A stretch of DNA of 64,000 nt, taken from the NCBI RefSeq assembly GCF_900107455.1, contig NZ_FNQB01000004.1, forward strand, positions 320,193 through 384,192, in the 5' to 3' direction. This document shows, piece after piece, positions 1 through 64,000 of this stretch. Made by a program: the position numbers and the translations under genes. This DNA comes from Asanoa ishikariensis. Its GTDB lineage: Bacteria > Actinomycetota > Actinomycetes > Mycobacteriales > Micromonosporaceae. The notes under the pieces are model-generated. The model saw only the letters and a program-made list of their open reading frames with translations. It was not told the origin of the DNA and made no database searches. Within the stretch, counting starts at the first letter, position 1; each line of letters starts with the position of its first letter.

Positions 1-2
1 TC

Positions 3-353
3 GACGACTACGTCGGCACGGCCGACACCCACCTCACGCTCGGCTGGCTCGCGGACCAGCAGGGGCGCCTGAGCGACAGCCTCGACCACGACCGCCAGGC
101 GCTCGCCCTCTTCGTGCGCGCCGGAGACGTCGCGGGCCAGGCGCGAGCCCTCAACGCGGTCGGCTGGGACCACTCGCGGTTGGGCAGCCATGCCCAGGCG
201 CTGCGGCATTGCCGCCGGGCCGTGCGCCTGCACGAGCAGCGGAACGACACGTCGGGAGCCGCCCGCGCCCATGACAGCGTCGGCTATGCGCTCCACCACC
301 TCGGCCGCTATTCCGAGGCGTTGACCAGCTTCGAAGGCGCCTTGAGCGGCTGA
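3..353 (+). CDS. C-terminal part of a TPR-containing regulator (5' truncated by window edge)
   Basis: The open frame enters from the left edge and ends in TGA at 351-353. The visible 116 residues are tetratricopeptide repeats, with recurring patterns such as GWLADQQGRLSDSLDHDRQAL, ALNAVGWDHSRLGSHAQAL and DSVGYALHHLGRYSEAL, spaced about 40 residues apart. Such a tail is typical of the C-terminal sensor region of SARP/AfsR or NB-ARC regulators, and the protein at 33173-36433 in this window ends in the same kind of repeats. The DNA-binding and ATPase parts would lie outside the window, so the exact class is inferred. A strong hairpin follows the stop codon. Confidence 0.75.
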   Translation, partial: DDYVGTADTHLTLGWLADQQGRLSDSLDHDRQALALFVRAGDVAGQARALNAVGWDHSRLGSHAQALRHCRRAVRLHEQRNDTSGAARAHDSVGYALHHLGRYSEALTSFEGALSG

Positions 354-356
354 GGA

Positions 357-389
357 GCCCGGGAGCGTCCGGGTGCGACGCTCCCGGGC
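357..389. terminator. Hairpin terminator between convergent genes
   Basis: A perfect 13-bp stem (arms 357-369 and 377-389, loop of 7) lies between the stop codons of the convergent TPR gene and the chitinase gene. No T-run follows on either strand, as is common for actinobacterial terminators. It probably acts in both directions. Confidence 0.7.
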
Positions 390-396
390 ATCCTGT

Positions 397-1467
397 TCAG
401 CAGTAGAGGTTGTTACCCGCGCCGACGCCGAGGATGCCGACGAACTGCTGGTAACGGGTGACGCGGCTCTGCACCTGGGCGGGGTTGCCGCCGTTGCACT
501 CGATCGAGCCGTTGATGCTGCGGATGGTCTGGCCGAAGCCGGCGCCGTTGACCATGGCGTTGTGCGCGGTCATCGTGCCGGGGCCGTTCTGGGTCATCCA
601 GTACCAGAGGCCGGTCTTCCAGGCGACCGCCGCGTCGGTCTGGACGAGCCAGGGGTTGGTCAGCAGCGGCAGCCCGAGCGCGTTGCCGGCCGCGTTGTAG
701 TTGAAGTTCCAACTGAGCTGGATCGGCCCGCGGCCGTAGTAGGCGGCCTGGCCGGCGGGGCAACCGTACGACTGGTTCGGGTCGCAGTAGTGGGGGTAGT
801 TCGCGGTGTTCTGCTCGACGATGTAGACGAGCCCGCCAGTCTCGTGGTGCACGTTGGCGAGGAAGGCCGCTGCCTCCTGGCGCTGGACGGTGGTGCTGCC
901 GCTCTTGGCGAACGCGGGGTACGCGCTGAGCGCGGCTACCAGCCCGGAGTAGGTGTAGAAGGAGTTCCGGCCCGGGAACATCTGGTTGAACTGGGACTCA
1001 CTGACGACGAAGCCACCCGTCGGTGGTGGGTTGGTCGGGCCGCCACCGCCGCAGGTGTAGGGCTCCCAGTACCAGGTGCTGATGATCGGGTCGTAGCCCG
1101 GGTTGTCGTGCTCGGCGATGTAGTACAAGCCGTTGGTGTAGCGCACGATCGCGCCGGTGGCGTAGAAGGTGCCGGCGGCCCAGTTCGGGTAGTTGCAGCT
1201 TCCGCCCGGGTTGCCGCTCCCGCCGTCGCAGGCGCCGAGGTCCTGCCACACGCCGGTGGTGCCGGGCGGGGCCTCGCCCTGCGTCCACCATTTCGCCTGG
1301 TAGTTGCGACCGTTGCGAGAAGCCTGGTTGCCTCCCCAGTAGACGGTGGAGGCCTGCCACGCGGCCGAACAGGCGGCGGCCGAGGCCGCGGTCGCGGGGA
1401 TGATCGCGGCCACTCCGCCGGCGACGACCATGGCCAGGGCCACGAGAACGGCACGCAGTCTCGACAT
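397..1467 (-). CDS. Secreted GH19 chitinase with two chitin-binding modules
   Basis: A 356-residue secreted endochitinase. A signal peptide (residues 1 to about 31, ending ASAA-A) is followed by two small aromatic-rich carbohydrate-binding modules of the CBM5/12 type (about 33-80 and 92-138, with AxxTxYxxG and YYIAEH motifs). A short Gly/Pro linker leads to a GH19 catalytic domain from about 155. The catalytic acid is Glu209 in NVHHETGG and the second glutamate is Glu218 in YIVEQN, the arrangement of Streptomyces ChiC-type enzymes. The start at 1467 was chosen over an upstream ATG because AAAGGAG lies just before it and the signal peptide begins there. It should hydrolyse chitin outside the cell. 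Confidence 0.93.
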   Translation of the reverse strand: MSRLRAVLVALAMVVAGGVAAIIPATAASAAACSAAWQASTVYWGGNQASRNGRNYQAKWWTQGEAPPGTTGVWQDLGACDGGSGNPGGSCNYPNWAAGTFYATGAIVRYTNGLYYIAEHDNPGYDPIISTWYWEPYTCGGGGPTNPPPTGGFVVSESQFNQMFPGRNSFYTYSGLVAALSAYPAFAKSGSTTVQRQEAAAFLANVHHETGGLVYIVEQNTANYPHYCDPNQSYGCPAGQAAYYGRGPIQLSWNFNYNAAGNALGLPLLTNPWLVQTDAAVAWKTGLWYWMTQNGPGTMTAHNAMVNGAGFGQTIRSINGSIECNGGNPAQVQSRVTRYQQFVGILGVGAGNNLYC

Positions 1468-1545
1468 GCGATCACTCCTTTCTGGAGTATGCCCCTGCGT
1501 GCGAACAGGAGCCACGGATCGATGCCCGTGACTGTAGCACCTTCT

Positions 1546-1570
1546 GTTCGTAAACTTTACTAATAGTTCG
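1546..1570 (-). promoter_or_regulatory. Possible operator in the chitinase promoter region
   Basis: Upstream of the chitinase lies an AT-richer patch with the inverted repeat GTAAA-C-TTTAC (1550-1560) flanked by two direct GTTCG copies (1546-1550 and 1566-1570). It is the only low-GC stretch in this intergenic region. I cannot assign a regulator or a clear -35/-10 pair. Confidence 0.3.
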
Positions 1571-1575
1571 GGGGG

Positions 1576-1980
1576 CTAGCCGGCTTTCTGTTGGTCGCTC
1601 GTCCGTTGCGCGCTCCCGCACTCCAGAAGCTGGGGATCGGTCGTGAGCAGGGTGAAGACACCCATGACCTCGAGCACCCGGCGTACGACCGGCTGAGCTC
1701 TCGTGACGATCAACGCGGTGCCACACTCCGCCGCGCGATGGCGACCGGCGAGGAGCACCCTGATGCCGGTGGAGTCGAGGAACGGGACTCCGGCCAGGTC
1801 CACCACGATTTTGGTGACCCCCGCATTGTCGATCCCGTCCTGGAGCGCGTCTTCGAGTCGTCCCGCGGTGTCCAGGTCCACCTCGCCGGCGACGGCAACG
1901 GTCAACGCGTTCTCGTCCACGTACCGCTCGATGAAAAGGTCGAGCACCTCATATGCACCCTCGTGCGATGCGCTGGTCAT
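1576..1980 (-). CDS. STAS-domain anti-sigma factor antagonist
   Basis: A 134-residue single-domain protein of the SpoIIAA/RsbV type. The STAS fold is recognisable from the N-terminal strand LTVAVAGEVDLDTAGRLEDAL, then TKIVVDLAGVPFLDSTGIRVLL, whose DSTG motif carries the serine phosphorylated by partner anti-sigma kinases. When unphosphorylated, such proteins bind the kinase and release a sigma factor. No kinase or sigma-B-like gene is adjacent, so its partners are elsewhere. The ribosome binding site is weak. Confidence 0.88.
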   Translation of the reverse strand: MTSASHEGAYEVLDLFIERYVDENALTVAVAGEVDLDTAGRLEDALQDGIDNAGVTKIVVDLAGVPFLDSTGIRVLLAGRHRAAECGTALIVTRAQPVVRRVLEVMGVFTLLTTDPQLLECGSAQRTSDQQKAG

Positions 1981-2074
1981 GACAGCTACCGATCACGTCG
2001 ATTTTGCGCCGGGCACTGATTGCCAGTCGAGTGTGCCGCAACCACGCCGCCATCGCTATCCGCCCGCGAAACGG

Positions 2075-2108
2075 AAAAGCCCTGGCCGGACGGAGGTCCG
2101 ATCAGGGC
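2075..2108 (-). terminator. Intrinsic terminator of the MFS gene
   Basis: Read on the minus strand, the arms GCCCTG (2103-2108) and CAGGGC (2079-2084) enclose a second GGAC/GTCC stem and are followed by a TTTT run. This is a standard Rho-independent terminator 17 bases after the transporter's stop codon. Confidence 0.75.
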
Positions 2109-2124
2109 GTTTCCGGTCCCGGGG

Positions 2125-3609
2125 TTACCGCTTGGTTCCGTGGGGGACCAGGTGCAGCTCGACGGGCTCCGGTGGGAGGTCGTCGACTCCGGCGGCAACG
2201 GCCTGCTGGTGCCGGCGCCGCACCGACGGCAGGGCCAGCGAGGCCAGGACCGCGACGAGGCCCGCGCCGGCGCAGACCCAGAAGCCGTAGGTGAACGCGT
2301 CGTCGGTGGGCAGGCCCTGCGGGGTGCTGTGCGAGGTGATGACGGCCGCGACGACGGCCGTGCCGATGCTGCTGCCGATGGTCCGCGCGATGGTGTTGAC
2401 GCTGGTCGCCTCGCCGGTCTGCGTGGCGGGAACGCTCTCGATGATGGCGTTGGACATCGCGGCGAACGCGAGGCCGATCCCGGCGCCGGTGAGGATGCCG
2501 GAGGCCAGCATCTGCCAGATCGCGCCGTGGCCGACGGCGGGCAGCGCGAACGACACGACGACCAGGACGACGCCGAGGAACATCGGGACCTTCGGGCCGT
2601 AGCGGCGGTCCAGCAGGCCGGCCAGGGGTCCGAAGACCACCATGGTCGCGACGGTGGGCAGCAGGAACAGGCCCGACTGCGTGACGGACTTGCCGAAGCC
2701 GTAGCCGGTGGCCGCGGGGAGTTGCAGCAGTGTCGGGATGAGCAGGAAGGTGCCGAACATCGCGAAGCCGAGGCCGAGGGCCACGACGTCGGTCGCCCAG
2801 ACGCCGCGCAGCTTCATCAGGCGCATGTCGACGAGGGGCTCGCGTACCTTCAGCTCGACGGCGACGAACGCGACCAGGGCCACCAGACCCAGCAGCAGGA
2901 GTACGACGGTCGGTGTCGCGACCCAGCCCCAGCTCTGCCCCTTGCTGATCGCGAGCAGCAGAGACACGAGGGCCACGGACAGGATCCCGGCGCCGAGGAT
3001 GTCGAGGCGCCCCGGTGTGCGTACCCGCGACTCCTGAATGCCGAAGATCGCACCGGCCAGCGCGACGGCCACGACGACCAGCGGCAGCCAGAACAGCCAG
3101 TGCCAGGAGAGGTGCTCGACGATCGGCCCGGCGGCGACGATGCCGACGCCGGCGCCCACGCCGAAGATCGCGGACAGCAGGCCGACGGTCACGCCGACCT
3201 TCTCGCGCGGAAGCTCGTCGCGCACGATGCCGATCGAGAGGGGAAGGATCGCGCCGGCCGCACCCTGCAGCGCCCGGGCCACGATCAGCACGATCAGGTT
3301 CGGTGCCACGGCGGCGAGCAGGGTGCCGGCGAACAGGGTCGCGAGGACCCCGATGAGCACGCGGCGCTTGCCGACCATGTCGCCGAGTCGACCGAGGATG
3401 GGCGTCAGGACCGACGCGGACAGCAGGTAGGCGGTCAGGATCCAGCTCACGTCCGCGGTCGAGGCGCCAAGATCGCGCCCGATGGTCGACAACGCGGGCG
3501 CGACGAGCGACTGCAGCACCGCGAAGGCCAACCCGCCGAGCGACAGGTACAGCACGAGCAGGGTGTTGCTGGTGGCCCGCGGGGTGGCGCGCTCGATGAT
3601 CTCTGTCAT
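2125..3609 (-). CDS. MFS multidrug exporter, EmrB/QacA (DHA2) type
   Basis: A 494-residue integral membrane drug:proton antiporter of the 14-TM class. The family motifs are clear: LGRLGDMVGKRRVL (the loop 2-3 motif), RALQGAAGAILPLSIGI, and the antiporter motif C region GAGVGIVAAGPI. About fourteen hydrophobic stretches run through the protein. The start at 3609 is chosen because GGGGAAC precedes it and the N-terminus then starts just before TM1. A TetR gene is divergent with a shared 110-bp control region containing two operator-like palindromes, so the exporter is probably repressed by that TetR and induced by a transported compound. The substrate is unknown. Confidence 0.9.
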   Translation of the reverse strand: MTEIIERATPRATSNTLLVLYLSLGGLAFAVLQSLVAPALSTIGRDLGASTADVSWILTAYLLSASVLTPILGRLGDMVGKRRVLIGVLATLFAGTLLAAVAPNLIVLIVARALQGAAGAILPLSIGIVRDELPREKVGVTVGLLSAIFGVGAGVGIVAAGPIVEHLSWHWLFWLPLVVVAVALAGAIFGIQESRVRTPGRLDILGAGILSVALVSLLLAISKGQSWGWVATPTVVLLLLGLVALVAFVAVELKVREPLVDMRLMKLRGVWATDVVALGLGFAMFGTFLLIPTLLQLPAATGYGFGKSVTQSGLFLLPTVATMVVFGPLAGLLDRRYGPKVPMFLGVVLVVVSFALPAVGHGAIWQMLASGILTGAGIGLAFAAMSNAIIESVPATQTGEATSVNTIARTIGSSIGTAVVAAVITSHSTPQGLPTDDAFTYGFWVCAGAGLVAVLASLALPSVRRRHQQAVAAGVDDLPPEPVELHLVPHGTKR

Positions 3610-3627
3610 GAGTTCCCCGAAGCGTCT

Positions 3628-3689
3628 TGTAAACAACTGCTGACTTACCAGTATGCGCACGTCAGGACGTAAGTCAACGATGGTTTACA
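3628..3689. promoter_or_regulatory. Double TetR-type operator in the MFS/tetR divergent promoter
   Basis: Two 20-bp elements of pattern GTAA-N12-TTAC lie at 3629-3648 and 3669-3688. The right one is the better palindrome, matching GTAAnnCAnCGnTGnnTTAC. The two are inverted relative to each other (21-nt arms 3628-3648 and 3669-3689 match at 17 positions), with centres 40 bp apart. Spacing and placement fit two TetR dimers repressing both divergent genes. Confidence 0.75.
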
Positions 3690-3719
3690 TCACACTGACG
3701 GCGCCGGTACGCTGATCGT

Positions 3720-4289
3720 GTGACTTCACCGCGGCGCCGTGACGCGGCCGGCACCAGACGGCTGCTGCTCGAGGCCGCCCGCCGCCGGTTCGCCCGCAAC
3801 GGCTACGCGGCGACGACAGTGCGCGACATCGCCGACGAGGCCGGCGTGAACGTGGCATTGATCAACCGCTACTTCGCTTCCAAAGAAGGCTTGTTCGAGG
3901 CGTGCCTACAGGGAGTCGGCAACGAGCTCGGCGACGCGGTCGTCGGTGTCGACCAAGTGCCGCGGATCATCGCCCGACAGCTTTCCGGCGCCCACAAGGG
4001 TGAGCACCCGAACCAACTGCTGTTGTTGTTGCGGTCGTCGGGTGACGAGCGGGCCGAGGAGATCAGGCTCGGCATCCTGCGCTCGTTCGCCGAACGCATG
4101 GCTGCCGCGGGAAACTGCGCCCCCGGCAACGAGGACTGCCTGCTCCGCGCGCAGGTCCTCCTCTCGGCGGCGCTGGGGCTGGCCCTCCTGCGGTCGACGA
4201 CCACAATGGAGCCGCTGACGTCGGCGGACGAGCACGACCTCCTGGCGCCGCTGCAGGACCTGTTCGACGCCCTCCTACCGGGCCGGTGA
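3720..4289 (+). CDS. TetR family transcriptional repressor
   Basis: A 189-residue TetR protein. The N-terminal helix-turn-helix (about residues 12-58) reads RRFARNGYAATTVRDIADEAGV followed by INRYFASKEGLFEACL, the classic TetR pattern. The C-terminal ligand domain is helical and not assignable to a ligand. It starts at GTG and is divergent from the MFS exporter, with two candidate operators between them. It is therefore the likely local repressor of the exporter and of itself. Confidence 0.92.
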   Translation: MTSPRRRDAAGTRRLLLEAARRRFARNGYAATTVRDIADEAGVNVALINRYFASKEGLFEACLQGVGNELGDAVVGVDQVPRIIARQLSGAHKGEHPNQLLLLLRSSGDERAEEIRLGILRSFAERMAAAGNCAPGNEDCLLRAQVLLSAALGLALLRSTTTMEPLTSADEHDLLAPLQDLFDALLPGR

Positions 4290-4360
4290 TTTTGCCGAAC
4301 TGGCTCGACCGTCTCCTCCCGTACCCGGCCCGCAGTCGTCGATCAATGGGCACCCGATGA

Positions 4361-4380
4361 GGTTGCGGTACTTTGCAACC
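4361..4380. promoter_or_regulatory. Inverted repeat directly before the small hypothetical gene
   Basis: GGTTGC (4361-4366) and GCAACC (4375-4380) form a 6-bp inverted repeat with an 8-base centre, ending two bases before the ATG at 4382. It could be an operator or an RNA hairpin hiding the ribosome binding site. It also argues against the in-frame TTG at 4373 as the start. Confidence 0.35.
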
Positions 4381-4381
4381 C

Positions 4382-4678
4382 ATGAGCTGCGAAGTGACGT
4401 CTATGACGCATGTAGACGTCGGTGTGTATGACATGGAATATGTCTGTCACGGTCAAGCGAAGCGTTACCGCTTCCGCGTCGAGAGCGTCCCCTTCGCGCA
4501 CGGCGGCGGCGGCGTCGCGCATATCATCAATGCCGATGGTCATTATCACGGCGACTTCGACGACGACGACGCGCAGCGGGCCATCCCGCGGCTTCACAAA
4601 TTGCTCCTGGCATTCCATGGCGGCGAGTCTCCCGACCTCCCCTACGACCTTGTTCGAGAAGACCCAGCGCTGACGTGA
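4382..4678 (+). CDS. Small hypothetical protein, His/Asp-rich
   Basis: A 98-residue protein I do not recognise. It contains CHGQAKRYRFRVESVPF, a Gly run, and an acidic, histidine-rich stretch (HYHGDFDDDDAQRA), then a helical end. Codon use is less GC-biased than its neighbours, for example tat, aat and gat codons near the start. The start is uncertain: ATG 4382 is used here, with in-frame TTG 4373 and ATG 4403 as alternatives, none with a convincing ribosome binding site. It may be recently acquired. Confidence 0.5.
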   Translation: MSCEVTSMTHVDVGVYDMEYVCHGQAKRYRFRVESVPFAHGGGGVAHIINADGHYHGDFDDDDAQRAIPRLHKLLLAFHGGESPDLPYDLVREDPALT

Positions 4679-4748
4679 TCGCGGCCGGTGATTTACGGCC
4701 CCGTCGTTCTGGGTATGTCCACCATCGCCGGAAAGGTGGTGGTCCGTG

Positions 4749-4916
4749 ATGAAGAAGCCGAGCTGGAAGCTCTACCCGTTCGTAGCCGCGGCGACCGCTG
4801 TTCTGCTCGCGATGGCCGTGGGCGACAAGGTGGGTCCGGACGCGGCGTGGATGTTCGTGGTCGTACCGCTGCTGGCGGTGGTCGCGGTGGCGCTGACCGT
4901 CCGCCGCGGCACCTGA
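4749..4916 (+). CDS. Small two-helix membrane protein
   Basis: A 55-residue protein starting MKKPSWKLYPF. It has two hydrophobic segments (about residues 11-25 and 33-50) separated by a short GDKVGPDA turn, and ends in a basic RRGT tail. The start ATG at 4749 is preceded by GGAAAGGTGG at good spacing. It matches the general pattern of small actinobacterial membrane proteins of unknown function. It lies tail to tail with the PD-(D/E)XK-like gene, 5 bases apart. Confidence 0.6.
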   Translation: MKKPSWKLYPFVAAATAVLLAMAVGDKVGPDAAWMFVVVPLLAVVAVALTVRRGT

Positions 4917-4921
4917 GACGC

Positions 4922-5848
4922 TCAACCCGCCAGCAGGTCCCTGAACCCCGCCCGTTCCTTCTCGAGGTCGACCGGGCCGCCCGCCAGTTCGGTCAGGAGA
5001 TCCGGCAGGGGCCAGGTCGCCAGGTGTGCGTAACGGGCGTTGTAGACCCCGACGGCCTCGATGGCGAACTCGTCCGAGAAGTCGAGCAGGACGTACCCGA
5101 GCAACTGCATGATGGTCGCCGCCTCCAGCGACGACCGCCGCGTTCCGTCGGGGCGTTTGCTGCCGAGCCCCGTCTTGAGCTCCAGCAGCAAGCCGGCGGC
5201 GACCAGATCGGCATCGGCCTTCATCAAGCGCGACCCCTCGAAGGTCGGCCCTAGCGCCCAAGCGCCGCGCCGAGCCGCCAGGGCCGGCATCAACGTGCTC
5301 TGCGCGGACGCACGGAGCTCTCGGAGCTCGTCGATCGCGTTGAGCGGGGCGAGTTCGAGGAGCCTGTCGGCCGTGACCGAGCTTCCCAACTCCGCCAAGG
5401 GCGATCCTGGCACGAGGCCGACCCGATAGACGTCGGTCAGCAGCGCCAGCGACCAGCAGGCGCGGGCGAGCAGCTCGTGGTCGATTTCGGTGTCTGAGAC
5501 CGGTCCCTCGAACCGAGGGGTTCCCGGGTCTTCTCGGTAGCCGAGCATGAGCGCGAGCTCGCGGACCGCGACGCGGACAGCGGGCGTGCGCGCCCCGCGC
5601 AGGGCCAAACGTAGGTCTGGGCGAGGGTGCGTCATGAAGCGCACCATCCAGTCGAACGCTGAGCCGATGGTCGCCGGGTTGGCCCGGCCGCCGGCCACGA
5701 CCAGCGGGCCGACGGATTCCCGGTACCGCGCCTGGAGGTCCTGCCACCTCCCGAACCGTACCGTGACGAACGCCCTCACGGGCGAGGTCCGATCGCTCAA
5801 AGCGGTGGTCAGCGAAGGCCATCCGCCAACCGCGGTTCTGTCCATCAT
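4922..5848 (-). CDS. Lone PD-(D/E)XK nuclease-like protein
   Basis: A 308-residue protein with no recognised full-length family. Residues about 210-255 match a PD-(D/E)XK core: Asp214 in ADADLVAAG, Glu223 and Lys225 in LLLELKTG, then a helix with MQLLGYVLLD (Gln248, Tyr252), as seen in RecB-like nucleases. The N-terminal 200 residues are helical and may recognise DNA or a partner. No methyltransferase, helicase or other restriction partner is adjacent. The ATG has no ribosome binding site but lies at the expected distance from a -10-like element, suggesting a leaderless mRNA. The nuclease call is inferred from motif spacing only; it might be inactive or structural. Confidence 0.55.
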   Translation of the reverse strand: MMDRTAVGGWPSLTTALSDRTSPVRAFVTVRFGRWQDLQARYRESVGPLVVAGGRANPATIGSAFDWMVRFMTHPRPDLRLALRGARTPAVRVAVRELALMLGYREDPGTPRFEGPVSDTEIDHELLARACWSLALLTDVYRVGLVPGSPLAELGSSVTADRLLELAPLNAIDELRELRASAQSTLMPALAARRGAWALGPTFEGSRLMKADADLVAAGLLLELKTGLGSKRPDGTRRSSLEAATIMQLLGYVLLDFSDEFAIEAVGVYNARYAHLATWPLPDLLTELAGGPVDLEKERAGFRDLLAG

Positions 5849-5883
5849 GTACGGAGGTTAGCCAACCAAGCAGTGTCCACAAG
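5849..5883 (-). promoter_or_regulatory. Probable leaderless promoter of the PD-(D/E)XK-like gene
   Basis: On the minus strand a TAACCT element (5855-5860) sits six bases before the ATG at 5848. A TTGTGG-like -35 lies about 16 bases further upstream (5877-5882). With no Shine-Dalgarno present, transcription probably begins at the start codon. Confidence 0.4.
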
Positions 5884-5910
5884 GGCAGAGATCATCCGTG
5901 TGCAGAACTC

Positions 5911-6084
5911 CTGGACATCGGCCACCTCGACTGGCATGCGTTAGCGAAGCGGCTCGGCATCTTCGCCAGTACAGGCCTGTTCCAGCCAGAGGTCGGAACG
6001 GTCTATACGAGCTTGACCCGGGGCAGCCGGGAACATGTTGTCGTGCACAGCAAACCGCTGCCCGACCCCCTTAAGCAGCACTGA
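5911..6084 (+). pseudogene. Possible C-terminal gene remnant
   Basis: This frame encodes a protein-like peptide beginning LDIGHLDWHALAKRLGIF and ending HVVVHSKPLPDPLKQH before TGA at 6082-6084. The frame is open back to about 5767 but holds no ATG, GTG or TTG before 6013. It therefore looks like the tail of a gene whose front has been lost. GC at third positions is fairly high. It occupies most of the otherwise gene-free stretch 5849-6234; the rest of that gap should hold the toxin gene promoter, which I could not place. Confidence 0.3.
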
Positions 6085-6234
6085 CCTACGCGTGTTTCGT
6101 GGGTGTGTCGCGTCCCATCATTTGACGTCAGCTTTACGACAGCCGTCGATGCCTCTTGTGCCCCCTACGCATGCTCGTTCCCCGCTACCGTCCGGTGTGC
6201 ATCCATCGGATTCAATCAATGGGGGAACGAGTCC

Positions 6235-8523
6235 ATGCGACATCGCAGACGCATGTTCCGGAGGCTGGCCGCCTTGGTCGCGGCGACCGTCGTCGCTCAG
6301 GTGGCGTTCTTCGGCACACCCGCCGCTGCCAACACCGACCGCTGGGAGGCCGCGGTCGCGGCGGTGCCCGGCACCAAGTACGCCCGGGACGCCAAGGCCT
6401 ACATCACCGAGGCGGTCGAGGCGCTGCGGCCGCACATCAGGGGCAGTGAGGACAAGAAGGAAAGCCGCATCGACCAGGTGCTGGCCGATGTCGGCATCCG
6501 TTACTTCGACGGGGCCCGGCTCAACGGCTTCGAAGACGCTGACAAGGCGTTCGGCAACCTCGAGAAGTTCGGCGACTTCGTCGAGGAGCGACTGGACGAC
6601 GGGCTCAGCGGTACCAAGGAACAGGATCACATCGCCGCGCTGGTGAAGAGCCTGACCGCGGTCCGGCAGCTCGCCGATGCGGCCGTCCAGGACGCCGAGG
6701 CGACCATCGGGCCGTTCCGGGCGAACCCGAAGCCGACACCGGTCCCCGAGGGCCTGGACAAGGCGTTCAAGGACCTGCGCGACGCGCGGGAAGACCTCGC
6801 CGAGGCCGACGAGGAGTTCCGCGACGCCGACGTCGAGGACGCGATCGAGCACGCCGCCGAGGCGTGGGCGAGCGGATTCAAGGTTCTCAAGCAGTTCGGC
6901 ATCACGTACACGGGAGACCGTGACGCGGACGGCGTCGTCGACGGGGTGGAGCTGCGTTTCGGGTCCAGCCCGCTGCTTGTCGACTCGGACCGCGACGAGC
7001 TGACCGACAAGTTCGAGATCACCCAGCTCGTCGGATTTACGCGGCCGAACTCCTACGACACCGACGCTGACGCGATCTCGGACGCCGCCGAGGACGTCGA
7101 CCAGGATGGTCTGACCAACCTGGACGAGCAGCGGATCGGCACCTCACCCACGAATCCCGACACCGACGGCGACGGGGTCAACGACGGCACCGAGGTCAGC
7201 CGGGGCAGCAACCCGCTCGTGGCCGACCAGCCGCGTGGCCCGCCGCTGCCGGGCGACGTCCCTCCGATCAACCCGCAGCCCACCGGTGTCGACACCGACG
7301 GTGACGGGGTTCCGGACCTTGTCGAAGAGGACAACGGGTCCGACCCGGCCAAGCCCGACACCGACGGCGACGGCCTCTCCGACGGCACCGAGCTCGACTA
7401 CCTGATCAGCGCGCTCTTCCAGGACACCGACGGCGACGGCCTGCGCGACGACTACGAGATCGCCAACGCCGAGTCGCAGGGGCTGCACCCGAGCCAGTTC
7501 GACGAGCAGATCAGCAAGTGGACGTACGTCAGCGACTTCCTGCTCGGGATGTTCGCCGGCGACTTCGCCGAGAAAGACTCGATGGCCTGGCTGGCCGGCA
7601 ACCTCTGCGGCGGCGGGCTCAGCGTCATTCCGGTGGTCGGCTGGATTCTCGGCGGACTCGCCGACATCCGCGACACCATCGCCGCGCTCATCCACGCCGA
7701 CTGGGTCAGCGCGGGCCTGAGCATCCTCGGCGTCATCCCGTACGTCGGCGACGCGGTCAGCATCCCGGCCAAGGTCGTCAAGTTCGTCAACAAGTACGCG
7801 CACCGGCTCATGGCGGCGGCGCGCTACGTCGCCAAGTACGACAAGATCCCGGACACCGTCAAGGAGCTCACCTACGAGCTCATGATGCCCGAGGTCTGGA
7901 ACTACCTCGTCGTCGAGCAGGTCGAGGAGCCGGCCGGCCTCGTCTCGGTGGCGGTGGCCAGCAGCCGGGTCTCCAAGGGGAACTTCGACCGGCTGCTCAA
8001 CGGCAAGCGGACCGACCTCAAGCGGCTGCAGGAGATGATGACCGACGGGCCGCACGAGAACGGCCCGAAGGTCGCCTGGGCATACGGCTGGACCGACGGC
8101 GAGGACAACTTCGCCGAGATGATGCAGGGCATCGGCCGCCCGGGCGAGCGGACCTTCGACGTCAAGAAGCCGGACAGTCCCGACTTCAAAGGCCCGCGCG
8201 AAGTCGACTACGCCGAGGAGACCGACGAGGGCTGGATCTTCCACGAGGTCAAGTCCGGCTTCGCTTTCAGCTCTGGGCGGATCTTGGAACAGGTCGACCA
8301 GTGCAAGAAGGACGCCTGGTACCAGGATCGCGCGAACCAGGACTCGATCAAGCAAGCCAATCAGGACAAGATGAAGGGCAAGGGTGTCAAGAAGGTCCAC
8401 TGGCACTTCGTGGCGAGCGGCAGCGGACAGCCCAACGTGAACGACCTCGGCATGTCCGAGGAGCTTTACAACTGCCTGAAAGAGAACAACATCACCTACA
8501 CTATTCACTTCCCGGCGGACTGA
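6235..8523 (+). CDS. Secreted polymorphic-toxin-like protein with Ca-binding repeats and REase-fold C-terminus
   Basis: A 762-residue secreted protein. A signal peptide (MRHRRRMFRRLAALVAATVV, cleavage after AAA near 33) leads to a helical, acidic N-domain. About five thrombospondin type-3-like calcium repeats (DxDxDGxxD) lie at about 224-412. Residues about 450-525 are a Gly/hydrophobic pre-toxin region (LSVIPVVGWILGGLADI, LGVIPYVGDAVS) seen just before toxin tips of polymorphic toxins. The C-terminal 150 residues carry a PD-(D/E)XK pattern: Asp658 in REVDYAEE, then Glu671 and Lys673 in HEVKSGF, with a following Gln helix. The start is set by GGGGGAACGAG and the signal peptide. A small gene downstream is the likely immunity partner. 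A secreted nuclease toxin is inferred. Confidence 0.72.
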   Translation: MRHRRRMFRRLAALVAATVVAQVAFFGTPAAANTDRWEAAVAAVPGTKYARDAKAYITEAVEALRPHIRGSEDKKESRIDQVLADVGIRYFDGARLNGFEDADKAFGNLEKFGDFVEERLDDGLSGTKEQDHIAALVKSLTAVRQLADAAVQDAEATIGPFRANPKPTPVPEGLDKAFKDLRDAREDLAEADEEFRDADVEDAIEHAAEAWASGFKVLKQFGITYTGDRDADGVVDGVELRFGSSPLLVDSDRDELTDKFEITQLVGFTRPNSYDTDADAISDAAEDVDQDGLTNLDEQRIGTSPTNPDTDGDGVNDGTEVSRGSNPLVADQPRGPPLPGDVPPINPQPTGVDTDGDGVPDLVEEDNGSDPAKPDTDGDGLSDGTELDYLISALFQDTDGDGLRDDYEIANAESQGLHPSQFDEQISKWTYVSDFLLGMFAGDFAEKDSMAWLAGNLCGGGLSVIPVVGWILGGLADIRDTIAALIHADWVSAGLSILGVIPYVGDAVSIPAKVVKFVNKYAHRLMAAARYVAKYDKIPDTVKELTYELMMPEVWNYLVVEQVEEPAGLVSVAVASSRVSKGNFDRLLNGKRTDLKRLQEMMTDGPHENGPKVAWAYGWTDGEDNFAEMMQGIGRPGERTFDVKKPDSPDFKGPREVDYAEETDEGWIFHEVKSGFAFSSGRILEQVDQCKKDAWYQDRANQDSIKQANQDKMKGKGVKKVHWHFVASGSGQPNVNDLGMSEELYNCLKENNITYTIHFPAD

Positions 8524-8537
8524 CTGATCGCAGCGTT

Positions 8538-8564
8538 GCGGGCCGGGCCACGTGCCCGGCCCGC
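8538..8564 (+). promoter_or_regulatory. Strong hairpin between toxin and putative immunity gene
   Basis: An 11-bp perfect stem (8538-8548 with 8554-8564, loop CACGT) sits 14 bases after the toxin stop and 32 bases before the next start. It could terminate or attenuate toxin transcripts, or stabilise the 3' end. No T-run follows. Confidence 0.55.
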
Positions 8565-8595
8565 ACCTTCGGACCACGTACGTGAGGACGCAGGA

Positions 8596-9090
8596 ATGAC
8601 CTCTTCGCCTTTCGCGGTGCCGGGCGTCGAACCGCAGGCCGGCTCCGCGGATCAGGGCAGTGTCGGCTACCGCGGCGACCAGTTCGCCGGCCTTCCCGCG
8701 GTCGCGGCCGTCCTCGACGGCCTCCCGGCGGAGCTGATCGCGCTGGCCGGTCCGGCCGAGACCCGGGAGGAATACCCGATCGGCCGCCAGGCACTGACGG
8801 AGCAGGTCTACGTGTCGACCGACGACGGCCTGCGATGGGGTCTCGGGTTCGCCGACGAGGTGGGCTTCCTGGTCCAGCCGAGCAAGGGCCGCATCCCCGA
8901 GGACCTGATCGAGAAGGCGCTCGCCGAGCAACCGGGCGTAGCGTCCGTGTTCCATTACGACCGGGAGTCCTTCGAGGCGGAGACCTCGGAGCTACTGCGC
9001 GCGGACGAGATGATGGCCCGCTGGCTGGCGGCCATTTTCACCGCACACCAGGCGTACGCCAGCCACCTCGGGCGGGAGCTTCCCTACTGA
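8596..9090 (+). CDS. Putative immunity protein of the upstream toxin
   Basis: A 164-residue acidic, soluble protein without signal peptide or membrane segment. It does not match a family I can name with certainty. The middle (TEQVYVSTDDGLRWGLGFADEVGFLVQPSKGRIPEDLIEKAL) looks like an alpha/beta domain, and the C-terminus is helical. The start is supported by GAGGACGCAGGA just upstream. It follows the toxin gene directly on the same strand. Its small size, acidity and position are the usual signs of an immunity gene. Function is inferred from context only. Confidence 0.55.
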   Translation: MTSSPFAVPGVEPQAGSADQGSVGYRGDQFAGLPAVAAVLDGLPAELIALAGPAETREEYPIGRQALTEQVYVSTDDGLRWGLGFADEVGFLVQPSKGRIPEDLIEKALAEQPGVASVFHYDRESFEAETSELLRADEMMARWLAAIFTAHQAYASHLGRELPY

Positions 9091-9170
9091 CGCCGTCAGT
9101 TCAAGAGCCGACACCATGACATTCATCGTGACGGCTACGCTCGAAGCTGACCGCGACCGGGGGGAACCCA

Positions 9171-10748
9171 TTGACGTCTTCGCCACGTTGGCTGCCTGGT
9201 GAGCGTCAAGCGGACTTCTCGCCCGACGGCATCGTCGACTGTGTACGACGCTTTCGCGAGCCCGTTCATGTCGTACGCGGCCAGGCCGGCTACGAGCCCG
9301 GGCTCGGGATCGGTGGACACCTGGCCGCGGACGGCGCATTCGAGCTGCTCGGCACGCTGCCTGCGCTCTACCCGGAATGGCTCGGCGACCGCTCCTTCAA
9401 CCGCACCCACGGCGTCCGGTTCCCCTACATCGCGGGGGAGATGGCCAACGGCATCGCCACCGTCGCCTCGGTCGTCGCGATGGCCCGCGCGCGGATGCTC
9501 GGCTTCTTCGGCGCCGCCGGTCTTCCGCTGCCAGCCGTCGAACGCGCGGTAGGCGAGCTGAGTCGCGAGCTGCGGGGCACCGACAACTGGGGCGTCAACC
9601 TGATTCACACCCCGGGCACACCCGAGCTCGAAGACGGCCTGGTCGACCTGCTCCTGAAAGCCGCCGTGCCCAAGGTGTCCGTGTCCGCCTACATGGATCT
9701 CACCCCGGCCGTCGTGCGCTGTGCGGTCGCGGGCCTGAGACCGGACGGCCGCGCCCGGCACCTGTTCGCGAAGGTCTCCCGGCCCGAGGTCGCCGCCAAG
9801 TTCCTGTCGCCGGCGCCACCCGAGATCCTGCGTGCGCTCCTGGAACGCGGGCAGATCACCAGAGCCGAGGCCGACCTGGCAAGAAAGGTCCCGCTCGCCG
9901 AAGACATCACTGTGGAGGCCGACAGCGGCGGCCACACCGACAACCGGCCGCTGGCCGTGGTGCTTCCCGCGATCCGGGCCTTGCGGGACGAGTTGGTCCG
10001 CCGCCACGGCTACACCCGCCCCATCAGGGTCGGCGCCGCCGGCGGGCTGGGCGATCCAGCCGGTGTCGCGGCCGCGTTCGCCGCTGGTGCCGCCTACGTC
10101 GTGACCGGCACGATCAACCAGCTCTCCCGCGAGGCGGGACTCTCCGACGCGGCCAAAGCGCTGCTCGCCGAAGCGGACCTGGCCGACGTCACCATGGCTC
10201 CCGCCGCCGACATGTTCGAGTACGGCATCAAGGTGCAGGTGCTGCGACGCGGCACAATGTTCGCCGCCCGCGCCGGACAGCTCTACGAGACCTACCTGGC
10301 CTGTCCGACCCTTGACGACGTCCCGGACGCGACGCGCGAGCGCATCGAGAAGGACATCCTGCGCGGGACCTTTGACGACTGCTGGAAGCAGACCCGCCAG
10401 TTCTGGCTCGAACGCGACCCGGCCGAGGCGGACCGCGCCGAGCACGATCCCCGCCACCGCATGGCGCTGGTCTTCCGTTCCTATCTCGGGCTGTCGAGCC
10501 GGTGGGCCATCACCGGCGAGCCGACCAGGCAGACCGACTACCAGATTTGGTGCGGCCCAGCGATCGGTGCGTTCAACCGCTGGGTCGCCGGCAGCCCGCT
10601 CGCGGAACCCGCGCATCGAACGGTCACCCAGATCGCGCTCAACCTGCTCGAAGGTGCGGCCGTGGTGACACGTGCGCACCAGCTACGTTCCTACGGCGTC
10701 GCGGTGCCCGACGAGGCCTTCGCCCCGCGCCCGCGTCTGCTGTCGTGA
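9171..10748 (+). CDS. pfaD: PfaD-like FMN enoyl reductase of a PUFA-type synthase
   Basis: A 525-residue cytosolic FMN-dependent trans-enoyl reductase of the PfaD/2-nitropropane dioxygenase family. It reduces selected double bonds on acyl-ACP in PUFA synthases and trans-AT PKSs. The TIM-barrel motifs are present: RFPYIAGEMANGIATVASV, GVNLIHTPGTPE, and the family-typical FMN loop ADSGGHTDNRP, then VGAAGGLGDP and AAYVVTGTINQ. The TTG start at 9171 is preceded by GGGGGGAA. The next gene starts 9 bases after its stop, so it heads the synthase operon. Reductase-first order resembles the pfa1-pfa2-pfa3 operons of myxobacteria. Confidence 0.9.
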   Translation: MTSSPRWLPGERQADFSPDGIVDCVRRFREPVHVVRGQAGYEPGLGIGGHLAADGAFELLGTLPALYPEWLGDRSFNRTHGVRFPYIAGEMANGIATVASVVAMARARMLGFFGAAGLPLPAVERAVGELSRELRGTDNWGVNLIHTPGTPELEDGLVDLLLKAAVPKVSVSAYMDLTPAVVRCAVAGLRPDGRARHLFAKVSRPEVAAKFLSPAPPEILRALLERGQITRAEADLARKVPLAEDITVEADSGGHTDNRPLAVVLPAIRALRDELVRRHGYTRPIRVGAAGGLGDPAGVAAAFAAGAAYVVTGTINQLSREAGLSDAAKALLAEADLADVTMAPAADMFEYGIKVQVLRRGTMFAARAGQLYETYLACPTLDDVPDATRERIEKDILRGTFDDCWKQTRQFWLERDPAEADRAEHDPRHRMALVFRSYLGLSSRWAITGEPTRQTDYQIWCGPAIGAFNRWVAGSPLAEPAHRTVTQIALNLLEGAAVVTRAHQLRSYGVAVPDEAFAPRPRLLS

Positions 10749-10757
10749 GGAGGACCA

Positions 10758-13700
10758 ATGGTGCCGATCGCCGTTGTCGGGATCGCGGCTCTGATGCCCG
10801 GCGCGCGGGACACGGCCGAGTACTGGCGCAACATCGTCACCGGCCAGGACCTGATCACCGACGTGCCGAAAGACCGCTGGCCCTCCGACGAGTTCTACGA
10901 CCCTGACCCTTCGACGCCCGACACGACGTACAGCCGCCGGGGTGCGTTCCTGCCCGAGATCGAGTTCGATCCGCTCGCCCACGGGCTGCCGCCGTCCACA
11001 CTCGAGGCGATCGACCCCGCGCAGCTTTTGGGTCTGACCGTCGCGGACGCACTGCTGGCCGATCTGGACCGCAACCTGGCCGGCCCGCTCGACCGCGAGC
11101 GCGTCAGCGTCATCCTCGGCAGCTCCACACTCAGCCGCGTCGGCACGATGGACGCCCGCATCCAGCGCCCGGTGTGGCTCAAAGCCCTGCGGGAGCAGGG
11201 TATCGAGGAATCCCTGGCCCAGCAGGTCTGCGACCGGATCGCCGAACAGTACGTGCCCTGGCAGGAGGACTCGTTCCCCGGCCTGCTCTCCAATGTGGTG
11301 GCCGGCCGGATCGCGAACCGCCTCGACCTGCACGGCACGAGCTGCACCGTCGACGCCGCCTGCGCGAGCTCACTCGCGGCGGTCTCGGCCGCGGTGAACG
11401 AGCTCGCGCTGGGCACCGCGGACCTGGTCGTCACCGGCGGGGTGGACGCGACGAACAACCCGCTGATGTACGTGTGCTTCAGCAAGACGCCGGCCCTGTC
11501 TCCGACCGGCGACGCCCGCCCGTTCTCCGACGACGCCGACGGCACGTTGCTGGGCGAGGGCCTGGCGATGTTGGCACTCAAGCGGTTGGACACCGCCGAG
11601 CGCGACGGTGACCGGGTCTACGCCGTGATCCGTGGGCTCGGCACCTCGTCGGACGGCCGGGGTGGCGCCATCTACGCGCCGATGCCCGAGGGACAGGTGC
11701 GGGCGCTGCGACGCGCGTACGACGCCGCCGGTTACGGCCCCGACACCGTGGAGTTGGTGGAGGCACACGGCACCGCGACCCGCGCCGGCGACGCCGCCGA
11801 GTTCGAGTCGCTCCGGCACGTCTTCGGCGCGACCGGACGGCCCGACACCGGATGGTGCGCGCTCGGGAGCGTCAAGTCCCAGATCGGGCACACGAAGGCG
11901 GCGGCGGGAGCAGCCGGGCTGATCAAAGCCGTGCTCGCACTGCACCAACGCGTCCTCCCGCCGACCATCAAGGTGCGCGCACCCAGCCCAGGACTGGGCA
12001 TCGAGGACAGCCCCTTCTACCTGAACACCACCGCGCGCCCCTGGACTCAGAACCCGGACCACCCGCGCCGGGCGTCCGTCTCGAGCTTCGGCTTCGGTGG
12101 CGCCAACTACCACGTCACCCTTGAAGAACACGCACACCTGGACACGCGCGCGGGCTTCGACCCCGGCCAGCCAAATCGGCTGGCGACGGTGGCGCGCGAC
12201 AAGGGCAAGGCCGCCGACCCGGGCCGGATCGCATTCGTCTTCCCAGGGCAGGGATCGCAGTACGTCGGCATGGGCGACGACATCGCGATGGCCTTCCCGG
12301 AGGCGCAGGAAGTGTGGGACCTCGCGGCCGGGCTCCGCCTGCACGACGTCGTCTTCCCTCCACCCGCCTTCACCGACGAGCAGCGTGCCGCCCAGCAACG
12401 GCGACTCACCGACACCCGATGGGCCCAACCGGCCCTCGCCGCGCACAGCCTCTCCCTGCTCGCGCTGCTGACGTCGATCGGCGTCAAGCCGGACTGCGTG
12501 GCCGGCCACAGTCTCGGCGAGCTCGTCGCACTGCACGCGGCCGGCGTCATGGACGCCGACAGCCTGCTGCGTCTGGCCCAGCACCGGGGTGAGCTGCTGG
12601 CCCGGATCGACACCGAACCCGGCGCGATGCTGGCCGTGAGCGCTGACGCGGACGCGGTCGCATCGGCGATCGGGGAGGCTGACGCCTGGATCGCGAACCT
12701 CAACGCACCGCGGCAGACCGTCGTATCGGGGAGCGTGCGCGCGATCGAGGCACTGCGAGAGGGGCTGGCCGCGCGCGGAATCGCGGCGATCCGCCTCAAC
12801 GTGTCGGCGGCCTTCCACAGCCCCATGGCCGGCTCGGCCGAGGCGCCGCTGCGGGAGTTCCTTGAGAAGCTCGACGTGACCGCGCCGCGCATCGACGTCT
12901 ACGGGAACACCGACGCGGCGCTCTACGGCGATGACATTCGCGGCACGCTCGCGAGACAGGTCGCCGCGCCGGTCAGGTTCCTCGACCAGATCGAGGCGAT
13001 GTACGCCGACGGCGTGCGCACCTTCATCGAGGTCGGCGCCGGATCCGCGCTCACCGGCCTGATCGGACAGATCCTCGGCGACCGCGAGCACCTGGCCGTC
13101 AGCCTCGACCGGCGTGGCCGCGACGGGGTCTCCGCGTGGCACGAGGCCCTCGGCCGGCTCGCGGTGCGCGGCGTGCCGATGCACCTGATCCCGGACCGCA
13201 GCGATGAGCCACCCCAGGACCGGCCCCGGATGACAGTGCGGGTCAACGGATCCGGCTATGTTCCGCCCACCCCTGTTCGCCGGTCGCCGGCGCCCAAACG
13301 CGTGGAGGCCCCCGCCCCGATGACCGAGCCCGAACCGAACGCCCAGTGGTTGGCCGCGGTGCAGGAGGTGCAGCGCCAGACCGCCGAGGCGCACATGCAC
13401 TTCCAGCGCGTACTCGCGGAATCGCACCAGGCCTTCCTCCAGATGGCCGAGAACACCTTCGCGACCTTCACCGGCCAACAAGCACCACCTCAGCGCGTCG
13501 CCCCGGCGCCTGTCCTCATGCCACCGGCACCCGAACCGCCGATCGTGCGGCAGCACATCCCCGAGCCTGAGCCGCCGGTCCCGGCCGCGACCACCGAACC
13601 CGTGAGCCTCGCGCTGCTGCTATCCGTCGTCGCCGACAAGACCGGCTACCCGGTGGACATGCTCGACGGTGGCATGGACCTGGCCGCCGACCTGGGCATC

Positions 13701-15953
13701 GACTCGATCAAGAAGGTCGAGATCTTCGCGGCGGTACGCGAGCGCACCCACGGCCTGCCACCCACCGACTCGCCGCAGATGGCCGACCTGTTCCAGGCCC
13801 GCACCCTCGACGAGGTCATCCGCCTGGCGAGCGGCCATCCCACGACCCCGACGGTGGTGGTACGCCGATTACAGGTCCAGCCGGTCTCCGCACCGGCTTC
13901 CGGACGGGAATTGGCGGGCCTGCGCCAGGGCCCGATCGCCGTCATCGACGACGGCAGCGAACTCGCCGCTGCCGTCGTCGCCCACCTCGAAGCGCACGCG
14001 ATCACCGCCACGGTCGAGGAGGCGCCGCCGCCCGACGTGTGGGGCGTGATCCTGCTCGGCAGAGACAACCACGCCGCCTTCCGCGCCGCGCGCACGGTGG
14101 CCGCCACCATGGGAGAGCGCGGCGGCGTCTTCGTGACCGTGCAGGACACCGGCGGCAGCTTCGGCCTGGCGGATCCTGACCCGCGCCAGTGCCGGTCGGG
14201 CGGCCTCGCGGCGCTGGCGAGGACCGCCGCGAAGGAGTGGCCAGCGGCGGCGGTCAAGGCCATCGACTGCCAACGCGGCGACCGGCACGCCGACGCCATC
14301 GCCAAAGCGCTCGTCGACGAGTTGCTGACCGGCGGCCCCACCCTCGATGTGGGCCTGCGCGCCGACGGCACCCGCTGGACCCTCGCCGAGAGCGACGTGG
14401 CACCACGACCCGGGGATGACCTGAACATCACCCGCGAGTCGGTCCTGGTCGTCTCCGGCGGTGCCCGTGGCGTCACCGCCGCCGGGCTGCGCGCGCTGGC
14501 GGCACAGCGCCAGCCACGCATGCTGCTGCTCGGACGCACCACCCTCGCCGCCGAGCCCGAGTTCCTGGCGGGCGCCCGCGACGAGTCATCGGTGACCCGC
14601 CTGCTGGCCGAACGTCAGCCCGCCAAACCGGCACAGCTCGCCGCCCAGGCACGCATGATCCTGGCGCGCCGTGAGGTGCGGGCGACGCTGGCCGACCTCG
14701 AACGGGCCGGATCCACGGTGCGCTACGCCGCCCTCGACATCACCGACCGCCCCGCGTTGACCAGCGAGCTCGACCGCGCACGTCAGGAGTGGGGACCGGT
14801 CACCGGCCTCATCCACGGCGCCGGCGTCCTCGCGGACAGACGCATCGCGGACAAGACCGACGACGACTTCGACCGCGTCTACGCGACGAAGGTCGCGGGC
14901 CTGGAAGCCCTGCTGGACGCGACCGCGAACGATCCGCTCGACGTGCTGTTCCTGTTCTCCTCCGTCGCGGCCCGCTACGGCAACGCCGGGCAGTGCGACT
15001 ACGCGATGGCCAACGAGGTCCTCAACCACATGGCGAGCGCCGAGCAACGGCGGCGACCGTCCTGCCGGGTGCGCGCAATCGGCTGGGGTCCGTGGGACGC
15101 GGGCATGGTCACCGCCGCGCACGCGGCACACTTCAAGAGCCTCGGCATACCGCTGATCCCGCGTGACCAGGGTGCGCAAGCGTTCGTCACCGAGCTGAGC
15201 ACCGCCGACGGTGCCACGACGGTCCTCCTGGCCGCCGCGGACGGCCGCACCCAGACGGTCGACAAGGCAACGCACGGCTTCCTGGCTGACCACGCTCCGG
15301 CCGGGGTGCCGGTGCTCCCGCTGGCGATGGTCATCGAGTGGTTCTCGGCGCACGAACGCTCCCTGGCCGACGTCCGCGTACTGCACCGGGTCGACCTCCC
15401 CGACCTCAGCGGCCGGTTCGACATCGACGGAGGCGATGACCTCCGGCTGACCTCGGCCACCGGCCGCGTGCACTTCGCGGCACGCAGGGCCCAAAACGCG
15501 GCGGCCCGGCGCTGGACCACACCCGAAGCCTTGGGCGACCCGATCACCACGGCGTACGCCTCACCCGCGCTGTTCCACGGCCCCGACTTCCAGGTCCTGC
15601 GCAGGGTGAGCCTGTCACCGCACGGAGCCGAGGCAGACGTCGTCGGCGTGCGGGTGATGGGCTGGCCCGGCACCTGGCAGACCGACCCGGCCGCGATCGA
15701 CGGCGCGCTGCAGGCGGCGGTCCTGTGGGCCGCGCACACCACCGGCCACGCCACATTGCCGATGGGCGTCGACGCGCTGCACGTCCACCGCCCGGGACCC
15801 GCCCCCGGACCGCTGCGCTGCGTCGTGCGTGCCGGCTCCCGCACCACGGACCAGACCCGCTGCGACATCGCCCTGCTCGACGAGGACGGCGAGGTCCGCA
15901 CCGAGTTGCTGGGCGTGCGTCTCGTCCGCCGCCCCGACCTGGCACCGGCGTGA
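10758..15953 (+). CDS. pfaA: PfaA-like polyketide synthase: KS-AT-ACP-KR-DH
   Basis: A 1731-residue iterative type I synthase. KS (1 to about 430): Cys202 in DAACASS, with His in VEAHGTAT and [10 protein letters not shown] (about 490-800): VFPGQGSQ and Ser585 in GHSLGE. A coiled Pro-rich linker (about 830-935) follows. A single ACP has Ser983 in [12 protein letters not shown] (about 1060-1480): [11 protein letters not shown] nucleotide loop and YAMAN catalytic motif. The C-terminus (about 1495-1731) is a double-hotdog PKS-type DH with His in [11 protein letters not shown] and the DGALQ aspartate. PUFA synthases usually have five or more tandem ACPs, so the single ACP is unusual and suggests lower flux or a different product. 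The stop overlaps the next start (GTGA). Confidence 0.92.
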
Positions 15954-18900
15954 GCACCTTCGCACCGATCGCGATCGTCGGACGCGGCTGCGTGCTGCCC
16001 GGAGCGCACACCCCAGAACAGTTCTGGGACAACATCGCGTCAGCGCGGGTCAGCATCGACACCGTGCGCCACGCCGGCCTCGTCCGAGGCTTCGATCCCG
16101 GTGACTCCGCGTACGACCCCGCCCTGCGATGGGTGCTCCACGCGGGCCGGGCCGCGCTGCGCGAGGCAGGCGACCGCGCGCGGCCGGAGCGCAGTGGCCT
16201 CGTCCTCGGCAACCTCGGATATCCGAGCCGGAGCCTGGTGGCCTACGCGGAAAGCGTCTGGCGGGCCGACGACCCCGCAGACCCACGCGACCGGTTCTCG
16301 TCGGGTCTATGGGCCCATCAGGCCGCCAACGAGCTGAACCTGAAAGGTGGGTCGCTCGCCCTCGACGCGGCGTGCGCCTCCGCGCTCTACGCCATCAAGA
16401 TCGCCTGCGACCGGCTGCACGACGACACGGCCGACCTCATGCTCGCCGGAGCGGTCAGCGGCTGCGACGGGCAGATCATCAACTCGGGGTTCGCGGCCCT
16501 GGGCGCGCTGAGCCCGTCCGGCCGCAGCCGGCCCTTCCATCGCGGCGCCGACGGGCTCGTCCCCGCCGAGGGAACAGCCCTTGTGGCGCTGATGCGCTTG
16601 CGCGACGCGGTCGACCAGCGCGTCCCGGTGCTCGGCGTCATCCGCGGCATCGGACTCTCGAACGACGGCCGGACGGGCGGCTTCCTCGCGCCGGCGGAAG
16701 AGGGCCAACTCCGGGCCATGCACGCGGCGTACGCGCAGGCGGGTTTCGGTCCGGAGACCCTGGAGCTGCTGGAGTGCCACGCGACGGGTACACCGCTGGG
16801 CGACGCCGTCGAGGCCCGCTCGACGGCCCGCTTCTTCGGCGAGCGACCCGATCCACTGCCCATCGGCTCCGCTAAGTCCAATGTGGGCCATCTGCTGACC
16901 GCCTCGGGCGCGGCCGGTCTGCTCAAACTCCTGGCGGCCATGGACGACGGGACGTTCCCCGCCACGGCCGGCGCCGACGACCCGATCGACGACCTCCGCG
17001 ACGGCCCGCTGCGATTGTTGACCGCGAACGAACCATGGTCAGGCTCACGCCGACGCGCGGCAATCAGCGCGTTCGGCTTCGGCGGCAACAACGCCCACCT
17101 GATCGTCGAGGCGTACGACGGCGCACCGAAGACCTTCAGCGCACCGAAAGCGCCATCCGGGGTCGCGATCGTCGCCATCAGCGGCCGCGTCGGCGACGAC
17201 GCGCTCGAAGACGCTGTCCTGCGTGGCTGGACCCGGCGGCCAACCAAGAACGACATTGAGGTCGGGCTCGACGGCTTGCGCTACCCACCGCGCGACCTGC
17301 GCGAGACGCTGGGCCAGCAGGTGCTCGTGCTGGAAGTCGCCCGCGAGGCCGTCCAGGGGATCGACCTCCCGCCCGAGCGCACGGCCGTCCTGGTCGGGAT
17401 GGGCTGCGACCCGGAGACCGCCAGGGTGCGCGGTTTCGGCCCACCGCTGACCGCCGCCCGTGTCCTGGGCGCCATGGCCAACATCGCCGCCAACCGCATC
17501 GGCGGGCAGCTCGGCCTGTCCGGACCGGGCTTCGCGGTCTTCGCCGAGGAAGCCTCCGGCATCGTCGGCCTTGAACTGGCCGCCCGCGCGCTGCGGGCCG
17601 GCGAGGTGGACGCGGCTCTCGTCGGCGCGGTCGACCTCTCCGACGAGCCGGTGCACCGCGCCGCGATCGCGGAACTGGACCCGCTCGCCGAACCGGCCGA
17701 CGCGGCCGTCGTCGTCGTCCTCAAACGGCTCGACGACGCGCGGCGCGACGGTGACCGGGTCATCGCGGTGCTCGATCGCACCGACCGGCCGGCTGATTCG
17801 TTCCCCTCAGGTCTGTTCGGCGCGCCGCACGCCGCCCGTGGCCTGCTCGACGTGGCCGCTGCCGCGATCGCACTGCATCACCGCGCCTGGCCCGTCGCCG
17901 GGCAACGCGCGCAACCGCGTCTGGGCGAGACCACGGCCGAGGTCGTCACGTCCGTGCTGGGCGCGGCACCGACTCGCGTCCGCCTCCGGGCCGCGGACGC
18001 CGCTGTCTGGGCCACCGAGCCGGTACCCCGGCTGCACGTCTACTCGGGCGCGAACCGTGCGGAGGTGCTGGCCTCCCGCACCGAGAGTGACACCGGCCCG
18101 GCCCGCCTCGCCGTCGCCGCACGCGACTCCGCGCACCTGGCCGAGCAATTGCTGGCGGCCCGCGCGTGGCTCGACGGCACCGCGCTGCGGCCACCCGGTG
18201 TCGCCTTCCGCGAGCGGCCCATCGGCGGCGAGACAGCGTTCGTCTACACCAAGGGCTCGGCCTTCTACGCGGGCATGGGCTCCGACGTCGCGCTGGCGTT
18301 CGCGCCGCTGGCCGCCGGGATGGACGAGCACGCGCTGGTCTCGTGGCTCTACGAGGGGCGGGACGTACCCGACGACTCCCTGGACCAGATCCTCGCCGTG
18401 GGCTTCGTCGCGCGCCTGCACACCAGGATCACCCGCGAGGTGCTGGGGATCGAACCGCAGGCCGCGATCGGCTACTCGTCCGGCGAGTCGGCGGCCCTCG
18501 TGTCGCTGGGCGTGTGGAACGACGTGCCGGCCATGTCCGTCGACGCCCGCGCCAGCGGCCTTTTCACCCACGACCTGGGCGGCGACCTGCGCGCCGTGCG
18601 CCGCTTCTGGGCCCGGCACGGCATCACCGGGCAGCGGTGGGCCGGCTACCTCGTGTCGGCCGACGCGGAGCAGGTCCGGGCCATGCTCGCGGACGAGGCC
18701 GCCGTGCATCTGACGGCGGTCTGCGCCCCCGGCACCTGCGTGGTCGCCGGCGAGGAAGAGGCGTGCGCGGCTTTCGTCGCACGCTTCGACCCGGCCTCCC
18801 TTATCCGCATCCAGTACGACCTGGCGGCGCACGCCCCGGAACTGGTCGAGGTGCGTGACCGGTGGCACGCGCTGCACCGCCGCCCGACGACGAGCGTGCC

Positions 18901-21880
18901 GGGCATCCGGTTCTACCGGGGCGCGACCGGACAGTGGTACCACCCGACAGAGCAGACCGCCGCCGACGCCATCACCGAGCAGATGCTCTCCACGGTCGAC
19001 TTCCCCAAGGTCATCCAGAAGGCCTGGGACGACGGCGTACGCGTGTTCGTCGAGCACGGTCCCAGCGCGCTGTGCACCGGGTGGATCCGGCGCATCCTGG
19101 GCGAACGCGAGCACGTGGCGGTAGCCCTGGACACCGGGAAGGACCGCGGCCTGTGGTCGTTGTCGGCAGCGGTCGTGGAGCTGGCCGCCGCCGGCGTCCC
19201 GGTGCGCCACGACGCCCTCGCGACCTACCTCGAGAACGCCCGTCCCGTAAAGGCGCGAGGCCAGACGATCAGCGTGCCGAAACGTCTCGCGGCACCCGTC
19301 GAATACACCGTGATGGAGCCCGCCCCGGAGCTGGCTCCGATGCCGACCAGCCACCCTGCGCCGCGAGCCACCTCCCCGGCCGAGGCCTGGCGCGCATCGA
19401 TCACCGAGGCACACCACCAGTTCCTGGACCTCCAGGCCACCGCGCACAACCGGTTCCTGGCCGGACGGGCCGCGGCCCTCCGCGCGCTCGCCCCCGCCGC
19501 CACGCGCGAGCGCCCCGGCCCGCGGTTCGACCGCGCCCAGCTCGAACACCTCGCGAAGGGCCGGATCTCCGACCTGCTCGGCCCGATGTTCGCCGGACAG
19601 GACCTCGACGTGCGGCAGACCCGCATGCCCGGGCCGCCGCTGCTGCTCGCCGACCGGGTGGTCGGGATCGACGCCGCACCGGGCTCGCTTGGCAAGGGCA
19701 CCATCTGGACAGAGACCGATGTGGACACCGACGCGTGGTACCTCGACGCCGCCGGTCGCATGCCCCCCGGCCTGGTCGTCGAAGCGGGCCAGGCCGACCT
19801 GCTGCTGATCAGTTGGCTCGGTGCCGACCTGCACAACCGGGGCGAGCGGGTCTATCGCCTGCTGGGCAGCGACGTGACGTTCCACGCCTCGCCACCCGGA
19901 CCCGGAGCGACCCTCACCTTCGAGATCCGCGTCGTCGGGCACGTCGTGCACGGACCGGTCCGGCTGTTCTTCTTCGAGTACGACTGCCACGTCGGCGACA
20001 CCCTCCTGCTCACCGTCCGAGATGGACAGGCAGGCTTCTTCGACGACGACGAGCTCGCCAACACCGGCGGGGTCATCTGGGAACCGTCCAATCCTCCCTC
20101 CAACAAACCCCAAGACCCGCCCGCGATCCCATGCACGCGCACCGGGTTCGACAAGAACGCGGTCAGCGCCTTCGCCCAGGGCCGTCCCGCCGCTTGCTTC
20201 GGCCCCGGTTGGGAGCCGACCCTCGCCCATGTGCGCACGCCGCGGATCGGTGACGGGCGGCTCCGCCTGCTCGACGAGGTTCCCGTCTTCGACCCGACCG
20301 GTGGGCCGTGGGGCCGTGGCTACCTGCGGGCCGAGACGGCCGTCAGCCCGGACGACTGGTTCTTCGACGGCCACTTCCACAACGACCCGTGCATGCCCGG
20401 CACCCTGATGTCCGACGGCTGTCTGCAGGCCGTTTCCTTCTACCTCGCCGCCTGCGGCCACACGATCGCGCGCGACGGCTGGCGGTTCGAGCCGGTGCCC
20501 GGCCGCACCGCCCGGATGCGCTGCCGAGGCCAGGTCACCCCGGACAGCAAGCAGCTCACCTACGAGGTCTTCGTCTCGGAGGTGTCGGCCGGCCCCTACC
20601 CGACCGTCGTCGCGGACGTGCTCGTCACCGTCGACGGCGTCAAGGCCCTGCACGTCAACGACTGCGCCGTGCGGCTGGTGCCCGACTGGCCCCTTGAGCA
20701 CTGGCGACAGCTCGGACCGCCGACCGTCGCGCGTACCGCGGAACCGGTACCGCTGCACCGGCTCGGCGGCCTGGCCGGGCACCGCGACGCCGGACCCGTC
20801 GCCGAGGTCGCGGGCCTGTCGCTGGGCTACGCCTCGCTGCTCGCCTGCGCCTGGGGCAAGCCCACCGACGGGCTCGGACCGATGGCCGAGGCGTTCCTCG
20901 GCGCGCGGCGCGGACCACGCCTGCCCGGACCCCCGTACCACTTCATGAGCAGGATCGCCGCGGTCGACGGCCCGTACCAGGGGATGGCGGTCGGCAGTGC
21001 GGTCACGGCGGAGTACGATGTGCCCGACGAGGTCTGGTATTTCGCCGAGAACGCCGCACCCACGATGCCGGCCGCCGTCCTGATGGAGGTCGCCCTCCAA
21101 CCCTGTGGCTGGCTGGGCTGCTACGTCGGCAGCCCCACGCAGATCGACGCCGAACTGCTCTTCCGCAACCTCGACGGCGACCTGCGGGTGCTACGCGAGG
21201 TGCGGCCGGGCACCCGCCGCATCCGCACGCGGGCCGAGCTCACCGACGTGTCCCGGGCCGCCGGGATGATCATCGAGAGCTTCCGGATCGAGTGTCACGC
21301 CGACGGAGAGCCGCTGCTGCGCGGCACCGCCGTGTTCGGCTACTTCCTCACCACGGCGTTCGCCGAGCAGCCCGGCCTGCCACCGTCCCGCGCCGAGCTC
21401 GAGCGCCTGACCGAACCGTGCGAGAACGCCCCCGCGCTCTCCGGTCAGGCCGGGAGCATGCTGATGATGCTCGACCGGATCACCGGCTACTGGCCCGAGG
21501 GCGGGGCCGCCGGCCTCGGACGGGTGCGGGCCGAGAAGGACGTCGACCCCGACGAGTGGTTCTTCAAGGCCCATTTCTTCCAGGACCCCGTGATGCCCGG
21601 CTCGCTCGGTGTCGAGGCGGCCTGCCAGCTACTCCAGTGGTACGTGGCCGAGCGCGGCATCGGCGCCGACCTGCCCGGCGCCCGCTTCGAGCCCGTCGCC
21701 GTCGACGAGCCGTTGACGTGGACCTATCGCGGCCAGGTCGTGCCCACCGACCGCCTGGTCACCGTCGAGCTGGAGATCCTCGAGATCCGTGACCGGACCG
21801 TCTTCGCCACGGCCTGGCTCTGGATCGACGGCCGTCGCATCTACCGCATCGCCCGACTCGGCGCGAGGATGGTCGCATGA
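15950..21880 (+). CDS. pfaC: PfaC-like synthase: KS-CLF-AT-DH-DH
   Basis: A 1976-residue partner synthase. KS1 (1 to about 400) has Cys142 in DAACASA and intact histidines. A second KS-like region (about 400-640) is a chain-length-factor domain: the cysteine position is Glu534 (FAEEASG). AT (about 755-1080) has Ser843 in GYSSGE, a GYS variant like that of PfaB acyltransferases. The rest (about 1180-1976) holds two FabA-like double-hotdog dehydratase units, with His1475 in GHFHNDPCMPGTL and His1875 in AHFFQDPVMPGSL. This is the layout of PUFA-type subunits, here without the terminal acyltransferase found in myxobacterial Pfa3. FabA-type DHs can isomerise double bonds, which fits a cis-polyene product. 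GTG start inside the previous stop; ATGA overlap with the next gene. Confidence 0.9.
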   Translation: MSTFAPIAIVGRGCVLPGAHTPEQFWDNIASARVSIDTVRHAGLVRGFDPGDSAYDPALRWVLHAGRAALREAGDRARPERSGLVLGNLGYPSRSLVAYAESVWRADDPADPRDRFSSGLWAHQAANELNLKGGSLALDAACASALYAIKIACDRLHDDTADLMLAGAVSGCDGQIINSGFAALGALSPSGRSRPFHRGADGLVPAEGTALVALMRLRDAVDQRVPVLGVIRGIGLSNDGRTGGFLAPAEEGQLRAMHAAYAQAGFGPETLELLECHATGTPLGDAVEARSTARFFGERPDPLPIGSAKSNVGHLLTASGAAGLLKLLAAMDDGTFPATAGADDPIDDLRDGPLRLLTANEPWSGSRRRAAISAFGFGGNNAHLIVEAYDGAPKTFSAPKAPSGVAIVAISGRVGDDALEDAVLRGWTRRPTKNDIEVGLDGLRYPPRDLRETLGQQVLVLEVAREAVQGIDLPPERTAVLVGMGCDPETARVRGFGPPLTAARVLGAMANIAANRIGGQLGLSGPGFAVFAEEASGIVGLELAARALRAGEVDAALVGAVDLSDEPVHRAAIAELDPLAEPADAAVVVVLKRLDDARRDGDRVIAVLDRTDRPADSFPSGLFGAPHAARGLLDVAAAAIALHHRAWPVAGQRAQPRLGETTAEVVTSVLGAAPTRVRLRAADAAVWATEPVPRLHVYSGANRAEVLASRTESDTGPARLAVAARDSAHLAEQLLAARAWLDGTALRPPGVAFRERPIGGETAFVYTKGSAFYAGMGSDVALAFAPLAAGMDEHALVSWLYEGRDVPDDSLDQILAVGFVARLHTRITREVLGIEPQAAIGYSSGESAALVSLGVWNDVPAMSVDARASGLFTHDLGGDLRAVRRFWARHGITGQRWAGYLVSADAEQVRAMLADEAAVHLTAVCAPGTCVVAGEEEACAAFVARFDPASLIRIQYDLAAHAPELVEVRDRWHALHRRPTTSVPGIRFYRGATGQWYHPTEQTAADAITEQMLSTVDFPKVIQKAWDDGVRVFVEHGPSALCTGWIRRILGEREHVAVALDTGKDRGLWSLSAAVVELAAAGVPVRHDALATYLENARPVKARGQTISVPKRLAAPVEYTVMEPAPELAPMPTSHPAPRATSPAEAWRASITEAHHQFLDLQATAHNRFLAGRAAALRALAPAATRERPGPRFDRAQLEHLAKGRISDLLGPMFAGQDLDVRQTRMPGPPLLLADRVVGIDAAPGSLGKGTIWTETDVDTDAWYLDAAGRMPPGLVVEAGQADLLLISWLGADLHNRGERVYRLLGSDVTFHASPPGPGATLTFEIRVVGHVVHGPVRLFFFEYDCHVGDTLLLTVRDGQAGFFDDDELANTGGVIWEPSNPPSNKPQDPPAIPCTRTGFDKNAVSAFAQGRPAACFGPGWEPTLAHVRTPRIGDGRLRLLDEVPVFDPTGGPWGRGYLRAETAVSPDDWFFDGHFHNDPCMPGTLMSDGCLQAVSFYLAACGHTIARDGWRFEPVPGRTARMRCRGQVTPDSKQLTYEVFVSEVSAGPYPTVVADVLVTVDGVKALHVNDCAVRLVPDWPLEHWRQLGPPTVARTAEPVPLHRLGGLAGHRDAGPVAEVAGLSLGYASLLACAWGKPTDGLGPMAEAFLGARRGPRLPGPPYHFMSRIAAVDGPYQGMAVGSAVTAEYDVPDEVWYFAENAAPTMPAAVLMEVALQPCGWLGCYVGSPTQIDAELLFRNLDGDLRVLREVRPGTRRIRTRAELTDVSRAAGMIIESFRIECHADGEPLLRGTAVFGYFLTTAFAEQPGLPPSRAELERLTEPCENAPALSGQAGSMLMMLDRITGYWPEGGAAGLGRVRAEKDVDPDEWFFKAHFFQDPVMPGSLGVEAACQLLQWYVAERGIGADLPGARFEPVAVDEPLTWTYRGQVVPTDRLVTVELEILEIRDRTVFATAWLWIDGRRIYRIARLGARMVA

Positions 21881-23586
21881 AGCCCGGGGTCGGAATCGTC
21901 GAGGAGGCACACGCTGGCCACCTCGAGACCATGCTGGCGTACGTGGAGGGGCAGGCGCTGGACCGCCAGGAGACCTTCCACGAGTGGGAGGCCGAGCTGC
22001 CGCCCGACGCGCGCGCGGCGTTCGCCGGCCTGAAGGACTCGGACGCGATCCGCGCGAGCATCCTCGAAGCGTTCCCGGGGAACACTGTCCACAATGTCAG
22101 CGGCATGAACGAGGTCTACGTCTCGAACATGGGAGCCAAGGGCTCCGACCGGGCCTTTCTCCAGCAGCACATCGACGGGCCGTTCGGCCTCCTGCCGTTC
22201 GTGACGCTGCTGCGGTGCCTCGTCGTCGTGCGGGGCAACGACCGCGTCACGACGGTCTTCGCGGCGCAGAAGACCCAGAACACGCTCCGCACAGGGGAGT
22301 TCTGCTGGCTCGACTACAACCGGGACATCCACCACATCGTCAAGAGCGGCGAGCCGGACGACCTCCTGGACGACAGCCGCATCTGCCTCAAGGTGCACTA
22401 CGCGGTCGTCCCACGCTGGCTCGCGCCCATTCGTGGGCTGTTCGCGGGATGGAACGAGACCTACAACCGGCGGGCCCGGGACCTGTTCGTCGCCAGCAAG
22501 AACCCACAGTCCGCGATCGGCAGGTTCCTCGGCGGCATCGTCAACGCCGGCACGTTCCTCTACCCGCTGTTCTTCCAATACGTCGGCATCCTGAACCTGC
22601 TCGTCCTGCTGCTGTTCTGGGGCGTGACCTCAGGGCATCCGACCGAGCGGGTCTACCTCTTCAGCTTCGTCCACTACTTCCTGTACTTCGTCGCCCACCT
22701 GTTCCGCGCTGTCGAGCCCGGTAGGTTCGCGCGCGACGCGACACTGTTCCAGCTTGTCGCGCTGGGGACCCTGTTCTACCAATACGGGCGGACGGGGTTC
22801 GACGCGCCGTCGCTGGCCGTGGCGGCCCTCGGTTTCGGGCTGACCGGGCTCGCGTTCCTCCGGCTCGGCTCCGACCGCACGTACTTCGGCGCGGAGTTCG
22901 GCGTCGTGCCGCCGGGCAAGGTCGCGGGCTTCCCGTACGGGGTCATTCCGCATCCCATGATCGTCGGCAAGCTGGTCGGGTTCGCCGGACTCGCCCTGCA
23001 CGCCCCGTTCCGCGCGGCGTGGTGGCCGCTCCTGCTCGCCCATGTCGCGTGCTACGTGGTCGTCCTGTGCCAGGAGGTGGCCAACCGGCATGTGGGGGAC
23101 ACCTACCGTTTCGAGGCGACCTACCGCGACTTCGCCCGCTTCCACCAGCGGACAGGGAACGTCGTCGTCCACCTGTTCTCCACGGGCATCGGCCTGCTCG
23201 GCGTCTGCGGCCTCGTCGGTGCCGGGGCGCTCGCCCTCGGCGCGACGCCCTCGATGGCGGTGTCCTTCGCGGCGGTCCTCTACGCGTTCTTCTGCGCATA
23301 CACGGCACCCGACCAGACCGCGGTCGCGTCGATTCTCTACACAGGCTTCGTGCTCGCCGTCTACCTCAGCATTCCGACCCTCGGCTGGCTCATCTCGGCG
23401 GTGCTCGTCGTTGTCGGCTGGGTGGCTCAGGACGTGTCCCACATCGTGTTCCGCGAGCGGACCTATATGAGTTCCTACCAGCGCGGTCGTGGTGCCGTCG
23501 GGCAGTTCGTCCTCCACAGCGTCCTGCTCGTGCCACTGCTGTGCCGGGCGGCGTTCTTCCGGACGGCGCTCAGCCGAGCCGCCTGA
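21877..23586 (+). CDS. Fused membrane lipid enzyme: HxD domain, PEMT-like, Mpo1-like
   Basis: A 569-residue protein translationally coupled to the PfaC-like gene. Residues 1 to about 205 are soluble and contain QQHIDGPFG (His98, Asp100) and DIHHI (152-153), which could form an HxD...H iron site. From about 220 it is membrane-spanning. Residues about 330-400 resemble phospholipid N-methyltransferases (GFPYGVIPHPMIVGK). Residues about 410-535 resemble Mpo1/DUF962 2-hydroxy-fatty-acid dioxygenases: HQRTGN (His423, Asn428), His432, and WVAQDVSHIVFRER (His522). The role is inferred: tailoring of the synthase product or of a lipid carrying it, by oxidation and/or N-methylation. The last 17 bases overlap the convergent hydrolase gene. 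Confidence 0.65.
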   Translation: MKPGVGIVEEAHAGHLETMLAYVEGQALDRQETFHEWEAELPPDARAAFAGLKDSDAIRASILEAFPGNTVHNVSGMNEVYVSNMGAKGSDRAFLQQHIDGPFGLLPFVTLLRCLVVVRGNDRVTTVFAAQKTQNTLRTGEFCWLDYNRDIHHIVKSGEPDDLLDDSRICLKVHYAVVPRWLAPIRGLFAGWNETYNRRARDLFVASKNPQSAIGRFLGGIVNAGTFLYPLFFQYVGILNLLVLLLFWGVTSGHPTERVYLFSFVHYFLYFVAHLFRAVEPGRFARDATLFQLVALGTLFYQYGRTGFDAPSLAVAALGFGLTGLAFLRLGSDRTYFGAEFGVVPPGKVAGFPYGVIPHPMIVGKLVGFAGLALHAPFRAAWWPLLLAHVACYVVVLCQEVANRHVGDTYRFEATYRDFARFHQRTGNVVVHLFSTGIGLLGVCGLVGAGALALGATPSMAVSFAAVLYAFFCAYTAPDQTAVASILYTGFVLAVYLSIPTLGWLISAVLVVVGWVAQDVSHIVFRERTYMSSYQRGRGAVGQFVLHSVLLVPLLCRAAFFRTALSRAA

Positions 23587-24370
23587 CGGCGTGCAGGAGC
23601 TCCGCCGGTCGTTCGAAGGGGATCGCGTGACCGGTGTCCGCCAGGACCGTCAATCGCGCGTGCGGAAAGCACCGCGCGAGCACGTGTGAGTTGCGCGGCG
23701 CCAGCACGCGGTCGTCGGCGCCGACCAGCACCTCGACCGGCCCGCGAACAGCTCCCAGCCGAGCCGCGACGCGATGCGACGACATCGCCACCGCCTGCAA
23801 GAGCGAGTTGAGGCGCGAGTAGGGCTCCGCCCGCTGGATCTGGCGGAGTGGGGCCAATAGCTCGCGCGCGTTGCGTGCGTCGTGGACGAGCAGGCGGTCG
23901 CACATCGCCCACACGCTCACGTTCTTGGAGACGGCGGCCGCGACGGTGAGGGGCAGCGAGCGCAGGAACTCCGGTGACACGGCGTCGCCGCGGGCCGAGC
24001 TCGCCGACAGGACCAGTCCGCCGACGCTCGCCGGGTGCCGGAGGGCCAGGTGCTGCGCGACCATCCCGCCCATCGACTCACCCACCACGACCGCCGGCGC
24101 GTCCCCGACGCTGTCGCGCAGGACGGCGGCCACGTCGTCGGCCAGGGTGGCCAGGGTGTACGGCCGAAGCGAGCGCGCCGACTCGCCCGTGCCGCGGTGG
24201 TCGACGAGCACGACGCGGAAGGGAAGGGGTCCCACCCGATCGAGCCAGGGGATCCAACTGCTTCCGGACCGGCCGTAACCGGCCAGCAGCACGAGCGCGC
24301 GGTCGCTTGGATCGCCGGCGACCTGATAGGACAGCCGCACTCCGTCGCGGACCACCCAGTGGCGACGCAT
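23570..24370 (-). CDS. Alpha/beta hydrolase (esterase or thioesterase-like)
   Basis: A 266-residue alpha/beta-fold hydrolase. The nucleophile is Ser99 in the elbow GESMGG. The oxyanion region is LAGYGRSGSSW with the DHRGTGES strand-loop; the acid is in GADDRVLAPRNS and the base in DTGHAIPFERP. It is the last gene of the FAAL-btaA-btaB-like operon, and its ATG overlaps the previous stop (TGATG). In this setting it may release or edit acyl chains from ACPs, or hydrolyse a lipid ester. It has no signal peptide, so it acts in the cytoplasm. Confidence 0.85.
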   Translation of the reverse strand: MRRHWVVRDGVRLSYQVAGDPSDRALVLLAGYGRSGSSWIPWLDRVGPLPFRVVLVDHRGTGESARSLRPYTLATLADDVAAVLRDSVGDAPAVVVGESMGGMVAQHLALRHPASVGGLVLSASSARGDAVSPEFLRSLPLTVAAAVSKNVSVWAMCDRLLVHDARNARELLAPLRQIQRAEPYSRLNSLLQAVAMSSHRVAARLGAVRGPVEVLVGADDRVLAPRNSHVLARCFPHARLTVLADTGHAIPFERPAELLHAVRRLG

Positions 24371-24963
24371 CACGCCGTGAACCGCGCGACGACGTAATAG
24401 CGCAACGGGCCGTGCTCGACGTGGTCGGCGCCGTGGCGGTGCAGCAGGTCGTTCGGCACGGCCTCGACGTGGAACGCCGACAGGAACGGGCGCATGGCCC
24501 ATCCCGCGAGCTCCGAGAAGTCGACCACCCACAGCTCGCCGCCGGGCGCGAGGTGCCTGAGCGCGTTGTCGATCGCCCGGTCCTTGTCGACGAACATCGA
24601 CAGGCAGTACGACATGAGGATGCGCTGCGGCGGCGCACCCAGCACCGCACCGATGTCCCCGTCCTCGGCGAAGCCCGCGTCGATCCGCGCCCAGGGACAG
24701 CGGCGAAGGGCGTGCGCGCGCATGACCTCGCTCGCCTCCAGACCGCCGAGCGCCGCCTCCGGCCGCCGGCGGTGCAGCCGGGCGAGGTTGCGTCCGGTGC
24801 CCGGGCCGACCTCCACGAGCGTCGTCCAGTCATCGCTCGCGAGCAGGCGGTCGAGCACGCGGTCGCGGCCGAACAGGAAGTACTTCCGGGACGCGTCGTA
24901 GACGTGGTGGGTGAGCCGGTAGTACCGGTCGAGGAACGCGCGGTGGTCCGCCTCCCACGTCAT
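24370..24963 (-). CDS. BtaB-like SAM methyltransferase
   Basis: A 197-residue class I SAM-dependent methyltransferase. Motif I is VEVGPGTGRNLARL; later strands are RILMSYCLSMF and GGELWVVDFSELAGWAMRPFL. The N-terminal signature RAFLDRYYRLTHHVYDASRKYFLFGRD is typical of BtaB, which triply methylates the homoserine amine of diacylglyceryl-homoserine to give DGTS betaine lipid. Its ATG overlaps the stop of the BtaA-like gene (ATGA), and BtaA plus BtaB form a known pair in Rhodobacter-type betaine lipid synthesis. Substrate here could be a different homoserine ether or amine. Confidence 0.82.
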   Translation of the reverse strand: MTWEADHRAFLDRYYRLTHHVYDASRKYFLFGRDRVLDRLLASDDWTTLVEVGPGTGRNLARLHRRRPEAALGGLEASEVMRAHALRRCPWARIDAGFAEDGDIGAVLGAPPQRILMSYCLSMFVDKDRAIDNALRHLAPGGELWVVDFSELAGWAMRPFLSAFHVEAVPNDLLHRHGADHVEHGPLRYYVVARFTA

Positions 24964-26102
24964 GCGCCGCTGACGACCCGGTAGACGTTGACGCGCCCGT
25001 ACAGCCGGGTCCGCTCCAGCTCGCTGGCGAGGGTCGACGTCGGCTCGACGCGTTCGAAGCGGTCCGACAGGCCGACGCGGTCCACGACGCACGCGTCTTC
25101 GACGCTGCGCGTCAGGACGACGGCCCCGGGTCCGCCCACGCGGGCGATCCGGTGGAGCAGCCGATGCTGCGCGGGGGCCGGCATCCAGTCCAGCACGTCG
25201 CACAGGGAGAAGTGGGACCACTGTCCCGGTGTCCCGTCGGCGAGCAACTCTTGCAGCGACGCACGATGGAAACCCACCCGCGTCGGCGCCACGAGCGACA
25301 ACTTGTGGCTCTGCTCCCGCAGGTACGGCGGCACCGCGTCGGGATGGTCGTGGTTGAACTCTCCGGTCAGGCACAACCAGACGAACCAGTTCGTCTCCAG
25401 ATCGGTCCGCACCAGCCGCTCGAACTGCGCGGTGACGACGTTCATCATGGACTCCGATCGGCTGGCACGCAGGTTGCGGCGCCGCTGCTCGAAGTTGACG
25501 CCGACGCCGAGCAGGAACAGCGGGGTGTTGACCAGCGCGCGCATCGGCCACCAGCGCCGAAGCGAGGCGAAGATGGGTTCGAAGCGCGCGAGCCGCTCGG
25601 CGGGCGGGAGCGCCTGCACGGTGCGCAGGAAGTCCGCGTCCACGCCCACCTTCTGCCGCAGCAACCGCTGGAAGGTGCCGACCAGACCCTCGGCGTACAG
25701 GTTGTCCCGGAAGCGGCGGTGGTGCGCCCTCCAGTACCGCCCGATCCACGCCGGCAACACCGTCATGAGCGGCTGGAGCGCACGCGCCGGATCGGTGTGC
25801 CGGCCTCGGCCGAGCAGTTGGTAGAACTCGCCGTGGGACGTCATCCGTCGCGCCGCGGCGACCTTGAGGGCGGCCAGGGCCAGATGATGCGGGTTGGTGT
25901 CGACGGCGTCGATCCGCGCCGGGTGGGCGGCCAGCAGACCCGCCACACCGCAGCCGGCCCCGCTGACCGCCAGCACACGGGAACGCGGGTCCAGCTCGAG
26001 GACGCGGTTGTCGACCTCCGAGTCCTCGTACAACAGGGAGAAGGTGAAGACGTGCTTGAAGGTCGCGGCGAACGCGCGATCAGCGAGGTGTGGCACTGCC
26101 AC
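24960..26102 (-). CDS. BtaA-like (DUF3419) 3-amino-3-carboxypropyl transferase
   Basis: A 380-residue protein of the DUF3419/BtaA family, which moves the 3-amino-3-carboxypropyl group of SAM onto the hydroxyl of diacylglycerol, making homoserine-linked lipid. Family features are clear: FTFSLLYEDSEVDNRVLEL, the SAM-binding LAVSGAGCGVAGLLAAH, and IDAVDTNPHHLALAALK. The later FFLLG-type and WSHFSLCDVLDWM regions also fit. The GTG start overlaps the end of the FAAL gene by 23 bases, and an in-frame GTG two codons on is possible. Pairing with the BtaB-like gene strongly suggests a betaine-type head group; the acceptor is inferred. Confidence 0.85.
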   Translation of the reverse strand: MAVPHLADRAFAATFKHVFTFSLLYEDSEVDNRVLELDPRSRVLAVSGAGCGVAGLLAAHPARIDAVDTNPHHLALAALKVAAARRMTSHGEFYQLLGRGRHTDPARALQPLMTVLPAWIGRYWRAHHRRFRDNLYAEGLVGTFQRLLRQKVGVDADFLRTVQALPPAERLARFEPIFASLRRWWPMRALVNTPLFLLGVGVNFEQRRRNLRASRSESMMNVVTAQFERLVRTDLETNWFVWLCLTGEFNHDHPDAVPPYLREQSHKLSLVAPTRVGFHRASLQELLADGTPGQWSHFSLCDVLDWMPAPAQHRLLHRIARVGGPGAVVLTRSVEDACVVDRVGLSDRFERVEPTSTLASELERTRLYGRVNVYRVVSGA

Positions 26103-29100
26103 CGCTTCGCACCATGCCGCGCAGCTCGTCGGCGAGCCGGGTCTGCCACTCGTCGATCTCCCCGCCCGACCACTCCAGGTGGCGCGGGGAGTAGTACCAG
26201 TCGATGCGCGTCGTACCCTCGATCACCGAGCACTCGACGTACAGCGGCGGTTGTTTGACACCGCATTCCGGGTCCCACATGTCGCCGAGCGGAGCGTCAC
26301 GCAGTGCGAAGAGGCCACTGCGGCTCCGGGTCGGCACCTCGCCCTGGAAGTTGAACCAGAGCGTCGGGGCCGGCGCGTCGAGGATGCTCTTCTCTTCGTT
26401 CAGATACCGGAGAGCGTCGAAGGACATGCCCGCGGAGGGTACGTGGGTGAGCCGCTCGCCGACGGCGGCCAGTGTCTCTGCCGGGCTCTGGGCGGAGCTG
26501 TCCGCGAAGGCGAGCGGGAAGGTGGAGTGCAGGTCGCCGACCGTCCGGGAGACATCGAGGCCGTGCACCGCCGACTGCCGGCCCGAGCTCGACAGCTTGA
26601 CCGCGAGTCGGCCGCAGCTCCACCGGCTCTGGGCGGTCCGCACCAGCGCCGCGAGCAGCGTCGTGGCGACCGGTGCCCGGCGCCCGTCCATGCGCACGTC
26701 GCGGAGTGCGCGCGTCTCGTCGGGCAGCAGGTATTGGTGGGCGCTCGCCAGGTCCTTCATCGTGACGGCGGGATGCACCCGCGAGTCGTAGGCGGCGGGC
26801 GGCGCCGCGTCGAGCTGCTCCCGCCAGAAGTCCAGGTCGGCTCGTGCACCGTCGTGCGCGAAGTCGTTCACCCAGCAGGAGAACGACTCGAAGCGGGCTG
26901 ACGTCCGGGCCAGGCGGAGGCGTTCGCCCCGCTCGTCCAGCTCGCAGAGGCGGTCCAGCTCGTCGACCAGGATGCCCAGCGTCGCGGCGTCCATGACGAG
27001 GTGGTTGACGGTGATGAAGAGCTGTTGCTCCGCGCCGGTCTCCACCAGCAGGAGCCGCATCACCGGGCCGTTCTCGATGTCGAGGCGGCGATGCTGCTCG
27101 TCGAGCAACGGCAGGAACTCGTCGGGCGCGGTGACCGACTCGACGGCGAAGCTGTCCTCGATGTCGCCGTAGTGCTGCGCGAAGCGGCCGTCGTCCCGGC
27201 GGAACCTCAGGCGCAGCGCCTCGTGGCGGGCGACCAGCGCGGTCGTGGCCCGCTGGAGCCGCTCCGGCGTGAGCCGCCGGTGCACGTCGAGCATGATGGC
27301 GCGGTTCCACCAGTTCCATTGGCCGAGGTGCAGGGCGTGGGTCTGCGCGGCGCTGAACGGGACGTCGCCCGTCTGCGGCGCGCCCGCTTGGCTCTCCGCG
27401 GCCGGCGCCTGCTCGAACTGGCGCATGACGAGGGTCGCCAGGGCCCGCAGGGTCGAGCCGTCGTTGACCTCTGCCGGGGGCACGCGCGCGCCGGTCCGAT
27501 CCTCGACCCGCGCGGCCAGGTCCATCATCCCGAGGGAGTCGAGGCCGAGATCGCGCAACGGCACATCCACGGGTACGTCGGTCAGCTGTAACACGGCCGC
27601 GACGTCCTGCTGGAGCAGCCGGAGCACGTACTCCGTGTCGCCCTGGATCTCCTGGCTCGGCCTGGGTCCAGGCTTTCCCGTGAGCGCCGCCGACCGCAGC
27701 GCGCCGCTGGTCCAGCGTTCCTTGCACTCGCCGCGCTGGAGCTTGCCGCTCGTCGTCTTCGGGAGGCTGTCGGGCTTCAGCAGCAGGACCTCGTGACACT
27801 GCACGCCGCAATGGGCGGCCACCGCGGCCCGGATCGCGGCCGCCGCGCGGTCGAGCGGAACGGGCTCCCTGCTGGCGAGGGCCTTCTTGCGTAGCTCGGC
27901 CGCCACCACGACCCGCTCGACACCGTCGACCTGCACGCCGAAGGCGACCGCGTTGCCGGGCCGCAGGATCGGGTCCGCCGCGACCACGGCCGCTTCCAGG
28001 TCCTGCGGGTGGATGTTGCGTCCGCCGACGATGATGAGGTCCTTGAGGCGGCCGCAGATGAACACCTCGCCGTCGTCGCCGATGACCCCGAGGTCACCGG
28101 TGCGCAGGAACCGCCGTTCGTCGTCCGGGGTCGCCAGGCGCGCGGCGAAGACGGCGGCGTTCTCCTCGTCGGTCCGTCCCCAGTAGCCGGTCGACACGCT
28201 GGCGCTGGACACCCACAGCTCGCCGACGACGTGGGGTGGCTGCGGCCGGCGGGTGACGGGGTCGACGGCGATCACCGTCACGCCTAGCTCCGCGTCGGGG
28301 ACGCCGCTGCCGACGAGGGTCACGACGGGCGCGTCAGGTGCGGGCGGGACGATGACGCCGTCCCGGTCCAGCATCGCCCGGTCCCCGCGGAGGAGCGTCG
28401 GCCTGCTGCCGGTCTGGCCGCTGACGAAGAGCACGGCTTCCGCCATGCCGTAGACGTTGCAGAACGACGCCGGGTCGAAGCGCATCGGGCTCAGCGCGGC
28501 CTCGAACCGGTCCATCGTGGACGCGAGCATCGGCTCGCCGCCTTGGAGCGTGGCGCGCAATGACGAGAGGTCGAACGCGTCGCCGTCGCGTAGCCCGCGC
28601 AACACGTACTCGTAACCGAAGTTCGGTCCGGCGATGTGCGTGCCGCGATAGCGGTCGATCGCCTCGACCCAGAGGCGCGGTGCGACGAGGAAGGTGATGG
28701 GGGAGAAGGCGACGCAGCGCGCGCCGGTGTACATGGCGTTGAGGATCCCGCCGGCGAGCCCCATGTCGTGGAACAGGGGCACCCAACCGACGAGCACGGA
28801 ATCGCTGTCGACCCGGGTGTTGCGCGCGATCAGCTCGAGGTTGTGCACGAGGTTCCGGTGGCGCAGGACGACGCCCTTGGGCGCCGACGTCGAGCCGGAG
28901 GTGTACTGGAGATACACGATGTCGTCCGGGCCGAACCTGCTGGCCGCTTGGGCGAGTCGGGTCGCGGCCTCCTTCGGCTCGGCCCGCTTGACGCGGTTCG
29001 ACAGGAGCCAGGAGAGCTTGGGCCAGCTCTCGCCACCGCGCAGGCGGTTCGCCACCGCCGTGACGGCCGTGAGCGCCCGATACTTCCCATGCGTGAGCGC

Positions 29101-29451
29101 GAAGCGCGCCCCGCTGTCCTCCGCGACGTGCCGGAGCTTCGGCATCTCCCGGTCGAGATGTCGCGGATCGGGGCTCGCCACCGGGACCGCGATAGCGCCG
29201 AGCAGCATGCACCCGAAGAAGCCGGCGACGAAGTCGAGACCATCGTCCGGCGGGAAGATCAGCAGGACGCGATCGCCGGGCTCGACCCCGGCCGCCTGGA
29301 GGAAGTCGGCGGTCCCGGCCGCGCGCCGCACGACGTCCTCGTAGCCGGCCGAGTCCGCCTCCTGGCCGTGGCGGTCGAGGAAGGTGTACAGGGGCGCCCG
29401 AGGAGCGGCGTCGAGGCGCTCGACCATCGTCGTGAGGAGGCTCGCGGTCAT
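26080..29451 (-). CDS. Fatty-acyl-AMP ligase - ACP - condensation domain protein
   Basis: A 1123-residue three-domain enzyme. FAAL (1 to about 580): YLQYTSGSTSAPKGVVLRHR, YGMAEAVLFVSG, LRTGDLG and GRLKDLIIVGGRN motifs. ACP/PCP (about 605-685): Ser639 in DLGLDSLGMM. Condensation-like domain (about 705-1110): VNHLVMDA replaces the usual HHxxxDG, keeping His817 and Asp821 but with Asn816. The FAAL activates a free fatty acid as acyl-AMP and loads it on the ACP; the C domain would then form an amide or ester. It heads the minus-strand operon followed by btaA/btaB-like genes and converges on the PUFA-like operon, so the synthase product is the likely acyl donor. SD GGAG lies 8 bases before the ATG. 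Confidence 0.9.
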   Translation of the reverse strand: MTASLLTTMVERLDAAPRAPLYTFLDRHGQEADSAGYEDVVRRAAGTADFLQAAGVEPGDRVLLIFPPDDGLDFVAGFFGCMLLGAIAVPVASPDPRHLDREMPKLRHVAEDSGARFALTHGKYRALTAVTAVANRLRGGESWPKLSWLLSNRVKRAEPKEAATRLAQAASRFGPDDIVYLQYTSGSTSAPKGVVLRHRNLVHNLELIARNTRVDSDSVLVGWVPLFHDMGLAGGILNAMYTGARCVAFSPITFLVAPRLWVEAIDRYRGTHIAGPNFGYEYVLRGLRDGDAFDLSSLRATLQGGEPMLASTMDRFEAALSPMRFDPASFCNVYGMAEAVLFVSGQTGSRPTLLRGDRAMLDRDGVIVPPAPDAPVVTLVGSGVPDAELGVTVIAVDPVTRRPQPPHVVGELWVSSASVSTGYWGRTDEENAAVFAARLATPDDERRFLRTGDLGVIGDDGEVFICGRLKDLIIVGGRNIHPQDLEAAVVAADPILRPGNAVAFGVQVDGVERVVVAAELRKKALASREPVPLDRAAAAIRAAVAAHCGVQCHEVLLLKPDSLPKTTSGKLQRGECKERWTSGALRSAALTGKPGPRPSQEIQGDTEYVLRLLQQDVAAVLQLTDVPVDVPLRDLGLDSLGMMDLAARVEDRTGARVPPAEVNDGSTLRALATLVMRQFEQAPAAESQAGAPQTGDVPFSAAQTHALHLGQWNWWNRAIMLDVHRRLTPERLQRATTALVARHEALRLRFRRDDGRFAQHYGDIEDSFAVESVTAPDEFLPLLDEQHRRLDIENGPVMRLLLVETGAEQQLFITVNHLVMDAATLGILVDELDRLCELDERGERLRLARTSARFESFSCWVNDFAHDGARADLDFWREQLDAAPPAAYDSRVHPAVTMKDLASAHQYLLPDETRALRDVRMDGRRAPVATTLLAALVRTAQSRWSCGRLAVKLSSSGRQSAVHGLDVSRTVGDLHSTFPLAFADSSAQSPAETLAAVGERLTHVPSAGMSFDALRYLNEEKSILDAPAPTLWFNFQGEVPTRSRSGLFALRDAPLGDMWDPECGVKQPPLYVECSVIEGTTRIDWYYSPRHLEWSGGEIDEWQTRLADELRGMVRSGGSATPR

Positions 29452-29526
29452 CCGTGACTCCGGGGAATGTGGACGTGGCGGGCATCATCATAGATGGATG
29501 CCGGCATTCGACCGACCGCTGAGCCG

Positions 29527-29913
29527 TCAGCGGTCCCGGTGGAACTCGACCAGGTCGCAGTTGTCCGGGTCGCCGTCGAACCGATAAAGCCAGGGCTCGT
29601 CGCGGTCGCCGGAGATCCACATCTGGACCTCCCCGAGCCGCATGTCCTCGCTGGTCTTCGACGCGAGGTCGAGGCTCCAGGTGCCTTCGTTGGGTCCGCC
29701 CTTGAGCCCCGGCACGTCGTTGGCGCTGAACTGGCCGTCCTCGCGGAGTTCGATGCTCGCGCCGTCGTCGCCGGCGTAAGCACCTGCCAGGTCTGAGACT
29801 GTGATGTCTTCGGGCGGACTTGGCGCGCATCCGAACAACCGAGAGCATCCCGCGGTGGCCGGGACGAGCAGGATGCCCACAAGGGCAGCGGCGAGCGCCC
29901 GATCTCTATCCAT
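29527..29913 (-). CDS. Small secreted lipoprotein, unknown function
   Basis: A 128-residue predicted lipoprotein. The signal LAAALVGILLVPATAGC gives lipidation at the cysteine of the TAGC box. The mature part reads ITVSDLAGAYAGDDGASIELREDGQFSANDV, a lipocalin-like or copper-resistance-type beta-strand start, and has WSLDLASKTSEDMRLGEVQMWI and a C-terminal CDLVEFHRDR. I do not recognise the family. The start is chosen at the Met directly before the signal sequence. It lies between the FAAL operon and the FAD enzyme, on the same strand. Confidence 0.75.
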   Translation of the reverse strand: MDRDRALAAALVGILLVPATAGCSRLFGCAPSPPEDITVSDLAGAYAGDDGASIELREDGQFSANDVPGLKGGPNEGTWSLDLASKTSEDMRLGEVQMWISGDRDEPWLYRFDGDPDNCDLVEFHRDR

Positions 29914-29959
29914 CACAGCCCCCAGGTGCCCGGAACGGCAGACCGGGCTGCGACGGACT

Positions 29960-31489
29960 CTAGTGGTCGCGCGCTCCCCTCTTGGCGAGCAGCCCGTTCG
30001 GGGGGATCGACAACACGGGTGCTGGGCGTGCCGCATGCCTGTGCAGGATCGCGTTCGCGGCGAGCAGGGCCGACGAGGCGGCGCGTTCCATCAGCGCGCA
30101 GGGAAAGGGCATGCGAACCCAGTCGCCGGCGAGGTAGAGGCCGGCGAGGTCCGTCCGGACGGACGGGCGGGTGACGTCACTTCCGAGGTCGAAGGCGGGA
30201 GCGTCGTGCCCGACTCGGTAGTCGCTGTCGACGATCGCCAGGTCGCTCACCTCCGGCCAGATCGTCTTGAGCTCCGTGCGCATGCGATCGGCCAGGGCCG
30301 AGGCGTCGACGCCGGCGGGTGCCGCGTACGCGTGAAGCTCCAGGACGCTTCCGCCTGTGCGGGTCGCCCATCGACCTGATTCCTGCTCGGCCCGGTGGTA
30401 GAGCGTGATCGAGTCGAGCGTGGCCTCTCCGGAGATGCTCGTGAACGGGGCACGGTCGGCCGCCACGTCACCGTTGAACCAGATCCGGTCGACCGCGTAC
30501 GGTGCGGCGGTGCGCAGCGCGGCGATGCGCGCGGCGAACGAAGGGCTCGTTCGCACGACGTCGGGTGATGCGGCGACGATGTCCCGCGCCGCGGCGGGAT
30601 CGACTGCGAGCACGACGTGCTCGGCCGCGATCCGTGCGCCGCCCACGAGGCAGACCTTCCAGCCCGGCTCGAGGTGATCGACCGGCGAAGCGGTGCGCAC
30701 GTCGGCGCCGAGGGCTGCCAGCCGAGCCGTCAGCGGTGACCAGATGGCTGCTTCGTAGTCGCTGTCGGGCGCGTCCATGTCCAGTCCTTCGGGGTTGCGA
30801 AGGAAGTAGAAGTGGAACTGCATGATCATCTCTGCTGCCGACATCTCGGCCTGATGGTTGAAGAAGGAATGGGCGAAGACGTCGAACAGCATCGCGCGCG
30901 CCCGTTCGGGCAGGCCGAGAGTGTCGAGGAAGGTTGCCGCCGACATCGTGTCGAAGCGGCGGTACGTCTCGTCGCGGGCGAACGCGAGCAGGGGGAGGGC
31001 GGCCTTGCTGTCCATCCGACGCAGCTCGCGCAACCGCAGGCTCGGCGACCGGACGAGGAGGGACAGCAGGTTGACGGGCGGCATACCGAACAGGCCGGTG
31101 AAATCCTCCTCGGGCCACTGCCGTGAAACGACGGGGTAGCGGCCCAGCGGGCGCAGGAAGGCCAGTTCCGGGTCAATGCGCCGCAGCACGTTCCGCCAGT
31201 TGTAGTACTGGCGAAAGAATCCGTGAAAGCCGTGCTCGACCACCTGCGTCGAGCCGTCGCGAAGGTTTTTCGGCCACGTGGTGAGGCGACCACCCAGTCG
31301 GTGACCGCGTTCGAGCAAGGTCACGGCCATGCCGCGTTCGGCCAGCGTCAGTGCCGCGGTGACGCCGGCTATTCCACCACCGATGACAACCGCCGTGGCG
31401 CGGCGGTCGACGGAATGTCCCAGACGGGTCGGGTTGGCGTCGAACCGGTGGGGAGCATTGCCGGTGATCCGGCGTAACAGCGTTGCCAT
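29960..31489 (-). CDS. CrtU-like FAD-dependent oxidoreductase (carotenoid desaturase family)
   Basis: A 509-residue flavoprotein. The N-terminal Rossmann dinucleotide motif is VVIGGGIAGVTAALTLAERG with LLERGHRLGGRL. The substrate region EHGFHGFFRQYYNWRNVLRRID resembles CrtU (beta-carotene desaturase/methyltransferase) and related phytoene-desaturase-like enzymes. The C-terminal FAD motif is GLYLAGDWVRMPFPCALMERA. No other carotenoid gene (crtB, crtE, crtI, crtY) lies in the window. Desaturation of a carotenoid is the family role; action on the nearby polyketide lipid is only a possibility. Confidence 0.85.
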   Translation of the reverse strand: MATLLRRITGNAPHRFDANPTRLGHSVDRRATAVVIGGGIAGVTAALTLAERGMAVTLLERGHRLGGRLTTWPKNLRDGSTQVVEHGFHGFFRQYYNWRNVLRRIDPELAFLRPLGRYPVVSRQWPEEDFTGLFGMPPVNLLSLLVRSPSLRLRELRRMDSKAALPLLAFARDETYRRFDTMSAATFLDTLGLPERARAMLFDVFAHSFFNHQAEMSAAEMIMQFHFYFLRNPEGLDMDAPDSDYEAAIWSPLTARLAALGADVRTASPVDHLEPGWKVCLVGGARIAAEHVVLAVDPAAARDIVAASPDVVRTSPSFAARIAALRTAAPYAVDRIWFNGDVAADRAPFTSISGEATLDSITLYHRAEQESGRWATRTGGSVLELHAYAAPAGVDASALADRMRTELKTIWPEVSDLAIVDSDYRVGHDAPAFDLGSDVTRPSVRTDLAGLYLAGDWVRMPFPCALMERAASSALLAANAILHRHAARPAPVLSIPPNGLLAKRGARDH

Positions 31490-31596
31490 GTGGCTGACTC
31501 CCGCGTCCGTGGGTGATTGTCCCGCCCCGTGCGATCGAGACTGCCACGTCGTTGCCCGCCCGGCAGCGATGGCGCGCGCCAGAGCCCCTCATCTCG

Positions 31597-32283
31597 TCAG
31601 GTTCGGGGCACCACGGTCGAGGCCACGATCACGCTGTTGACGATGACGGCGGTGACGGTCCGCGTGACCGCTTCGGAGGCGGCTCCGGCTCCCCAGTTGC
31701 CCTGCTCGAGCTCCTTGGCGCGGGTGATCACGGGTGAGGTCCAGGGGATCTCTCGGTGGAACTGGGGGAGCGTCCCACTTCCCGAGAGCAGTGCCGCGAG
31801 TGCGGCGGCGCGGGGTCGCGGCTCCGCGCCGTCGACGAGCACCTGCCTGATGTCCGCGACGATGCCCTCCCTGCGTCCGGTTTCGCCTTCCTTGAGGACG
31901 GTCGTGTCGAACAGGCCGAGCGTCCGGCGCTTCGCGCGGCGGAGATCGCCGCGTTCGACGAGCCGGTCGAGCAGCGGGCCACGCAACGTCGGCCCGATCG
32001 CCGCAAGCACCGTCTGGACGCCGCGGGGCTTCTTGACGAGGTAGTCCCACGCCGAGCGCAGGAGCTCGTCCGCTGGCGGGTGGTCCTCGACGGTCTCCAC
32101 CAGGGTCCCGCCGACCCGGCCGGGGCGGGTCCGCACGTGATCGCCGAGCGCCAGGTCGGCGAGCACCGCTCCACCCAGGGGGTAGAAGAGCGTGTTCTCG
32201 CCGGCGATCGTCCCCGAGCGCGGCTGGAACAGCAGGAGCAGAAGGTCCTCGGCCAGGGTCGGGGCCTCGAGCTGCGCAGTCAT
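31597..32283 (-). CDS. GPP34 (GOLPH3/Vps74-like) protein
   Basis: A 228-residue protein of the GPP34 family, the bacterial relatives of Golgi phosphoprotein 3. Family features: TLAEDLLLLLFQPRSGTI near the N-terminus, YPLGGAVLADLALGD, RGPLLDRLVERGDLRRAKRRTLGLF and the C-terminal AVTRTVTAVIVNSVIV hydrophobic helix. Eukaryotic members bind PI4P; the role of the many actinobacterial copies is unknown, possibly membrane association. A very strong SD (AAGGAGG) precedes ATG. A MerR-type operator spans its promoter, and the MerR gene lies immediately upstream on the same strand. Confidence 0.88.
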   Translation of the reverse strand: MTAQLEAPTLAEDLLLLLFQPRSGTIAGENTLFYPLGGAVLADLALGDHVRTRPGRVGGTLVETVEDHPPADELLRSAWDYLVKKPRGVQTVLAAIGPTLRGPLLDRLVERGDLRRAKRRTLGLFDTTVLKEGETGRREGIVADIRQVLVDGAEPRPRAAALAALLSGSGTLPQFHREIPWTSPVITRAKELEQGNWGAGAASEAVTRTVTAVIVNSVIVASTVVPRT

Positions 32284-32310
32284 CGGTGTTCCTCCTTGTC
32301 GAGGCCCAAG

Positions 32311-32339
32311 TTGACACCGTGTTCCTGGAACAGGGTCAA
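32311..32339 (-). promoter_or_regulatory. MerR-type promoter/operator of the GPP34 gene
   Basis: On the minus strand a TTGACC -35 is followed by a 19-bp spacer and a TCAACT-like -10. The spacer holds the dyad GTTCC-A-GGAAC, extended by CCCT/CCGT. Over-long spacers with a central dyad are the hallmark of promoters activated by MerR proteins. It begins one base past the MerR stop codon, so the MerR gene next door is the likely regulator. Confidence 0.75.
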
Positions 32340-32340
32340 G

Positions 32341-33087
32341 TCATTCGCCCTGCTCCTCGCGGGCGATGCGCAGTTGCTCCTGTGCGAGGACGCTGGCTCG
32401 CGCCAGCACATCGCGCTGGGCGGGGTTGTAGAGCTCGATCACCGCTTCGACGAACGTGTGCTGCGTCACCTGCTCGCTCTGCGAGAGGCGCCCGGCCGGA
32501 TCGTTCAGCCACGGGTACTCCATGAGGTTGCGTGCGATGCTCGGCGCCAGCTTCTCGGCGAGGTTCTGCCGGGTGGCTTCGTCCGCGTCGGCCGGCAGCG
32601 CGTCGACCTCCGCGCTGACGGGGTCGGTGTCGTCCTCGACCATGCGCCGGAGGTCGGCCATCGCCTCCTCGTCGTACAGCCGCGTGTAGATGTGGATGAG
32701 CGAGGTGTCGGCCTCGGACAGCCGTCCCGCGACGGACTCGAACCCCGCTGGCACGTCGGCGGGCGCCTTCTCCCGCAGGATGGCGGCGATGTCGGAGCGA
32801 GCCTTCTCCAGACGCGCGATGCGTCCTGCCAGCTCGGCGTCGACCCGGCGCAGTGCGTCCGGGGTGCCGTCCGCGCTCTTTCCGACCTCGCCGATCTGCG
32901 AGAGCGGCACGCCGAGCTCGGCGAGCCGGCGGATGCGCAGCAGGCATACGAGATCCGGCACCCCGTACTTCTTGTAGCCGTTGTACCTGCGGTCGGGCTC
33001 GTCGAGCAGGTGGAGCCGGTGGTAGTGACGAATGGTGTTCACCGTGGTGCCGGCGAGCTCCGCGAGCTCGCGTGTGCTCCAGGCCAC
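32341..33087 (-). CDS. MerR family transcriptional regulator
   Basis: A 248-residue MerR protein. The winged helix reads STRELAELAGTTVNTIRHYHRLHLLDEPDRRYNGYKKYG (residues about 4-45), followed by the family's LRIRRLAELGVPLSQIGEV helix and a coiled dimerisation helix. The C-terminal 150 residues are an acidic helical effector domain without the Cys set of metal sensors, so the inducer is probably organic. GTG start with GGAAGGGG upstream. A MerR-type operator follows its stop and precedes the GPP34 gene. Confidence 0.9.
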   Translation of the reverse strand: MAWSTRELAELAGTTVNTIRHYHRLHLLDEPDRRYNGYKKYGVPDLVCLLRIRRLAELGVPLSQIGEVGKSADGTPDALRRVDAELAGRIARLEKARSDIAAILREKAPADVPAGFESVAGRLSEADTSLIHIYTRLYDEEAMADLRRMVEDDTDPVSAEVDALPADADEATRQNLAEKLAPSIARNLMEYPWLNDPAGRLSQSEQVTQHTFVEAVIELYNPAQRDVLARASVLAQEQLRIAREEQGE

Positions 33088-33172
33088 GTCGTCGTCCCCT
33101 TCCCACGCGTGAACTATCCAGCGTAGTTCCGGGAGCGGTGGAGCCTCACCGACCTCATTGGCGCCATGCGAA

Positions 33173-36100
33173 TCAGCAGGCGTCGCGACGGCCGTGCGGG
33201 CGGGCGGCGACGTGCGTTCGCAGGGTGTCGGCCTCGGGCATGCCCAGGTTGGCGTAGAGGGCGAGAGCGCGTCGGAAATGGAGGTTCGCGTCGGTCTCGG
33301 ACCCGAGCGCGTCGTGGGCGTGCCCGAGGCCGGCGTGGGCGCGCGCCTGCTGGTCGCGGGCGCCGCTCATCGTGACCAGGGCGAGGGCCGCGGTGTGGTG
33401 GCGGAGCGCCTCCGCATGTGCTCCCGTGGCCCGCGACGCCTCACCGAGGCCGTTGCGGGCATCGCCCTCACCGTCCTGATCGCCGACTTCCCGGTACAGC
33501 GCCTGCGCCTGGTGCAGCAGGTCGGCGGCTTCGGCGTGCCGGCCGAACTGCGAATAGACGATTCCCAGGCTGGCCATCGCGCTTGCCTCACCGGTTCGGT
33601 CGCCGTTGCGCTGGTGCAACCGCAGGGACCGGAGATGGTATTCGGCGGCGCGGCTGTGCTGGCCGCGTTGGTGCTCGACGCTGCCGAGCCGGTCGAGCGC
33701 CTCGGCCTCACCGGATGCGTCTCCGATGGCACGACACAGGATGAGCACCCGCTGGAGGTGACCGGCGGCGGCGTCGAGGCGACCCAGCCGGTACTCGCTC
33801 CGGCCGAGGTTGGACAGGGCCCGCGCCTGACCGACCTGGTCGCCGACGTCCAGGTAACGGTTCAGGGCGCGCCGGTGGAGGTCGGCCGCGGTGCCGTACC
33901 GCCCGCGCCACTGCTCGACACTGCCGAGGTTGTTCAGTGCGCGCGCCTCGCCGCCGCGGTCGCCGACCTGCCGGAAATGCTCCCGGGCGGTACGGAGGTA
34001 GCGGGCCGCGACGTCGTACTGTCCATAGTGGTAATGAATGGAGCCGAGGCCGTGCAGAGCGTGTGCCTGAGCGGCGCGGTCGCCGTCGCGTCGTGCCGCG
34101 GCCAGCGCGTGGCGGTAGATGATCGACGCGTCGGCGTAGTGGCCGCCTTCGAGGTAGCGAAACAGCACCGTGGCGAGGCGGGTGGCATGGCTGCTCCATC
34201 CGTGGGTGGCCGCGTGTGCGGTCACCGCGACCAAGGTGGGCCGTTCGGCGTCGAGCCAAGCGAGCGCGGCGGCGGCATCGGGCAGGTCGGGCGTCGGCGT
34301 CGGTGACGCGGGCACGCGCGGCCGGCGATGGGCCTCGGCGGGATGCAGGGTGTCCATCGCCGCTGCCGCGGTGGCCAGGTAGAAGTCGAGGAGCCGCCCG
34401 CGCGCCGCCGCTCGCTCCTCGGCGCTGTCCAGCTCGCTGCTGAGTTGCGTGGCGTACGCGCGCAGGAGGTCGTGCATGCCGTGCCGGCCGCCCTCGTTCG
34501 CCTGGGTGAGGTGCGCACGCCCGAGCATGGCCAGGGCGTGACCCGCCTGGCGCGGCGTGGTGTCGGCCAACGCCGCCGCGGCGTACGCGTCGACGTTCGC
34601 TCCTGGATGGAGCCCGAGCAGCCGGAACGTGCGGGCGCTGTCGGCGGCCAGGTTTCGCATCGACCAGGAGAAGACCGTGGCGACGGCGGCCCGGGGATCA
34701 CCGCCGGCGTCCAGGGACCGCAGCCGCTCCTGATGGTCGGCCAGCTCGGCGGCCAGGTCGGTGAGTGACGTGTCGGGCCGCGCGGCGGTCAGCTCGGCCG
34801 CGACCCGCAGCGCCAGCGGCAGGTGCGCGCACTGCTGGGCGATCCGCGCGACGGCGTCCGGCGAAGCCTCGGCGCGCGCACCGATGAGCTGGCGGAGCAG
34901 GAGGACGGACTCGTCCTCCCGCAGGAGGTGGAGGTCGACCCGCCGGGCACCCTGCGCGGCGACGAGGCCGGCCAGGTCGTCTCGGCTGGTGACCACGACG
35001 GCGCAGCCGGCGGTGCCGGGCAGCAGCGGTCGGACCTGCTCGGCGGTGCCGGCGTTGTCGAGCAGCATCAACATCCGCCGTCCGGCCAGTGTGGTGCGTA
35101 GCTGGGCGGCCCGCTCGTCGACCGACGCCCTGACGTTCTCGCCCGGCACGCCGAGAGCGCCGAGGAGCCGCGCCAGCGCATCACCGGGATCCAGGGGCGT
35201 TTCGGGGTCGTACCCCCGCAGGTTCAGGTAGAGCTGGCCGTCCGGGAACCGGTCGGCGACCAGGTGCGCCCAATGGACGGCCAGCGCGGTCTTGCCGGCC
35301 CCGGCGGTGCCGGCGATCACGGCGACCGGGCTCCCGGTGAGCAATTGGTCCAGGGCCGACAGTTGGCCGGTGCGACCGACGAACGGGAACGGCGGGGCCG
35401 GGAGCTGGGCGGGGGTCCATCGTTCGCGCCGGTCCGCCGCCGCGTCGGTCGTGGGCCGCCCGTCGCGCAGGATCCGCAGGTGGATGTCGGCGAGCGCGGC
35501 GCCCGGTTCGACCCCGAGCTCGTTCGCGAGCACGGCGCGCAGGTCCGCGAACACCTGCAGGGCGGCGGCCCGCTCGTCGGTGGCCGTGAGGGCGAGCATC
35601 AGCCGGCCGTGCAGCGCCTCCTGCAGCGGCTCCTCGCGACAGAGCGCCCGCAGGGCGGGAATCGCGCGCTCGCTCGCCCCGAGCGCGATGACGGCGTCGG
35701 CGAACGCGACGGTGGCGGCGATCCGGCGCTGTCCGGCGGCGATGGCGGCCGGATGGTGGCGCAGGCGATCCCCGGCGTCGACCAGTGCCGGGCCGCGCCA
35801 GAGGCGCAACGCGTCCGCGTACAGCTCGGCCGCCTGCTCCGGATGGCCGCCCGACCACGCGGCCCGCGCGCGCGTCACGAGGTCGTCGAACCAGGCCAGG
35901 TCGACCTCCTCGGTGCCCCACTGGGCCAGGTAGCCGCCGCCGGAGAACCGCACGGTGTGTCCGGCCGGGCCGAGCAGCGCACGTACCTCGCCGATATAGA
36001 GCTGCACCAGGTTGCGCGCGGTCCGGGGTGGCTGGTCGCCCCACAGCGCGTCGACGAAGTCGTCGACCGGGACAGTCCGGCCGTGCGCCAGGGCCAGGAG

Positions 36101-36433
36101 CGCGAGCACAGTGCGCTGCCGCGCCGAACGAATGTCCACCCGCGACCCGTTGACGACGACATCCGGCGGTCCCAGCACACCGACGCGCAGCCGACCGTCG
36201 ATCGCGGTCAGGGAGGACAGCAGTGCTTCGCCCACCTTGGAAGGCAAGGCCAGCGCCTCGACCAGCCCGAGAACCGATCGCGACCGCGGCCGGCCGATCC
36301 GGCCTTGCTCGATGTCGCGTACCGAACGCACACTCAGGCCCGCCTGCCGGGCAAGCTCATCCTGGGTCAGCCCGGCCGCCACCCGATGCCGGCGGATCGT
36401 CGCCCCGACGTGTGCCGCATGCTCATCGCCCAC
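33173..36433 (-). CDS. SARP-like regulator: XRE-wHTH-BTAD-NB-ARC-TPR
   Basis: A 1086-residue AfsR-type regulator with an additional N-terminal XRE helix-turn-helix (about 8-65: RRHRVAAGLTQDELARQAGLSV). Then come an OmpR-like winged helix (about 80-150: RQRTVLALLALAHGRTVPVDDFVDALWG), the BTAD helical domain (about 170-320), an NB-ARC ATPase with P-loop GTAGAGKT and Walker B MLMLLDNAG, and about ten C-terminal TPRs. These regulators activate secondary-metabolism or stress genes after ATP- and ligand-dependent opening. The GTG at 36433 is favoured because GGAG precedes it and the XRE domain starts nearby; in-frame ATG 36487 is an alternative. The target genes are unknown. Confidence 0.88.
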   Translation of the reverse strand: MGDEHAAHVGATIRRHRVAAGLTQDELARQAGLSVRSVRDIEQGRIGRPRSRSVLGLVEALALPSKVGEALLSSLTAIDGRLRVGVLGPPDVVVNGSRVDIRSARQRTVLALLALAHGRTVPVDDFVDALWGDQPPRTARNLVQLYIGEVRALLGPAGHTVRFSGGGYLAQWGTEEVDLAWFDDLVTRARAAWSGGHPEQAAELYADALRLWRGPALVDAGDRLRHHPAAIAAGQRRIAATVAFADAVIALGASERAIPALRALCREEPLQEALHGRLMLALTATDERAAALQVFADLRAVLANELGVEPGAALADIHLRILRDGRPTTDAAADRRERWTPAQLPAPPFPFVGRTGQLSALDQLLTGSPVAVIAGTAGAGKTALAVHWAHLVADRFPDGQLYLNLRGYDPETPLDPGDALARLLGALGVPGENVRASVDERAAQLRTTLAGRRMLMLLDNAGTAEQVRPLLPGTAGCAVVVTSRDDLAGLVAAQGARRVDLHLLREDESVLLLRQLIGARAEASPDAVARIAQQCAHLPLALRVAAELTAARPDTSLTDLAAELADHQERLRSLDAGGDPRAAVATVFSWSMRNLAADSARTFRLLGLHPGANVDAYAAAALADTTPRQAGHALAMLGRAHLTQANEGGRHGMHDLLRAYATQLSSELDSAEERAAARGRLLDFYLATAAAAMDTLHPAEAHRRPRVPASPTPTPDLPDAAAALAWLDAERPTLVAVTAHAATHGWSSHATRLATVLFRYLEGGHYADASIIYRHALAAARRDGDRAAQAHALHGLGSIHYHYGQYDVAARYLRTAREHFRQVGDRGGEARALNNLGSVEQWRGRYGTAADLHRRALNRYLDVGDQVGQARALSNLGRSEYRLGRLDAAAGHLQRVLILCRAIGDASGEAEALDRLGSVEHQRGQHSRAAEYHLRSLRLHQRNGDRTGEASAMASLGIVYSQFGRHAEAADLLHQAQALYREVGDQDGEGDARNGLGEASRATGAHAEALRHHTAALALVTMSGARDQQARAHAGLGHAHDALGSETDANLHFRRALALYANLGMPEADTLRTHVAARPHGRRDAC

Positions 36434-36672
36434 GACCGTCTCCGTCTTGCCCGGTGTTGCCCGGCCTGTCGGCTCCACTTTATACATCCGTCGATGCGTT
36501 CGTCGGTGCAGACCGTACGGCACGGTAACCCCATCGCGACTTGATCGTTCCTGAGCGGTGTCGCCAACGTGCTGACCGGCGCCGTCGCGCGGCAACCGGC
36601 ATAACGACCGGCAGAATCACCGGCAGGTTCGCCCGCCCACACGATCGCGCAGTTGGTCTTTCGTGCCGGCGG

Positions 36673-39186
36673 TCAGTCGCGGAGTGCCTCTGACATCGCG
36701 CCGTCCAGATCGAGTGTGGCGCCTTCGGTGCGGGCCTGTGCGTACGCCGCCGCGTCGACCGGTTGGTAGCCCGGCCAGGGCGGCACGTACCAGGCGAGCC
36801 AGGGGGTGCCGGACGCCTGGCGGAGGGAGGTGGCCGCGGCGGCGAGTCTGGTCGCTCGTTCGTGGTCGCCGCGGCGGGCGCTGGCGTCGGCGATCGCGGC
36901 GATGAACAGCGACGGGCTGTTGAGGTCGTTGCTGTCCCGCGCGATGACGAGCCCGTCCAGCAGGTAGTTCCGCGCGGCATCGACGTCCTCCCGCAGCACC
37001 GCGTTGACGGCCAGGCTGTAGAGCGCGACGATGCTGGCCAGTGGCGCGTCGGCGGCGCCGGCCACGTCGAGCGCGGTGACCAGCAGCCCCGCCGCCCGGT
37101 CATGGTCTCCCTCGCCGAGCGCGATCAATCCCAGCCGGCTGTGGTAGAGGCTGATCTGCCAGCGTTCGTCGAGGCGTTCGCTCACCTGCCGGCCCTCTTC
37201 GAGCAGGCCACGGGCGCGGGCGTAGTCGCGCTCGCGGATGGCCAGCATGGCCAACGGTCCGATGGCGCGCACGACGCCTTCGTCGTCGCTGGCCGCGCGT
37301 AGTAGTGGCAGCGCCTCTTCCACCTGGGATCGGCCGCGCCGGTAGTCGCCGGTGATCAGCGCGACGACCCCGTCGGCGAGCAGGGCCCGACTTCTGCGGG
37401 GGTCGGGGAGGCGGTCGCCGTGCGCGTGGATTCGGGCGGAGATCCGGCCGGCCTCTTCGATCGGGCCGTGCAGCAGCCAGTAGACCCAGATCGCCTCGTT
37501 CATCGCCAGCGCCGAGTCGTACTCGCCATTGTCGAAGTACCAGTACGTGGCCGTGACGACGTTGTCGTGGTCGATGGCGAGCCGCCGCAGCCATCGCGTG
37601 GCACGGCGGTTGAGCTCGGGTCCCGCCTCCAGCGCCACGTCGTGGAAGTAGTCGGCGTGGGCGCGGTGTGCTGCCGTGCCGTCCGCCTCTGAGTCCAGCC
37701 GGTCCATCCCGTACTCGCGGATGCTTTGGAGCATGCCGAAGCGGGAAGTGTCGGGCGCATAGTCGACGAGGCTGTTCTCGACAAGGTGGTCGAGCGCGTC
37801 GAGGGCGCCGGGTCCGCCGATGGCCCTCGCCGCGGGAAGATCGAAGCCACCCGTGAAGACCGACAGCCGTGTGAACAGCGACTTCTCCTCGGGGCCGAGC
37901 AGGTTGTAGCTCCAGGCGATGGTGTCGCGCAGGGTCCGTTGGCGGGCCGGCAGGTCGCGGGCTCCGCTGGTGAGCAGGCTCAGCCGGCTGTCGAGCAGAT
38001 CGAGGATCCCGGCCGGCCGCATCAGACGCACCCGGGCGGCGGCCAGTTCGATCGCTAACGGCAGTCCGTCGAGGCGCCGGCAGATTTCGGCCACCGCGTC
38101 GACGTTGTCCTCGGTCAACGCGAAGCCCGGCTCGGCGGCCCGGGAACGCTCGACGAACAACTGGACCGACGCGTGCGCGGCGGCGGCAGCGGGATCGGTG
38201 TCCGATGTGGAGGGCGAAGACAGCGGTGCCACGGCATACACGCGCTCGCCGTCGATGCGCAGCGGTGCCCGGCTGGTCACCAGGGCGGTGACCCGCGGCG
38301 CCGCGCGGAGCAGCCGCGCGACCACCGGGGCGGCCTCGGCCACCTGCTCGAAGTTGTCGACCACCAGGAGGAGCCGTTTGGACCGCAGGAACGCCGCGAC
38401 GTCCTCGACGGCCTCGCCCGCTCCTGAGGTACGCAACCCGAGTGACCGGGCCATCGCCTCGCCGACCAGGTCGGTGCGGCTGACGGCGGACAGGTCGATG
38501 TAGCGCACCCCGTCGGGGAAACGGTCCGCGAGCCGCACCGCGAGGTCGGTGGCGAGGCGGGTCTTCCCGACACCGCCCGGTCCGGTCAGGGTGACCAGTG
38601 GCACCCCCTCTTCGGCGAGCAGCCCGGTCAGTGCGGCGACCTCGGTTTCGCGCCCGATCAACGGCGTACGTGCCGACGGTGGCGCCTCGCCCTGCGGCGT
38701 CCGGCCACTTTGGTGGAAGCGCTCGGTCAGTAGGACGGCGATGTCCTGCTCGACCTGATCGCGTAGCTGCGCCGGATCGGTGAACTCCCGGTACGACACG
38801 TCGGCGCTGGACCGGATGCCGTCGATCATGGCGGCGAGCCGGGGCTCGCGCGTGGTCGCAGAGCGCTTGACATAGATGAGCCGGGGAAGCGACAGCTCGC
38901 GGGCCAGAAGATATTCGTCCTCGAGCCCCGACATCGTCGTGTCCGGCGCCACCCATCCATAACTCTCGCCGTACACGCCGACGAACAGGTGGCTCTGCGC
39001 GAGGTAGGCGCGATACACCTCGCGCGGTGGGTGCGCCTGGGCACTCTGCTCGAAGAACACCGGCGTGAGCCGCAACCGGGTGACGGCCTCGCGGACCGCC
39101 CACCGCTCGGCCGCGAGCTCGTGCAACGTCGAACTGACGAACACGCGCACGCGCTGGTCGGGCGTGCCGATCGGAGGCTCGGTCAT
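36673..39186 (-). CDS. DUF4062 - NB-ARC ATPase - TPR protein (STAND NTPase)
   Basis: An 837-residue signalling ATPase. The N-terminal DUF4062 domain (about 12-105: VRVFVSSTLHELAAERWAV, LFVGVYGESYGW, LPRLIYVKR) is a TIR/SLOG-like Rossmann fold. The NB-ARC part has P-loop TGPGGVGKTR near 207 and Walker B LLLVVDNFEQV, then an LAIELAAARVRLM helix region. The C-terminus is TPR-like. It has no DNA-binding domain, so it is probably not a classical transcription factor. Some DUF4062-STAND proteins are thought to act in stress or phage sensing; here the role is open. Start at ATG 39186 with AGGTGG upstream. Confidence 0.82.
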   Translation of the reverse strand: MTEPPIGTPDQRVRVFVSSTLHELAAERWAVREAVTRLRLTPVFFEQSAQAHPPREVYRAYLAQSHLFVGVYGESYGWVAPDTTMSGLEDEYLLARELSLPRLIYVKRSATTREPRLAAMIDGIRSSADVSYREFTDPAQLRDQVEQDIAVLLTERFHQSGRTPQGEAPPSARTPLIGRETEVAALTGLLAEEGVPLVTLTGPGGVGKTRLATDLAVRLADRFPDGVRYIDLSAVSRTDLVGEAMARSLGLRTSGAGEAVEDVAAFLRSKRLLLVVDNFEQVAEAAPVVARLLRAAPRVTALVTSRAPLRIDGERVYAVAPLSSPSTSDTDPAAAAAHASVQLFVERSRAAEPGFALTEDNVDAVAEICRRLDGLPLAIELAAARVRLMRPAGILDLLDSRLSLLTSGARDLPARQRTLRDTIAWSYNLLGPEEKSLFTRLSVFTGGFDLPAARAIGGPGALDALDHLVENSLVDYAPDTSRFGMLQSIREYGMDRLDSEADGTAAHRAHADYFHDVALEAGPELNRRATRWLRRLAIDHDNVVTATYWYFDNGEYDSALAMNEAIWVYWLLHGPIEEAGRISARIHAHGDRLPDPRRSRALLADGVVALITGDYRRGRSQVEEALPLLRAASDDEGVVRAIGPLAMLAIRERDYARARGLLEEGRQVSERLDERWQISLYHSRLGLIALGEGDHDRAAGLLVTALDVAGAADAPLASIVALYSLAVNAVLREDVDAARNYLLDGLVIARDSNDLNSPSLFIAAIADASARRGDHERATRLAAAATSLRQASGTPWLAWYVPPWPGYQPVDAAAYAQARTEGATLDLDGAMSEALRD

Positions 39187-39347
39187 GAGCACCACCTGGA
39201 ACAAAAGCGACAAATCCTCTTATCGAGTGTACGTGCCGGACCGGCGTGTCTCCGCGTGCTCGATCGGGTGGCTTTAGCCGATGCCGGTATTTGTCGCCGC
39301 CGCGGCCCGCTCCTCATGGGTAACCCCACTACTGAGGAGAGAATCAG

Positions 39348-39935
39348 ATGGGCATCAAGCGACAACTCGCGATCGGCGCCGGGGTCCTGGCGTCCCTGCT
39401 GCTGGCGCCGACCTCAGCCCACGCGGCTCCGGCCGGCAGGCACTGCGTGGTCAGCGCCTCTACCGGTGCGGCGATGGTCTGCTACTCGTCGTTCCGGACG
39501 GCGATCACGAACGCGACCGGCGGCCGGGTCACCGACGCGCCCGGCGACGCGAAGGCGGCGCTCAACGACGAGAAGCTCGCGACGAAGCTCAACGATCTCC
39601 CGTCCGCCCGGTCGAACGCGCCGATGGCCGCCGCCGCGAGCAACATCGTGATCAGCGTCGAGTACACCGGCGAGGGTTTCGGCGGCAGCTCCCTGACCAT
39701 CACCGGCACCCACGCCTGCGACAACGCCCTCAGTCCGGTCGAGTTCACCATGGCCAGCATGCCGTCGGGCTGGAACGACGACATCGAGTCGTTCCGCGCC
39801 TTCGCCAACTGCGCCGCCATGCACTTCCTGCACATCGGCGCGAGCGGGCCCTTCAACGACAACGGGTTCTTCTTCTCCCGCACGTCGTTCCCTAGCTGGC
39901 TCGACGACGAGGTCAGCTCGATCGCCTGGACCTGA
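39348..39935 (+). CDS. Secreted beta/gamma-crystallin-like protein
   Basis: A 195-residue exported protein. A signal peptide (MGIKRQLAIGAGVLASLLLA, cleavage after AHA near 26) is followed by a short helical segment. A C-terminal beta/gamma-crystallin-like domain (about 98-190) then shows YTGEGFGGSSLTITG and GWNDDIESFRAFANC, the WND-x-I-S/E-S motif of these folds. Paired cysteines suggest disulfides outside the cell. Related secreted actinobacterial proteins include protease inhibitors and Ca-binding proteins; I cannot choose between these. A strong GAGGAGAG ribosome site precedes ATG. Confidence 0.75.
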   Translation: MGIKRQLAIGAGVLASLLLAPTSAHAAPAGRHCVVSASTGAAMVCYSSFRTAITNATGGRVTDAPGDAKAALNDEKLATKLNDLPSARSNAPMAAAASNIVISVEYTGEGFGGSSLTITGTHACDNALSPVEFTMASMPSGWNDDIESFRAFANCAAMHFLHIGASGPFNDNGFFFSRTSFPSWLDDEVSSIAWT

Positions 39936-39955
39936 CACCTCGCCACCTGAAGAAG

Positions 39956-39993
39956 CCGGCGTGTCCGAAGCGAACCCGCTTCGGACACGCCGG
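39956..39993. terminator. Bidirectional terminator hairpin
   Basis: A perfect 16-bp stem (39956-39971 with 39978-39993, loop of 6) lies between the stops of the convergent crystallin-like gene and the hemicellulase operon. Confidence 0.8.
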
Positions 39994-39997
39994 ACAA

Positions 39998-41803
39998 CTA
40001 CTGGATGGTGACGTCGTCCACGAGCAGGCCGTCCGTGCCCGACGTCGTCTCGATGTAGAAGGTCGCCGAGGTCAGGGTCCCGGTCCACGCGACGGTGGCC
40101 GTGCCGGTCAGCAACGTCCATCCTGACGAGGAGACCGTCGTCGCGGGCGTCAGTGACACATAGCTCGTCGTGCCACCGACGTTGAGCGCCAACGTGGCCT
40201 TAGCCGCCGGCGTGCCGCTCTGGGCGCGTACCCATGCGGACGTCGTGTAGGTGCGACCGTTGGCAATCCCGGCCGTCACCGTCTGGCTCGGACCCTGCCA
40301 CGACGCCGTGCGCCCCGCGATCGCGAGTGAGATCGCACCACCGTGCGCGACACTCGACGTCGACAGTGTGCCACCGCCGAACGGCGCCCACCCGGTCGTC
40401 CCGCTCTCCATCGTGCCGTTGGCCAGCACGCTGCTGCTGCCACCGCCGCCGCTGAACTGCCACCAGTTCAGGTTGAACAGCGAGCCTGACCCGCCGGTGA
40501 AGCGCAGGTAGAGGTCGTGTGTACCGGTCGCGCCGCTCACGCCGCAGGACACCGTCGTCCAGGTCTGCCAACCGCCGGTGCCCGGCACCGTGCAGCGGCC
40601 GGCCACGGTCCCGCTCGTACCGTCGAGCCGCACCTCGATCTGACCTCCGGCGGCGGCCGAGGCCACCCGGGCGCTGAAGGACGTGGCGCCGGCGCCGAAG
40701 GCGACTCCCTTGACCTTGATCCAGTCGCCGTTGTCGATCCAGCCGACGTTCATGCCGCCTTCGCCGGCCCGCTCGGTCTCGACGCCCGAGGTCCAGGCGA
40801 TCGTCTCGGCCTCCTGCCGCGTGTACGGGCTGAGCGTGCCGACCTGCGGAGCGCCGGTCGTGGTCATGTTGATGGTCGGGATCGTGCCGTTGGCGTTGTA
40901 GCTGAACCGTTCGACCGCGACCGATCGCGTGTAGCCACCGCCGCCCGGCAACGCCCCGTTGTGGTAGAAGAAGTACGAGCCGCCGTTGAAGTCGACGAGC
41001 CCCGGGTGGTTCGTGAAGCTGCTGCCCTGGGTGGGCATGACCGTCCCGCGATAGGTCCACGGTCCGGTGGGTCCGGTGGCGGTCGAGTAGCCGATGAACT
41101 CGGAGCAGCAGCGGGCGGCGAAGACGTTGTAGTAGAGCCCGTTGCGCTTGAAGACCCACGGCCCTTCCTCGTAGAGCGTCGGGCGGCTGGCATTGCCGGT
41201 GCGGGTGCCGAAGCCGGCGGTGGTCAGTGCGATCTGGTTCACCCCGCCCGAGTACGAGGTCATGTCGGCGTTGAGCCGCACGTACGACAGCCGTGGGTTG
41301 CCCCAGTAGAGGTAGGCCTGCCCGTCGTCGTCGATGAACGCGACAGGATCGATCTCGTTGTTCTCCACCAGCGGGCGGCCGAGAGCGTCGCTGAACGGCC
41401 CGGTGGGGCTGTCCCCGACGGCGACGCCGATGGCCATCCCACCGGTCGCCCGGTTGCGGACCGGCACGTACCAGTAGAACCGGCCGTTGCGGGCGATCAC
41501 GTGGCCGGCCCAGGCGTTGGCGTCGGCCCAGGCGAAGCTGGCGAGGTTGAGGGGGGAGCCGTGGTCGGTCCAGTTCACCATGTCGGCGGAGGAGTAGACC
41601 CGCCACTCCTTCATGGTGAAGTAGGTGGAGCCGTCCTCGTCGTGACCGGTGTACAGGTAGACGCGTCCGTTGTGGACGATCGGCGCGGGGTCGGCGGTGT
41701 AGATGGTCTGGATGATGGGGTTGTCCGCGTAGGCCGGCGCCGCGGTCAACACGCACAGCAGGCCCAGCGCCCCGGCCAACACGCGCCGGATAGCTCTCGT
41801 CAT
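39998..41803 (-). CDS. Secreted GH43 arabinanase/xylosidase with CBM6 and CBM4/9-like modules
   Basis: A 601-residue exported glycosidase. The signal peptide ends at APAYA. The GH43 five-blade propeller (about 27-330) shows the base Asp in YTADPAPIVHNG, the modulator Asp in NNEIDPVAFIDDDG and the acid Glu in EEGPWVFKRNG. Then follow a CBM6-like module (about 335-460: QEAETIAW, WIDNGDWIKVKGV) and a CBM4/9-like jelly roll (about 465-600: NGTMESGTTGW...DDVTIQ). Together these suggest removal of arabinose or xylose from arabinoxylan. Start at ATG 41803 with GGAAGGAC. It is the last gene of the five-gene operon. Confidence 0.9.
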   Translation of the reverse strand: MTRAIRRVLAGALGLLCVLTAAPAYADNPIIQTIYTADPAPIVHNGRVYLYTGHDEDGSTYFTMKEWRVYSSADMVNWTDHGSPLNLASFAWADANAWAGHVIARNGRFYWYVPVRNRATGGMAIGVAVGDSPTGPFSDALGRPLVENNEIDPVAFIDDDGQAYLYWGNPRLSYVRLNADMTSYSGGVNQIALTTAGFGTRTGNASRPTLYEEGPWVFKRNGLYYNVFAARCCSEFIGYSTATGPTGPWTYRGTVMPTQGSSFTNHPGLVDFNGGSYFFYHNGALPGGGGYTRSVAVERFSYNANGTIPTINMTTTGAPQVGTLSPYTRQEAETIAWTSGVETERAGEGGMNVGWIDNGDWIKVKGVAFGAGATSFSARVASAAAGGQIEVRLDGTSGTVAGRCTVPGTGGWQTWTTVSCGVSGATGTHDLYLRFTGGSGSLFNLNWWQFSGGGGSSSVLANGTMESGTTGWAPFGGGTLSTSSVAHGGAISLAIAGRTASWQGPSQTVTAGIANGRTYTTSAWVRAQSGTPAAKATLALNVGGTTSYVSLTPATTVSSSGWTLLTGTATVAWTGTLTSATFYIETTSGTDGLLVDDVTIQ

Positions 41804-41816
41804 GATGTCCTTCCGG

Positions 41817-44123
41817 TCAGGCGTTGGCCACCAGCCGCCAACGGTTGTCGGCGGTGCCGTTGTCGGAGTCCTGCACGGCCTGGGCGCCCCAGGCGGTCGA
41901 GCCGTCGCGGATGCCCAGGAGCTTGCCGCTGTTGACGTTCCGGATCCGGTACGTGCCGTCGCCGTTGCTGAGCAACTGCCAGCGGTGGTCGGCGGTGCCG
42001 TTGTCGGCCCACTGCAGGACGCGGGCACCATCCGCCGTGGACATGTTCTCCACGCCTGGCACCTTGCCGCTGTTGACGTTGCGGAACCGCACGGCGTCGC
42101 CGTCGGTCACGACGACCCAGTTGTGGTCGGCGGTCCCGGTGTCGCCCCACTGGACCGCGAGCCCCCCGTCGGCGGTCGACATGTCCTGGACTCCGAGCAC
42201 GAGCCCGGTCCCGGCGTTGACGAGCCGCTGGCTGCCACCGGCGGCACCGACGTTCCAATAGACGACATAGTTGTAGCCGAAGGCGTCGTGGAACGCCCCG
42301 AGGTTGACCGTCGAGCCGTTCGCGTTGGCGGTGAAGGCGAGAGCGGACGAGCTGGTCCGGGCGATCGACGACACGGTCAACGACGGCGCCGCGCTGACCG
42401 TGGTGTTGCCGTAGTTGCCGCACAACACGACCGGCCCGTAGGTGACCGCCGCGACGCCGACGTTGTCGTTCGCCGCGAGGGTGGTGACCCGCATCGGCAG
42501 CCGCACGGTGACCGTGTCGCCGGCCGCCCACGCCCGGGTCACCGCCGCATAGCTGCCCGGGGTGACGGCGACGTTCTGGGCGACGCCGTTGACGGTGATG
42601 CTCGCGCCGCTGGTCCACGCGGGGATGCGTACTCGAATGGTCCAGGTGCCGCTCATGGACCCGGCGAGCGTCAACGTGGTCGTGTCGCCGACGGGATAGC
42701 TGGTGGTCTGGGTGACCGTGATCCCGCGCTGTGACCAGGTCAGCACCGACGGGACGAACAGGTTCACGGTCAGCGTGGTGCCGTTGTAGAAGTAGACCGA
42801 GTCCATCAGCTTCGTGTTCGTCTCGATGCCCGTGCCCTGGCAGCACCAGAACGACGAGTAGTCGGTGCTCCACGTGCCACCGCCCCACGCGGGCCCGACG
42901 CCCTTTCGCCCTCCGGGCCGCAGCGGGGTGAAGTAGGTGATGTGGCCGTGGCTGTCGGCGGGGTTCTGCGCGCCGACCAGGTGGTTGAGCAGGGCCCGCT
43001 CGTAGTAGTCGAAGTAGGCCGCCCGGCTGGGATCGACGAGCCAGAGCTCCCGGGTCAACTTCAGCATGTTGTACGTGTTGCACTGCTCGCAGGTGTCGTT
43101 GGAGAGGTAGCCGGCGATCGCGTTCGGCGCCCGGAAGTGCTCGGCCTGGCTGTTGCCACCGATGGCGTACGTGTGTGCGCCGACCGTGATGTTCCAGGCG
43201 TTGGTGGCGATGTCGCGGTAGCGGGTGGTGCCGGTCGCCTTGTACTCGCGGGCCGCCCCGACCCACTTGGGCACCTGGGTGTTGGCGTGCAGACCGGCGA
43301 GCTGGTCCTGGCCCGAGGCCAGTGGGTTGAACACCGCGGCGTGGTCGAACCGCTGTGCGGTGGTGAGCCAGCGCCCGTCACCGGTCTGCTGGTAGATGTC
43401 GGTCAGCACCTCGTTCATGCCGCCGAACTCGGTGCCGAGCATCGCCTGGAGCTGGCTGGAACTCAGGCGGGCCGTGCGGGTGTCGACCCAGCCCGCCAGG
43501 GCCAGCAGCACCGACCGGGCCTGGGTGTTGCCGGTGTAGCGCCAGACGTCGAGCAGGCCCGCGAGGGTCTTGTGTACGCAGTAGTAGGGCACGTTGCCGT
43601 TCGAGAGCGTGCGTGCCTCGAGCGCCGTGAAGTCGGACTCCGGGAACCCGGACAGGTATCCGGTGCCGAACCCGGCCGCGCCGTTGTTCGCCTGGCACTT
43701 GGCGAGCTCGGCCACCATATACGCGGCCTTGTCGCGGCAGGTGGTGTCCCCGAGCACGGCGTACGCCTGCGCCCAGGCCGTGAGGAAGTGCCCCTGCATA
43801 TGGCTGCGGAACGGGAAGCTCGGCGCGTCCCAGCCACCGTTGGTCGCGGCGCCGTTGGTGGAGAGGCGGTGGTTGGCGCGGAAGACGTAGAGCAGCCGGT
43901 CGACGTCGACGAAGCGCAGATAGGTGAGCGTCCGGGTCTGGTTGTCCAGCAGGCGCCCGCTGGTCAGGCGTACCTGACCGAGGTCGAAGGGATAGGCGGA
44001 GACACCGAGGTCCGCACGGGCCGGCGCCACGACGGCGGCCGCCGCCGGCGGCGCGGTCAGGACCGCGCCGCCGGTGGCCGAGAGGACCGTCGCTTGGAGC
44101 AGGCCGCGACGGGTGATGGGCAT
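41817..44123 (-). CDS. Secreted GH127 beta-L-arabinofuranosidase-like enzyme with ricin-type lectin
   Basis: A 768-residue protein with a Tat-type signal (RRGLLQ followed by a hydrophobic run to APPAAA). The (alpha/alpha)6 barrel of GH127 (DUF1680) covers about 45-620. It holds the conserved zinc/catalytic Cys set: TCEQCNTYNMLKL and WCCQGTGIETNTKL, with Glu in TEFGGMNEVL. The C-terminal 140 residues are a ricin-B/CBM13-like lectin (repeats ADHNW, ADHRW, ADNRW). It should release beta-L-arabinofuranose from glycans or arabino-oligosaccharides. Stop to start gap with the next gene is 13 bases. Confidence 0.9.
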   Translation of the reverse strand: MPITRRGLLQATVLSATGGAVLTAPPAAAAVVAPARADLGVSAYPFDLGQVRLTSGRLLDNQTRTLTYLRFVDVDRLLYVFRANHRLSTNGAATNGGWDAPSFPFRSHMQGHFLTAWAQAYAVLGDTTCRDKAAYMVAELAKCQANNGAAGFGTGYLSGFPESDFTALEARTLSNGNVPYYCVHKTLAGLLDVWRYTGNTQARSVLLALAGWVDTRTARLSSSQLQAMLGTEFGGMNEVLTDIYQQTGDGRWLTTAQRFDHAAVFNPLASGQDQLAGLHANTQVPKWVGAAREYKATGTTRYRDIATNAWNITVGAHTYAIGGNSQAEHFRAPNAIAGYLSNDTCEQCNTYNMLKLTRELWLVDPSRAAYFDYYERALLNHLVGAQNPADSHGHITYFTPLRPGGRKGVGPAWGGGTWSTDYSSFWCCQGTGIETNTKLMDSVYFYNGTTLTVNLFVPSVLTWSQRGITVTQTTSYPVGDTTTLTLAGSMSGTWTIRVRIPAWTSGASITVNGVAQNVAVTPGSYAAVTRAWAAGDTVTVRLPMRVTTLAANDNVGVAAVTYGPVVLCGNYGNTTVSAAPSLTVSSIARTSSSALAFTANANGSTVNLGAFHDAFGYNYVVYWNVGAAGGSQRLVNAGTGLVLGVQDMSTADGGLAVQWGDTGTADHNWVVVTDGDAVRFRNVNSGKVPGVENMSTADGARVLQWADNGTADHRWQLLSNGDGTYRIRNVNSGKLLGIRDGSTAWGAQAVQDSDNGTADNRWRLVANA

Positions 44124-44134
44124 GGAGACTCCGT

Positions 44135-45640
44135 TCAGCGCTGCAGGGTCAACAGACCCGGCCGGTAGGGAAGCAGGCCGTAGTCGCCGCCGGAGTTGGG
44201 GGAGCGACCTTGGTAGAGCAGTTGCAGGTTGCAGGGGTCGACGGTCATGGTCTGGTCGGCGTTGCTGCGGATCAGCTCACCGTGGCTGATGTCGTTGGTC
44301 CACGTGGCGCCGCTGTTGGCCTTGCCGGCGAACGGGTTGCTCTCGGACGCAGCCTGCGGTGTCCACGAACCGCCCAGGCTGGTGGCCGTGAACGAGCGGA
44401 AGTAGCGGCCCTGCGAGCCGATGGCCTCGACGATCATGAGGTACCGGGTCTCACCCTGGAGCTTGTAGACCTGGACCGCCTCGAACAGGTTGTTGGTCGA
44501 GTCGGTCATGATCGTCGTGTAGTTCGAACCGAAGCTGCCCGGGAAGTTCCCGATCGGCATGCTCGCGCGGTAGATCCGGCCGTTGTCACCGGCGAAGAAC
44601 AGGTACATGTTCGAGCTGTCGCCGATCACGGCCTGGTCGATCGGCCCCGTGCCGGAGTTGGAGATGCTGCCCGTGAACAGCGTCTGCGCCCCCGACCAGC
44701 CGTTGGGGTTGGTGGGGTCGCTGGAGGTCCGGTAGGAGAAGGCGGTGCCGCCCCACTGGTAGGCCAGCACCCAGATGTTCCTGGGTGCGAAGTAGAACAG
44801 CGACGGCGCGACGGTGGCGCTGTTCATGGTGTTCTGGCTCGCCGAGCCCATGTCCGACCAGTTCGAGAAGAGGCTGAAGTTCATCGAGCCCCACGACGTC
44901 CCGGTGTTGTGCGTCGTCGCGTAGACCAGGTGCCGGCCGTTGTACGGGGCGTAGGTGAAGTCCTTGAGCGACACCCAACCCGACTTCGGCTGCGCCAGAG
45001 CGCCGGTCGACGACCAGCGGTACGTGGACGGAAGAGAGCACGATCCGCTCGGCGGTGGGGTGGTCGGGTTGCTGCCGCCGTCGACGCGGACGAGCTGCCA
45101 CTGCTGGTTGGCGCCGTTCCAGTCGTCGTACTGGACGATGCTGCCGCCGTCGGCCGTCGAGGCGCCCTGGACCTCCACGACCCGGTTGCTGTTCCTATTG
45201 ATCAGCCGGACGTAGCCGCTGTCGGAGTCAGCCAGCCGGAACTGCTGGTTGGTCCCGTTCGCATCGCTCCACTGCACGATGGCGCCGCCGTTGGCGGTCG
45301 AGAAGTTGTAGACGTCGAGGACCTTCCCGGACAGCCGCGACTTCAGCCGGTAGTAGCCGCTGCCCGAGTCCACGAACTGCCACTGCTGCTGGTTGCCGTT
45401 GTTGCGGGCCCACTGCACGATCCGGGCGCCGTCGTTGGTGGCCAGGTTGTAGACGTCCAACGCCTTGCCGCTGTTGCGGTTGACCAGCACGTACCACGCG
45501 CTCGTGTCGACCGTCGCCGCGGCGGCGGGTGCCGCCAACACGGTCGCGGCGGCCGCCCCGACCAGCACCGCCGTCACACCGGCGGCGACGACCCGCGGCA
45601 ACCACCATCTCCGCCGCGAGGTTCCTTGATAGACAGACAT
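44135..45640 (-). CDS. Secreted GH62 alpha-L-arabinofuranosidase with N-terminal CBM13
   Basis: A 501-residue exported debranching enzyme of arabinoxylan. Signal segment to about residue 43, CBM13 (45-186, with QQWQF, NQQFRL and NQQWQLV repeat ends), a Pro-rich linker, then a GH62 propeller (about 205-500). GH62 hallmarks: [49 protein letters not shown] and [13 protein letters not shown]. It removes arabinofuranosyl side groups so that the GH10 xylanase encoded just upstream can act. Only 9 bases separate it from that gene. Confidence 0.95.
45083..45508 (-). repeat. CBM13 module copy 1 (GH62, N-terminal)
   Basis: One of three near-identical segments of about 425 bp, each coding a full three-repeat CBM13. 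Long stretches are conserved at the DNA level, for example around the [20 protein letters not shown] coding end. Confidence 0.85.
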
Positions 45641-45649
45641 GACCTCTCC

Positions 45650-47098
<1,449 letters not shown>

Positions 47099-49156
47099 TC
47101 AGGGAGTGGTGAGGTCGAAACGGCGCACGGTCACGGCGCCGCCGAGCGCCTGGGTCGCGTAGTTGAACATCGCGAACCGATAGCCCATGAAGAACTGCCA
47201 GGCGTTGTTGAGCGTGAACGCGGACCCGAGGCTGGTGAACGTGCTGCCGTCCGTGCTGTAGGAGAACCGCGCCTGTCGACCGGATCCGGGCCGGATGTCG
47301 GCGTTCGCCCGCAACCAGATGCGGCCGCCCGACACCGCCGTGCCGGCGACTTCCGTGCCGGTGCTCGTGGTGTTCCAACTGCTGTTCATGGTCAGGTTGT
47401 TCGTCATCACGACCCGGGTGGCGCCGTTGTCGCGCCGCACGCCGATCCAGGCCGACGAGTCGCGCAGCATCGCGAGGCCGGCCCGGTCGCCGTTGGCCAT
47501 GCCCGAGTAGTCCAGCTCGATCGTCGCCGTGGAGGACGGGCCCTGGATGCGGTGCGTGAGGGTGTTGCGGGCGGCGTACAGGTCGTTGGTGACGGTCGCG
47601 GTCTGCAGCCGCAGCCCGCTGCCCGCCGTCCACCGGCTGTTGTCGGGGTTGTGGTTCCACTCCCACCGGTGGCCGAGCGTCGCGGCGCTGAAGGTGTCCG
47701 CGCCGATCATCGACTGCACGGTGCGGCCCGACGCCGGAATGTTGGGCTTGGGATAGGAGCTGCCCCAGGCGCCGTTGACCGTCTGGATGGTGGGCCAGCC
47801 GTCGGAGCTCCACGAGATCGGCGCGAGTGCGGGCACCCGTCCGCCGGGGTACGCGTCCACGAAGGACATGTAGTACCAGTCGCCGTTCTGGGTCTGCACG
47901 AGCCCGCCCTGGTGCGGCACACCGCCGCCGGAGATCGGGCCGGGCATGTTCAACAGCACCTGGCGCATCTCGTACGGGCCGAACGGGCTGCTCGACTTGA
48001 GCACGTACTGGCCGTTGGCGGGTCGGGTCAGCCAGATGTAGTAGCTGCCGTTGCGCTTGTAGAAGCGTGCGCCTTCGAGGGTGCCGACGCTGGACGGGGT
48101 CTGGAACACCTGCTGGGCGCGGACCTGGCTGAGCCCGTCGGTGGAGAGCTGGGCCACGCTGATGGTGCTGTTGCCGTAGGCCACGTACATCGTGTCGTTG
48201 TCGTCGACCAGCAGCCCGGCGTCGTAGTAGCAGTTGTTGATCTGGGACCGCTTCTGCCAGGTGCCGTCGACCGCCGCGGCCGTGTAGACGTAGGTGCGGT
48301 TGAACTCGACGCAGCCCAGCCAGTAGTAGGTCGAGTTGCTGCGCCGGTAGTTGAGGGTCGAGGCCCAGATCCCCTTCACGTACGCCCGCCCGCCGCTCAG
48401 GTCGTAGGCCGAGGACCCGAAGTCGAGGCTGGGCACGGAGTGGCCGGCGTACTCCCAGTTGACCAGGTCGTAGGAGCGCAGGATCGGCGCGCCGGGGGAG
48501 TAGTGCATGGTCGACGCCGAGTAGTAGTAGGCGTCACCGACCCGGATGATGTCCCCGTCGGCGAAGTCCTGCCAGACCACGGGGTTGTTGTAGGTGCCGC
48601 TGCCGCCGCCCCCGGTCCCGATCTTGACGAGCTGCCACTGCTGGTTGGCCCCACCCCAGTCGGCGTACTGCACGACGTTGGCGCCGTCGGCCGTCGAGGC
48701 GTTCTGCACCTCGACCGCTTTGCCGCTGTGCCGGGCGATCAGCCGCACGTAGCCGCTGTCCGAGTCGGCGAGCCGGAACTGCTGGTTGGTGCCGTTGCCG
48801 TCGGCCCACTGCACGATCGCGGCGCCGTCGGCGGTCGACCGGTTGGAGACGTCGAGGACCTTGCCCGAGAGCCGGGACTTCAGCCGGTAGTAGCCGTCGC
48901 CGGAGTCGACGAACTGCCACTGCTGGTTGTTGCCGTCGTTGCGGGACCACTGAGTGATCCGCGCGCCGTCGTTGGTGGCCAGGTTGTAGACGTCCAGCGC
49001 CTTGCCGCTGGTGCGGTTGACGAGGACGTACCAGGCGGTGGTGTCGACGGTGGCCGCTGCCGCGCTGGGCGTGTTCACGCCGATCAGCACGCCACTCATG
49101 AGCACGACGGCGCTGGCCGAAGCGAGGGCCCGGCGGAGCATTCGAGGCAAAGGCAT
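47099..49156 (-). CDS. Secreted GH43 beta-xylosidase/arabinofuranosidase with N-terminal CBM13
   Basis: A 685-residue exported protein, first gene of the operon. Signal peptide to SAAAA near 35, CBM13 (about 38-179), Gly linker, then a GH43 propeller starting YNNPVVWQDFADGDIIRVGD (base Asp), with NNCYYDAGLLVDDND and the acid in VGTLEGARFYKRNG. The C-terminal beta-sandwich (about 475-685: LGHRWEWNHNPDNSRW) is typical of multi-domain GH43 enzymes such as subfamily 12. Start: ATG 49156; in-frame GTG 49168 would also work. Neither has a good SD, and a LacI-type palindrome overlaps this site, so the mRNA may be leaderless. Confidence 0.9.
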   Translation of the reverse strand: MPLPRMLRRALASASAVVLMSGVLIGVNTPSAAAATVDTTAWYVLVNRTSGKALDVYNLATNDGARITQWSRNDGNNQQWQFVDSGDGYYRLKSRLSGKVLDVSNRSTADGAAIVQWADGNGTNQQFRLADSDSGYVRLIARHSGKAVEVQNASTADGANVVQYADWGGANQQWQLVKIGTGGGGSGTYNNPVVWQDFADGDIIRVGDAYYYSASTMHYSPGAPILRSYDLVNWEYAGHSVPSLDFGSSAYDLSGGRAYVKGIWASTLNYRRSNSTYYWLGCVEFNRTYVYTAAAVDGTWQKRSQINNCYYDAGLLVDDNDTMYVAYGNSTISVAQLSTDGLSQVRAQQVFQTPSSVGTLEGARFYKRNGSYYIWLTRPANGQYVLKSSSPFGPYEMRQVLLNMPGPISGGGVPHQGGLVQTQNGDWYYMSFVDAYPGGRVPALAPISWSSDGWPTIQTVNGAWGSSYPKPNIPASGRTVQSMIGADTFSAATLGHRWEWNHNPDNSRWTAGSGLRLQTATVTNDLYAARNTLTHRIQGPSSTATIELDYSGMANGDRAGLAMLRDSSAWIGVRRDNGATRVVMTNNLTMNSSWNTTSTGTEVAGTAVSGGRIWLRANADIRPGSGRQARFSYSTDGSTFTSLGSAFTLNNAWQFFMGYRFAMFNYATQALGGAVTVRRFDLTTP
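48620..49045 (-). repeat. CBM13 module copy 3 (GH43, N-terminal)
   Basis: Third copy in the same orientation, with small changes (VNRTSGKAL, LDVSNRSTADGAA). Its second half matches copy 2 better than copy 1 ([29 protein letters not shown]), which suggests gene conversion among the modules. Confidence 0.85.
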
Positions 49157-49169
49157 GTTAGCGCTCACA
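49156..49169 (-). promoter_or_regulatory. LacI-type palindromic operator at the hemicellulase operon start
   Basis: TGTTAGCGCTCACA is a near-perfect 14-bp palindrome with central GCGC, the form recognised by LacI-family sugar repressors of actinomycetes. It overlaps the first codons of the operon's first gene. A TTGACG element lies about 16 bases further upstream (49185-49190). It differs from the TCAAWCGWTTGA sites further right, so a different LacI protein probably acts here. Confidence 0.65.
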
Positions 49170-49311
49170 TTCGATGTCGGGCAGCGTCAAGGTCTAGTTT
49201 TGGTGCGGGGGATAGACCGTTCACATCGAGTGACACCGATGTTGCCAGATGGTTTCGGAAAGTTTCAAGAGGTGTATCGGAGGCTGGCCCGGGACTATTT
49301 TCGGGGCACCG

Positions 49312-49347
49312 CCGTAACGAAAAGTCGTCGCTCTTTTTCTGTTACGG
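49312..49347 (-). repeat. Inverted repeat spanning the stop of the sigma factor gene
   Basis: The arms CCGTAAC(G)AAAA (from 49312) and TTTTCTGTTACGG (to 49347) pair over about 12 bp with one bulge, enclosing about 11 bases. It covers the TAA of the sigma gene. No T-run follows in the reading direction, so it may be an attenuator, an mRNA 3' end or a protein binding site controlling passage into the glycosidase operon. The rest of the 49169-49341 gap should hold the operon promoter, but I cannot place a clear -10. Confidence 0.5.
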
Positions 49348-50730
49348 CGCCCAAGGCGGGCGCACGAAGAACGAGCTGTCCGCCAGGAAGCCCGCACTTC
49401 CGTCGGACTGATCGACCCATAGCTGGCCATCGCGGTGCCGCAGGAACCAACCGGGATAGTTCGACGCCTCCAGCGACACCGAGTCGGGCAGGGCACCCGG
49501 GCGTACGCAGAACGTGGCGTCGCCGCGGAAGAGTTCCGTGTCCTCGTCGAGGCTGGTCCGCAGCCGCCATGACATGTGCCGCAGGTAGCCGCCATCCGCC
49601 GTTCGCAGCGTGGAGCACTGGGAGTTCGCGATGCCGGGAGTGACCACGAACGTCGCCCGCCGCCGCACGGTTTCGGCGCTGCCCGCATCGACCCTGGTCA
49701 GCACGCCGAGGGTCCGGCTCGTCGCGGCGTACTGCCCGGGTTCGTTGGCCATTTCCAGCGCGGCCGGGCCGAGCGGGAGTGCGGTCGCCGACTCGGGCGC
49801 GGGTGGTGGCGTCTGCGGCGACCACGGCACGGCGAACGCGACGACGACGGCCACGAGCCCGGCGGCCGCCGACGCGGCGAGGATGGGATGGGCGCCGAGG
49901 ACCGACATGGCCTTGGCGAGCACCGACGCCTTCGCGGCGCCGACGGGTCTGCCCTGGCCGACCACCGCGGCCGCCACGGCCACCGGCACCGGGAGCAGGG
50001 CGTAGTCGAGGAGCCGCTCCGTGGGAACCTGACCCGCTCCGGCCTGCTGACAGGCGGGACAGAAACGGATGTGCCGGGCCAGCCGCTTGCGCCACAGCGG
50101 GCCCGGCGCACCGTTCCAGCCGGCGCGGGCCGCGACCAGGCCGGCGCACCGCGGCGTCGCCGCCAGGGCCGCGACCAGCGTGCGGCTCAGCTCGAGCTGC
50201 TCCCGCATCCGCTGGAGCCGCACCCGCACGTGCGCGCCGCGGGCGCCGATCGCCTCCGCGAGCTCCTCCCGGGTCAGGTGGCCGACCTGTTCCAGCCACC
50301 ACAGCGACAGCAACATCCGGTCGGCGGGATCGAGCCAGTGCCCGGCCCGCGCGACCTGGCGGCGCTGCTCGGACAACACCGCATGCAGCATGGTCAGGTC
50401 CTCGACCGGCACGTCGACCGCGTCGTCCAGCGGCGCGACGCGCGCGTCGGCCACCCGCCGCCGATGCAAATGGGTCCCGACCTGACGCACCGCGATCGCC
50501 ATCAGCCAGGCCCGGAACTGGCTCGGCTCCCGCAAGGTCGGCAGGTCCCGGACGGCCCGCAGCATCGCGTCCTGCACGACGTCGTCGAGGTCGGGATCAC
50601 CGGGCAACGCGCGGGCGACAACGGTGTAGACCAGCGGAAGCACCCGCGCGGCGAGCTCGTCGCGGGCCTGTCGATCACCGCTGCGCGCGGCGACGGCCAA
50701 ACTGGTCAGGTCCGTGTCGACCACCGGCAT
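49342..50730 (-). CDS. ECF sigma factor fused to zinc anti-sigma motif, membrane segment and CBM42
   Basis: A 462-residue fusion. Sigma region 2 is at about 10-92 (DLDDVVQDAMLRAVRDLP, FRAWLMAIAVRQVGTHLHRRR) and region 4 at about 118-182 (LTREELAEAIGARGAHVRVRLQRMRE). A zinc anti-sigma motif follows: Cys195, His220, Cys224, Cys227 (H-x3-C-x2-C). Hydrophobic segments lie at about 240-258 and 284-303. After a Pro/Ala linker, residues about 355-460 form an AbfB/CBM42 domain (GYLRHMSWRLR, FRGDATFCVRPG, NYPGWFLRHRDG). The layout suggests a membrane-bound sigma factor that senses arabinose-containing polymers and controls the operon directly downstream. ATG 50730 has GGGAGGTG; in-frame GTG 50757 is an alternative. 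Confidence 0.85.
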   Translation of the reverse strand: MPVVDTDLTSLAVAARSGDRQARDELAARVLPLVYTVVARALPGDPDLDDVVQDAMLRAVRDLPTLREPSQFRAWLMAIAVRQVGTHLHRRRVADARVAPLDDAVDVPVEDLTMLHAVLSEQRRQVARAGHWLDPADRMLLSLWWLEQVGHLTREELAEAIGARGAHVRVRLQRMREQLELSRTLVAALAATPRCAGLVAARAGWNGAPGPLWRKRLARHIRFCPACQQAGAGQVPTERLLDYALLPVPVAVAAAVVGQGRPVGAAKASVLAKAMSVLGAHPILAASAAAGLVAVVVAFAVPWSPQTPPPAPESATALPLGPAALEMANEPGQYAATSRTLGVLTRVDAGSAETVRRRATFVVTPGIANSQCSTLRTADGGYLRHMSWRLRTSLDEDTELFRGDATFCVRPGALPDSVSLEASNYPGWFLRHRDGQLWVDQSDGSAGFLADSSFFVRPPWAP

Positions 50731-50798
50731 CCGCACCTCCCGATCGGCGTTCGCCACTGTGGACGACCTACGGCCGATGCGTCAACAGCCCATCGAGT

Positions 50799-51032
50799 TC
50801 AGTCACGGTTCGCTGACGACGACACCGGCGGCGACCAGCCCCCGCTGAATGTCCGGAGTCGGCCGGCTGGCCGCGACGCGGCGCGTCGAACCATCGCGGC
50901 AGCCAGCCGACGACTTTCGGTGCGAATGTCGGCCGGCGCGTCGTCCGCCCCTGTACCCGCCCGCATCAACGTCCTGGCGACGGCGCGCTCCGTATCCCCG
51001 TCGTGGCTCACCGGCCGATTGTCGCACCGCAC
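50799..51032 (-). CDS. Possible small hypothetical gene
   Basis: A 77-codon frame starting at ATG, or at GTG 51011 giving VSHDGDTERAVARTLMRAG. It encodes a helix-like stretch (TESRRLAAAMVRRAASRPAG). Third-position GC is high, but there is no ribosome binding site and no recognisable family. It is the only candidate gene in the 50731-51135 gap. That gap also carries CGACGTC-T-GACGTCG near 51098, a near-palindrome of unknown role. Confidence 0.3.
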   Translation of the reverse strand: MRCDNRPVSHDGDTERAVARTLMRAGTGADDAPADIRTESRRLAAAMVRRAASRPAGRLRTFSGGWSPPVSSSANRD

Positions 51033-51135
51033 GGTTCAGCGCCGACCAAGGTCAGCGCGGCGCCAGCCCCGACCGGCCCGGCCTCGCCGTCACCATAGAC
51101 GACGTCTGACGTCGCTGTCGGGAAGTTCGGCCTTC

Positions 51136-52164
51136 CTAGGCGAGCGGGGCTGTCGACTCCCGCCGCACCAGGGTGAAGTCGTCCGCCAGCAGCAGCTCCA
51201 CCTGGGCGTCGGGTGGGGTGTCGAGGAGGCTGCGCACCGCTCGGGCGCCCAGCTCCCGCAGCGGCATCCGCACCGTCGTCAATGCCGGCATCACGTGTGA
51301 CGCCAGCTCCGTGTCGTGGGTGGTCACCACCGACACGTCGCCGGGGACCGACAGGTCCAACGCGGCGAGCTGGTGCAGCACGCCGACGGCCGCGGCCACG
51401 TTGGCCACATAGATGGCCGTCGGGCGGCGCCGCGAGGACATCAGCTTCGCCGCCGCCTCGGCGCCACCATCCATCGTGTACTCGCCTACGACGATCCGGG
51501 ACGCCGGCGTACGCAGGCCGTGTTCCTCCATAGCCTCGGTGAAGCCGGTGAGCCGCCGCTGAGCCGTGTCAGTCGTCTTCGGGCCCGCGATGTGCGCGAT
51601 CTCGGTGTGGCCGAGCTCGACGAGGTGCTCGACCGCCATGTGGGCCGACTTCGCGTCGTCGAGGATGACGTAGCGCCGGCTCTTGCGGTCGCGTCGGTTG
51701 ACCAGCAGCCACGGGATGTCGAGGCCGTCGAGGATCCGTTGCTCCTGCGTGGACGGTGCGCCACCGGCGATCAGCAGCCCGTCGACCCGGCCGTTGCCGA
51801 GCAGGTCGAGATAGGCGGCGGGCGAGACGGCGCCGCCGGCGGAGCCCGTCACCAGGACGTTGCCGCTGGACAGGGCCGCCGCCTCGGCGCCGGCGATGAT
51901 CTGTGCATAGACGGGGTTGCTGAAGTCGGGGATGACCAGGCCCAGGATCCCCGTCTTCGCGGTGCGCAACGAGCGCGCGCTCAGGTTCGGCCGGTAGCCG
52001 AGATCGACGATCGCCGCCTCGACCCGTGTCCGTGTCTCCGGCCGGATCAGCAGCGTCGGGTCGCGGTTGACGACCCGCGAGACGATCGCCTTGTCGACAC
52101 CCGCGGCGGCCGCCACGTCGACCAGCGTCACTCGCTTCGTGCCGGCGCGGGGGCCTCGGGTCAC
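51136..52164 (-). CDS. LacI family transcriptional repressor
   Basis: A 342-residue LacI/GalR protein. The HTH and hinge read VTLVDVAAAAGVDKAIVSRVV followed by ETRTRVEAAIVDLGYRPNLSARSLR (about residues 10-62). A periplasmic-binding-like sensor domain follows (ILGLVIPDFSNPVYAQIIAGAE, VDGLLIAGG, VVTTHDTELASHVMPALTTV). GTG start with AAGGAGAAG. It is the last gene of the SDR-E1alpha-E1beta-VOC operon. Four TCAAWCGWTTGA palindromes in this region are the probable binding sites, giving autoregulation and control of the neighbouring sugar genes. Confidence 0.93.
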   Translation of the reverse strand: MTRGPRAGTKRVTLVDVAAAAGVDKAIVSRVVNRDPTLLIRPETRTRVEAAIVDLGYRPNLSARSLRTAKTGILGLVIPDFSNPVYAQIIAGAEAAALSSGNVLVTGSAGGAVSPAAYLDLLGNGRVDGLLIAGGAPSTQEQRILDGLDIPWLLVNRRDRKSRRYVILDDAKSAHMAVEHLVELGHTEIAHIAGPKTTDTAQRRLTGFTEAMEEHGLRTPASRIVVGEYTMDGGAEAAAKLMSSRRRPTAIYVANVAAAVGVLHQLAALDLSVPGDVSVVTTHDTELASHVMPALTTVRMPLRELGARAVRSLLDTPPDAQVELLLADDFTLVRRESTAPLA

Positions 52165-52182
52165 GGGTGCTTCTCCTTCAGA

Positions 52183-52641
52183 TCACTGAGCCGGTGGCTG
52201 GACGAGTTCGAGCGTAATGTCGTCCGGGTCCAGGAAATAGCATGTGAACCCGCCGCGGTTCACCCCTGCGGTTATTTCCTGTGGTGGGCTGACGAACCTT
52301 ACGCCCAGCTCGGTCAGCCGGCGGTGCTCGGCCAGCGCGTCACGCACGACGAAGGCGAGGTGCGCGGCACCCGGGCGGTGTCGTTCCGGGCCGAACGGCT
52401 CACCGCGCGGCACGACGTACTCCACGAGCTCCAGGTCGTGCGTCGAGTGAGTACGGTCCTGGCCGGGAATGGCGAGCTGGGCCACGCGCAACTCGGCGTC
52501 CGGGTAGCCGACCAGGCGGCGGGTGTACTCATTGGACTGGACCTGCTGGTGCACGAGCGTCAGTCCCAGCACGTCCCGGTAGAACGCGACGCTGCGGTCA
52601 ATGTCCGCGACCGTGAAGCTGAAGTGCCACATGCCGTTCAC
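52183..52641 (-). CDS. VOC (glyoxalase/dioxygenase fold) enzyme
   Basis: A 152-residue vicinal-oxygen-chelate protein. Metal-ligand region: MWHFSFTVADIDRSVAFYRDVLGL, then AAHLAFVVRDALAEHRRL, and the C-terminal GGFTCYFLDPDDITLELVQ with the third-ligand Glu. Length and pattern match single-subunit VOC lyases and isomerases, for example epimerase or lactoylglutathione lyase relatives. GTG start overlapping the E1beta stop (GTGA), so it is translated with the dehydrogenase. Substrate unknown; probably a keto-sugar or dicarbonyl intermediate. Confidence 0.85.
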   Translation of the reverse strand: MNGMWHFSFTVADIDRSVAFYRDVLGLTLVHQQVQSNEYTRRLVGYPDAELRVAQLAIPGQDRTHSTHDLELVEYVVPRGEPFGPERHRPGAAHLAFVVRDALAEHRRLTELGVRFVSPPQEITAGVNRGGFTCYFLDPDDITLELVQPPAQ

Positions 52642-53621
52642 CCGGCCACCGCCGCGCGCAGGCCGCTGACGATGTCGTCCTCCTGCGGCAGCACCGCGGC
52701 CGCGAGGCCGACCGCCGCGGGGATCCGGCTGTCCCGGGCGCCGATCCGGCGCGGTGGGCTCTTCAGCGTCGCGCCGCTCTCCACGACCCGGGCCACGACC
52801 TCGGCGCCGAAGCCGCCCGTCGTGTTGGCCTCGTGCACGACGACCAGCCGGCCGGTGCGGGCCACGCTCGCGGCGACCGCCGCGTGGTCGAACGGGTTGA
52901 GCCAGACGGCCTCGATGACCTCGGCGTCGATGCCCTCGGCGGCGAGCCGGTCGGCGCCGGCCAGCACCCGGCTGGTGATCGAGCCCCAGGTGACGACCGT
53001 GACGTCCGCGCCCGGTCGGCGCAGCCGGTGCCCACCGATCGGCGCCGGGTCACCACCGATCTCGATCTCGGCCTTCGGACCCGCGTACAGCGAGCGGTTC
53101 TCGATGACCACCACCGGGTCGTCGCAGGCGACGGCGGAGCGCAGCACGTCGTACGCGTCCTGCGGTGTCGAGGTCATCGCCACCCGGATGCCGGGCACGT
53201 GCAGCAGCAGCGCCTCCATGTTCTGCGAATGCTGTGCACAAGCGCCGGGCGCGTTGCCCTGCTGGGTGCGGATCGTCAACGGCGCGGTCAGCCGCCCCTC
53301 GGACACGTAGCGCACGTTGGAAGCCTGGTTCACGATCTGGTCGAACGCGACGAACATGAAGTCCATCCACATGATCTCCACGATCGGCCGGCGGCCCATC
53401 ATCGCGGAGCCGATCGCGGCGCCCAGCATCGCGGTCTCGGAGATCGGGGTGTCGAAGACCCGCGGGCCGAACGCCTTGCGCAGGCCGCGGGTCACGCCGA
53501 AGACGCCACCGGGCACGGCCACGTCCTCGCCGAAGAGGATCGCCTCCGGGTAGTCATCGAGGGACCGGGCCAGCGCGGCGTTGACCGCGCCGCCGTAGTT
53601 GAGCTTGACGGTCTCACGCAT
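52638..53621 (-). CDS. 2-oxoacid/acetoin dehydrogenase E1 beta subunit (transketolase-like)
   Basis: A 327-residue E1 beta subunit. Landmarks: NYGGAVNAALARSLDDYPEAILFGEDV, GVTRGLRKAFGPRVFDTPISE, SAMMGRRPIVEIMWMDFMFVAFDQIVNQ, and the C-terminal transketolase domain VTVVTWGSITSRVL with VVVHEANTTGGFGAEVVARV. It pairs with the E1alpha gene, overlapping it by 8 bases, to make a TPP-dependent decarboxylase of the acetoin or branched-chain type. No E2 or E3 gene is in this operon. Confidence 0.92.
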   Translation of the reverse strand: MRETVKLNYGGAVNAALARSLDDYPEAILFGEDVAVPGGVFGVTRGLRKAFGPRVFDTPISETAMLGAAIGSAMMGRRPIVEIMWMDFMFVAFDQIVNQASNVRYVSEGRLTAPLTIRTQQGNAPGACAQHSQNMEALLLHVPGIRVAMTSTPQDAYDVLRSAVACDDPVVVIENRSLYAGPKAEIEIGGDPAPIGGHRLRRPGADVTVVTWGSITSRVLAGADRLAAEGIDAEVIEAVWLNPFDHAAVAASVARTGRLVVVHEANTTGGFGAEVVARVVESGATLKSPPRRIGARDSRIPAAVGLAAAVLPQEDDIVSGLRAAVAG

Positions 53622-54564
53622 AGAGGTGCTCCAGAGCGGTAGCGGGGTCGGCGGCGGAGGCGGCGAGGGCGCGCCGGGCGGCTTCCTCGATCTCGGTGAC
53701 GGCACGGCGGCGCGCGGCGTCGACGGTGTCCGCGGCGACGCCGGAGGCGATGAGCTGGTGGGAGAGCCGGACGATGGGTTCCGCGGCGAGGTCGGCCTCG
53801 AGCTCGCCCTCGGGCCGGTACTGCTGCGCGTCACCGATGTAGTGGCCGACGATCCGGCGCGTATGCGCCTCGATGAAGGTCGGTCCGAGCCCGTGCCGGG
53901 CGGTCTGGATCGCGAGCGCGGTCGCGGCGGCCACCTCGGCCGCGTCGTTGCCGTCGACCCGCGTGGCCGGGATGCCCAGGGCGGTGGCCCGCGCCGACAG
54001 GTCGGGGTTGCGGACCATGTCGTTGATCGGCGTCAGCTCGGAGTACTTGTTGTTCTCGCAGACGAAGATCACGGGCAGGTTCATCGCGGCGGCGAAGTTC
54101 ATCGCCTCGGGCACGGCGCCCTGGTTCATCGCACCGTCGCCGAAGACGGTCACGACGACCCGGCCGCTCTTGTCGAACGTGCTGGCCAGGGCGGCTCCGG
54201 TGGCGATGGGGGCGCCGGCGCCGACGATGGAGTTCTCGCCGTAGAAGCCGTACTCGGGAGCGGAGAAGTGGGCCGATCCACCCCGTCCGCCGTTGACGCC
54301 GGCCGTGCGGGCCAGCACCTCGGCGAGGATGGGGAAGGCCGGGACGCCGCGGGCCATCGCCCAGCCGTGCCCGCGGTAGGTGGCGAAGACGGCGTCCTGC
54401 TTGCGCAGTTGACCGCAGACGCCGACCGCCACCGCCTCCTGGCCGTTGCTGAGGTGTACGGAGCCGACGACGTCGCCGGCGAGGCGCAGCTCGAGGATCT
54501 TCTCCTCCAGCACGCGGATCCGCCACATGGCGTGCAGGTCGGCCAAGTGGTCGTCGGTTGTCAT
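53614..54564 (-). CDS. TPP-dependent dehydrogenase E1 alpha subunit
   Basis: A 316-residue E1 alpha subunit. The TPP-binding motif runs from GDGAMNQGAVPEAMNFAAAM to VCENNKYSE. Other landmarks are YRGHGWAMARGVP and the phosphorylation-loop-like IEAHTRRIVGHYIGD. The family (PDH, acetoin and branched-chain E1) decarboxylates 2-oxo acids or cleaves acetoin. ATG 54564 has GGGAG upstream. It lies between the SDR and E1beta genes in one operon, consistent with a sugar breakdown product being oxidised by the SDR and then decarboxylated. Confidence 0.93.
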   Translation of the reverse strand: MTTDDHLADLHAMWRIRVLEEKILELRLAGDVVGSVHLSNGQEAVAVGVCGQLRKQDAVFATYRGHGWAMARGVPAFPILAEVLARTAGVNGGRGGSAHFSAPEYGFYGENSIVGAGAPIATGAALASTFDKSGRVVVTVFGDGAMNQGAVPEAMNFAAAMNLPVIFVCENNKYSELTPINDMVRNPDLSARATALGIPATRVDGNDAAEVAAATALAIQTARHGLGPTFIEAHTRRIVGHYIGDAQQYRPEGELEADLAAEPIVRLSHQLIASGVAADTVDAARRRAVTEIEEAARRALAASAADPATALEHLYA

Positions 54565-54577
54565 CCGTGCTCCCTGT

Positions 54578-55372
54578 TCAGTCCATCTCGAGGCCGCCGT
54601 CGACGTTGACGGCCTGTCCGGTGATGTAGGCGGCGAGGTCACTGGCGAGGAAGGCCACGACAGCGGCGAGCTCCTCGACCGTGCCGAGCCGTTGCAGCGG
54701 CGTCTTGGCGGTGACCTCGTCGAGGTAGCGCTGGCCGGCGCCGGGCCCGTACTCGCGGTCCCGGTCCTGCACGATCCCGCGCCACATGTCGGTGAAGAAG
54801 ACGCCGGGACAGACCGCATTCACCCGGACCTTCGGCGCGTACGCCAGGGCGGCGGACTTGGTCAGCGACAGCAATGCGGTCTTGCTGGCGGCGTACGCCG
54901 GCGCGGCGGGCCGCCCGGAGCGCGCGGCGACGGAGGCGATGCTCACGACGGAGCCGCCGGCCTCGGCCATCAGCCCGCAGGCGGCCTGCACGGTGTGGAA
55001 CACACCGGTCAGGTTGATGTCGATCACCCGCTGCCACTCGTCGGCGGTGACCTCGGCCATCGGCTTGGTCTGCATGATCCCGGTGGCGTTGATTAGGGTG
55101 TCGAGCCGGCCGCCGAACGCGTGCGCGCGGTGAGGCAGGTCCCGGCAGGTCGCGACGTCAGCAAGATCGACGCCGATGGCCTCGACGCGGCCACCGGGGG
55201 CGCGCAGTTCGGCGGCGACCTGGTCCAGGCGGTCGCCGGGCAGGTCGGCCAGCACGACGTTGCCGCCGGCCGCGAGGTAGGCGCGGGCGCAGGCCGAGCC
55301 GAGGCCGCCGGCCCCGCCGGTGATCAGCGCCCACCGGCCCGCGAAGTCGATGCGCGGCGCGCGCTCGTTCAT
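54578..55372 (-). CDS. Short-chain dehydrogenase/reductase
   Basis: A 264-residue classical SDR. NAD(P) motif TGGAGGLGSACA, acidic ADLPGD after beta-2 suggesting NAD preference, NATG, catalytic Ser in SIASVAA, and YAASK. The C-terminus GQAVNVDGGLEMD is typical. It is the first gene of the LacI-controlled operon, with a palindromic operator 14 bases before the start. Likely oxidises a sugar or sugar acid alcohol group; related family members include glucose and fuconate dehydrogenases. Confidence 0.93.
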   Translation of the reverse strand: MNERAPRIDFAGRWALITGGAGGLGSACARAYLAAGGNVVLADLPGDRLDQVAAELRAPGGRVEAIGVDLADVATCRDLPHRAHAFGGRLDTLINATGIMQTKPMAEVTADEWQRVIDINLTGVFHTVQAACGLMAEAGGSVVSIASVAARSGRPAAPAYAASKTALLSLTKSAALAYAPKVRVNAVCPGVFFTDMWRGIVQDRDREYGPGAGQRYLDEVTAKTPLQRLGTVEELAAVVAFLASDLAAYITGQAVNVDGGLEMD

Positions 55373-55385
55373 GTGCCGTACCCCG

Positions 55386-55399
55386 TTCAATCGTTTGAA
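55386..55399 (-). promoter_or_regulatory. LacI operator 1 (SDR operon)
   Basis: TTCAATCGTTTGAA, a 14-bp palindrome with one central mismatch, lies 14 bases before the SDR start. Core TCAATCGTTTGA is shared with the other three sites. Confidence 0.8.
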
Positions 55400-55478
55400 T
55401 CTGAGGCTAGAGGGCGGTGCCGCCCACGTCAAACCCCTGGCTGGGCCGGCCGGCGGTGACGCCGGCCGGCCCCGTTCG

Positions 55479-58400
55479 CTACTGGCCCGGTTTGCCGATG
55501 AAGGTCAGGTAGCTGGAGTCGCCGCGGCCCGAGATGCCCGTGTTGGGTCCCAGGAGCAGCCGGCCGGCCGGTGCGTCCTTCTTGAAGACGACCAGCGGCA
55601 CGTCCTGGCGGGTGGCGGGGATGTCCCACTGCGCCAGGTCGCCCGAGAACTCGTCCTTGAACAGCGTGGCGCCGTCCGGGGACGAGACCGTGATGCGGTC
55701 GTACTCGCCGACGTCGCTGCCCCCGAGGTTGACCCCGACGCGGCCGCCGGCAAACGTGTTGTCGATCCGGTCGTCCACCAGCTTGCCGTCGACGAACGTG
55801 CGCAGGTGGTTGCCGATCGCCTCGATCCGCAGCGTGTACTCATTGCCGGCGCCCGGACCGATCGGGATGACCGAGCCGATCAGCGTCGACTTGCCGTTGA
55901 CCACGGTGCTCATCCGGAGCTGGCCGAGGCCACCGGCGCTGCCCAGCGGGCCGCCGATGTTCCACACGTACCCGTTGCTCGCGTCCGTGGCCCGGAACAT
56001 CACGCTCGCGCCCACCTGGATCTGGCGGACCTTCGCCTCGATGACCTGGTCACCCCAGCCGGCTCCGACGCGGGAGAGGGTCGCCCCACCGCCCGACGCG
56101 CGCAGCCGGCCGCCGTCGACGATCTCGAACTTGCGGGCGAACTCGTGCTTGCCGACAGTCAGGTCGGTGCGGGTGAAGCCCTGCTCCTGGAGCCAGGACG
56201 GCCACCAGGTGCCCTCGCCGCGCTGGTCGAAAGCAACGTACACAGGCGCCGGCTTGGCCAGGTCGACGCTCAGGTAGGCGGCCGGGGTGTTGCGCGACGC
56301 GTCGCCGTTGGCTCCCCGCACCATGGTCGTCCCGGTCAGCTCCTTCGGAAGCGAGGTGACCTGGTCGCTGCGGTCGACGTACGCCGCCACGCCCGGGCGG
56401 GCCGCGACGAGGGCGTGCAGCTTGTCGGGCGCGGCCACGGACACGTTGGCGTCCTGGATCTGCGGCGCGGTCGCCGCGACGCCCAGGGTCTGGGTGCCGA
56501 GGCGCTTGACCGCGCCGGCCGGGCGACCTTCGATGCGGTCGAACCGGAAGTCACGATCGACCCGCTTCAGCGTGTACGACTTGCCGGCGCTCACGTTGAC
56601 GTCGACCGTGTCGGACCGGGTGCTGCGGACGACCGCCTTGCCCCGGCCGTCGACGACCTCGATCGCTTTGCCCGGCCACGGGTTCTGGATGCGGATGGTG
56701 TCGGTGGAGCCGGCCTGGATGCCGACTTCGTTCGGCTCGCCGCCGCTGACCTGGGTGCTGATCCGGTGCCCGCCGGCGATCAGCGCCGAGCCTTCGACGG
56801 TCCAGCCGGCCGGGATCGCCGACGCGACCCGCACGGTGCCGCCGTTGCTCTGGACCAGTGCGTCCTGGAGGGCGTTGGCGACCACGGCGTTCCACGAGCT
56901 GTACAGGTTGTGAATCGACGCGGGGTCGTCGTTGCGGCCGTGGCCCGAGAACCCGTTGGGGTACTTCTGGAGGTCCGCGGTGCCCTGGACGATCAGGCGC
57001 CGCATGTCGTCGGCCCGCCCGAGGTCCGCCGCCCAGACCGGGGACTCGTCCCACTCGCGGGTCAACGGGAAGCCGCGCTGGGCGAAGGTGTCCTGCATGA
57101 CGGCGTCGTCGGGTCCTGTCAGGCCCCACGGGGCGAGCGGCTCCAGATCCGTGTTCTGGGTGTTCTTGGCCGGCTCGTTGGTCGCCGACCAGGCGTACAC
57201 CTGCTTGCCGTTGCGGGTCGTGGTGGGCAGGTTCGGCAGCTTGGTGAGCGCGGCGCGCAGCTTGCCGGCCAGGTCGGCGTCACCGCGGTCCGCGGCGAGG
57301 TCGGCGATGACCGGGAACATGACCCGCATGCCCGCGAGGTCGGGTGTCGGGTCGGCCGCGTCCCACTGGGTCTCGAACGAGTTGACGTGCTCGAGGTGGA
57401 GCTTGCCGTCCGTGCCTTCCTTGAGTTGCGAGAGGTAGAAGCGGGCGACCTCGCTCATCAGCGGGTAGCCCTGGTCGAGCACCTTGGGGTCCTGGGTGAA
57501 CTCGTACTGGCGCCACAGGTCGTGTGACACCTCGAGGCCGCCGGTCAGGATCGCGTTCGTCCATGTTGGAGCCTGGCCGTTGACGCAACCATCGGGGGTG
57601 CCGTCGTAGCGAATCAGTTCCGGGACACAGGTGCCGTCGGCGCCGGCCCAGTGGGCCTGCGTCCACGCCTTCATCTGCGCGAGGTGGCTCGTGTAGAGGT
57701 TGAGGTACGGCGCGTTGAAGCTCGCGGTGCCGGCGCCGTAGTTGGCGTTGACCTGCTGGCGCAGGTTGAAATGGAACCAGGTCGACGGCGAGACGGGGGT
57801 GTCCTGCCACGGGTAGAGCATGTTGGCCGCACCGGCCTGCCCGGTCGGCAGAGTGTTCCGCTGGGTCGCGGCCGTCGTGTAGAGCTGCTGGGCGCGCAGC
57901 GCCTCGGCGTACTCTCCCGTGCCGTCCTTCGACGTGATCTTCATCGGGGCGGCCTGCCGCCAGAAGTCGTGCCACCAGCTCAGGTGCGCCTGGTCGACCC
58001 GTTTGTCGGTCGCGCCGGCGACCGCCTTCTGGCTCGCGGCGGCGAGGTCGCCGCCGGTGTAGGCAGGGGCGCCGACGACGATGCGGAAGCTGCCGTTCGC
58101 GTTGGGCTTGAAGGTCAGCCGGACCGTGTCGGCGTCGACGACGGTGGCGCGGACGTCGCGGGCGTCGGCGGTCAGTGCGGCGACCGCACCACCGGCGGCG
58201 AACGTTTCGGCGAGCGCGCCGATCTTTCCGTCCGCGTACGTGGTGGGCTTGCGTCCCTCCCACAGGTTGAGGTCGGCGGTCTGCTCCTTGCCCGGCTTGG
58301 CCCCGGTCACCTCAAGGACGAGCTGGTCGCGGTCAGCACGGACGAAGGTGCGCGCCGACATGCCCCGGCCGCTCTGCTCCAGCACGGCGTCGCCGATGTT

Positions 58401-58766
58401 GAGCCGCCCTTTGTAGTTGGGCGCGGCGGCGAGGTCGAACAGGCCCGGCACGACGAGCCGGCCGGCGGACTTCAGGTCGGGAAAGGTGTCGTTGCGGTTG
58501 AGCTGCGCGGTGAACCCGTCCTGCGCCCAGACGGCCGCACCGAGGCGGCCGTTGCCTAACGGCATGCTCTGGTAGTCGCGCCATGCCGGTGCCTCGAGCA
58601 CGAGGTCGGAGCGCGACACGACACCGGCGGTGTCGACCTGCAACGCGCCGTCCCGCCAGGCCGAGGTTGTCTGGTGCGCCGGAGCGGCCCGCGCCGCGGG
58701 TGCGACAGCTCCCAGGGCCGCCGTCACGGCGACCGTGACCGCCATCGTGGTGAACGCCTTACCCAT
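55479..58766 (-). CDS. Large secreted GH95-like glycosidase with C-terminal lectin-like domain
   Basis: A 1095-residue exported protein. The signal peptide ends near APAARAA. The N-domain motif WRDYQSMPLGNGRLGAAVWAQDG followed by LNRNDTF is the start pattern of GH95 (alpha-L-fucosidase/galactosidase). The (alpha/alpha)6 barrel spans about 270-660 (PWQDTPVSPSTWFHFNLRQQ, TNAILTGGLEVSHDLWRQY, HLEHVNSFETQWD). Residues about 880-1090 form a DUF1080/LamG-like sandwich (DQVIEAKVRQIQVGASVMFRA, DGKLVDDRIDNTFAGG). Active-site residues differ enough from typical GH95 that the exact specificity is open. Its promoter carries two LacI operators. Confidence 0.75.
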   Translation of the reverse strand: MGKAFTTMAVTVAVTAALGAVAPAARAAPAHQTTSAWRDGALQVDTAGVVSRSDLVLEAPAWRDYQSMPLGNGRLGAAVWAQDGFTAQLNRNDTFPDLKSAGRLVVPGLFDLAAAPNYKGRLNIGDAVLEQSGRGMSARTFVRADRDQLVLEVTGAKPGKEQTADLNLWEGRKPTTYADGKIGALAETFAAGGAVAALTADARDVRATVVDADTVRLTFKPNANGSFRIVVGAPAYTGGDLAAASQKAVAGATDKRVDQAHLSWWHDFWRQAAPMKITSKDGTGEYAEALRAQQLYTTAATQRNTLPTGQAGAANMLYPWQDTPVSPSTWFHFNLRQQVNANYGAGTASFNAPYLNLYTSHLAQMKAWTQAHWAGADGTCVPELIRYDGTPDGCVNGQAPTWTNAILTGGLEVSHDLWRQYEFTQDPKVLDQGYPLMSEVARFYLSQLKEGTDGKLHLEHVNSFETQWDAADPTPDLAGMRVMFPVIADLAADRGDADLAGKLRAALTKLPNLPTTTRNGKQVYAWSATNEPAKNTQNTDLEPLAPWGLTGPDDAVMQDTFAQRGFPLTREWDESPVWAADLGRADDMRRLIVQGTADLQKYPNGFSGHGRNDDPASIHNLYSSWNAVVANALQDALVQSNGGTVRVASAIPAGWTVEGSALIAGGHRISTQVSGGEPNEVGIQAGSTDTIRIQNPWPGKAIEVVDGRGKAVVRSTRSDTVDVNVSAGKSYTLKRVDRDFRFDRIEGRPAGAVKRLGTQTLGVAATAPQIQDANVSVAAPDKLHALVAARPGVAAYVDRSDQVTSLPKELTGTTMVRGANGDASRNTPAAYLSVDLAKPAPVYVAFDQRGEGTWWPSWLQEQGFTRTDLTVGKHEFARKFEIVDGGRLRASGGGATLSRVGAGWGDQVIEAKVRQIQVGASVMFRATDASNGYVWNIGGPLGSAGGLGQLRMSTVVNGKSTLIGSVIPIGPGAGNEYTLRIEAIGNHLRTFVDGKLVDDRIDNTFAGGRVGVNLGGSDVGEYDRITVSSPDGATLFKDEFSGDLAQWDIPATRQDVPLVVFKKDAPAGRLLLGPNTGISGRGDSSYLTFIGKPGQ

Positions 58767-58784
58767 CGGACCACCATCCCTTTG

Positions 58785-58798
58785 GTCAAACGTTTGAC
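58785..58798 (-). promoter_or_regulatory. LacI operator 2 (GH95-like promoter, at the start point)
   Basis: GTCAAACGTTTGAC is a perfect 14-bp palindrome. It falls at the expected transcription start of the GH95-like gene, about 18 bases before its ATG. Confidence 0.85.
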
Positions 58799-58804
58799 TG
58801 GATC

Positions 58805-58833
58805 ATGCTAATCTTCGGATCGTTACGGGTCAA
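58805..58833 (-). promoter_or_regulatory. Promoter of the GH95-like gene
   Basis: On the minus strand TTGACC (58828-58833) and TAGCAT (58805-58810) are 17 bases apart, a good vegetative promoter. The -35 overlaps LacI operator 3, and the start point overlaps operator 2, a typical double-block layout. Confidence 0.75.
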
Positions 58834-58842
58834 TCGTTTGAC
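58829..58842. promoter_or_regulatory. LacI operator 3 (shared by divergent genes)
   Basis: GTCAATCGTTTGAC lies 14 bases before the start of the muconolactone-isomerase-like gene and over the -35 of the GH95-like promoter. It can control both directions. Confidence 0.85.
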
Positions 58843-58856
58843 CGGAAGGGCATCGC

Positions 58857-59165
58857 ATGATCGAGTTCCTGACCCAGGCGACGGTCTCCCCACCTGCGGG
58901 AATCGCCGCCGACGAACTCGACGATCTCCGGCGACGCGAGGCGGCCCGGGCCGCGGAACTCGCCGAGGAGGGCCGGTTGGTCCGGGCCTGGCGACCACAC
59001 GGCGCCGCGGGCTGGGCCAACGTCTGCCTCTGGCGGGCGGCGGACGAGCAGGACCTGTGGCGGACCCTGGCCACCTTGCCGTTCTTCCCGCACATGACCG
59101 TCGAGGTGCGCCAGCTAGACCCACACCCGAACGACCCGCGGTCGCAGGCAAAGCGAGCCGACTGA
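58857..59165 (+). CDS. Muconolactone delta-isomerase-like small protein
   Basis: A 102-residue ferredoxin-fold protein matching CatC: FLTQATVSPP, AARAAELAEEGRLVRAWRPHG, WANVCLWRAADEQDLWRTLATLPFFPHMTVEVRQLDPHP. CatC isomerises muconolactone in the beta-ketoadipate path. Here no aromatic-degradation gene is nearby; instead it is divergent from a GH95-like gene and preceded by a LacI operator. It may therefore be a sugar lactone isomerase or mutarotase-like protein that reuses this fold. SD GGAAGGG. Confidence 0.85.
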   Translation: MIEFLTQATVSPPAGIAADELDDLRRREAARAAELAEEGRLVRAWRPHGAAGWANVCLWRAADEQDLWRTLATLPFFPHMTVEVRQLDPHPNDPRSQAKRAD

Positions 59166-59365
59166 CCACGGACGACCGAGCTGGCTTTGCCGTGATCTCG
59201 CTGGTGATTCGTGAGCGGGTTGACGACACGGCAGCAATGACCTCTGCCGCCGGCACGCCTGCGCACTCTCGCGCGCCTTGTCCGGGCTCAGCAATCCGCA
59301 GCGACAACGGCGCGGCCATCTTTTCGCACCGCCGTGCGAGACCCGTCGCCGCTGGACGTGCCGGC

Positions 59366-59465
59366 TCACGACCCGTCCGCCATGGGCTCCACGGCGGCCG
59401 CCAACACGTCAAGCCTCGCGCCGTAATCCCTGTCCTGCGCCGGGAACAGGCCCACGATCGCGACG
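59366..59465 (-). pseudogene. Possible short coding remnant
   Basis: The gap 59166-59497 has no complete gene. On the minus strand a peptide RVAIVGLFPAQDRDYGARLD followed by a helical end and TGA (59366-59368) looks protein-like. It has a stop just upstream and only an internal GTG. It may be a decayed gene fragment or chance. Nothing else was seen in the gap apart from the hairpin at 59459-59495. Confidence 0.2.
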
Positions 59466-59495
59466 CGCTAGGGTTCGCGGACCCGAGTTGTCGCG
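59459..59495 (-). terminator. Hairpin after the solute-binding protein gene
   Basis: Outer arms CGCGAC (59459-59464) and GTCGCG (59490-59495) enclose an inner GGGT/ACCC stem. It begins two bases after the stop at 59498. No T-run is present. Confidence 0.45.
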
Positions 59496-59497
59496 CG

Positions 59498-60694
59498 CTA
59501 GTCCTTGTGGAACAGGGCTTCCAGCCGTTCGTGTGCCTCGGCCAGGGCGGCGTGGCCGGCTCGGTGCTCGATGACTCGGATCATCATGTCGTTGAGGATC
59601 AGGGCCATTTCCGGCCAGCGCGGGTCGACGGGCACCGAGCGCGAGTCCTGGTGCGCGTCGGCGAGCACGCCGTAGTACGGCGCCAGCGACGACACCCGTG
59701 GGTCCGCCCACGCGTCGAGTCGCGTCGCCGAGCCGCCGGACTGGGCCGTGACGACGTCCATCTCCTTCGTGGTCAGCCGGCGGATCAACTCGGCGGAGCG
59801 GGCCGGGTCCTTGGCGCCGGCCGGCACCGCGAGGACCCAGTACGCGTTCATCGTCACGCGCGACTCGCCGCCGGGCACGGGAGCGCAGCCGACCAGTCCG
59901 TGCGTGGGTGACTCCGGTGGCGCCGACATGGCGGCGAAGCCGCACCAGTTGACCATCATCGCTCCGGCACCGGCGGCGAAGCGGACGCCCGACTCGACGC
60001 TGTCCCAACCCGCCGCCGCCGGGTCCACGACTTGGCTGCCGTGCCAGAGGTCGTCGATGAAGTCGATCGCCGCCCGGGCGCTGTCGCTGTCGAGCCCGGA
60101 GCGCCCGTCGAGTACGAGCTCCCCGCCCCGGCTCCAGAGATGCATCAGGAAGTCGTAGACGTTGTTGTGCTCGTCGGGGAAGCCGGCGAGCACCGTGCCG
60201 TACAAGCCGGGCCGGGTGAACCAGACCGCCTGGTCGCGATACTCGGCCCAGGTCGCGGGGACGGCCAGCGGGTAGCCGAACCGCTCCGCGAAGCCCGCCT
60301 GCTCGGCCGGGTCGCCGTAGAGGTCGGTGCGGTAGAGGAACAGCATCGGCCCGTCGTGGTAGGCAACCCCGTAGGTCTGCCCGTCCGCGCCCGTCTGGAG
60401 CGACCGCAGCGCCGGCACCCACTGGTGTGGCCAGCCGTCGGGCGCCTCCGCCGTGAAGTCCAGCGGCAGCACCTTGCCGGCTTCGATGAGGCTCGGCAGC
60501 CAGTCGGTGACGACCATGACCACGTCGTACGCGCCGGAGGTGGCCGCGTCGCCGTCGATCAGCCGGTTCTGCAGGTCGGAGATCTCCAGCAGCTCGTAGC
60601 GCGCCGGCAGGTCGGGAAGAGCGGCGAGCTGCGTCGTCAACGACCGGTGGAAGCCGTCGAACTCGCGGCCGACGACGACCAAGGAATCGGGCAC
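59498..60694 (-). CDS. ABC-type solute-binding protein lacking a signal peptide
   Basis: A 398-residue family-1 sugar-binding fold. Landmarks: YDVVMVVTDWLPSLIEAGKVLPLDFT, TYGVAYHDGPMLFLYRTDLYGDP, VPATWAEYRDQAVWFT, and MNAYWVLAVPAGAKDPARSAELIRRLT. It starts MPDSLVVVGREFDGFHRS, so there is no signal peptide or lipobox, and no upstream in-frame start was found. GTG start with GGAAGG about 13 bases upstream. It is divergent from the Gfo/Idh gene with a LacI operator between them. It may be a cytoplasmic sugar-binding protein, or the export signal may have been lost. Confidence 0.8.
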   Translation of the reverse strand: MPDSLVVVGREFDGFHRSLTTQLAALPDLPARYELLEISDLQNRLIDGDAATSGAYDVVMVVTDWLPSLIEAGKVLPLDFTAEAPDGWPHQWVPALRSLQTGADGQTYGVAYHDGPMLFLYRTDLYGDPAEQAGFAERFGYPLAVPATWAEYRDQAVWFTRPGLYGTVLAGFPDEHNNVYDFLMHLWSRGGELVLDGRSGLDSDSARAAIDFIDDLWHGSQVVDPAAAGWDSVESGVRFAAGAGAMMVNWCGFAAMSAPPESPTHGLVGCAPVPGGESRVTMNAYWVLAVPAGAKDPARSAELIRRLTTKEMDVVTAQSGGSATRLDAWADPRVSSLAPYYGVLADAHQDSRSVPVDPRWPEMALILNDMMIRVIEHRAGHAALAEAHERLEALFHKD

Positions 60695-60720
60695 GGGGCC
60701 ACCGACCTTCCGGGCAGGCG

Positions 60721-60734
60721 TTCAAACGATTGAC
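60721..60734. promoter_or_regulatory. LacI operator 4 (between divergent SBP and Gfo/Idh genes)
   Basis: TTCAAACGATTGAC, core TCAAACGATTGA, the reverse complement of the core at operators 1 and 3. It is 26 bases from the SBP start and 55 bases from the Gfo/Idh start. A TTGACT overlaps its right end and may be a -35. Confidence 0.8.
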
Positions 60735-60789
60735 TATGTATAGCAGCCGGTGGTCTGATGGGGAAACCCCCTCGACACCAGGAGACTCG

Positions 60790-61872
60790 ATGCTCGACGC
60801 GCTGCGGCCCATCGCGCAGGCCTGCGACCTGTCCATCCCTCAGGAGCACCACCGCGGCATCGCCGTCGTCGGTGCCGGCGCCATCGTGGAGGTGGCCCAC
60901 CTGCCCGCGTACCAGCGCGCCGGTCTGCCGGTCAGGGGGATCGTCGACCTCGACCGCGCGCGAGCCGAGAAGCTTGCCGCCCGCTTCGGGTTGCCACGGG
61001 TCTACGACAGCCTCGACGACGTCCTCGCGGACGACGAGGTCGAGGTGCTCGACGTCGCGGTCGTCCCGAACGCCCAGCCCGAGATCGCCAAGCGCGCCTT
61101 CGCCGCCGGCCGGCACGTCCTGGCGCAGAAGCCGATCGCGGTCGACACCACGCTCGGCCACGACCTGGTCGCCGCGGCCGACGCGGCGGGCACCGCACTC
61201 GTGGTCAACCAGCAGATGCGTTACGGCGAGGGCATCGCCGCGACCCGGGCGATCGCCGAGGCCGGCTGGCTGGGCGAGGTGACCGCGCTGACCATCGACG
61301 TCAACATCACCACCGACTTCACCGCCTGGGACTGGCTCGTGCGCAGCGAGCGGCTGGACCTGATGTACCACTCGATCCACTACTACGACTCCGTGCGGTC
61401 GCTGCTCGGCGACCCGGACAGCCTCTACTGCGTCGCCGGCCGGCGGCCGGGCCAGGCGCCGACCGGCGAGACCCGGTCGATCACCACGATGACGTTCCCG
61501 TCCGGAGCCCGGGCGCTGGTGAACGTCAACCACGAGAACGTCACCGGCGACCCGTACGCCACCTTCCGGCTCGATGGTTCGCAAGGTTCGGTGCGGGGGA
61601 GCATCGGCCTGCTGCTGGACTACCCGCACGGCCGGCCGGACACCGTCGCGGTGCGCAGCGCCGTGCTGCCGACCGACGGCTGGCTCCCATACCCGGTGAC
61701 CACGCGGTGGATCCCGGACGCCTTCGCCGGGCCGATGGGCGCGCTGCTGCGCCAGGTCGCCGGAACCGGTGCGGCCCCGACCAGGGGAGCGGACGCGCTG
61801 CGCACGCTCGCCCTGGTCGAGGCCGGTTACGAGTCGATCCGGACCGGTGAGGTCACGCGCTTGACTTGGTGA
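60790..61872 (+). CDS. Gfo/Idh/MocA family oxidoreductase
   Basis: A 360-residue NAD(P)-dependent sugar dehydrogenase. Rossmann motif GIAVVGAGAIVEVAHLPAYQ, then GIVDLDRARAEKLAARFG and the family signature HVLAQKPIAVDTTLGHDLV with the catalytic Lys of the QKP (EKP) motif. The C-terminal beta-sheet domain includes YHSIHYYDSVRSLLGDP with the usual His. ATG 60790 has CCAGGAGAC. The stop overlaps the convergent permease gene by 20 bases. Likely oxidises the imported sugar or a derived glycoside. Confidence 0.92.
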   Translation: MLDALRPIAQACDLSIPQEHHRGIAVVGAGAIVEVAHLPAYQRAGLPVRGIVDLDRARAEKLAARFGLPRVYDSLDDVLADDEVEVLDVAVVPNAQPEIAKRAFAAGRHVLAQKPIAVDTTLGHDLVAAADAAGTALVVNQQMRYGEGIAATRAIAEAGWLGEVTALTIDVNITTDFTAWDWLVRSERLDLMYHSIHYYDSVRSLLGDPDSLYCVAGRRPGQAPTGETRSITTMTFPSGARALVNVNHENVTGDPYATFRLDGSQGSVRGSIGLLLDYPHGRPDTVAVRSAVLPTDGWLPYPVTTRWIPDAFAGPMGALLRQVAGTGAAPTRGADALRTLALVEAGYESIRTGEVTRLTW

Positions 61873-63109
61873 GGACCGGTGCGGGGTCGGCAGTTTTGCG
61901 GGCCACCCGTTTGCGGAACAGCGCCCGGTCCCGCTGGCTGGTCGCGGTGTAGAGCGACGCCGCCGCGACCAACACCGTGCCCTGGACGACGTTCTGGTAG
62001 TTCGAGCCGATGTTCAACACGTTGAAGCCGTTGCTGAGCGTGAACAGGATCAACGTGCCGATCACCGACTTCACGACGACGCCGGAGCCGCCGAACAGCG
62101 ACGTCCCGCCCAGCACCGCGGCCGCGATGACGGTGAGCTCGCCGCCGGTGAGCACGGTCGGGTCGACCGAGTTGAACCGGCCCGCGTAGAGCACGCCGAC
62201 GACCGCGGCGAGCACGCCGTTGAGCACGAACGCGCCCATCTTGTAGCGGTCGACGTTGATGCCGGACAGGCGCGCGGCCTCGGCGTTGCCGCCGACGGCG
62301 TAGAGGTTGCGGCCGATCACGGTGAACCGCAGGACAAGGCTGGCGACCAGGGCCAGACCGAGCATGATCCACACGGGTACGGCCTGCTCCAGCAGGTTCG
62401 GCCGGAAGCCGGCGATGACCAGGATCAGCAGGCCGCCGAGCCACAGCGGCCAGGTCGCGGTGAGCTTCTCGCGCACGGCGCCCGAGCTGTCCGCGCCCGA
62501 GCTGGCCGCGCTGGTCCGGGCCGGGCCGGAGCGGACCGCGAGGACCACCGCGAGGGCGATCAGGGCGCCTCCGAGAACCAGAGCGACAGCGACCGGCAGT
62601 TCCCAACGCCCGGTCGAGAAGGACAGCAGCGCGGTGTTGTGCGCCGTGATGCTCTTGCCGTCGAGGATCGCCTGCACGACGCCGCGGACCGCGGTCAGCG
62701 TGCCGAGCGTGACGATGAAGGCGTTGACCCCGACCTTCTGCACCAGCAGCGCGTTGACCAGCCCGACCAGAGCGCCGCAGGCGATCGCGGCCAGCACGGC
62801 GAGGAAGGTGCCGTTGCCGTCGATGAGCTTGAGCGCGACCGTTCCGGCGAGCGCCGCGGTCGATGCGACCGACAGGTCGAAGTTGCCGGAGATGAGCACC
62901 ACCGTCATGAAGATCGCGAGGATCCCGATGAGGGCGGACTGCTCGAGGATGTTGCTCAGGTTGACGCTGCTGAGATAGCTCGGCCGGCCCTGCACCGACG
63001 AAGTGATTGTGAGCACCGCTAACAAAGCGATGAAGGCGTAGACCACGCCGGCGGCACGGGGGGCCAGTGCCTTCCGCCAGGCCGGTGGCTTCGCTGCCGG
63101 GTTGGTCAT
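61853..63109 (-). CDS. Ribose/xylose-type ABC transporter permease (RbsC/XylH-like)
   Basis: A 418-residue inner-membrane permease with about ten TM segments. Motifs: LSNILEQSALIGILAIFMTVVLISG, FDLSVAS, VGVNAFIVTLGTL, FTVIGRNLYAVGGNAEAARLSGI and VLGGTSLFGGSG, all typical of RbsC/XylH/MglC. A Ser/Ala-rich cytoplasmic loop (about 205-225) is longer than usual. Its ATG overlaps the stop of the ATPase gene (ATGA). No signal-bearing binding protein for it is in the window. Confidence 0.93.
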   Translation of the reverse strand: MTNPAAKPPAWRKALAPRAAGVVYAFIALLAVLTITSSVQGRPSYLSSVNLSNILEQSALIGILAIFMTVVLISGNFDLSVASTAALAGTVALKLIDGNGTFLAVLAAIACGALVGLVNALLVQKVGVNAFIVTLGTLTAVRGVVQAILDGKSITAHNTALLSFSTGRWELPVAVALVLGGALIALAVVLAVRSGPARTSAASSGADSSGAVREKLTATWPLWLGGLLILVIAGFRPNLLEQAVPVWIMLGLALVASLVLRFTVIGRNLYAVGGNAEAARLSGINVDRYKMGAFVLNGVLAAVVGVLYAGRFNSVDPTVLTGGELTVIAAAVLGGTSLFGGSGVVVKSVIGTLILFTLSNGFNVLNIGSNYQNVVQGTVLVAAASLYTATSQRDRALFRKRVARKTADPAPVLTKSSA

Positions 63110-64000
63110 GAGGTTGCTGCCTTTCGGCTGGAGATTTGGTCGCCATGCCTGGCGAAGCCGCTGGCGATCGCGGTGACTTCGTGGACGTCCGTCTCGGCCG
63201 AGACCAGGTCGGCGACCAGCGCCCCACGTCGCAGGACGAGGATCCGGTCGCAGGAGCCGATCAGCTCCTCGAACTCGGACGTGACGATCAGGACGGCCGC
63301 GCCCCGCTGGGCGAGGCGGCGGATGAGGTGCAGGATGTCGGACTTGGCGCCGACGTCGACGCCGGCGGTGGGCTCGTCGAGCAGGAAGATCGAGGCGTTC
63401 CCGTACAGCCACTTGGCGAAGACGACCTTCTGGGCGTTGCCGCCGCTGAGGTCCCCGACCTTCGAGTCGATCGTCTGGGTCTTGATGCCGAGGTCCTCGA
63501 CGGCCTGGCGGGCCTGTGCGCGTTCGCGTCCGGTGTGCGGGAACATCCGCCGCCACGACAGCCGCGGCAGGTCCGGCAGCGAGATGTTGCGCCAGATCTC
63601 CCAGTCGGCGAGGAAGCCCTGGCGGGCACGGTCCTCGGGCACGAGGGCCATGCCCCGGCGCACGGCGACCTGCGGGCCGCGCGGCCGGTCGCGCCCGTTG
63701 ACCGTGACCGAGCCGGTCACCGCCCGGTCGGCGCCATAGATCGCCTGGAGCAGCTCGGTGCGGCCGCTGCCGAGCAGGCCGGCGATGCCGACCACCTCGC
63801 CGGCCCGCACGCTGAAGCTCAGCGGGCCGAACGCCGCGCCCGAGGCCAGGTCGTCGACGGCCAGCACGACCTCCCCGAGGTCCCGCGCCGGGGAGGGGGC
63901 GTCGGCCTCGAACGCGGCCAGCCGCTCGCCGACGATCGCGGTGATCAGGGCCGCCTCGTCGGTCGACGCGGTCGGCGCGTCGAGGACCACCAGGCCGTCC
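63106..64000 (-). CDS. Sugar ABC transporter ATP-binding protein, RbsA-like (5' end beyond window)
   Basis: The C-terminal 298 residues of a double-NBD ATPase. The visible end of NBD1 carries LVVLDAPTAST: the usual catalytic Glu after the Walker B Asp is Ala. NBD2 is complete: GIAGLLGSGRTELL (P-loop, with S in the usual GRS/GKS position shifted as in RbsA), LSGGNAQKV signature, and FLLDEPTAGVDVGAK. It is translationally coupled to the permease. It powers import of a pentose or similar sugar. Confidence 0.92.
   Translation of the reverse strand, partial: DGLVVLDAPTASTDEAALITAIVGERLAAFEADAPSPARDLGEVVLAVDDLASGAAFGPLSFSVRAGEVVGIAGLLGSGRTELLQAIYGADRAVTGSVTVNGRDRPRGPQVAVRRGMALVPEDRARQGFLADWEIWRNISLPDLPRLSWRRMFPHTGRERAQARQAVEDLGIKTQTIDSKVGDLSGGNAQKVVFAKWLYGNASIFLLDEPTAGVDVGAKSDILHLIRRLAQRGAAVLIVTSEFEELIGSCDRILVLRRGALVADLVSAETDVHEVTAIASGFARHGDQISSRKAATS

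Follow-up and report, generated by a model that had tools for sequence, protein, structure and literature searches.

A conserved and modular locus in Asanoa links a fatty acyl-AMP ligase to BtaA/BtaB-like and PUFA-type synthase genes and may direct a specialised betaine-headed lipid

Several described systems resemble parts of the locus reported here, which lies in a 64,000-nucleotide stretch of the Asanoa ishikariensis genome (the window). In Rhodobacter sphaeroides and Sinorhizobium meliloti, according to the sections of PMC3972451 cited here, BtaA and BtaB convert diacylglycerol to the betaine lipid DGTS. The window has the same succession of a DUF3419 transferase followed by a BtaB-like methyltransferase, but here the pair follows a FAAL-ACP-C gene and is accompanied by a hydrolase, an HxD/PEMT membrane protein and, in related loci, often by a PUFA synthase. 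Among the PUFA and secondary lipid synthases classified in PMC3098273, the part of that paper cited here gives type L a 5′ pfaD and type C a fused pfaBC in the order KS-CLF-AT-DH2. The window shares the first feature with type L and the second with type C, mixing the two, and differs from both in its one ACP and in the betaine-type head-group genes nearby; the section on types C and L mentions no betaine genes for either. The hybrids of PUFA synthase with NRPS/PKS represented by zeamine, fabclavine, chitinimine and dioxanopeptin likewise combine a PUFA-type chain with a separately made head group, as far as the cited portions of PMC13291983 and PMC12964715 describe them. Their head groups derive from NRPS/PKS modules, whereas the window has FAAL-ACP-C with BtaA/BtaB. 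The main text of PMC13291983 contains no instance of 'FAAL', 'betaine' or 'BtaA', and that of the FAAL review PMC11837247 none of 'betaine', 'PUFA' or 'aminocarboxypropyl'. The parts are known, and among the matches listed in a search of open-licence literature there was no report of their combination, that is, of BtaA/DUF3419 joined with FAAL or a PUFA synthase.

Table 1. Genes of the locus, with positions in the window and the main evidence for each assignment
Gene or product	Position	Strand	Assignment and evidence
pfaD	9171..10748	+	Enoyl reductase of PUFA-type synthase; TIGR02814 611.5 bits (cut-off 449)
pfaA	10758..15953	+	KS-MAT-ACP(1)-KR-DH; TIGR02813 1153 bits (cut-off 1010); Pfam domains
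Fused pfaBC	15950..21880	+	KS-CLF-AT(PfaB type)-DH-DH; Pfam KS, AT and three FabA stretches
Eighth gene, HxD/PEMT membrane protein	21877..23586	+	PEMT 38.6 bits; weak Mpo1-like C-terminus
Alpha/beta hydrolase, possible esterase or thioesterase	23570..24373	-	Abhydrolase_1 95 bits (longer frame 23570-24532)
BtaB-like SAM-dependent N-methyltransferase	24370..24963	-	39 % identity to R. leguminosarum methyltransferase after DUF3419
BtaA-like 3-amino-3-carboxypropyl transferase	24960..26102	-	DUF3419 (PF11899), 182 bits
FAAL-ACP-C (fatty acyl-AMP ligase, carrier protein, condensation domain)	26080..29451	-	AMP-binding, PP-binding and Condensation domains

The host is a soil actinomycete of the genus Asanoa, family Micromonosporaceae. 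An earlier sequence-only reading had described a PfaD/PfaA/PfaC set facing an operon for FAAL-ACP-C, BtaA, BtaB and a hydrolase, and family searches upheld the coordinates and calls of these seven genes; the inventory lacked an eighth gene (21877-23586), the start of which overlaps the end of pfaC (Table 1). A gap of 9 bases separates pfaD from pfaA, the remaining same-strand neighbours overlap by 4 to 23 bases and the 3′ ends of the two operons share 17 bases. The main block that could be aligned with Asanoa hainanensis, in which PfaD is 89 % identical, covers window positions 9106-29452. This nearly equals the limits noted beforehand (9171-29451), indicating that the locus is more than a chance grouping. 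An FAD enzyme gene at 29960-31489 and the adjoining GPP34 and MerR genes were rejected as members, because the A. hainanensis FAD gene lies approximately 9 kb from FAAL and the conserved block stops at the start of FAAL. The locus is built from parts of known kinds and, as detailed below, is conserved, modular and under selection.

PfaD and PfaA both passed their curated models. The acyltransferase (AT) region of PfaBC scored 74.5 bits against the PfaB family, under the family cut-off of 144.3, whilst Pfam KS matched PfaBC in two stretches (KS-CLF) and FabA in three, so that the protein has a KS-CLF and two FabA-type dehydratases. By motif reading we take the catalytic motifs of the synthase to be present (KS cysteine, GHSLG and GYSSG serines, DH histidines), with the active-site histidine presumably kept in two DH copies of PfaBC. 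Tandem ACP repeats are the usual state in PUFA synthases; the window PfaA departs from it with a single copy of the ACP motif.

The BtaA and BtaB assignments of the sequence-only reading held when compared with rhizobial homologues. BtaA matched positions 4-377 of the 385 in the DUF3419 profile and is full-length, and 28 invariant columns were common to an alignment of 10 BtaA/DUF3419 sequences (the window protein and nine relatives, four of the window type and three from Rhizobiaceae). A PDB sequence search with BtaA gave no match, and its profile hits all had E above 0.4. Identity to the DUF3419 protein of Rhizobium leguminosarum was 26 % over 383 aa, meaning that the acceptor may not be diacylglycerol. 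The BtaB-like methyltransferase gene comes directly after btaA in the window, and its product is 39 % identical over 178 aa to the methyltransferase encoded directly 3′ of DUF3419 in R. leguminosarum; the rhizobial Bta genes in these comparisons are homologues and may not encode the assayed proteins themselves. Further BtaB homologues adjoin a DUF3419 gene in loci L006, L090 and L092-L095, and two Sinorhizobium records and Shinella have homologues at this position. BtaB is well supported and is stronger evidence for a head-group pair than BtaA.

Rather than a membrane lipid, the product could be a secreted metabolite, for which BtaA would act on a non-glycerol acceptor and the C domain would form an amide or ester, yielding a surfactant-like acyl-homoserine-betaine. 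The divergence of BtaA from the rhizobial protein and the NRPS-type C domain are in line with such a product, whilst the closeness of BtaB to the methyltransferase at the rhizobial btaB position and the fact that family searches recognised no transporter among the eight genes of the conserved block argue against it. We consider secretion unlikely, if still a serious contender.

The FAAL-ACP-C protein combines AMP-binding and PP-binding domains, as expected of a FAAL-type ligase with a carrier protein. FAAL subfamily models were among its best NCBIfam hits, none reaching cut-off among the best 25 of 106 families. No amino-acid adenylation or PKS module follows it, the next genes being btaA, btaB and the hydrolase gene, and within the conserved block PKS-type genes are limited to the pfa set on the opposite strand. 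When the C-domain motif was scanned for with the simple pattern NHxxxDG/A, 10 of the 18 family loci matched and 8 did not, nor did one additional locus of another type (L024). The four Asanoa FAAL-ACP-C proteins read NH...DA.

The eighth gene encodes a protein of 569 residues with a phospholipid-methyltransferase (PEMT) domain above cut-off and a C-terminal Mpo1-like stretch at 19.7 bits, under the cut-off of 24. Its N-terminal domain had no Pfam match, and PDB sequence searches with the protein were likewise without a match. Residues H98, D100, H152 and R168 were invariant in all six homologues, an HxD...H...R pattern that, on motif reading only, we take to resemble Fe/2-oxoglutarate oxygenases. 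The protein is a possible oxygenase of this kind, its role being a guess. AlphaFold2 models of the whole protein (pLDDT 37) and of the N-terminal domain by itself (pLDDT 42) were too poor to use. The protein occurred in the window alone in a phylum sample (1/396), and none was found in plasmids.

The gene order in related genomes revealed which of these genes travel together. FAAL, BtaA, BtaB, the hydrolase and the convergent eighth gene occurred together in one order in all six genomes found to carry this BtaA, namely the window, A. hainanensis, Asanoa iriomotensis, Asanoa G002, Paractinoplanes rishiriensis and G638. The eighth gene, a companion in 6/6 genomes, belongs with the FAAL/Bta genes. 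A BtaA search of 201 genomes yielded the four Asanoa genomes, a search with the HxD protein found P. rishiriensis and a FAAL search found G638; with three different routes, the 6/6 does not come from one unbiased search. The synthase accompanied this five-gene module in four of the six. Loci such as those of A. hainanensis and P. rishiriensis were compared by tblastn, considering matches above 55 % identity. All eight genes were seen in A. iriomotensis, distributed over three contigs, with pfaBC mostly in a gap and only its last 211 residues or so present. The same eight genes were found in P. rishiriensis, where the synthase lies on the FAAL side of the module and is divergent from FAAL, an order that is a rearrangement between genera which kept the linkage of synthase and module. 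Both P. rishiriensis and A. hainanensis have short-chain dehydrogenases close to the locus, but these are not closely related to each other.

The remaining two genomes, each a single contig, had the five genes and no PfaD match. In Asanoa G002 the module is intact, a genome-wide search with PfaD gave no match and none of the pfa genes was seen in the surrounding 35 kb; a 61-bp remnant of the pfaC end persists, overlapping the eighth gene at its start as before, and indicates that synthase sequence was deleted. In G638, PfaD again had no match, and no pfa gene appeared among the matches listed for the 20 kb fetched, in which blastn returned only short, weak matches. The synthase often accompanies the module but is not obligatory. 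Values of dN/dS were 0.13-0.37 for every pair in each of six genes (HxD, hydrolase, btaB, btaA and FAAL compared across five genomes, G002 among them, and pfaD across four, with G638 excluded), which suggests that the module is maintained in G002 or that the loss of the synthase there was recent. Most genes had similar dS within and between genera, which hints at possible horizontal transfer between Asanoa and Paractinoplanes. Two of six Asanoa genomes (G004 and G005) lacked BtaA, PfaD and the eighth gene alike, a patchy distribution that would also suit a secreted metabolite. The sequence-only reading had proposed looking for the two operons as one locus in relatives; conservation was borne out for the module, in one order in 6/6, and in part for the synthase, at 4/6. 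The parts and the head-group logic it had delimited were right, the synthase being optional and the eighth gene going with FAAL/Bta.

Orthologues of FAAL-ACP-C were detected in 22/354 family genomes (E up to 1e-60). Four of the 22 loci had both partners (A. iriomotensis by contigs), three had the synthase only (G642, G643 and G077), two had Bta only (G002 and G638), one had the synthase on another contig (G058), and 12 had neither synthase nor BtaA within the fetched 12-20 kb, implying that FAAL-C has another use as well; non-core matches at or below 35 % were left out of this neighbourhood scan. FAAL adjoins pfaDAC in G642 and G643 and pfaC in G077. BtaA had no match genome-wide in G642 or G643 (five genomes searched, P. 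rishiriensis alone matching) and none in G077 in the 201-genome BtaA search. Among genomes with PfaD at no less than 64 % identity, 8/12 carried FAAL-ACP-C, compared with 14/342 of the others (Fisher p 2.4e-8, kinship ignored). In two of the four PfaD genomes without FAAL-ACP-C (G761 and G066), pfaC adjoins another FAAL, of 37 % identity, whilst G025, where the contig ends nearby, and G035 showed no FAAL in the stretch fetched; shorter or weaker pfa matches were left out of this comparison of synthase loci.

These distributions bear on whether the operons serve one pathway, as the sequence-only reading had proposed. The linkage of synthase and FAAL supports that proposal in part; an obligatory union is contradicted by the three genomes with synthase and FAAL and no BtaA match, and by the two that keep the module without a PfaD match, one of them with its pfaC scar. 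Genomes with the module and no PfaD match (G002 and G638) and genomes with synthase and FAAL and no BtaA match (G642 and G643) would be expected if two separate pathways merely shared a neighbourhood, BtaA/BtaB making an ordinary DGTS-type lipid from normal diacylglycerol beside an unrelated PUFA-type product. We find this improbable, given that FAAL occurs with either partner and in all six Bta modules found, that the linkage outlasts rearrangement between genera, and that plain DGTS synthesis needs BtaA and BtaB only, according to the cited part of PMC3972451. FAAL-ACP-C, sitting with the synthase or with the Bta module, looks like the junction between them.

Neighbouring genes gave a further indication concerning export. 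MFS genes adjoin FAAL in G642, G643, G058 and G002, as a secreted product might lead one to expect, but the G002 MFS shares only 34 % identity with its G643 counterpart. Across 17 FAAL loci, the MFS of G058, G642 and G643 was the sole shared neighbour once FAAL and overlapping frames were set aside (sharing defined as presence in at least 3 genomes at 40 % identity and 60 % coverage), and the stand-alone FAAL genes had no shared neighbour within 6.5 kb of FAAL.

Taken together, the five-gene unit probably couples a fatty chain, once enzymatically activated, to a betaine head group resembling choline. Our preferred reading, with every reaction and the product inferred from domains, gene order, conservation and modularity, is a modular locus that would make a specialised lipid headed by homoserine-betaine; we hold this to be close to an even call, tipping slightly to the doubtful side. 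Where present, PfaD, PfaA and PfaBC would build a polyunsaturated or polyene chain, which the PfaB-type AT would release as a free acid. FAAL would adenylate the acid and load its own ACP, and the C domain would pass the chain to a soluble acceptor bearing a hydroxyl or an amine, such as a glyceryl backbone. A soluble acceptor is suggested because no amino-acid or PKS module follows FAAL-ACP-C; its identity is a guess. BtaA would transfer the aminocarboxypropyl group of SAM and BtaB would trimethylate it, giving a trimethylhomoserine ether. As the amine would be trimethylated, the acyl group would sit on oxygen, favouring an ester, for example on glycerol. The hydrolase could edit or release acyl groups, and the HxD/PEMT/Mpo1-like membrane protein could oxidise or further methylate the lipid. 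The synthase would be one exchangeable source of chains, with FAAL at the junction. PfaB is reported to hydrolyse long-chain acyl substrates in the portion of PMC12895367 cited here, which would supply the free acid that FAAL needs; the same portion also proposes off-loading to a soluble ACP, for which FAAL would not be needed and which counts against our scheme. Also against it are G002 and G638, which retain the module though PfaD has no match there, and the single ACP of PfaA.

A bolder form of this reading is that the product represents a new betaine-lipid class, in which FAAL-ACP-C would install the chain instead of glycerol-phosphate acyltransferases, with exchangeable PUFA-type chains and subsequent HxD/Mpo1-like oxidation. 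We advance it as a candidate and find it somewhat doubtful. If true, it would join betaine membrane lipids, made from diacylglycerol, with FAAL/PUFA-synthase specialised lipids, two groups that are normally separate, and would provide a genetic handle on the purpose of orphan PUFA-type synthases in actinomycetes. FAAL-ACP-C is the single gene on which the link between synthase and head group can be tested. The FAAL matches in G623, G645, G613 and G586 each cross one stop codon; in P. rishiriensis (G623) this codon is merely the end of the FAAL frame.

Relatives of the window BtaA, displaying 24-45% identity in aligned stretches, were identified in other genomes of the family and in G168, a genome of the order (DNA stretches L007, 1438-2526, and L008-L017). 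The L007 protein, the sole member of this set checked for family, belongs to DUF3419. No BtaB-like gene was found near these relatives within the few kilobases around each (E up to 1e-4), and BtaA relatives without such a neighbour possibly reflect another role for the DUF3419 family.

FAAL-ACP-C proteins 71-75% identical across their whole length were encoded in 12 genomes (L108, L111-L121). Both the synthase and BtaA were absent from the stretch examined around each of these genes, and no common neighbour gene was found among the 12 loci.

Downstream of pfaC, gene content was recorded in two further genomes. In G642, which carries a FAAL gene beside pfaDAC and no BtaA match, a ketol-acid reductoisomerase gene lies immediately 3' of pfaC (L078, 12511-13524). 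In G761, pfaC is followed on the same strand by a FAAL-like ligase gene of a different lineage (L082, 3924-5933; 37% identity).

Window features outside the locus are listed in the table. The HpnE-like FAD gene does not neighbour FAAL in A. hainanensis. Ricin-type lectin domains are present in four of the five polysaccharide hydrolases.

Features of the window flanking or distant from the locus
Feature	Position	Remark
Protein with bacterial TSP3 repeats	6103-8523	Upstream of pfaD
HpnE-like FAD enzyme, GPP34 protein, MerR regulator	29960-33087	Adjoin FAAL gene
Polysaccharide hydrolase row	39998-49168	GH43, GH127, GH62, GH10, GH43
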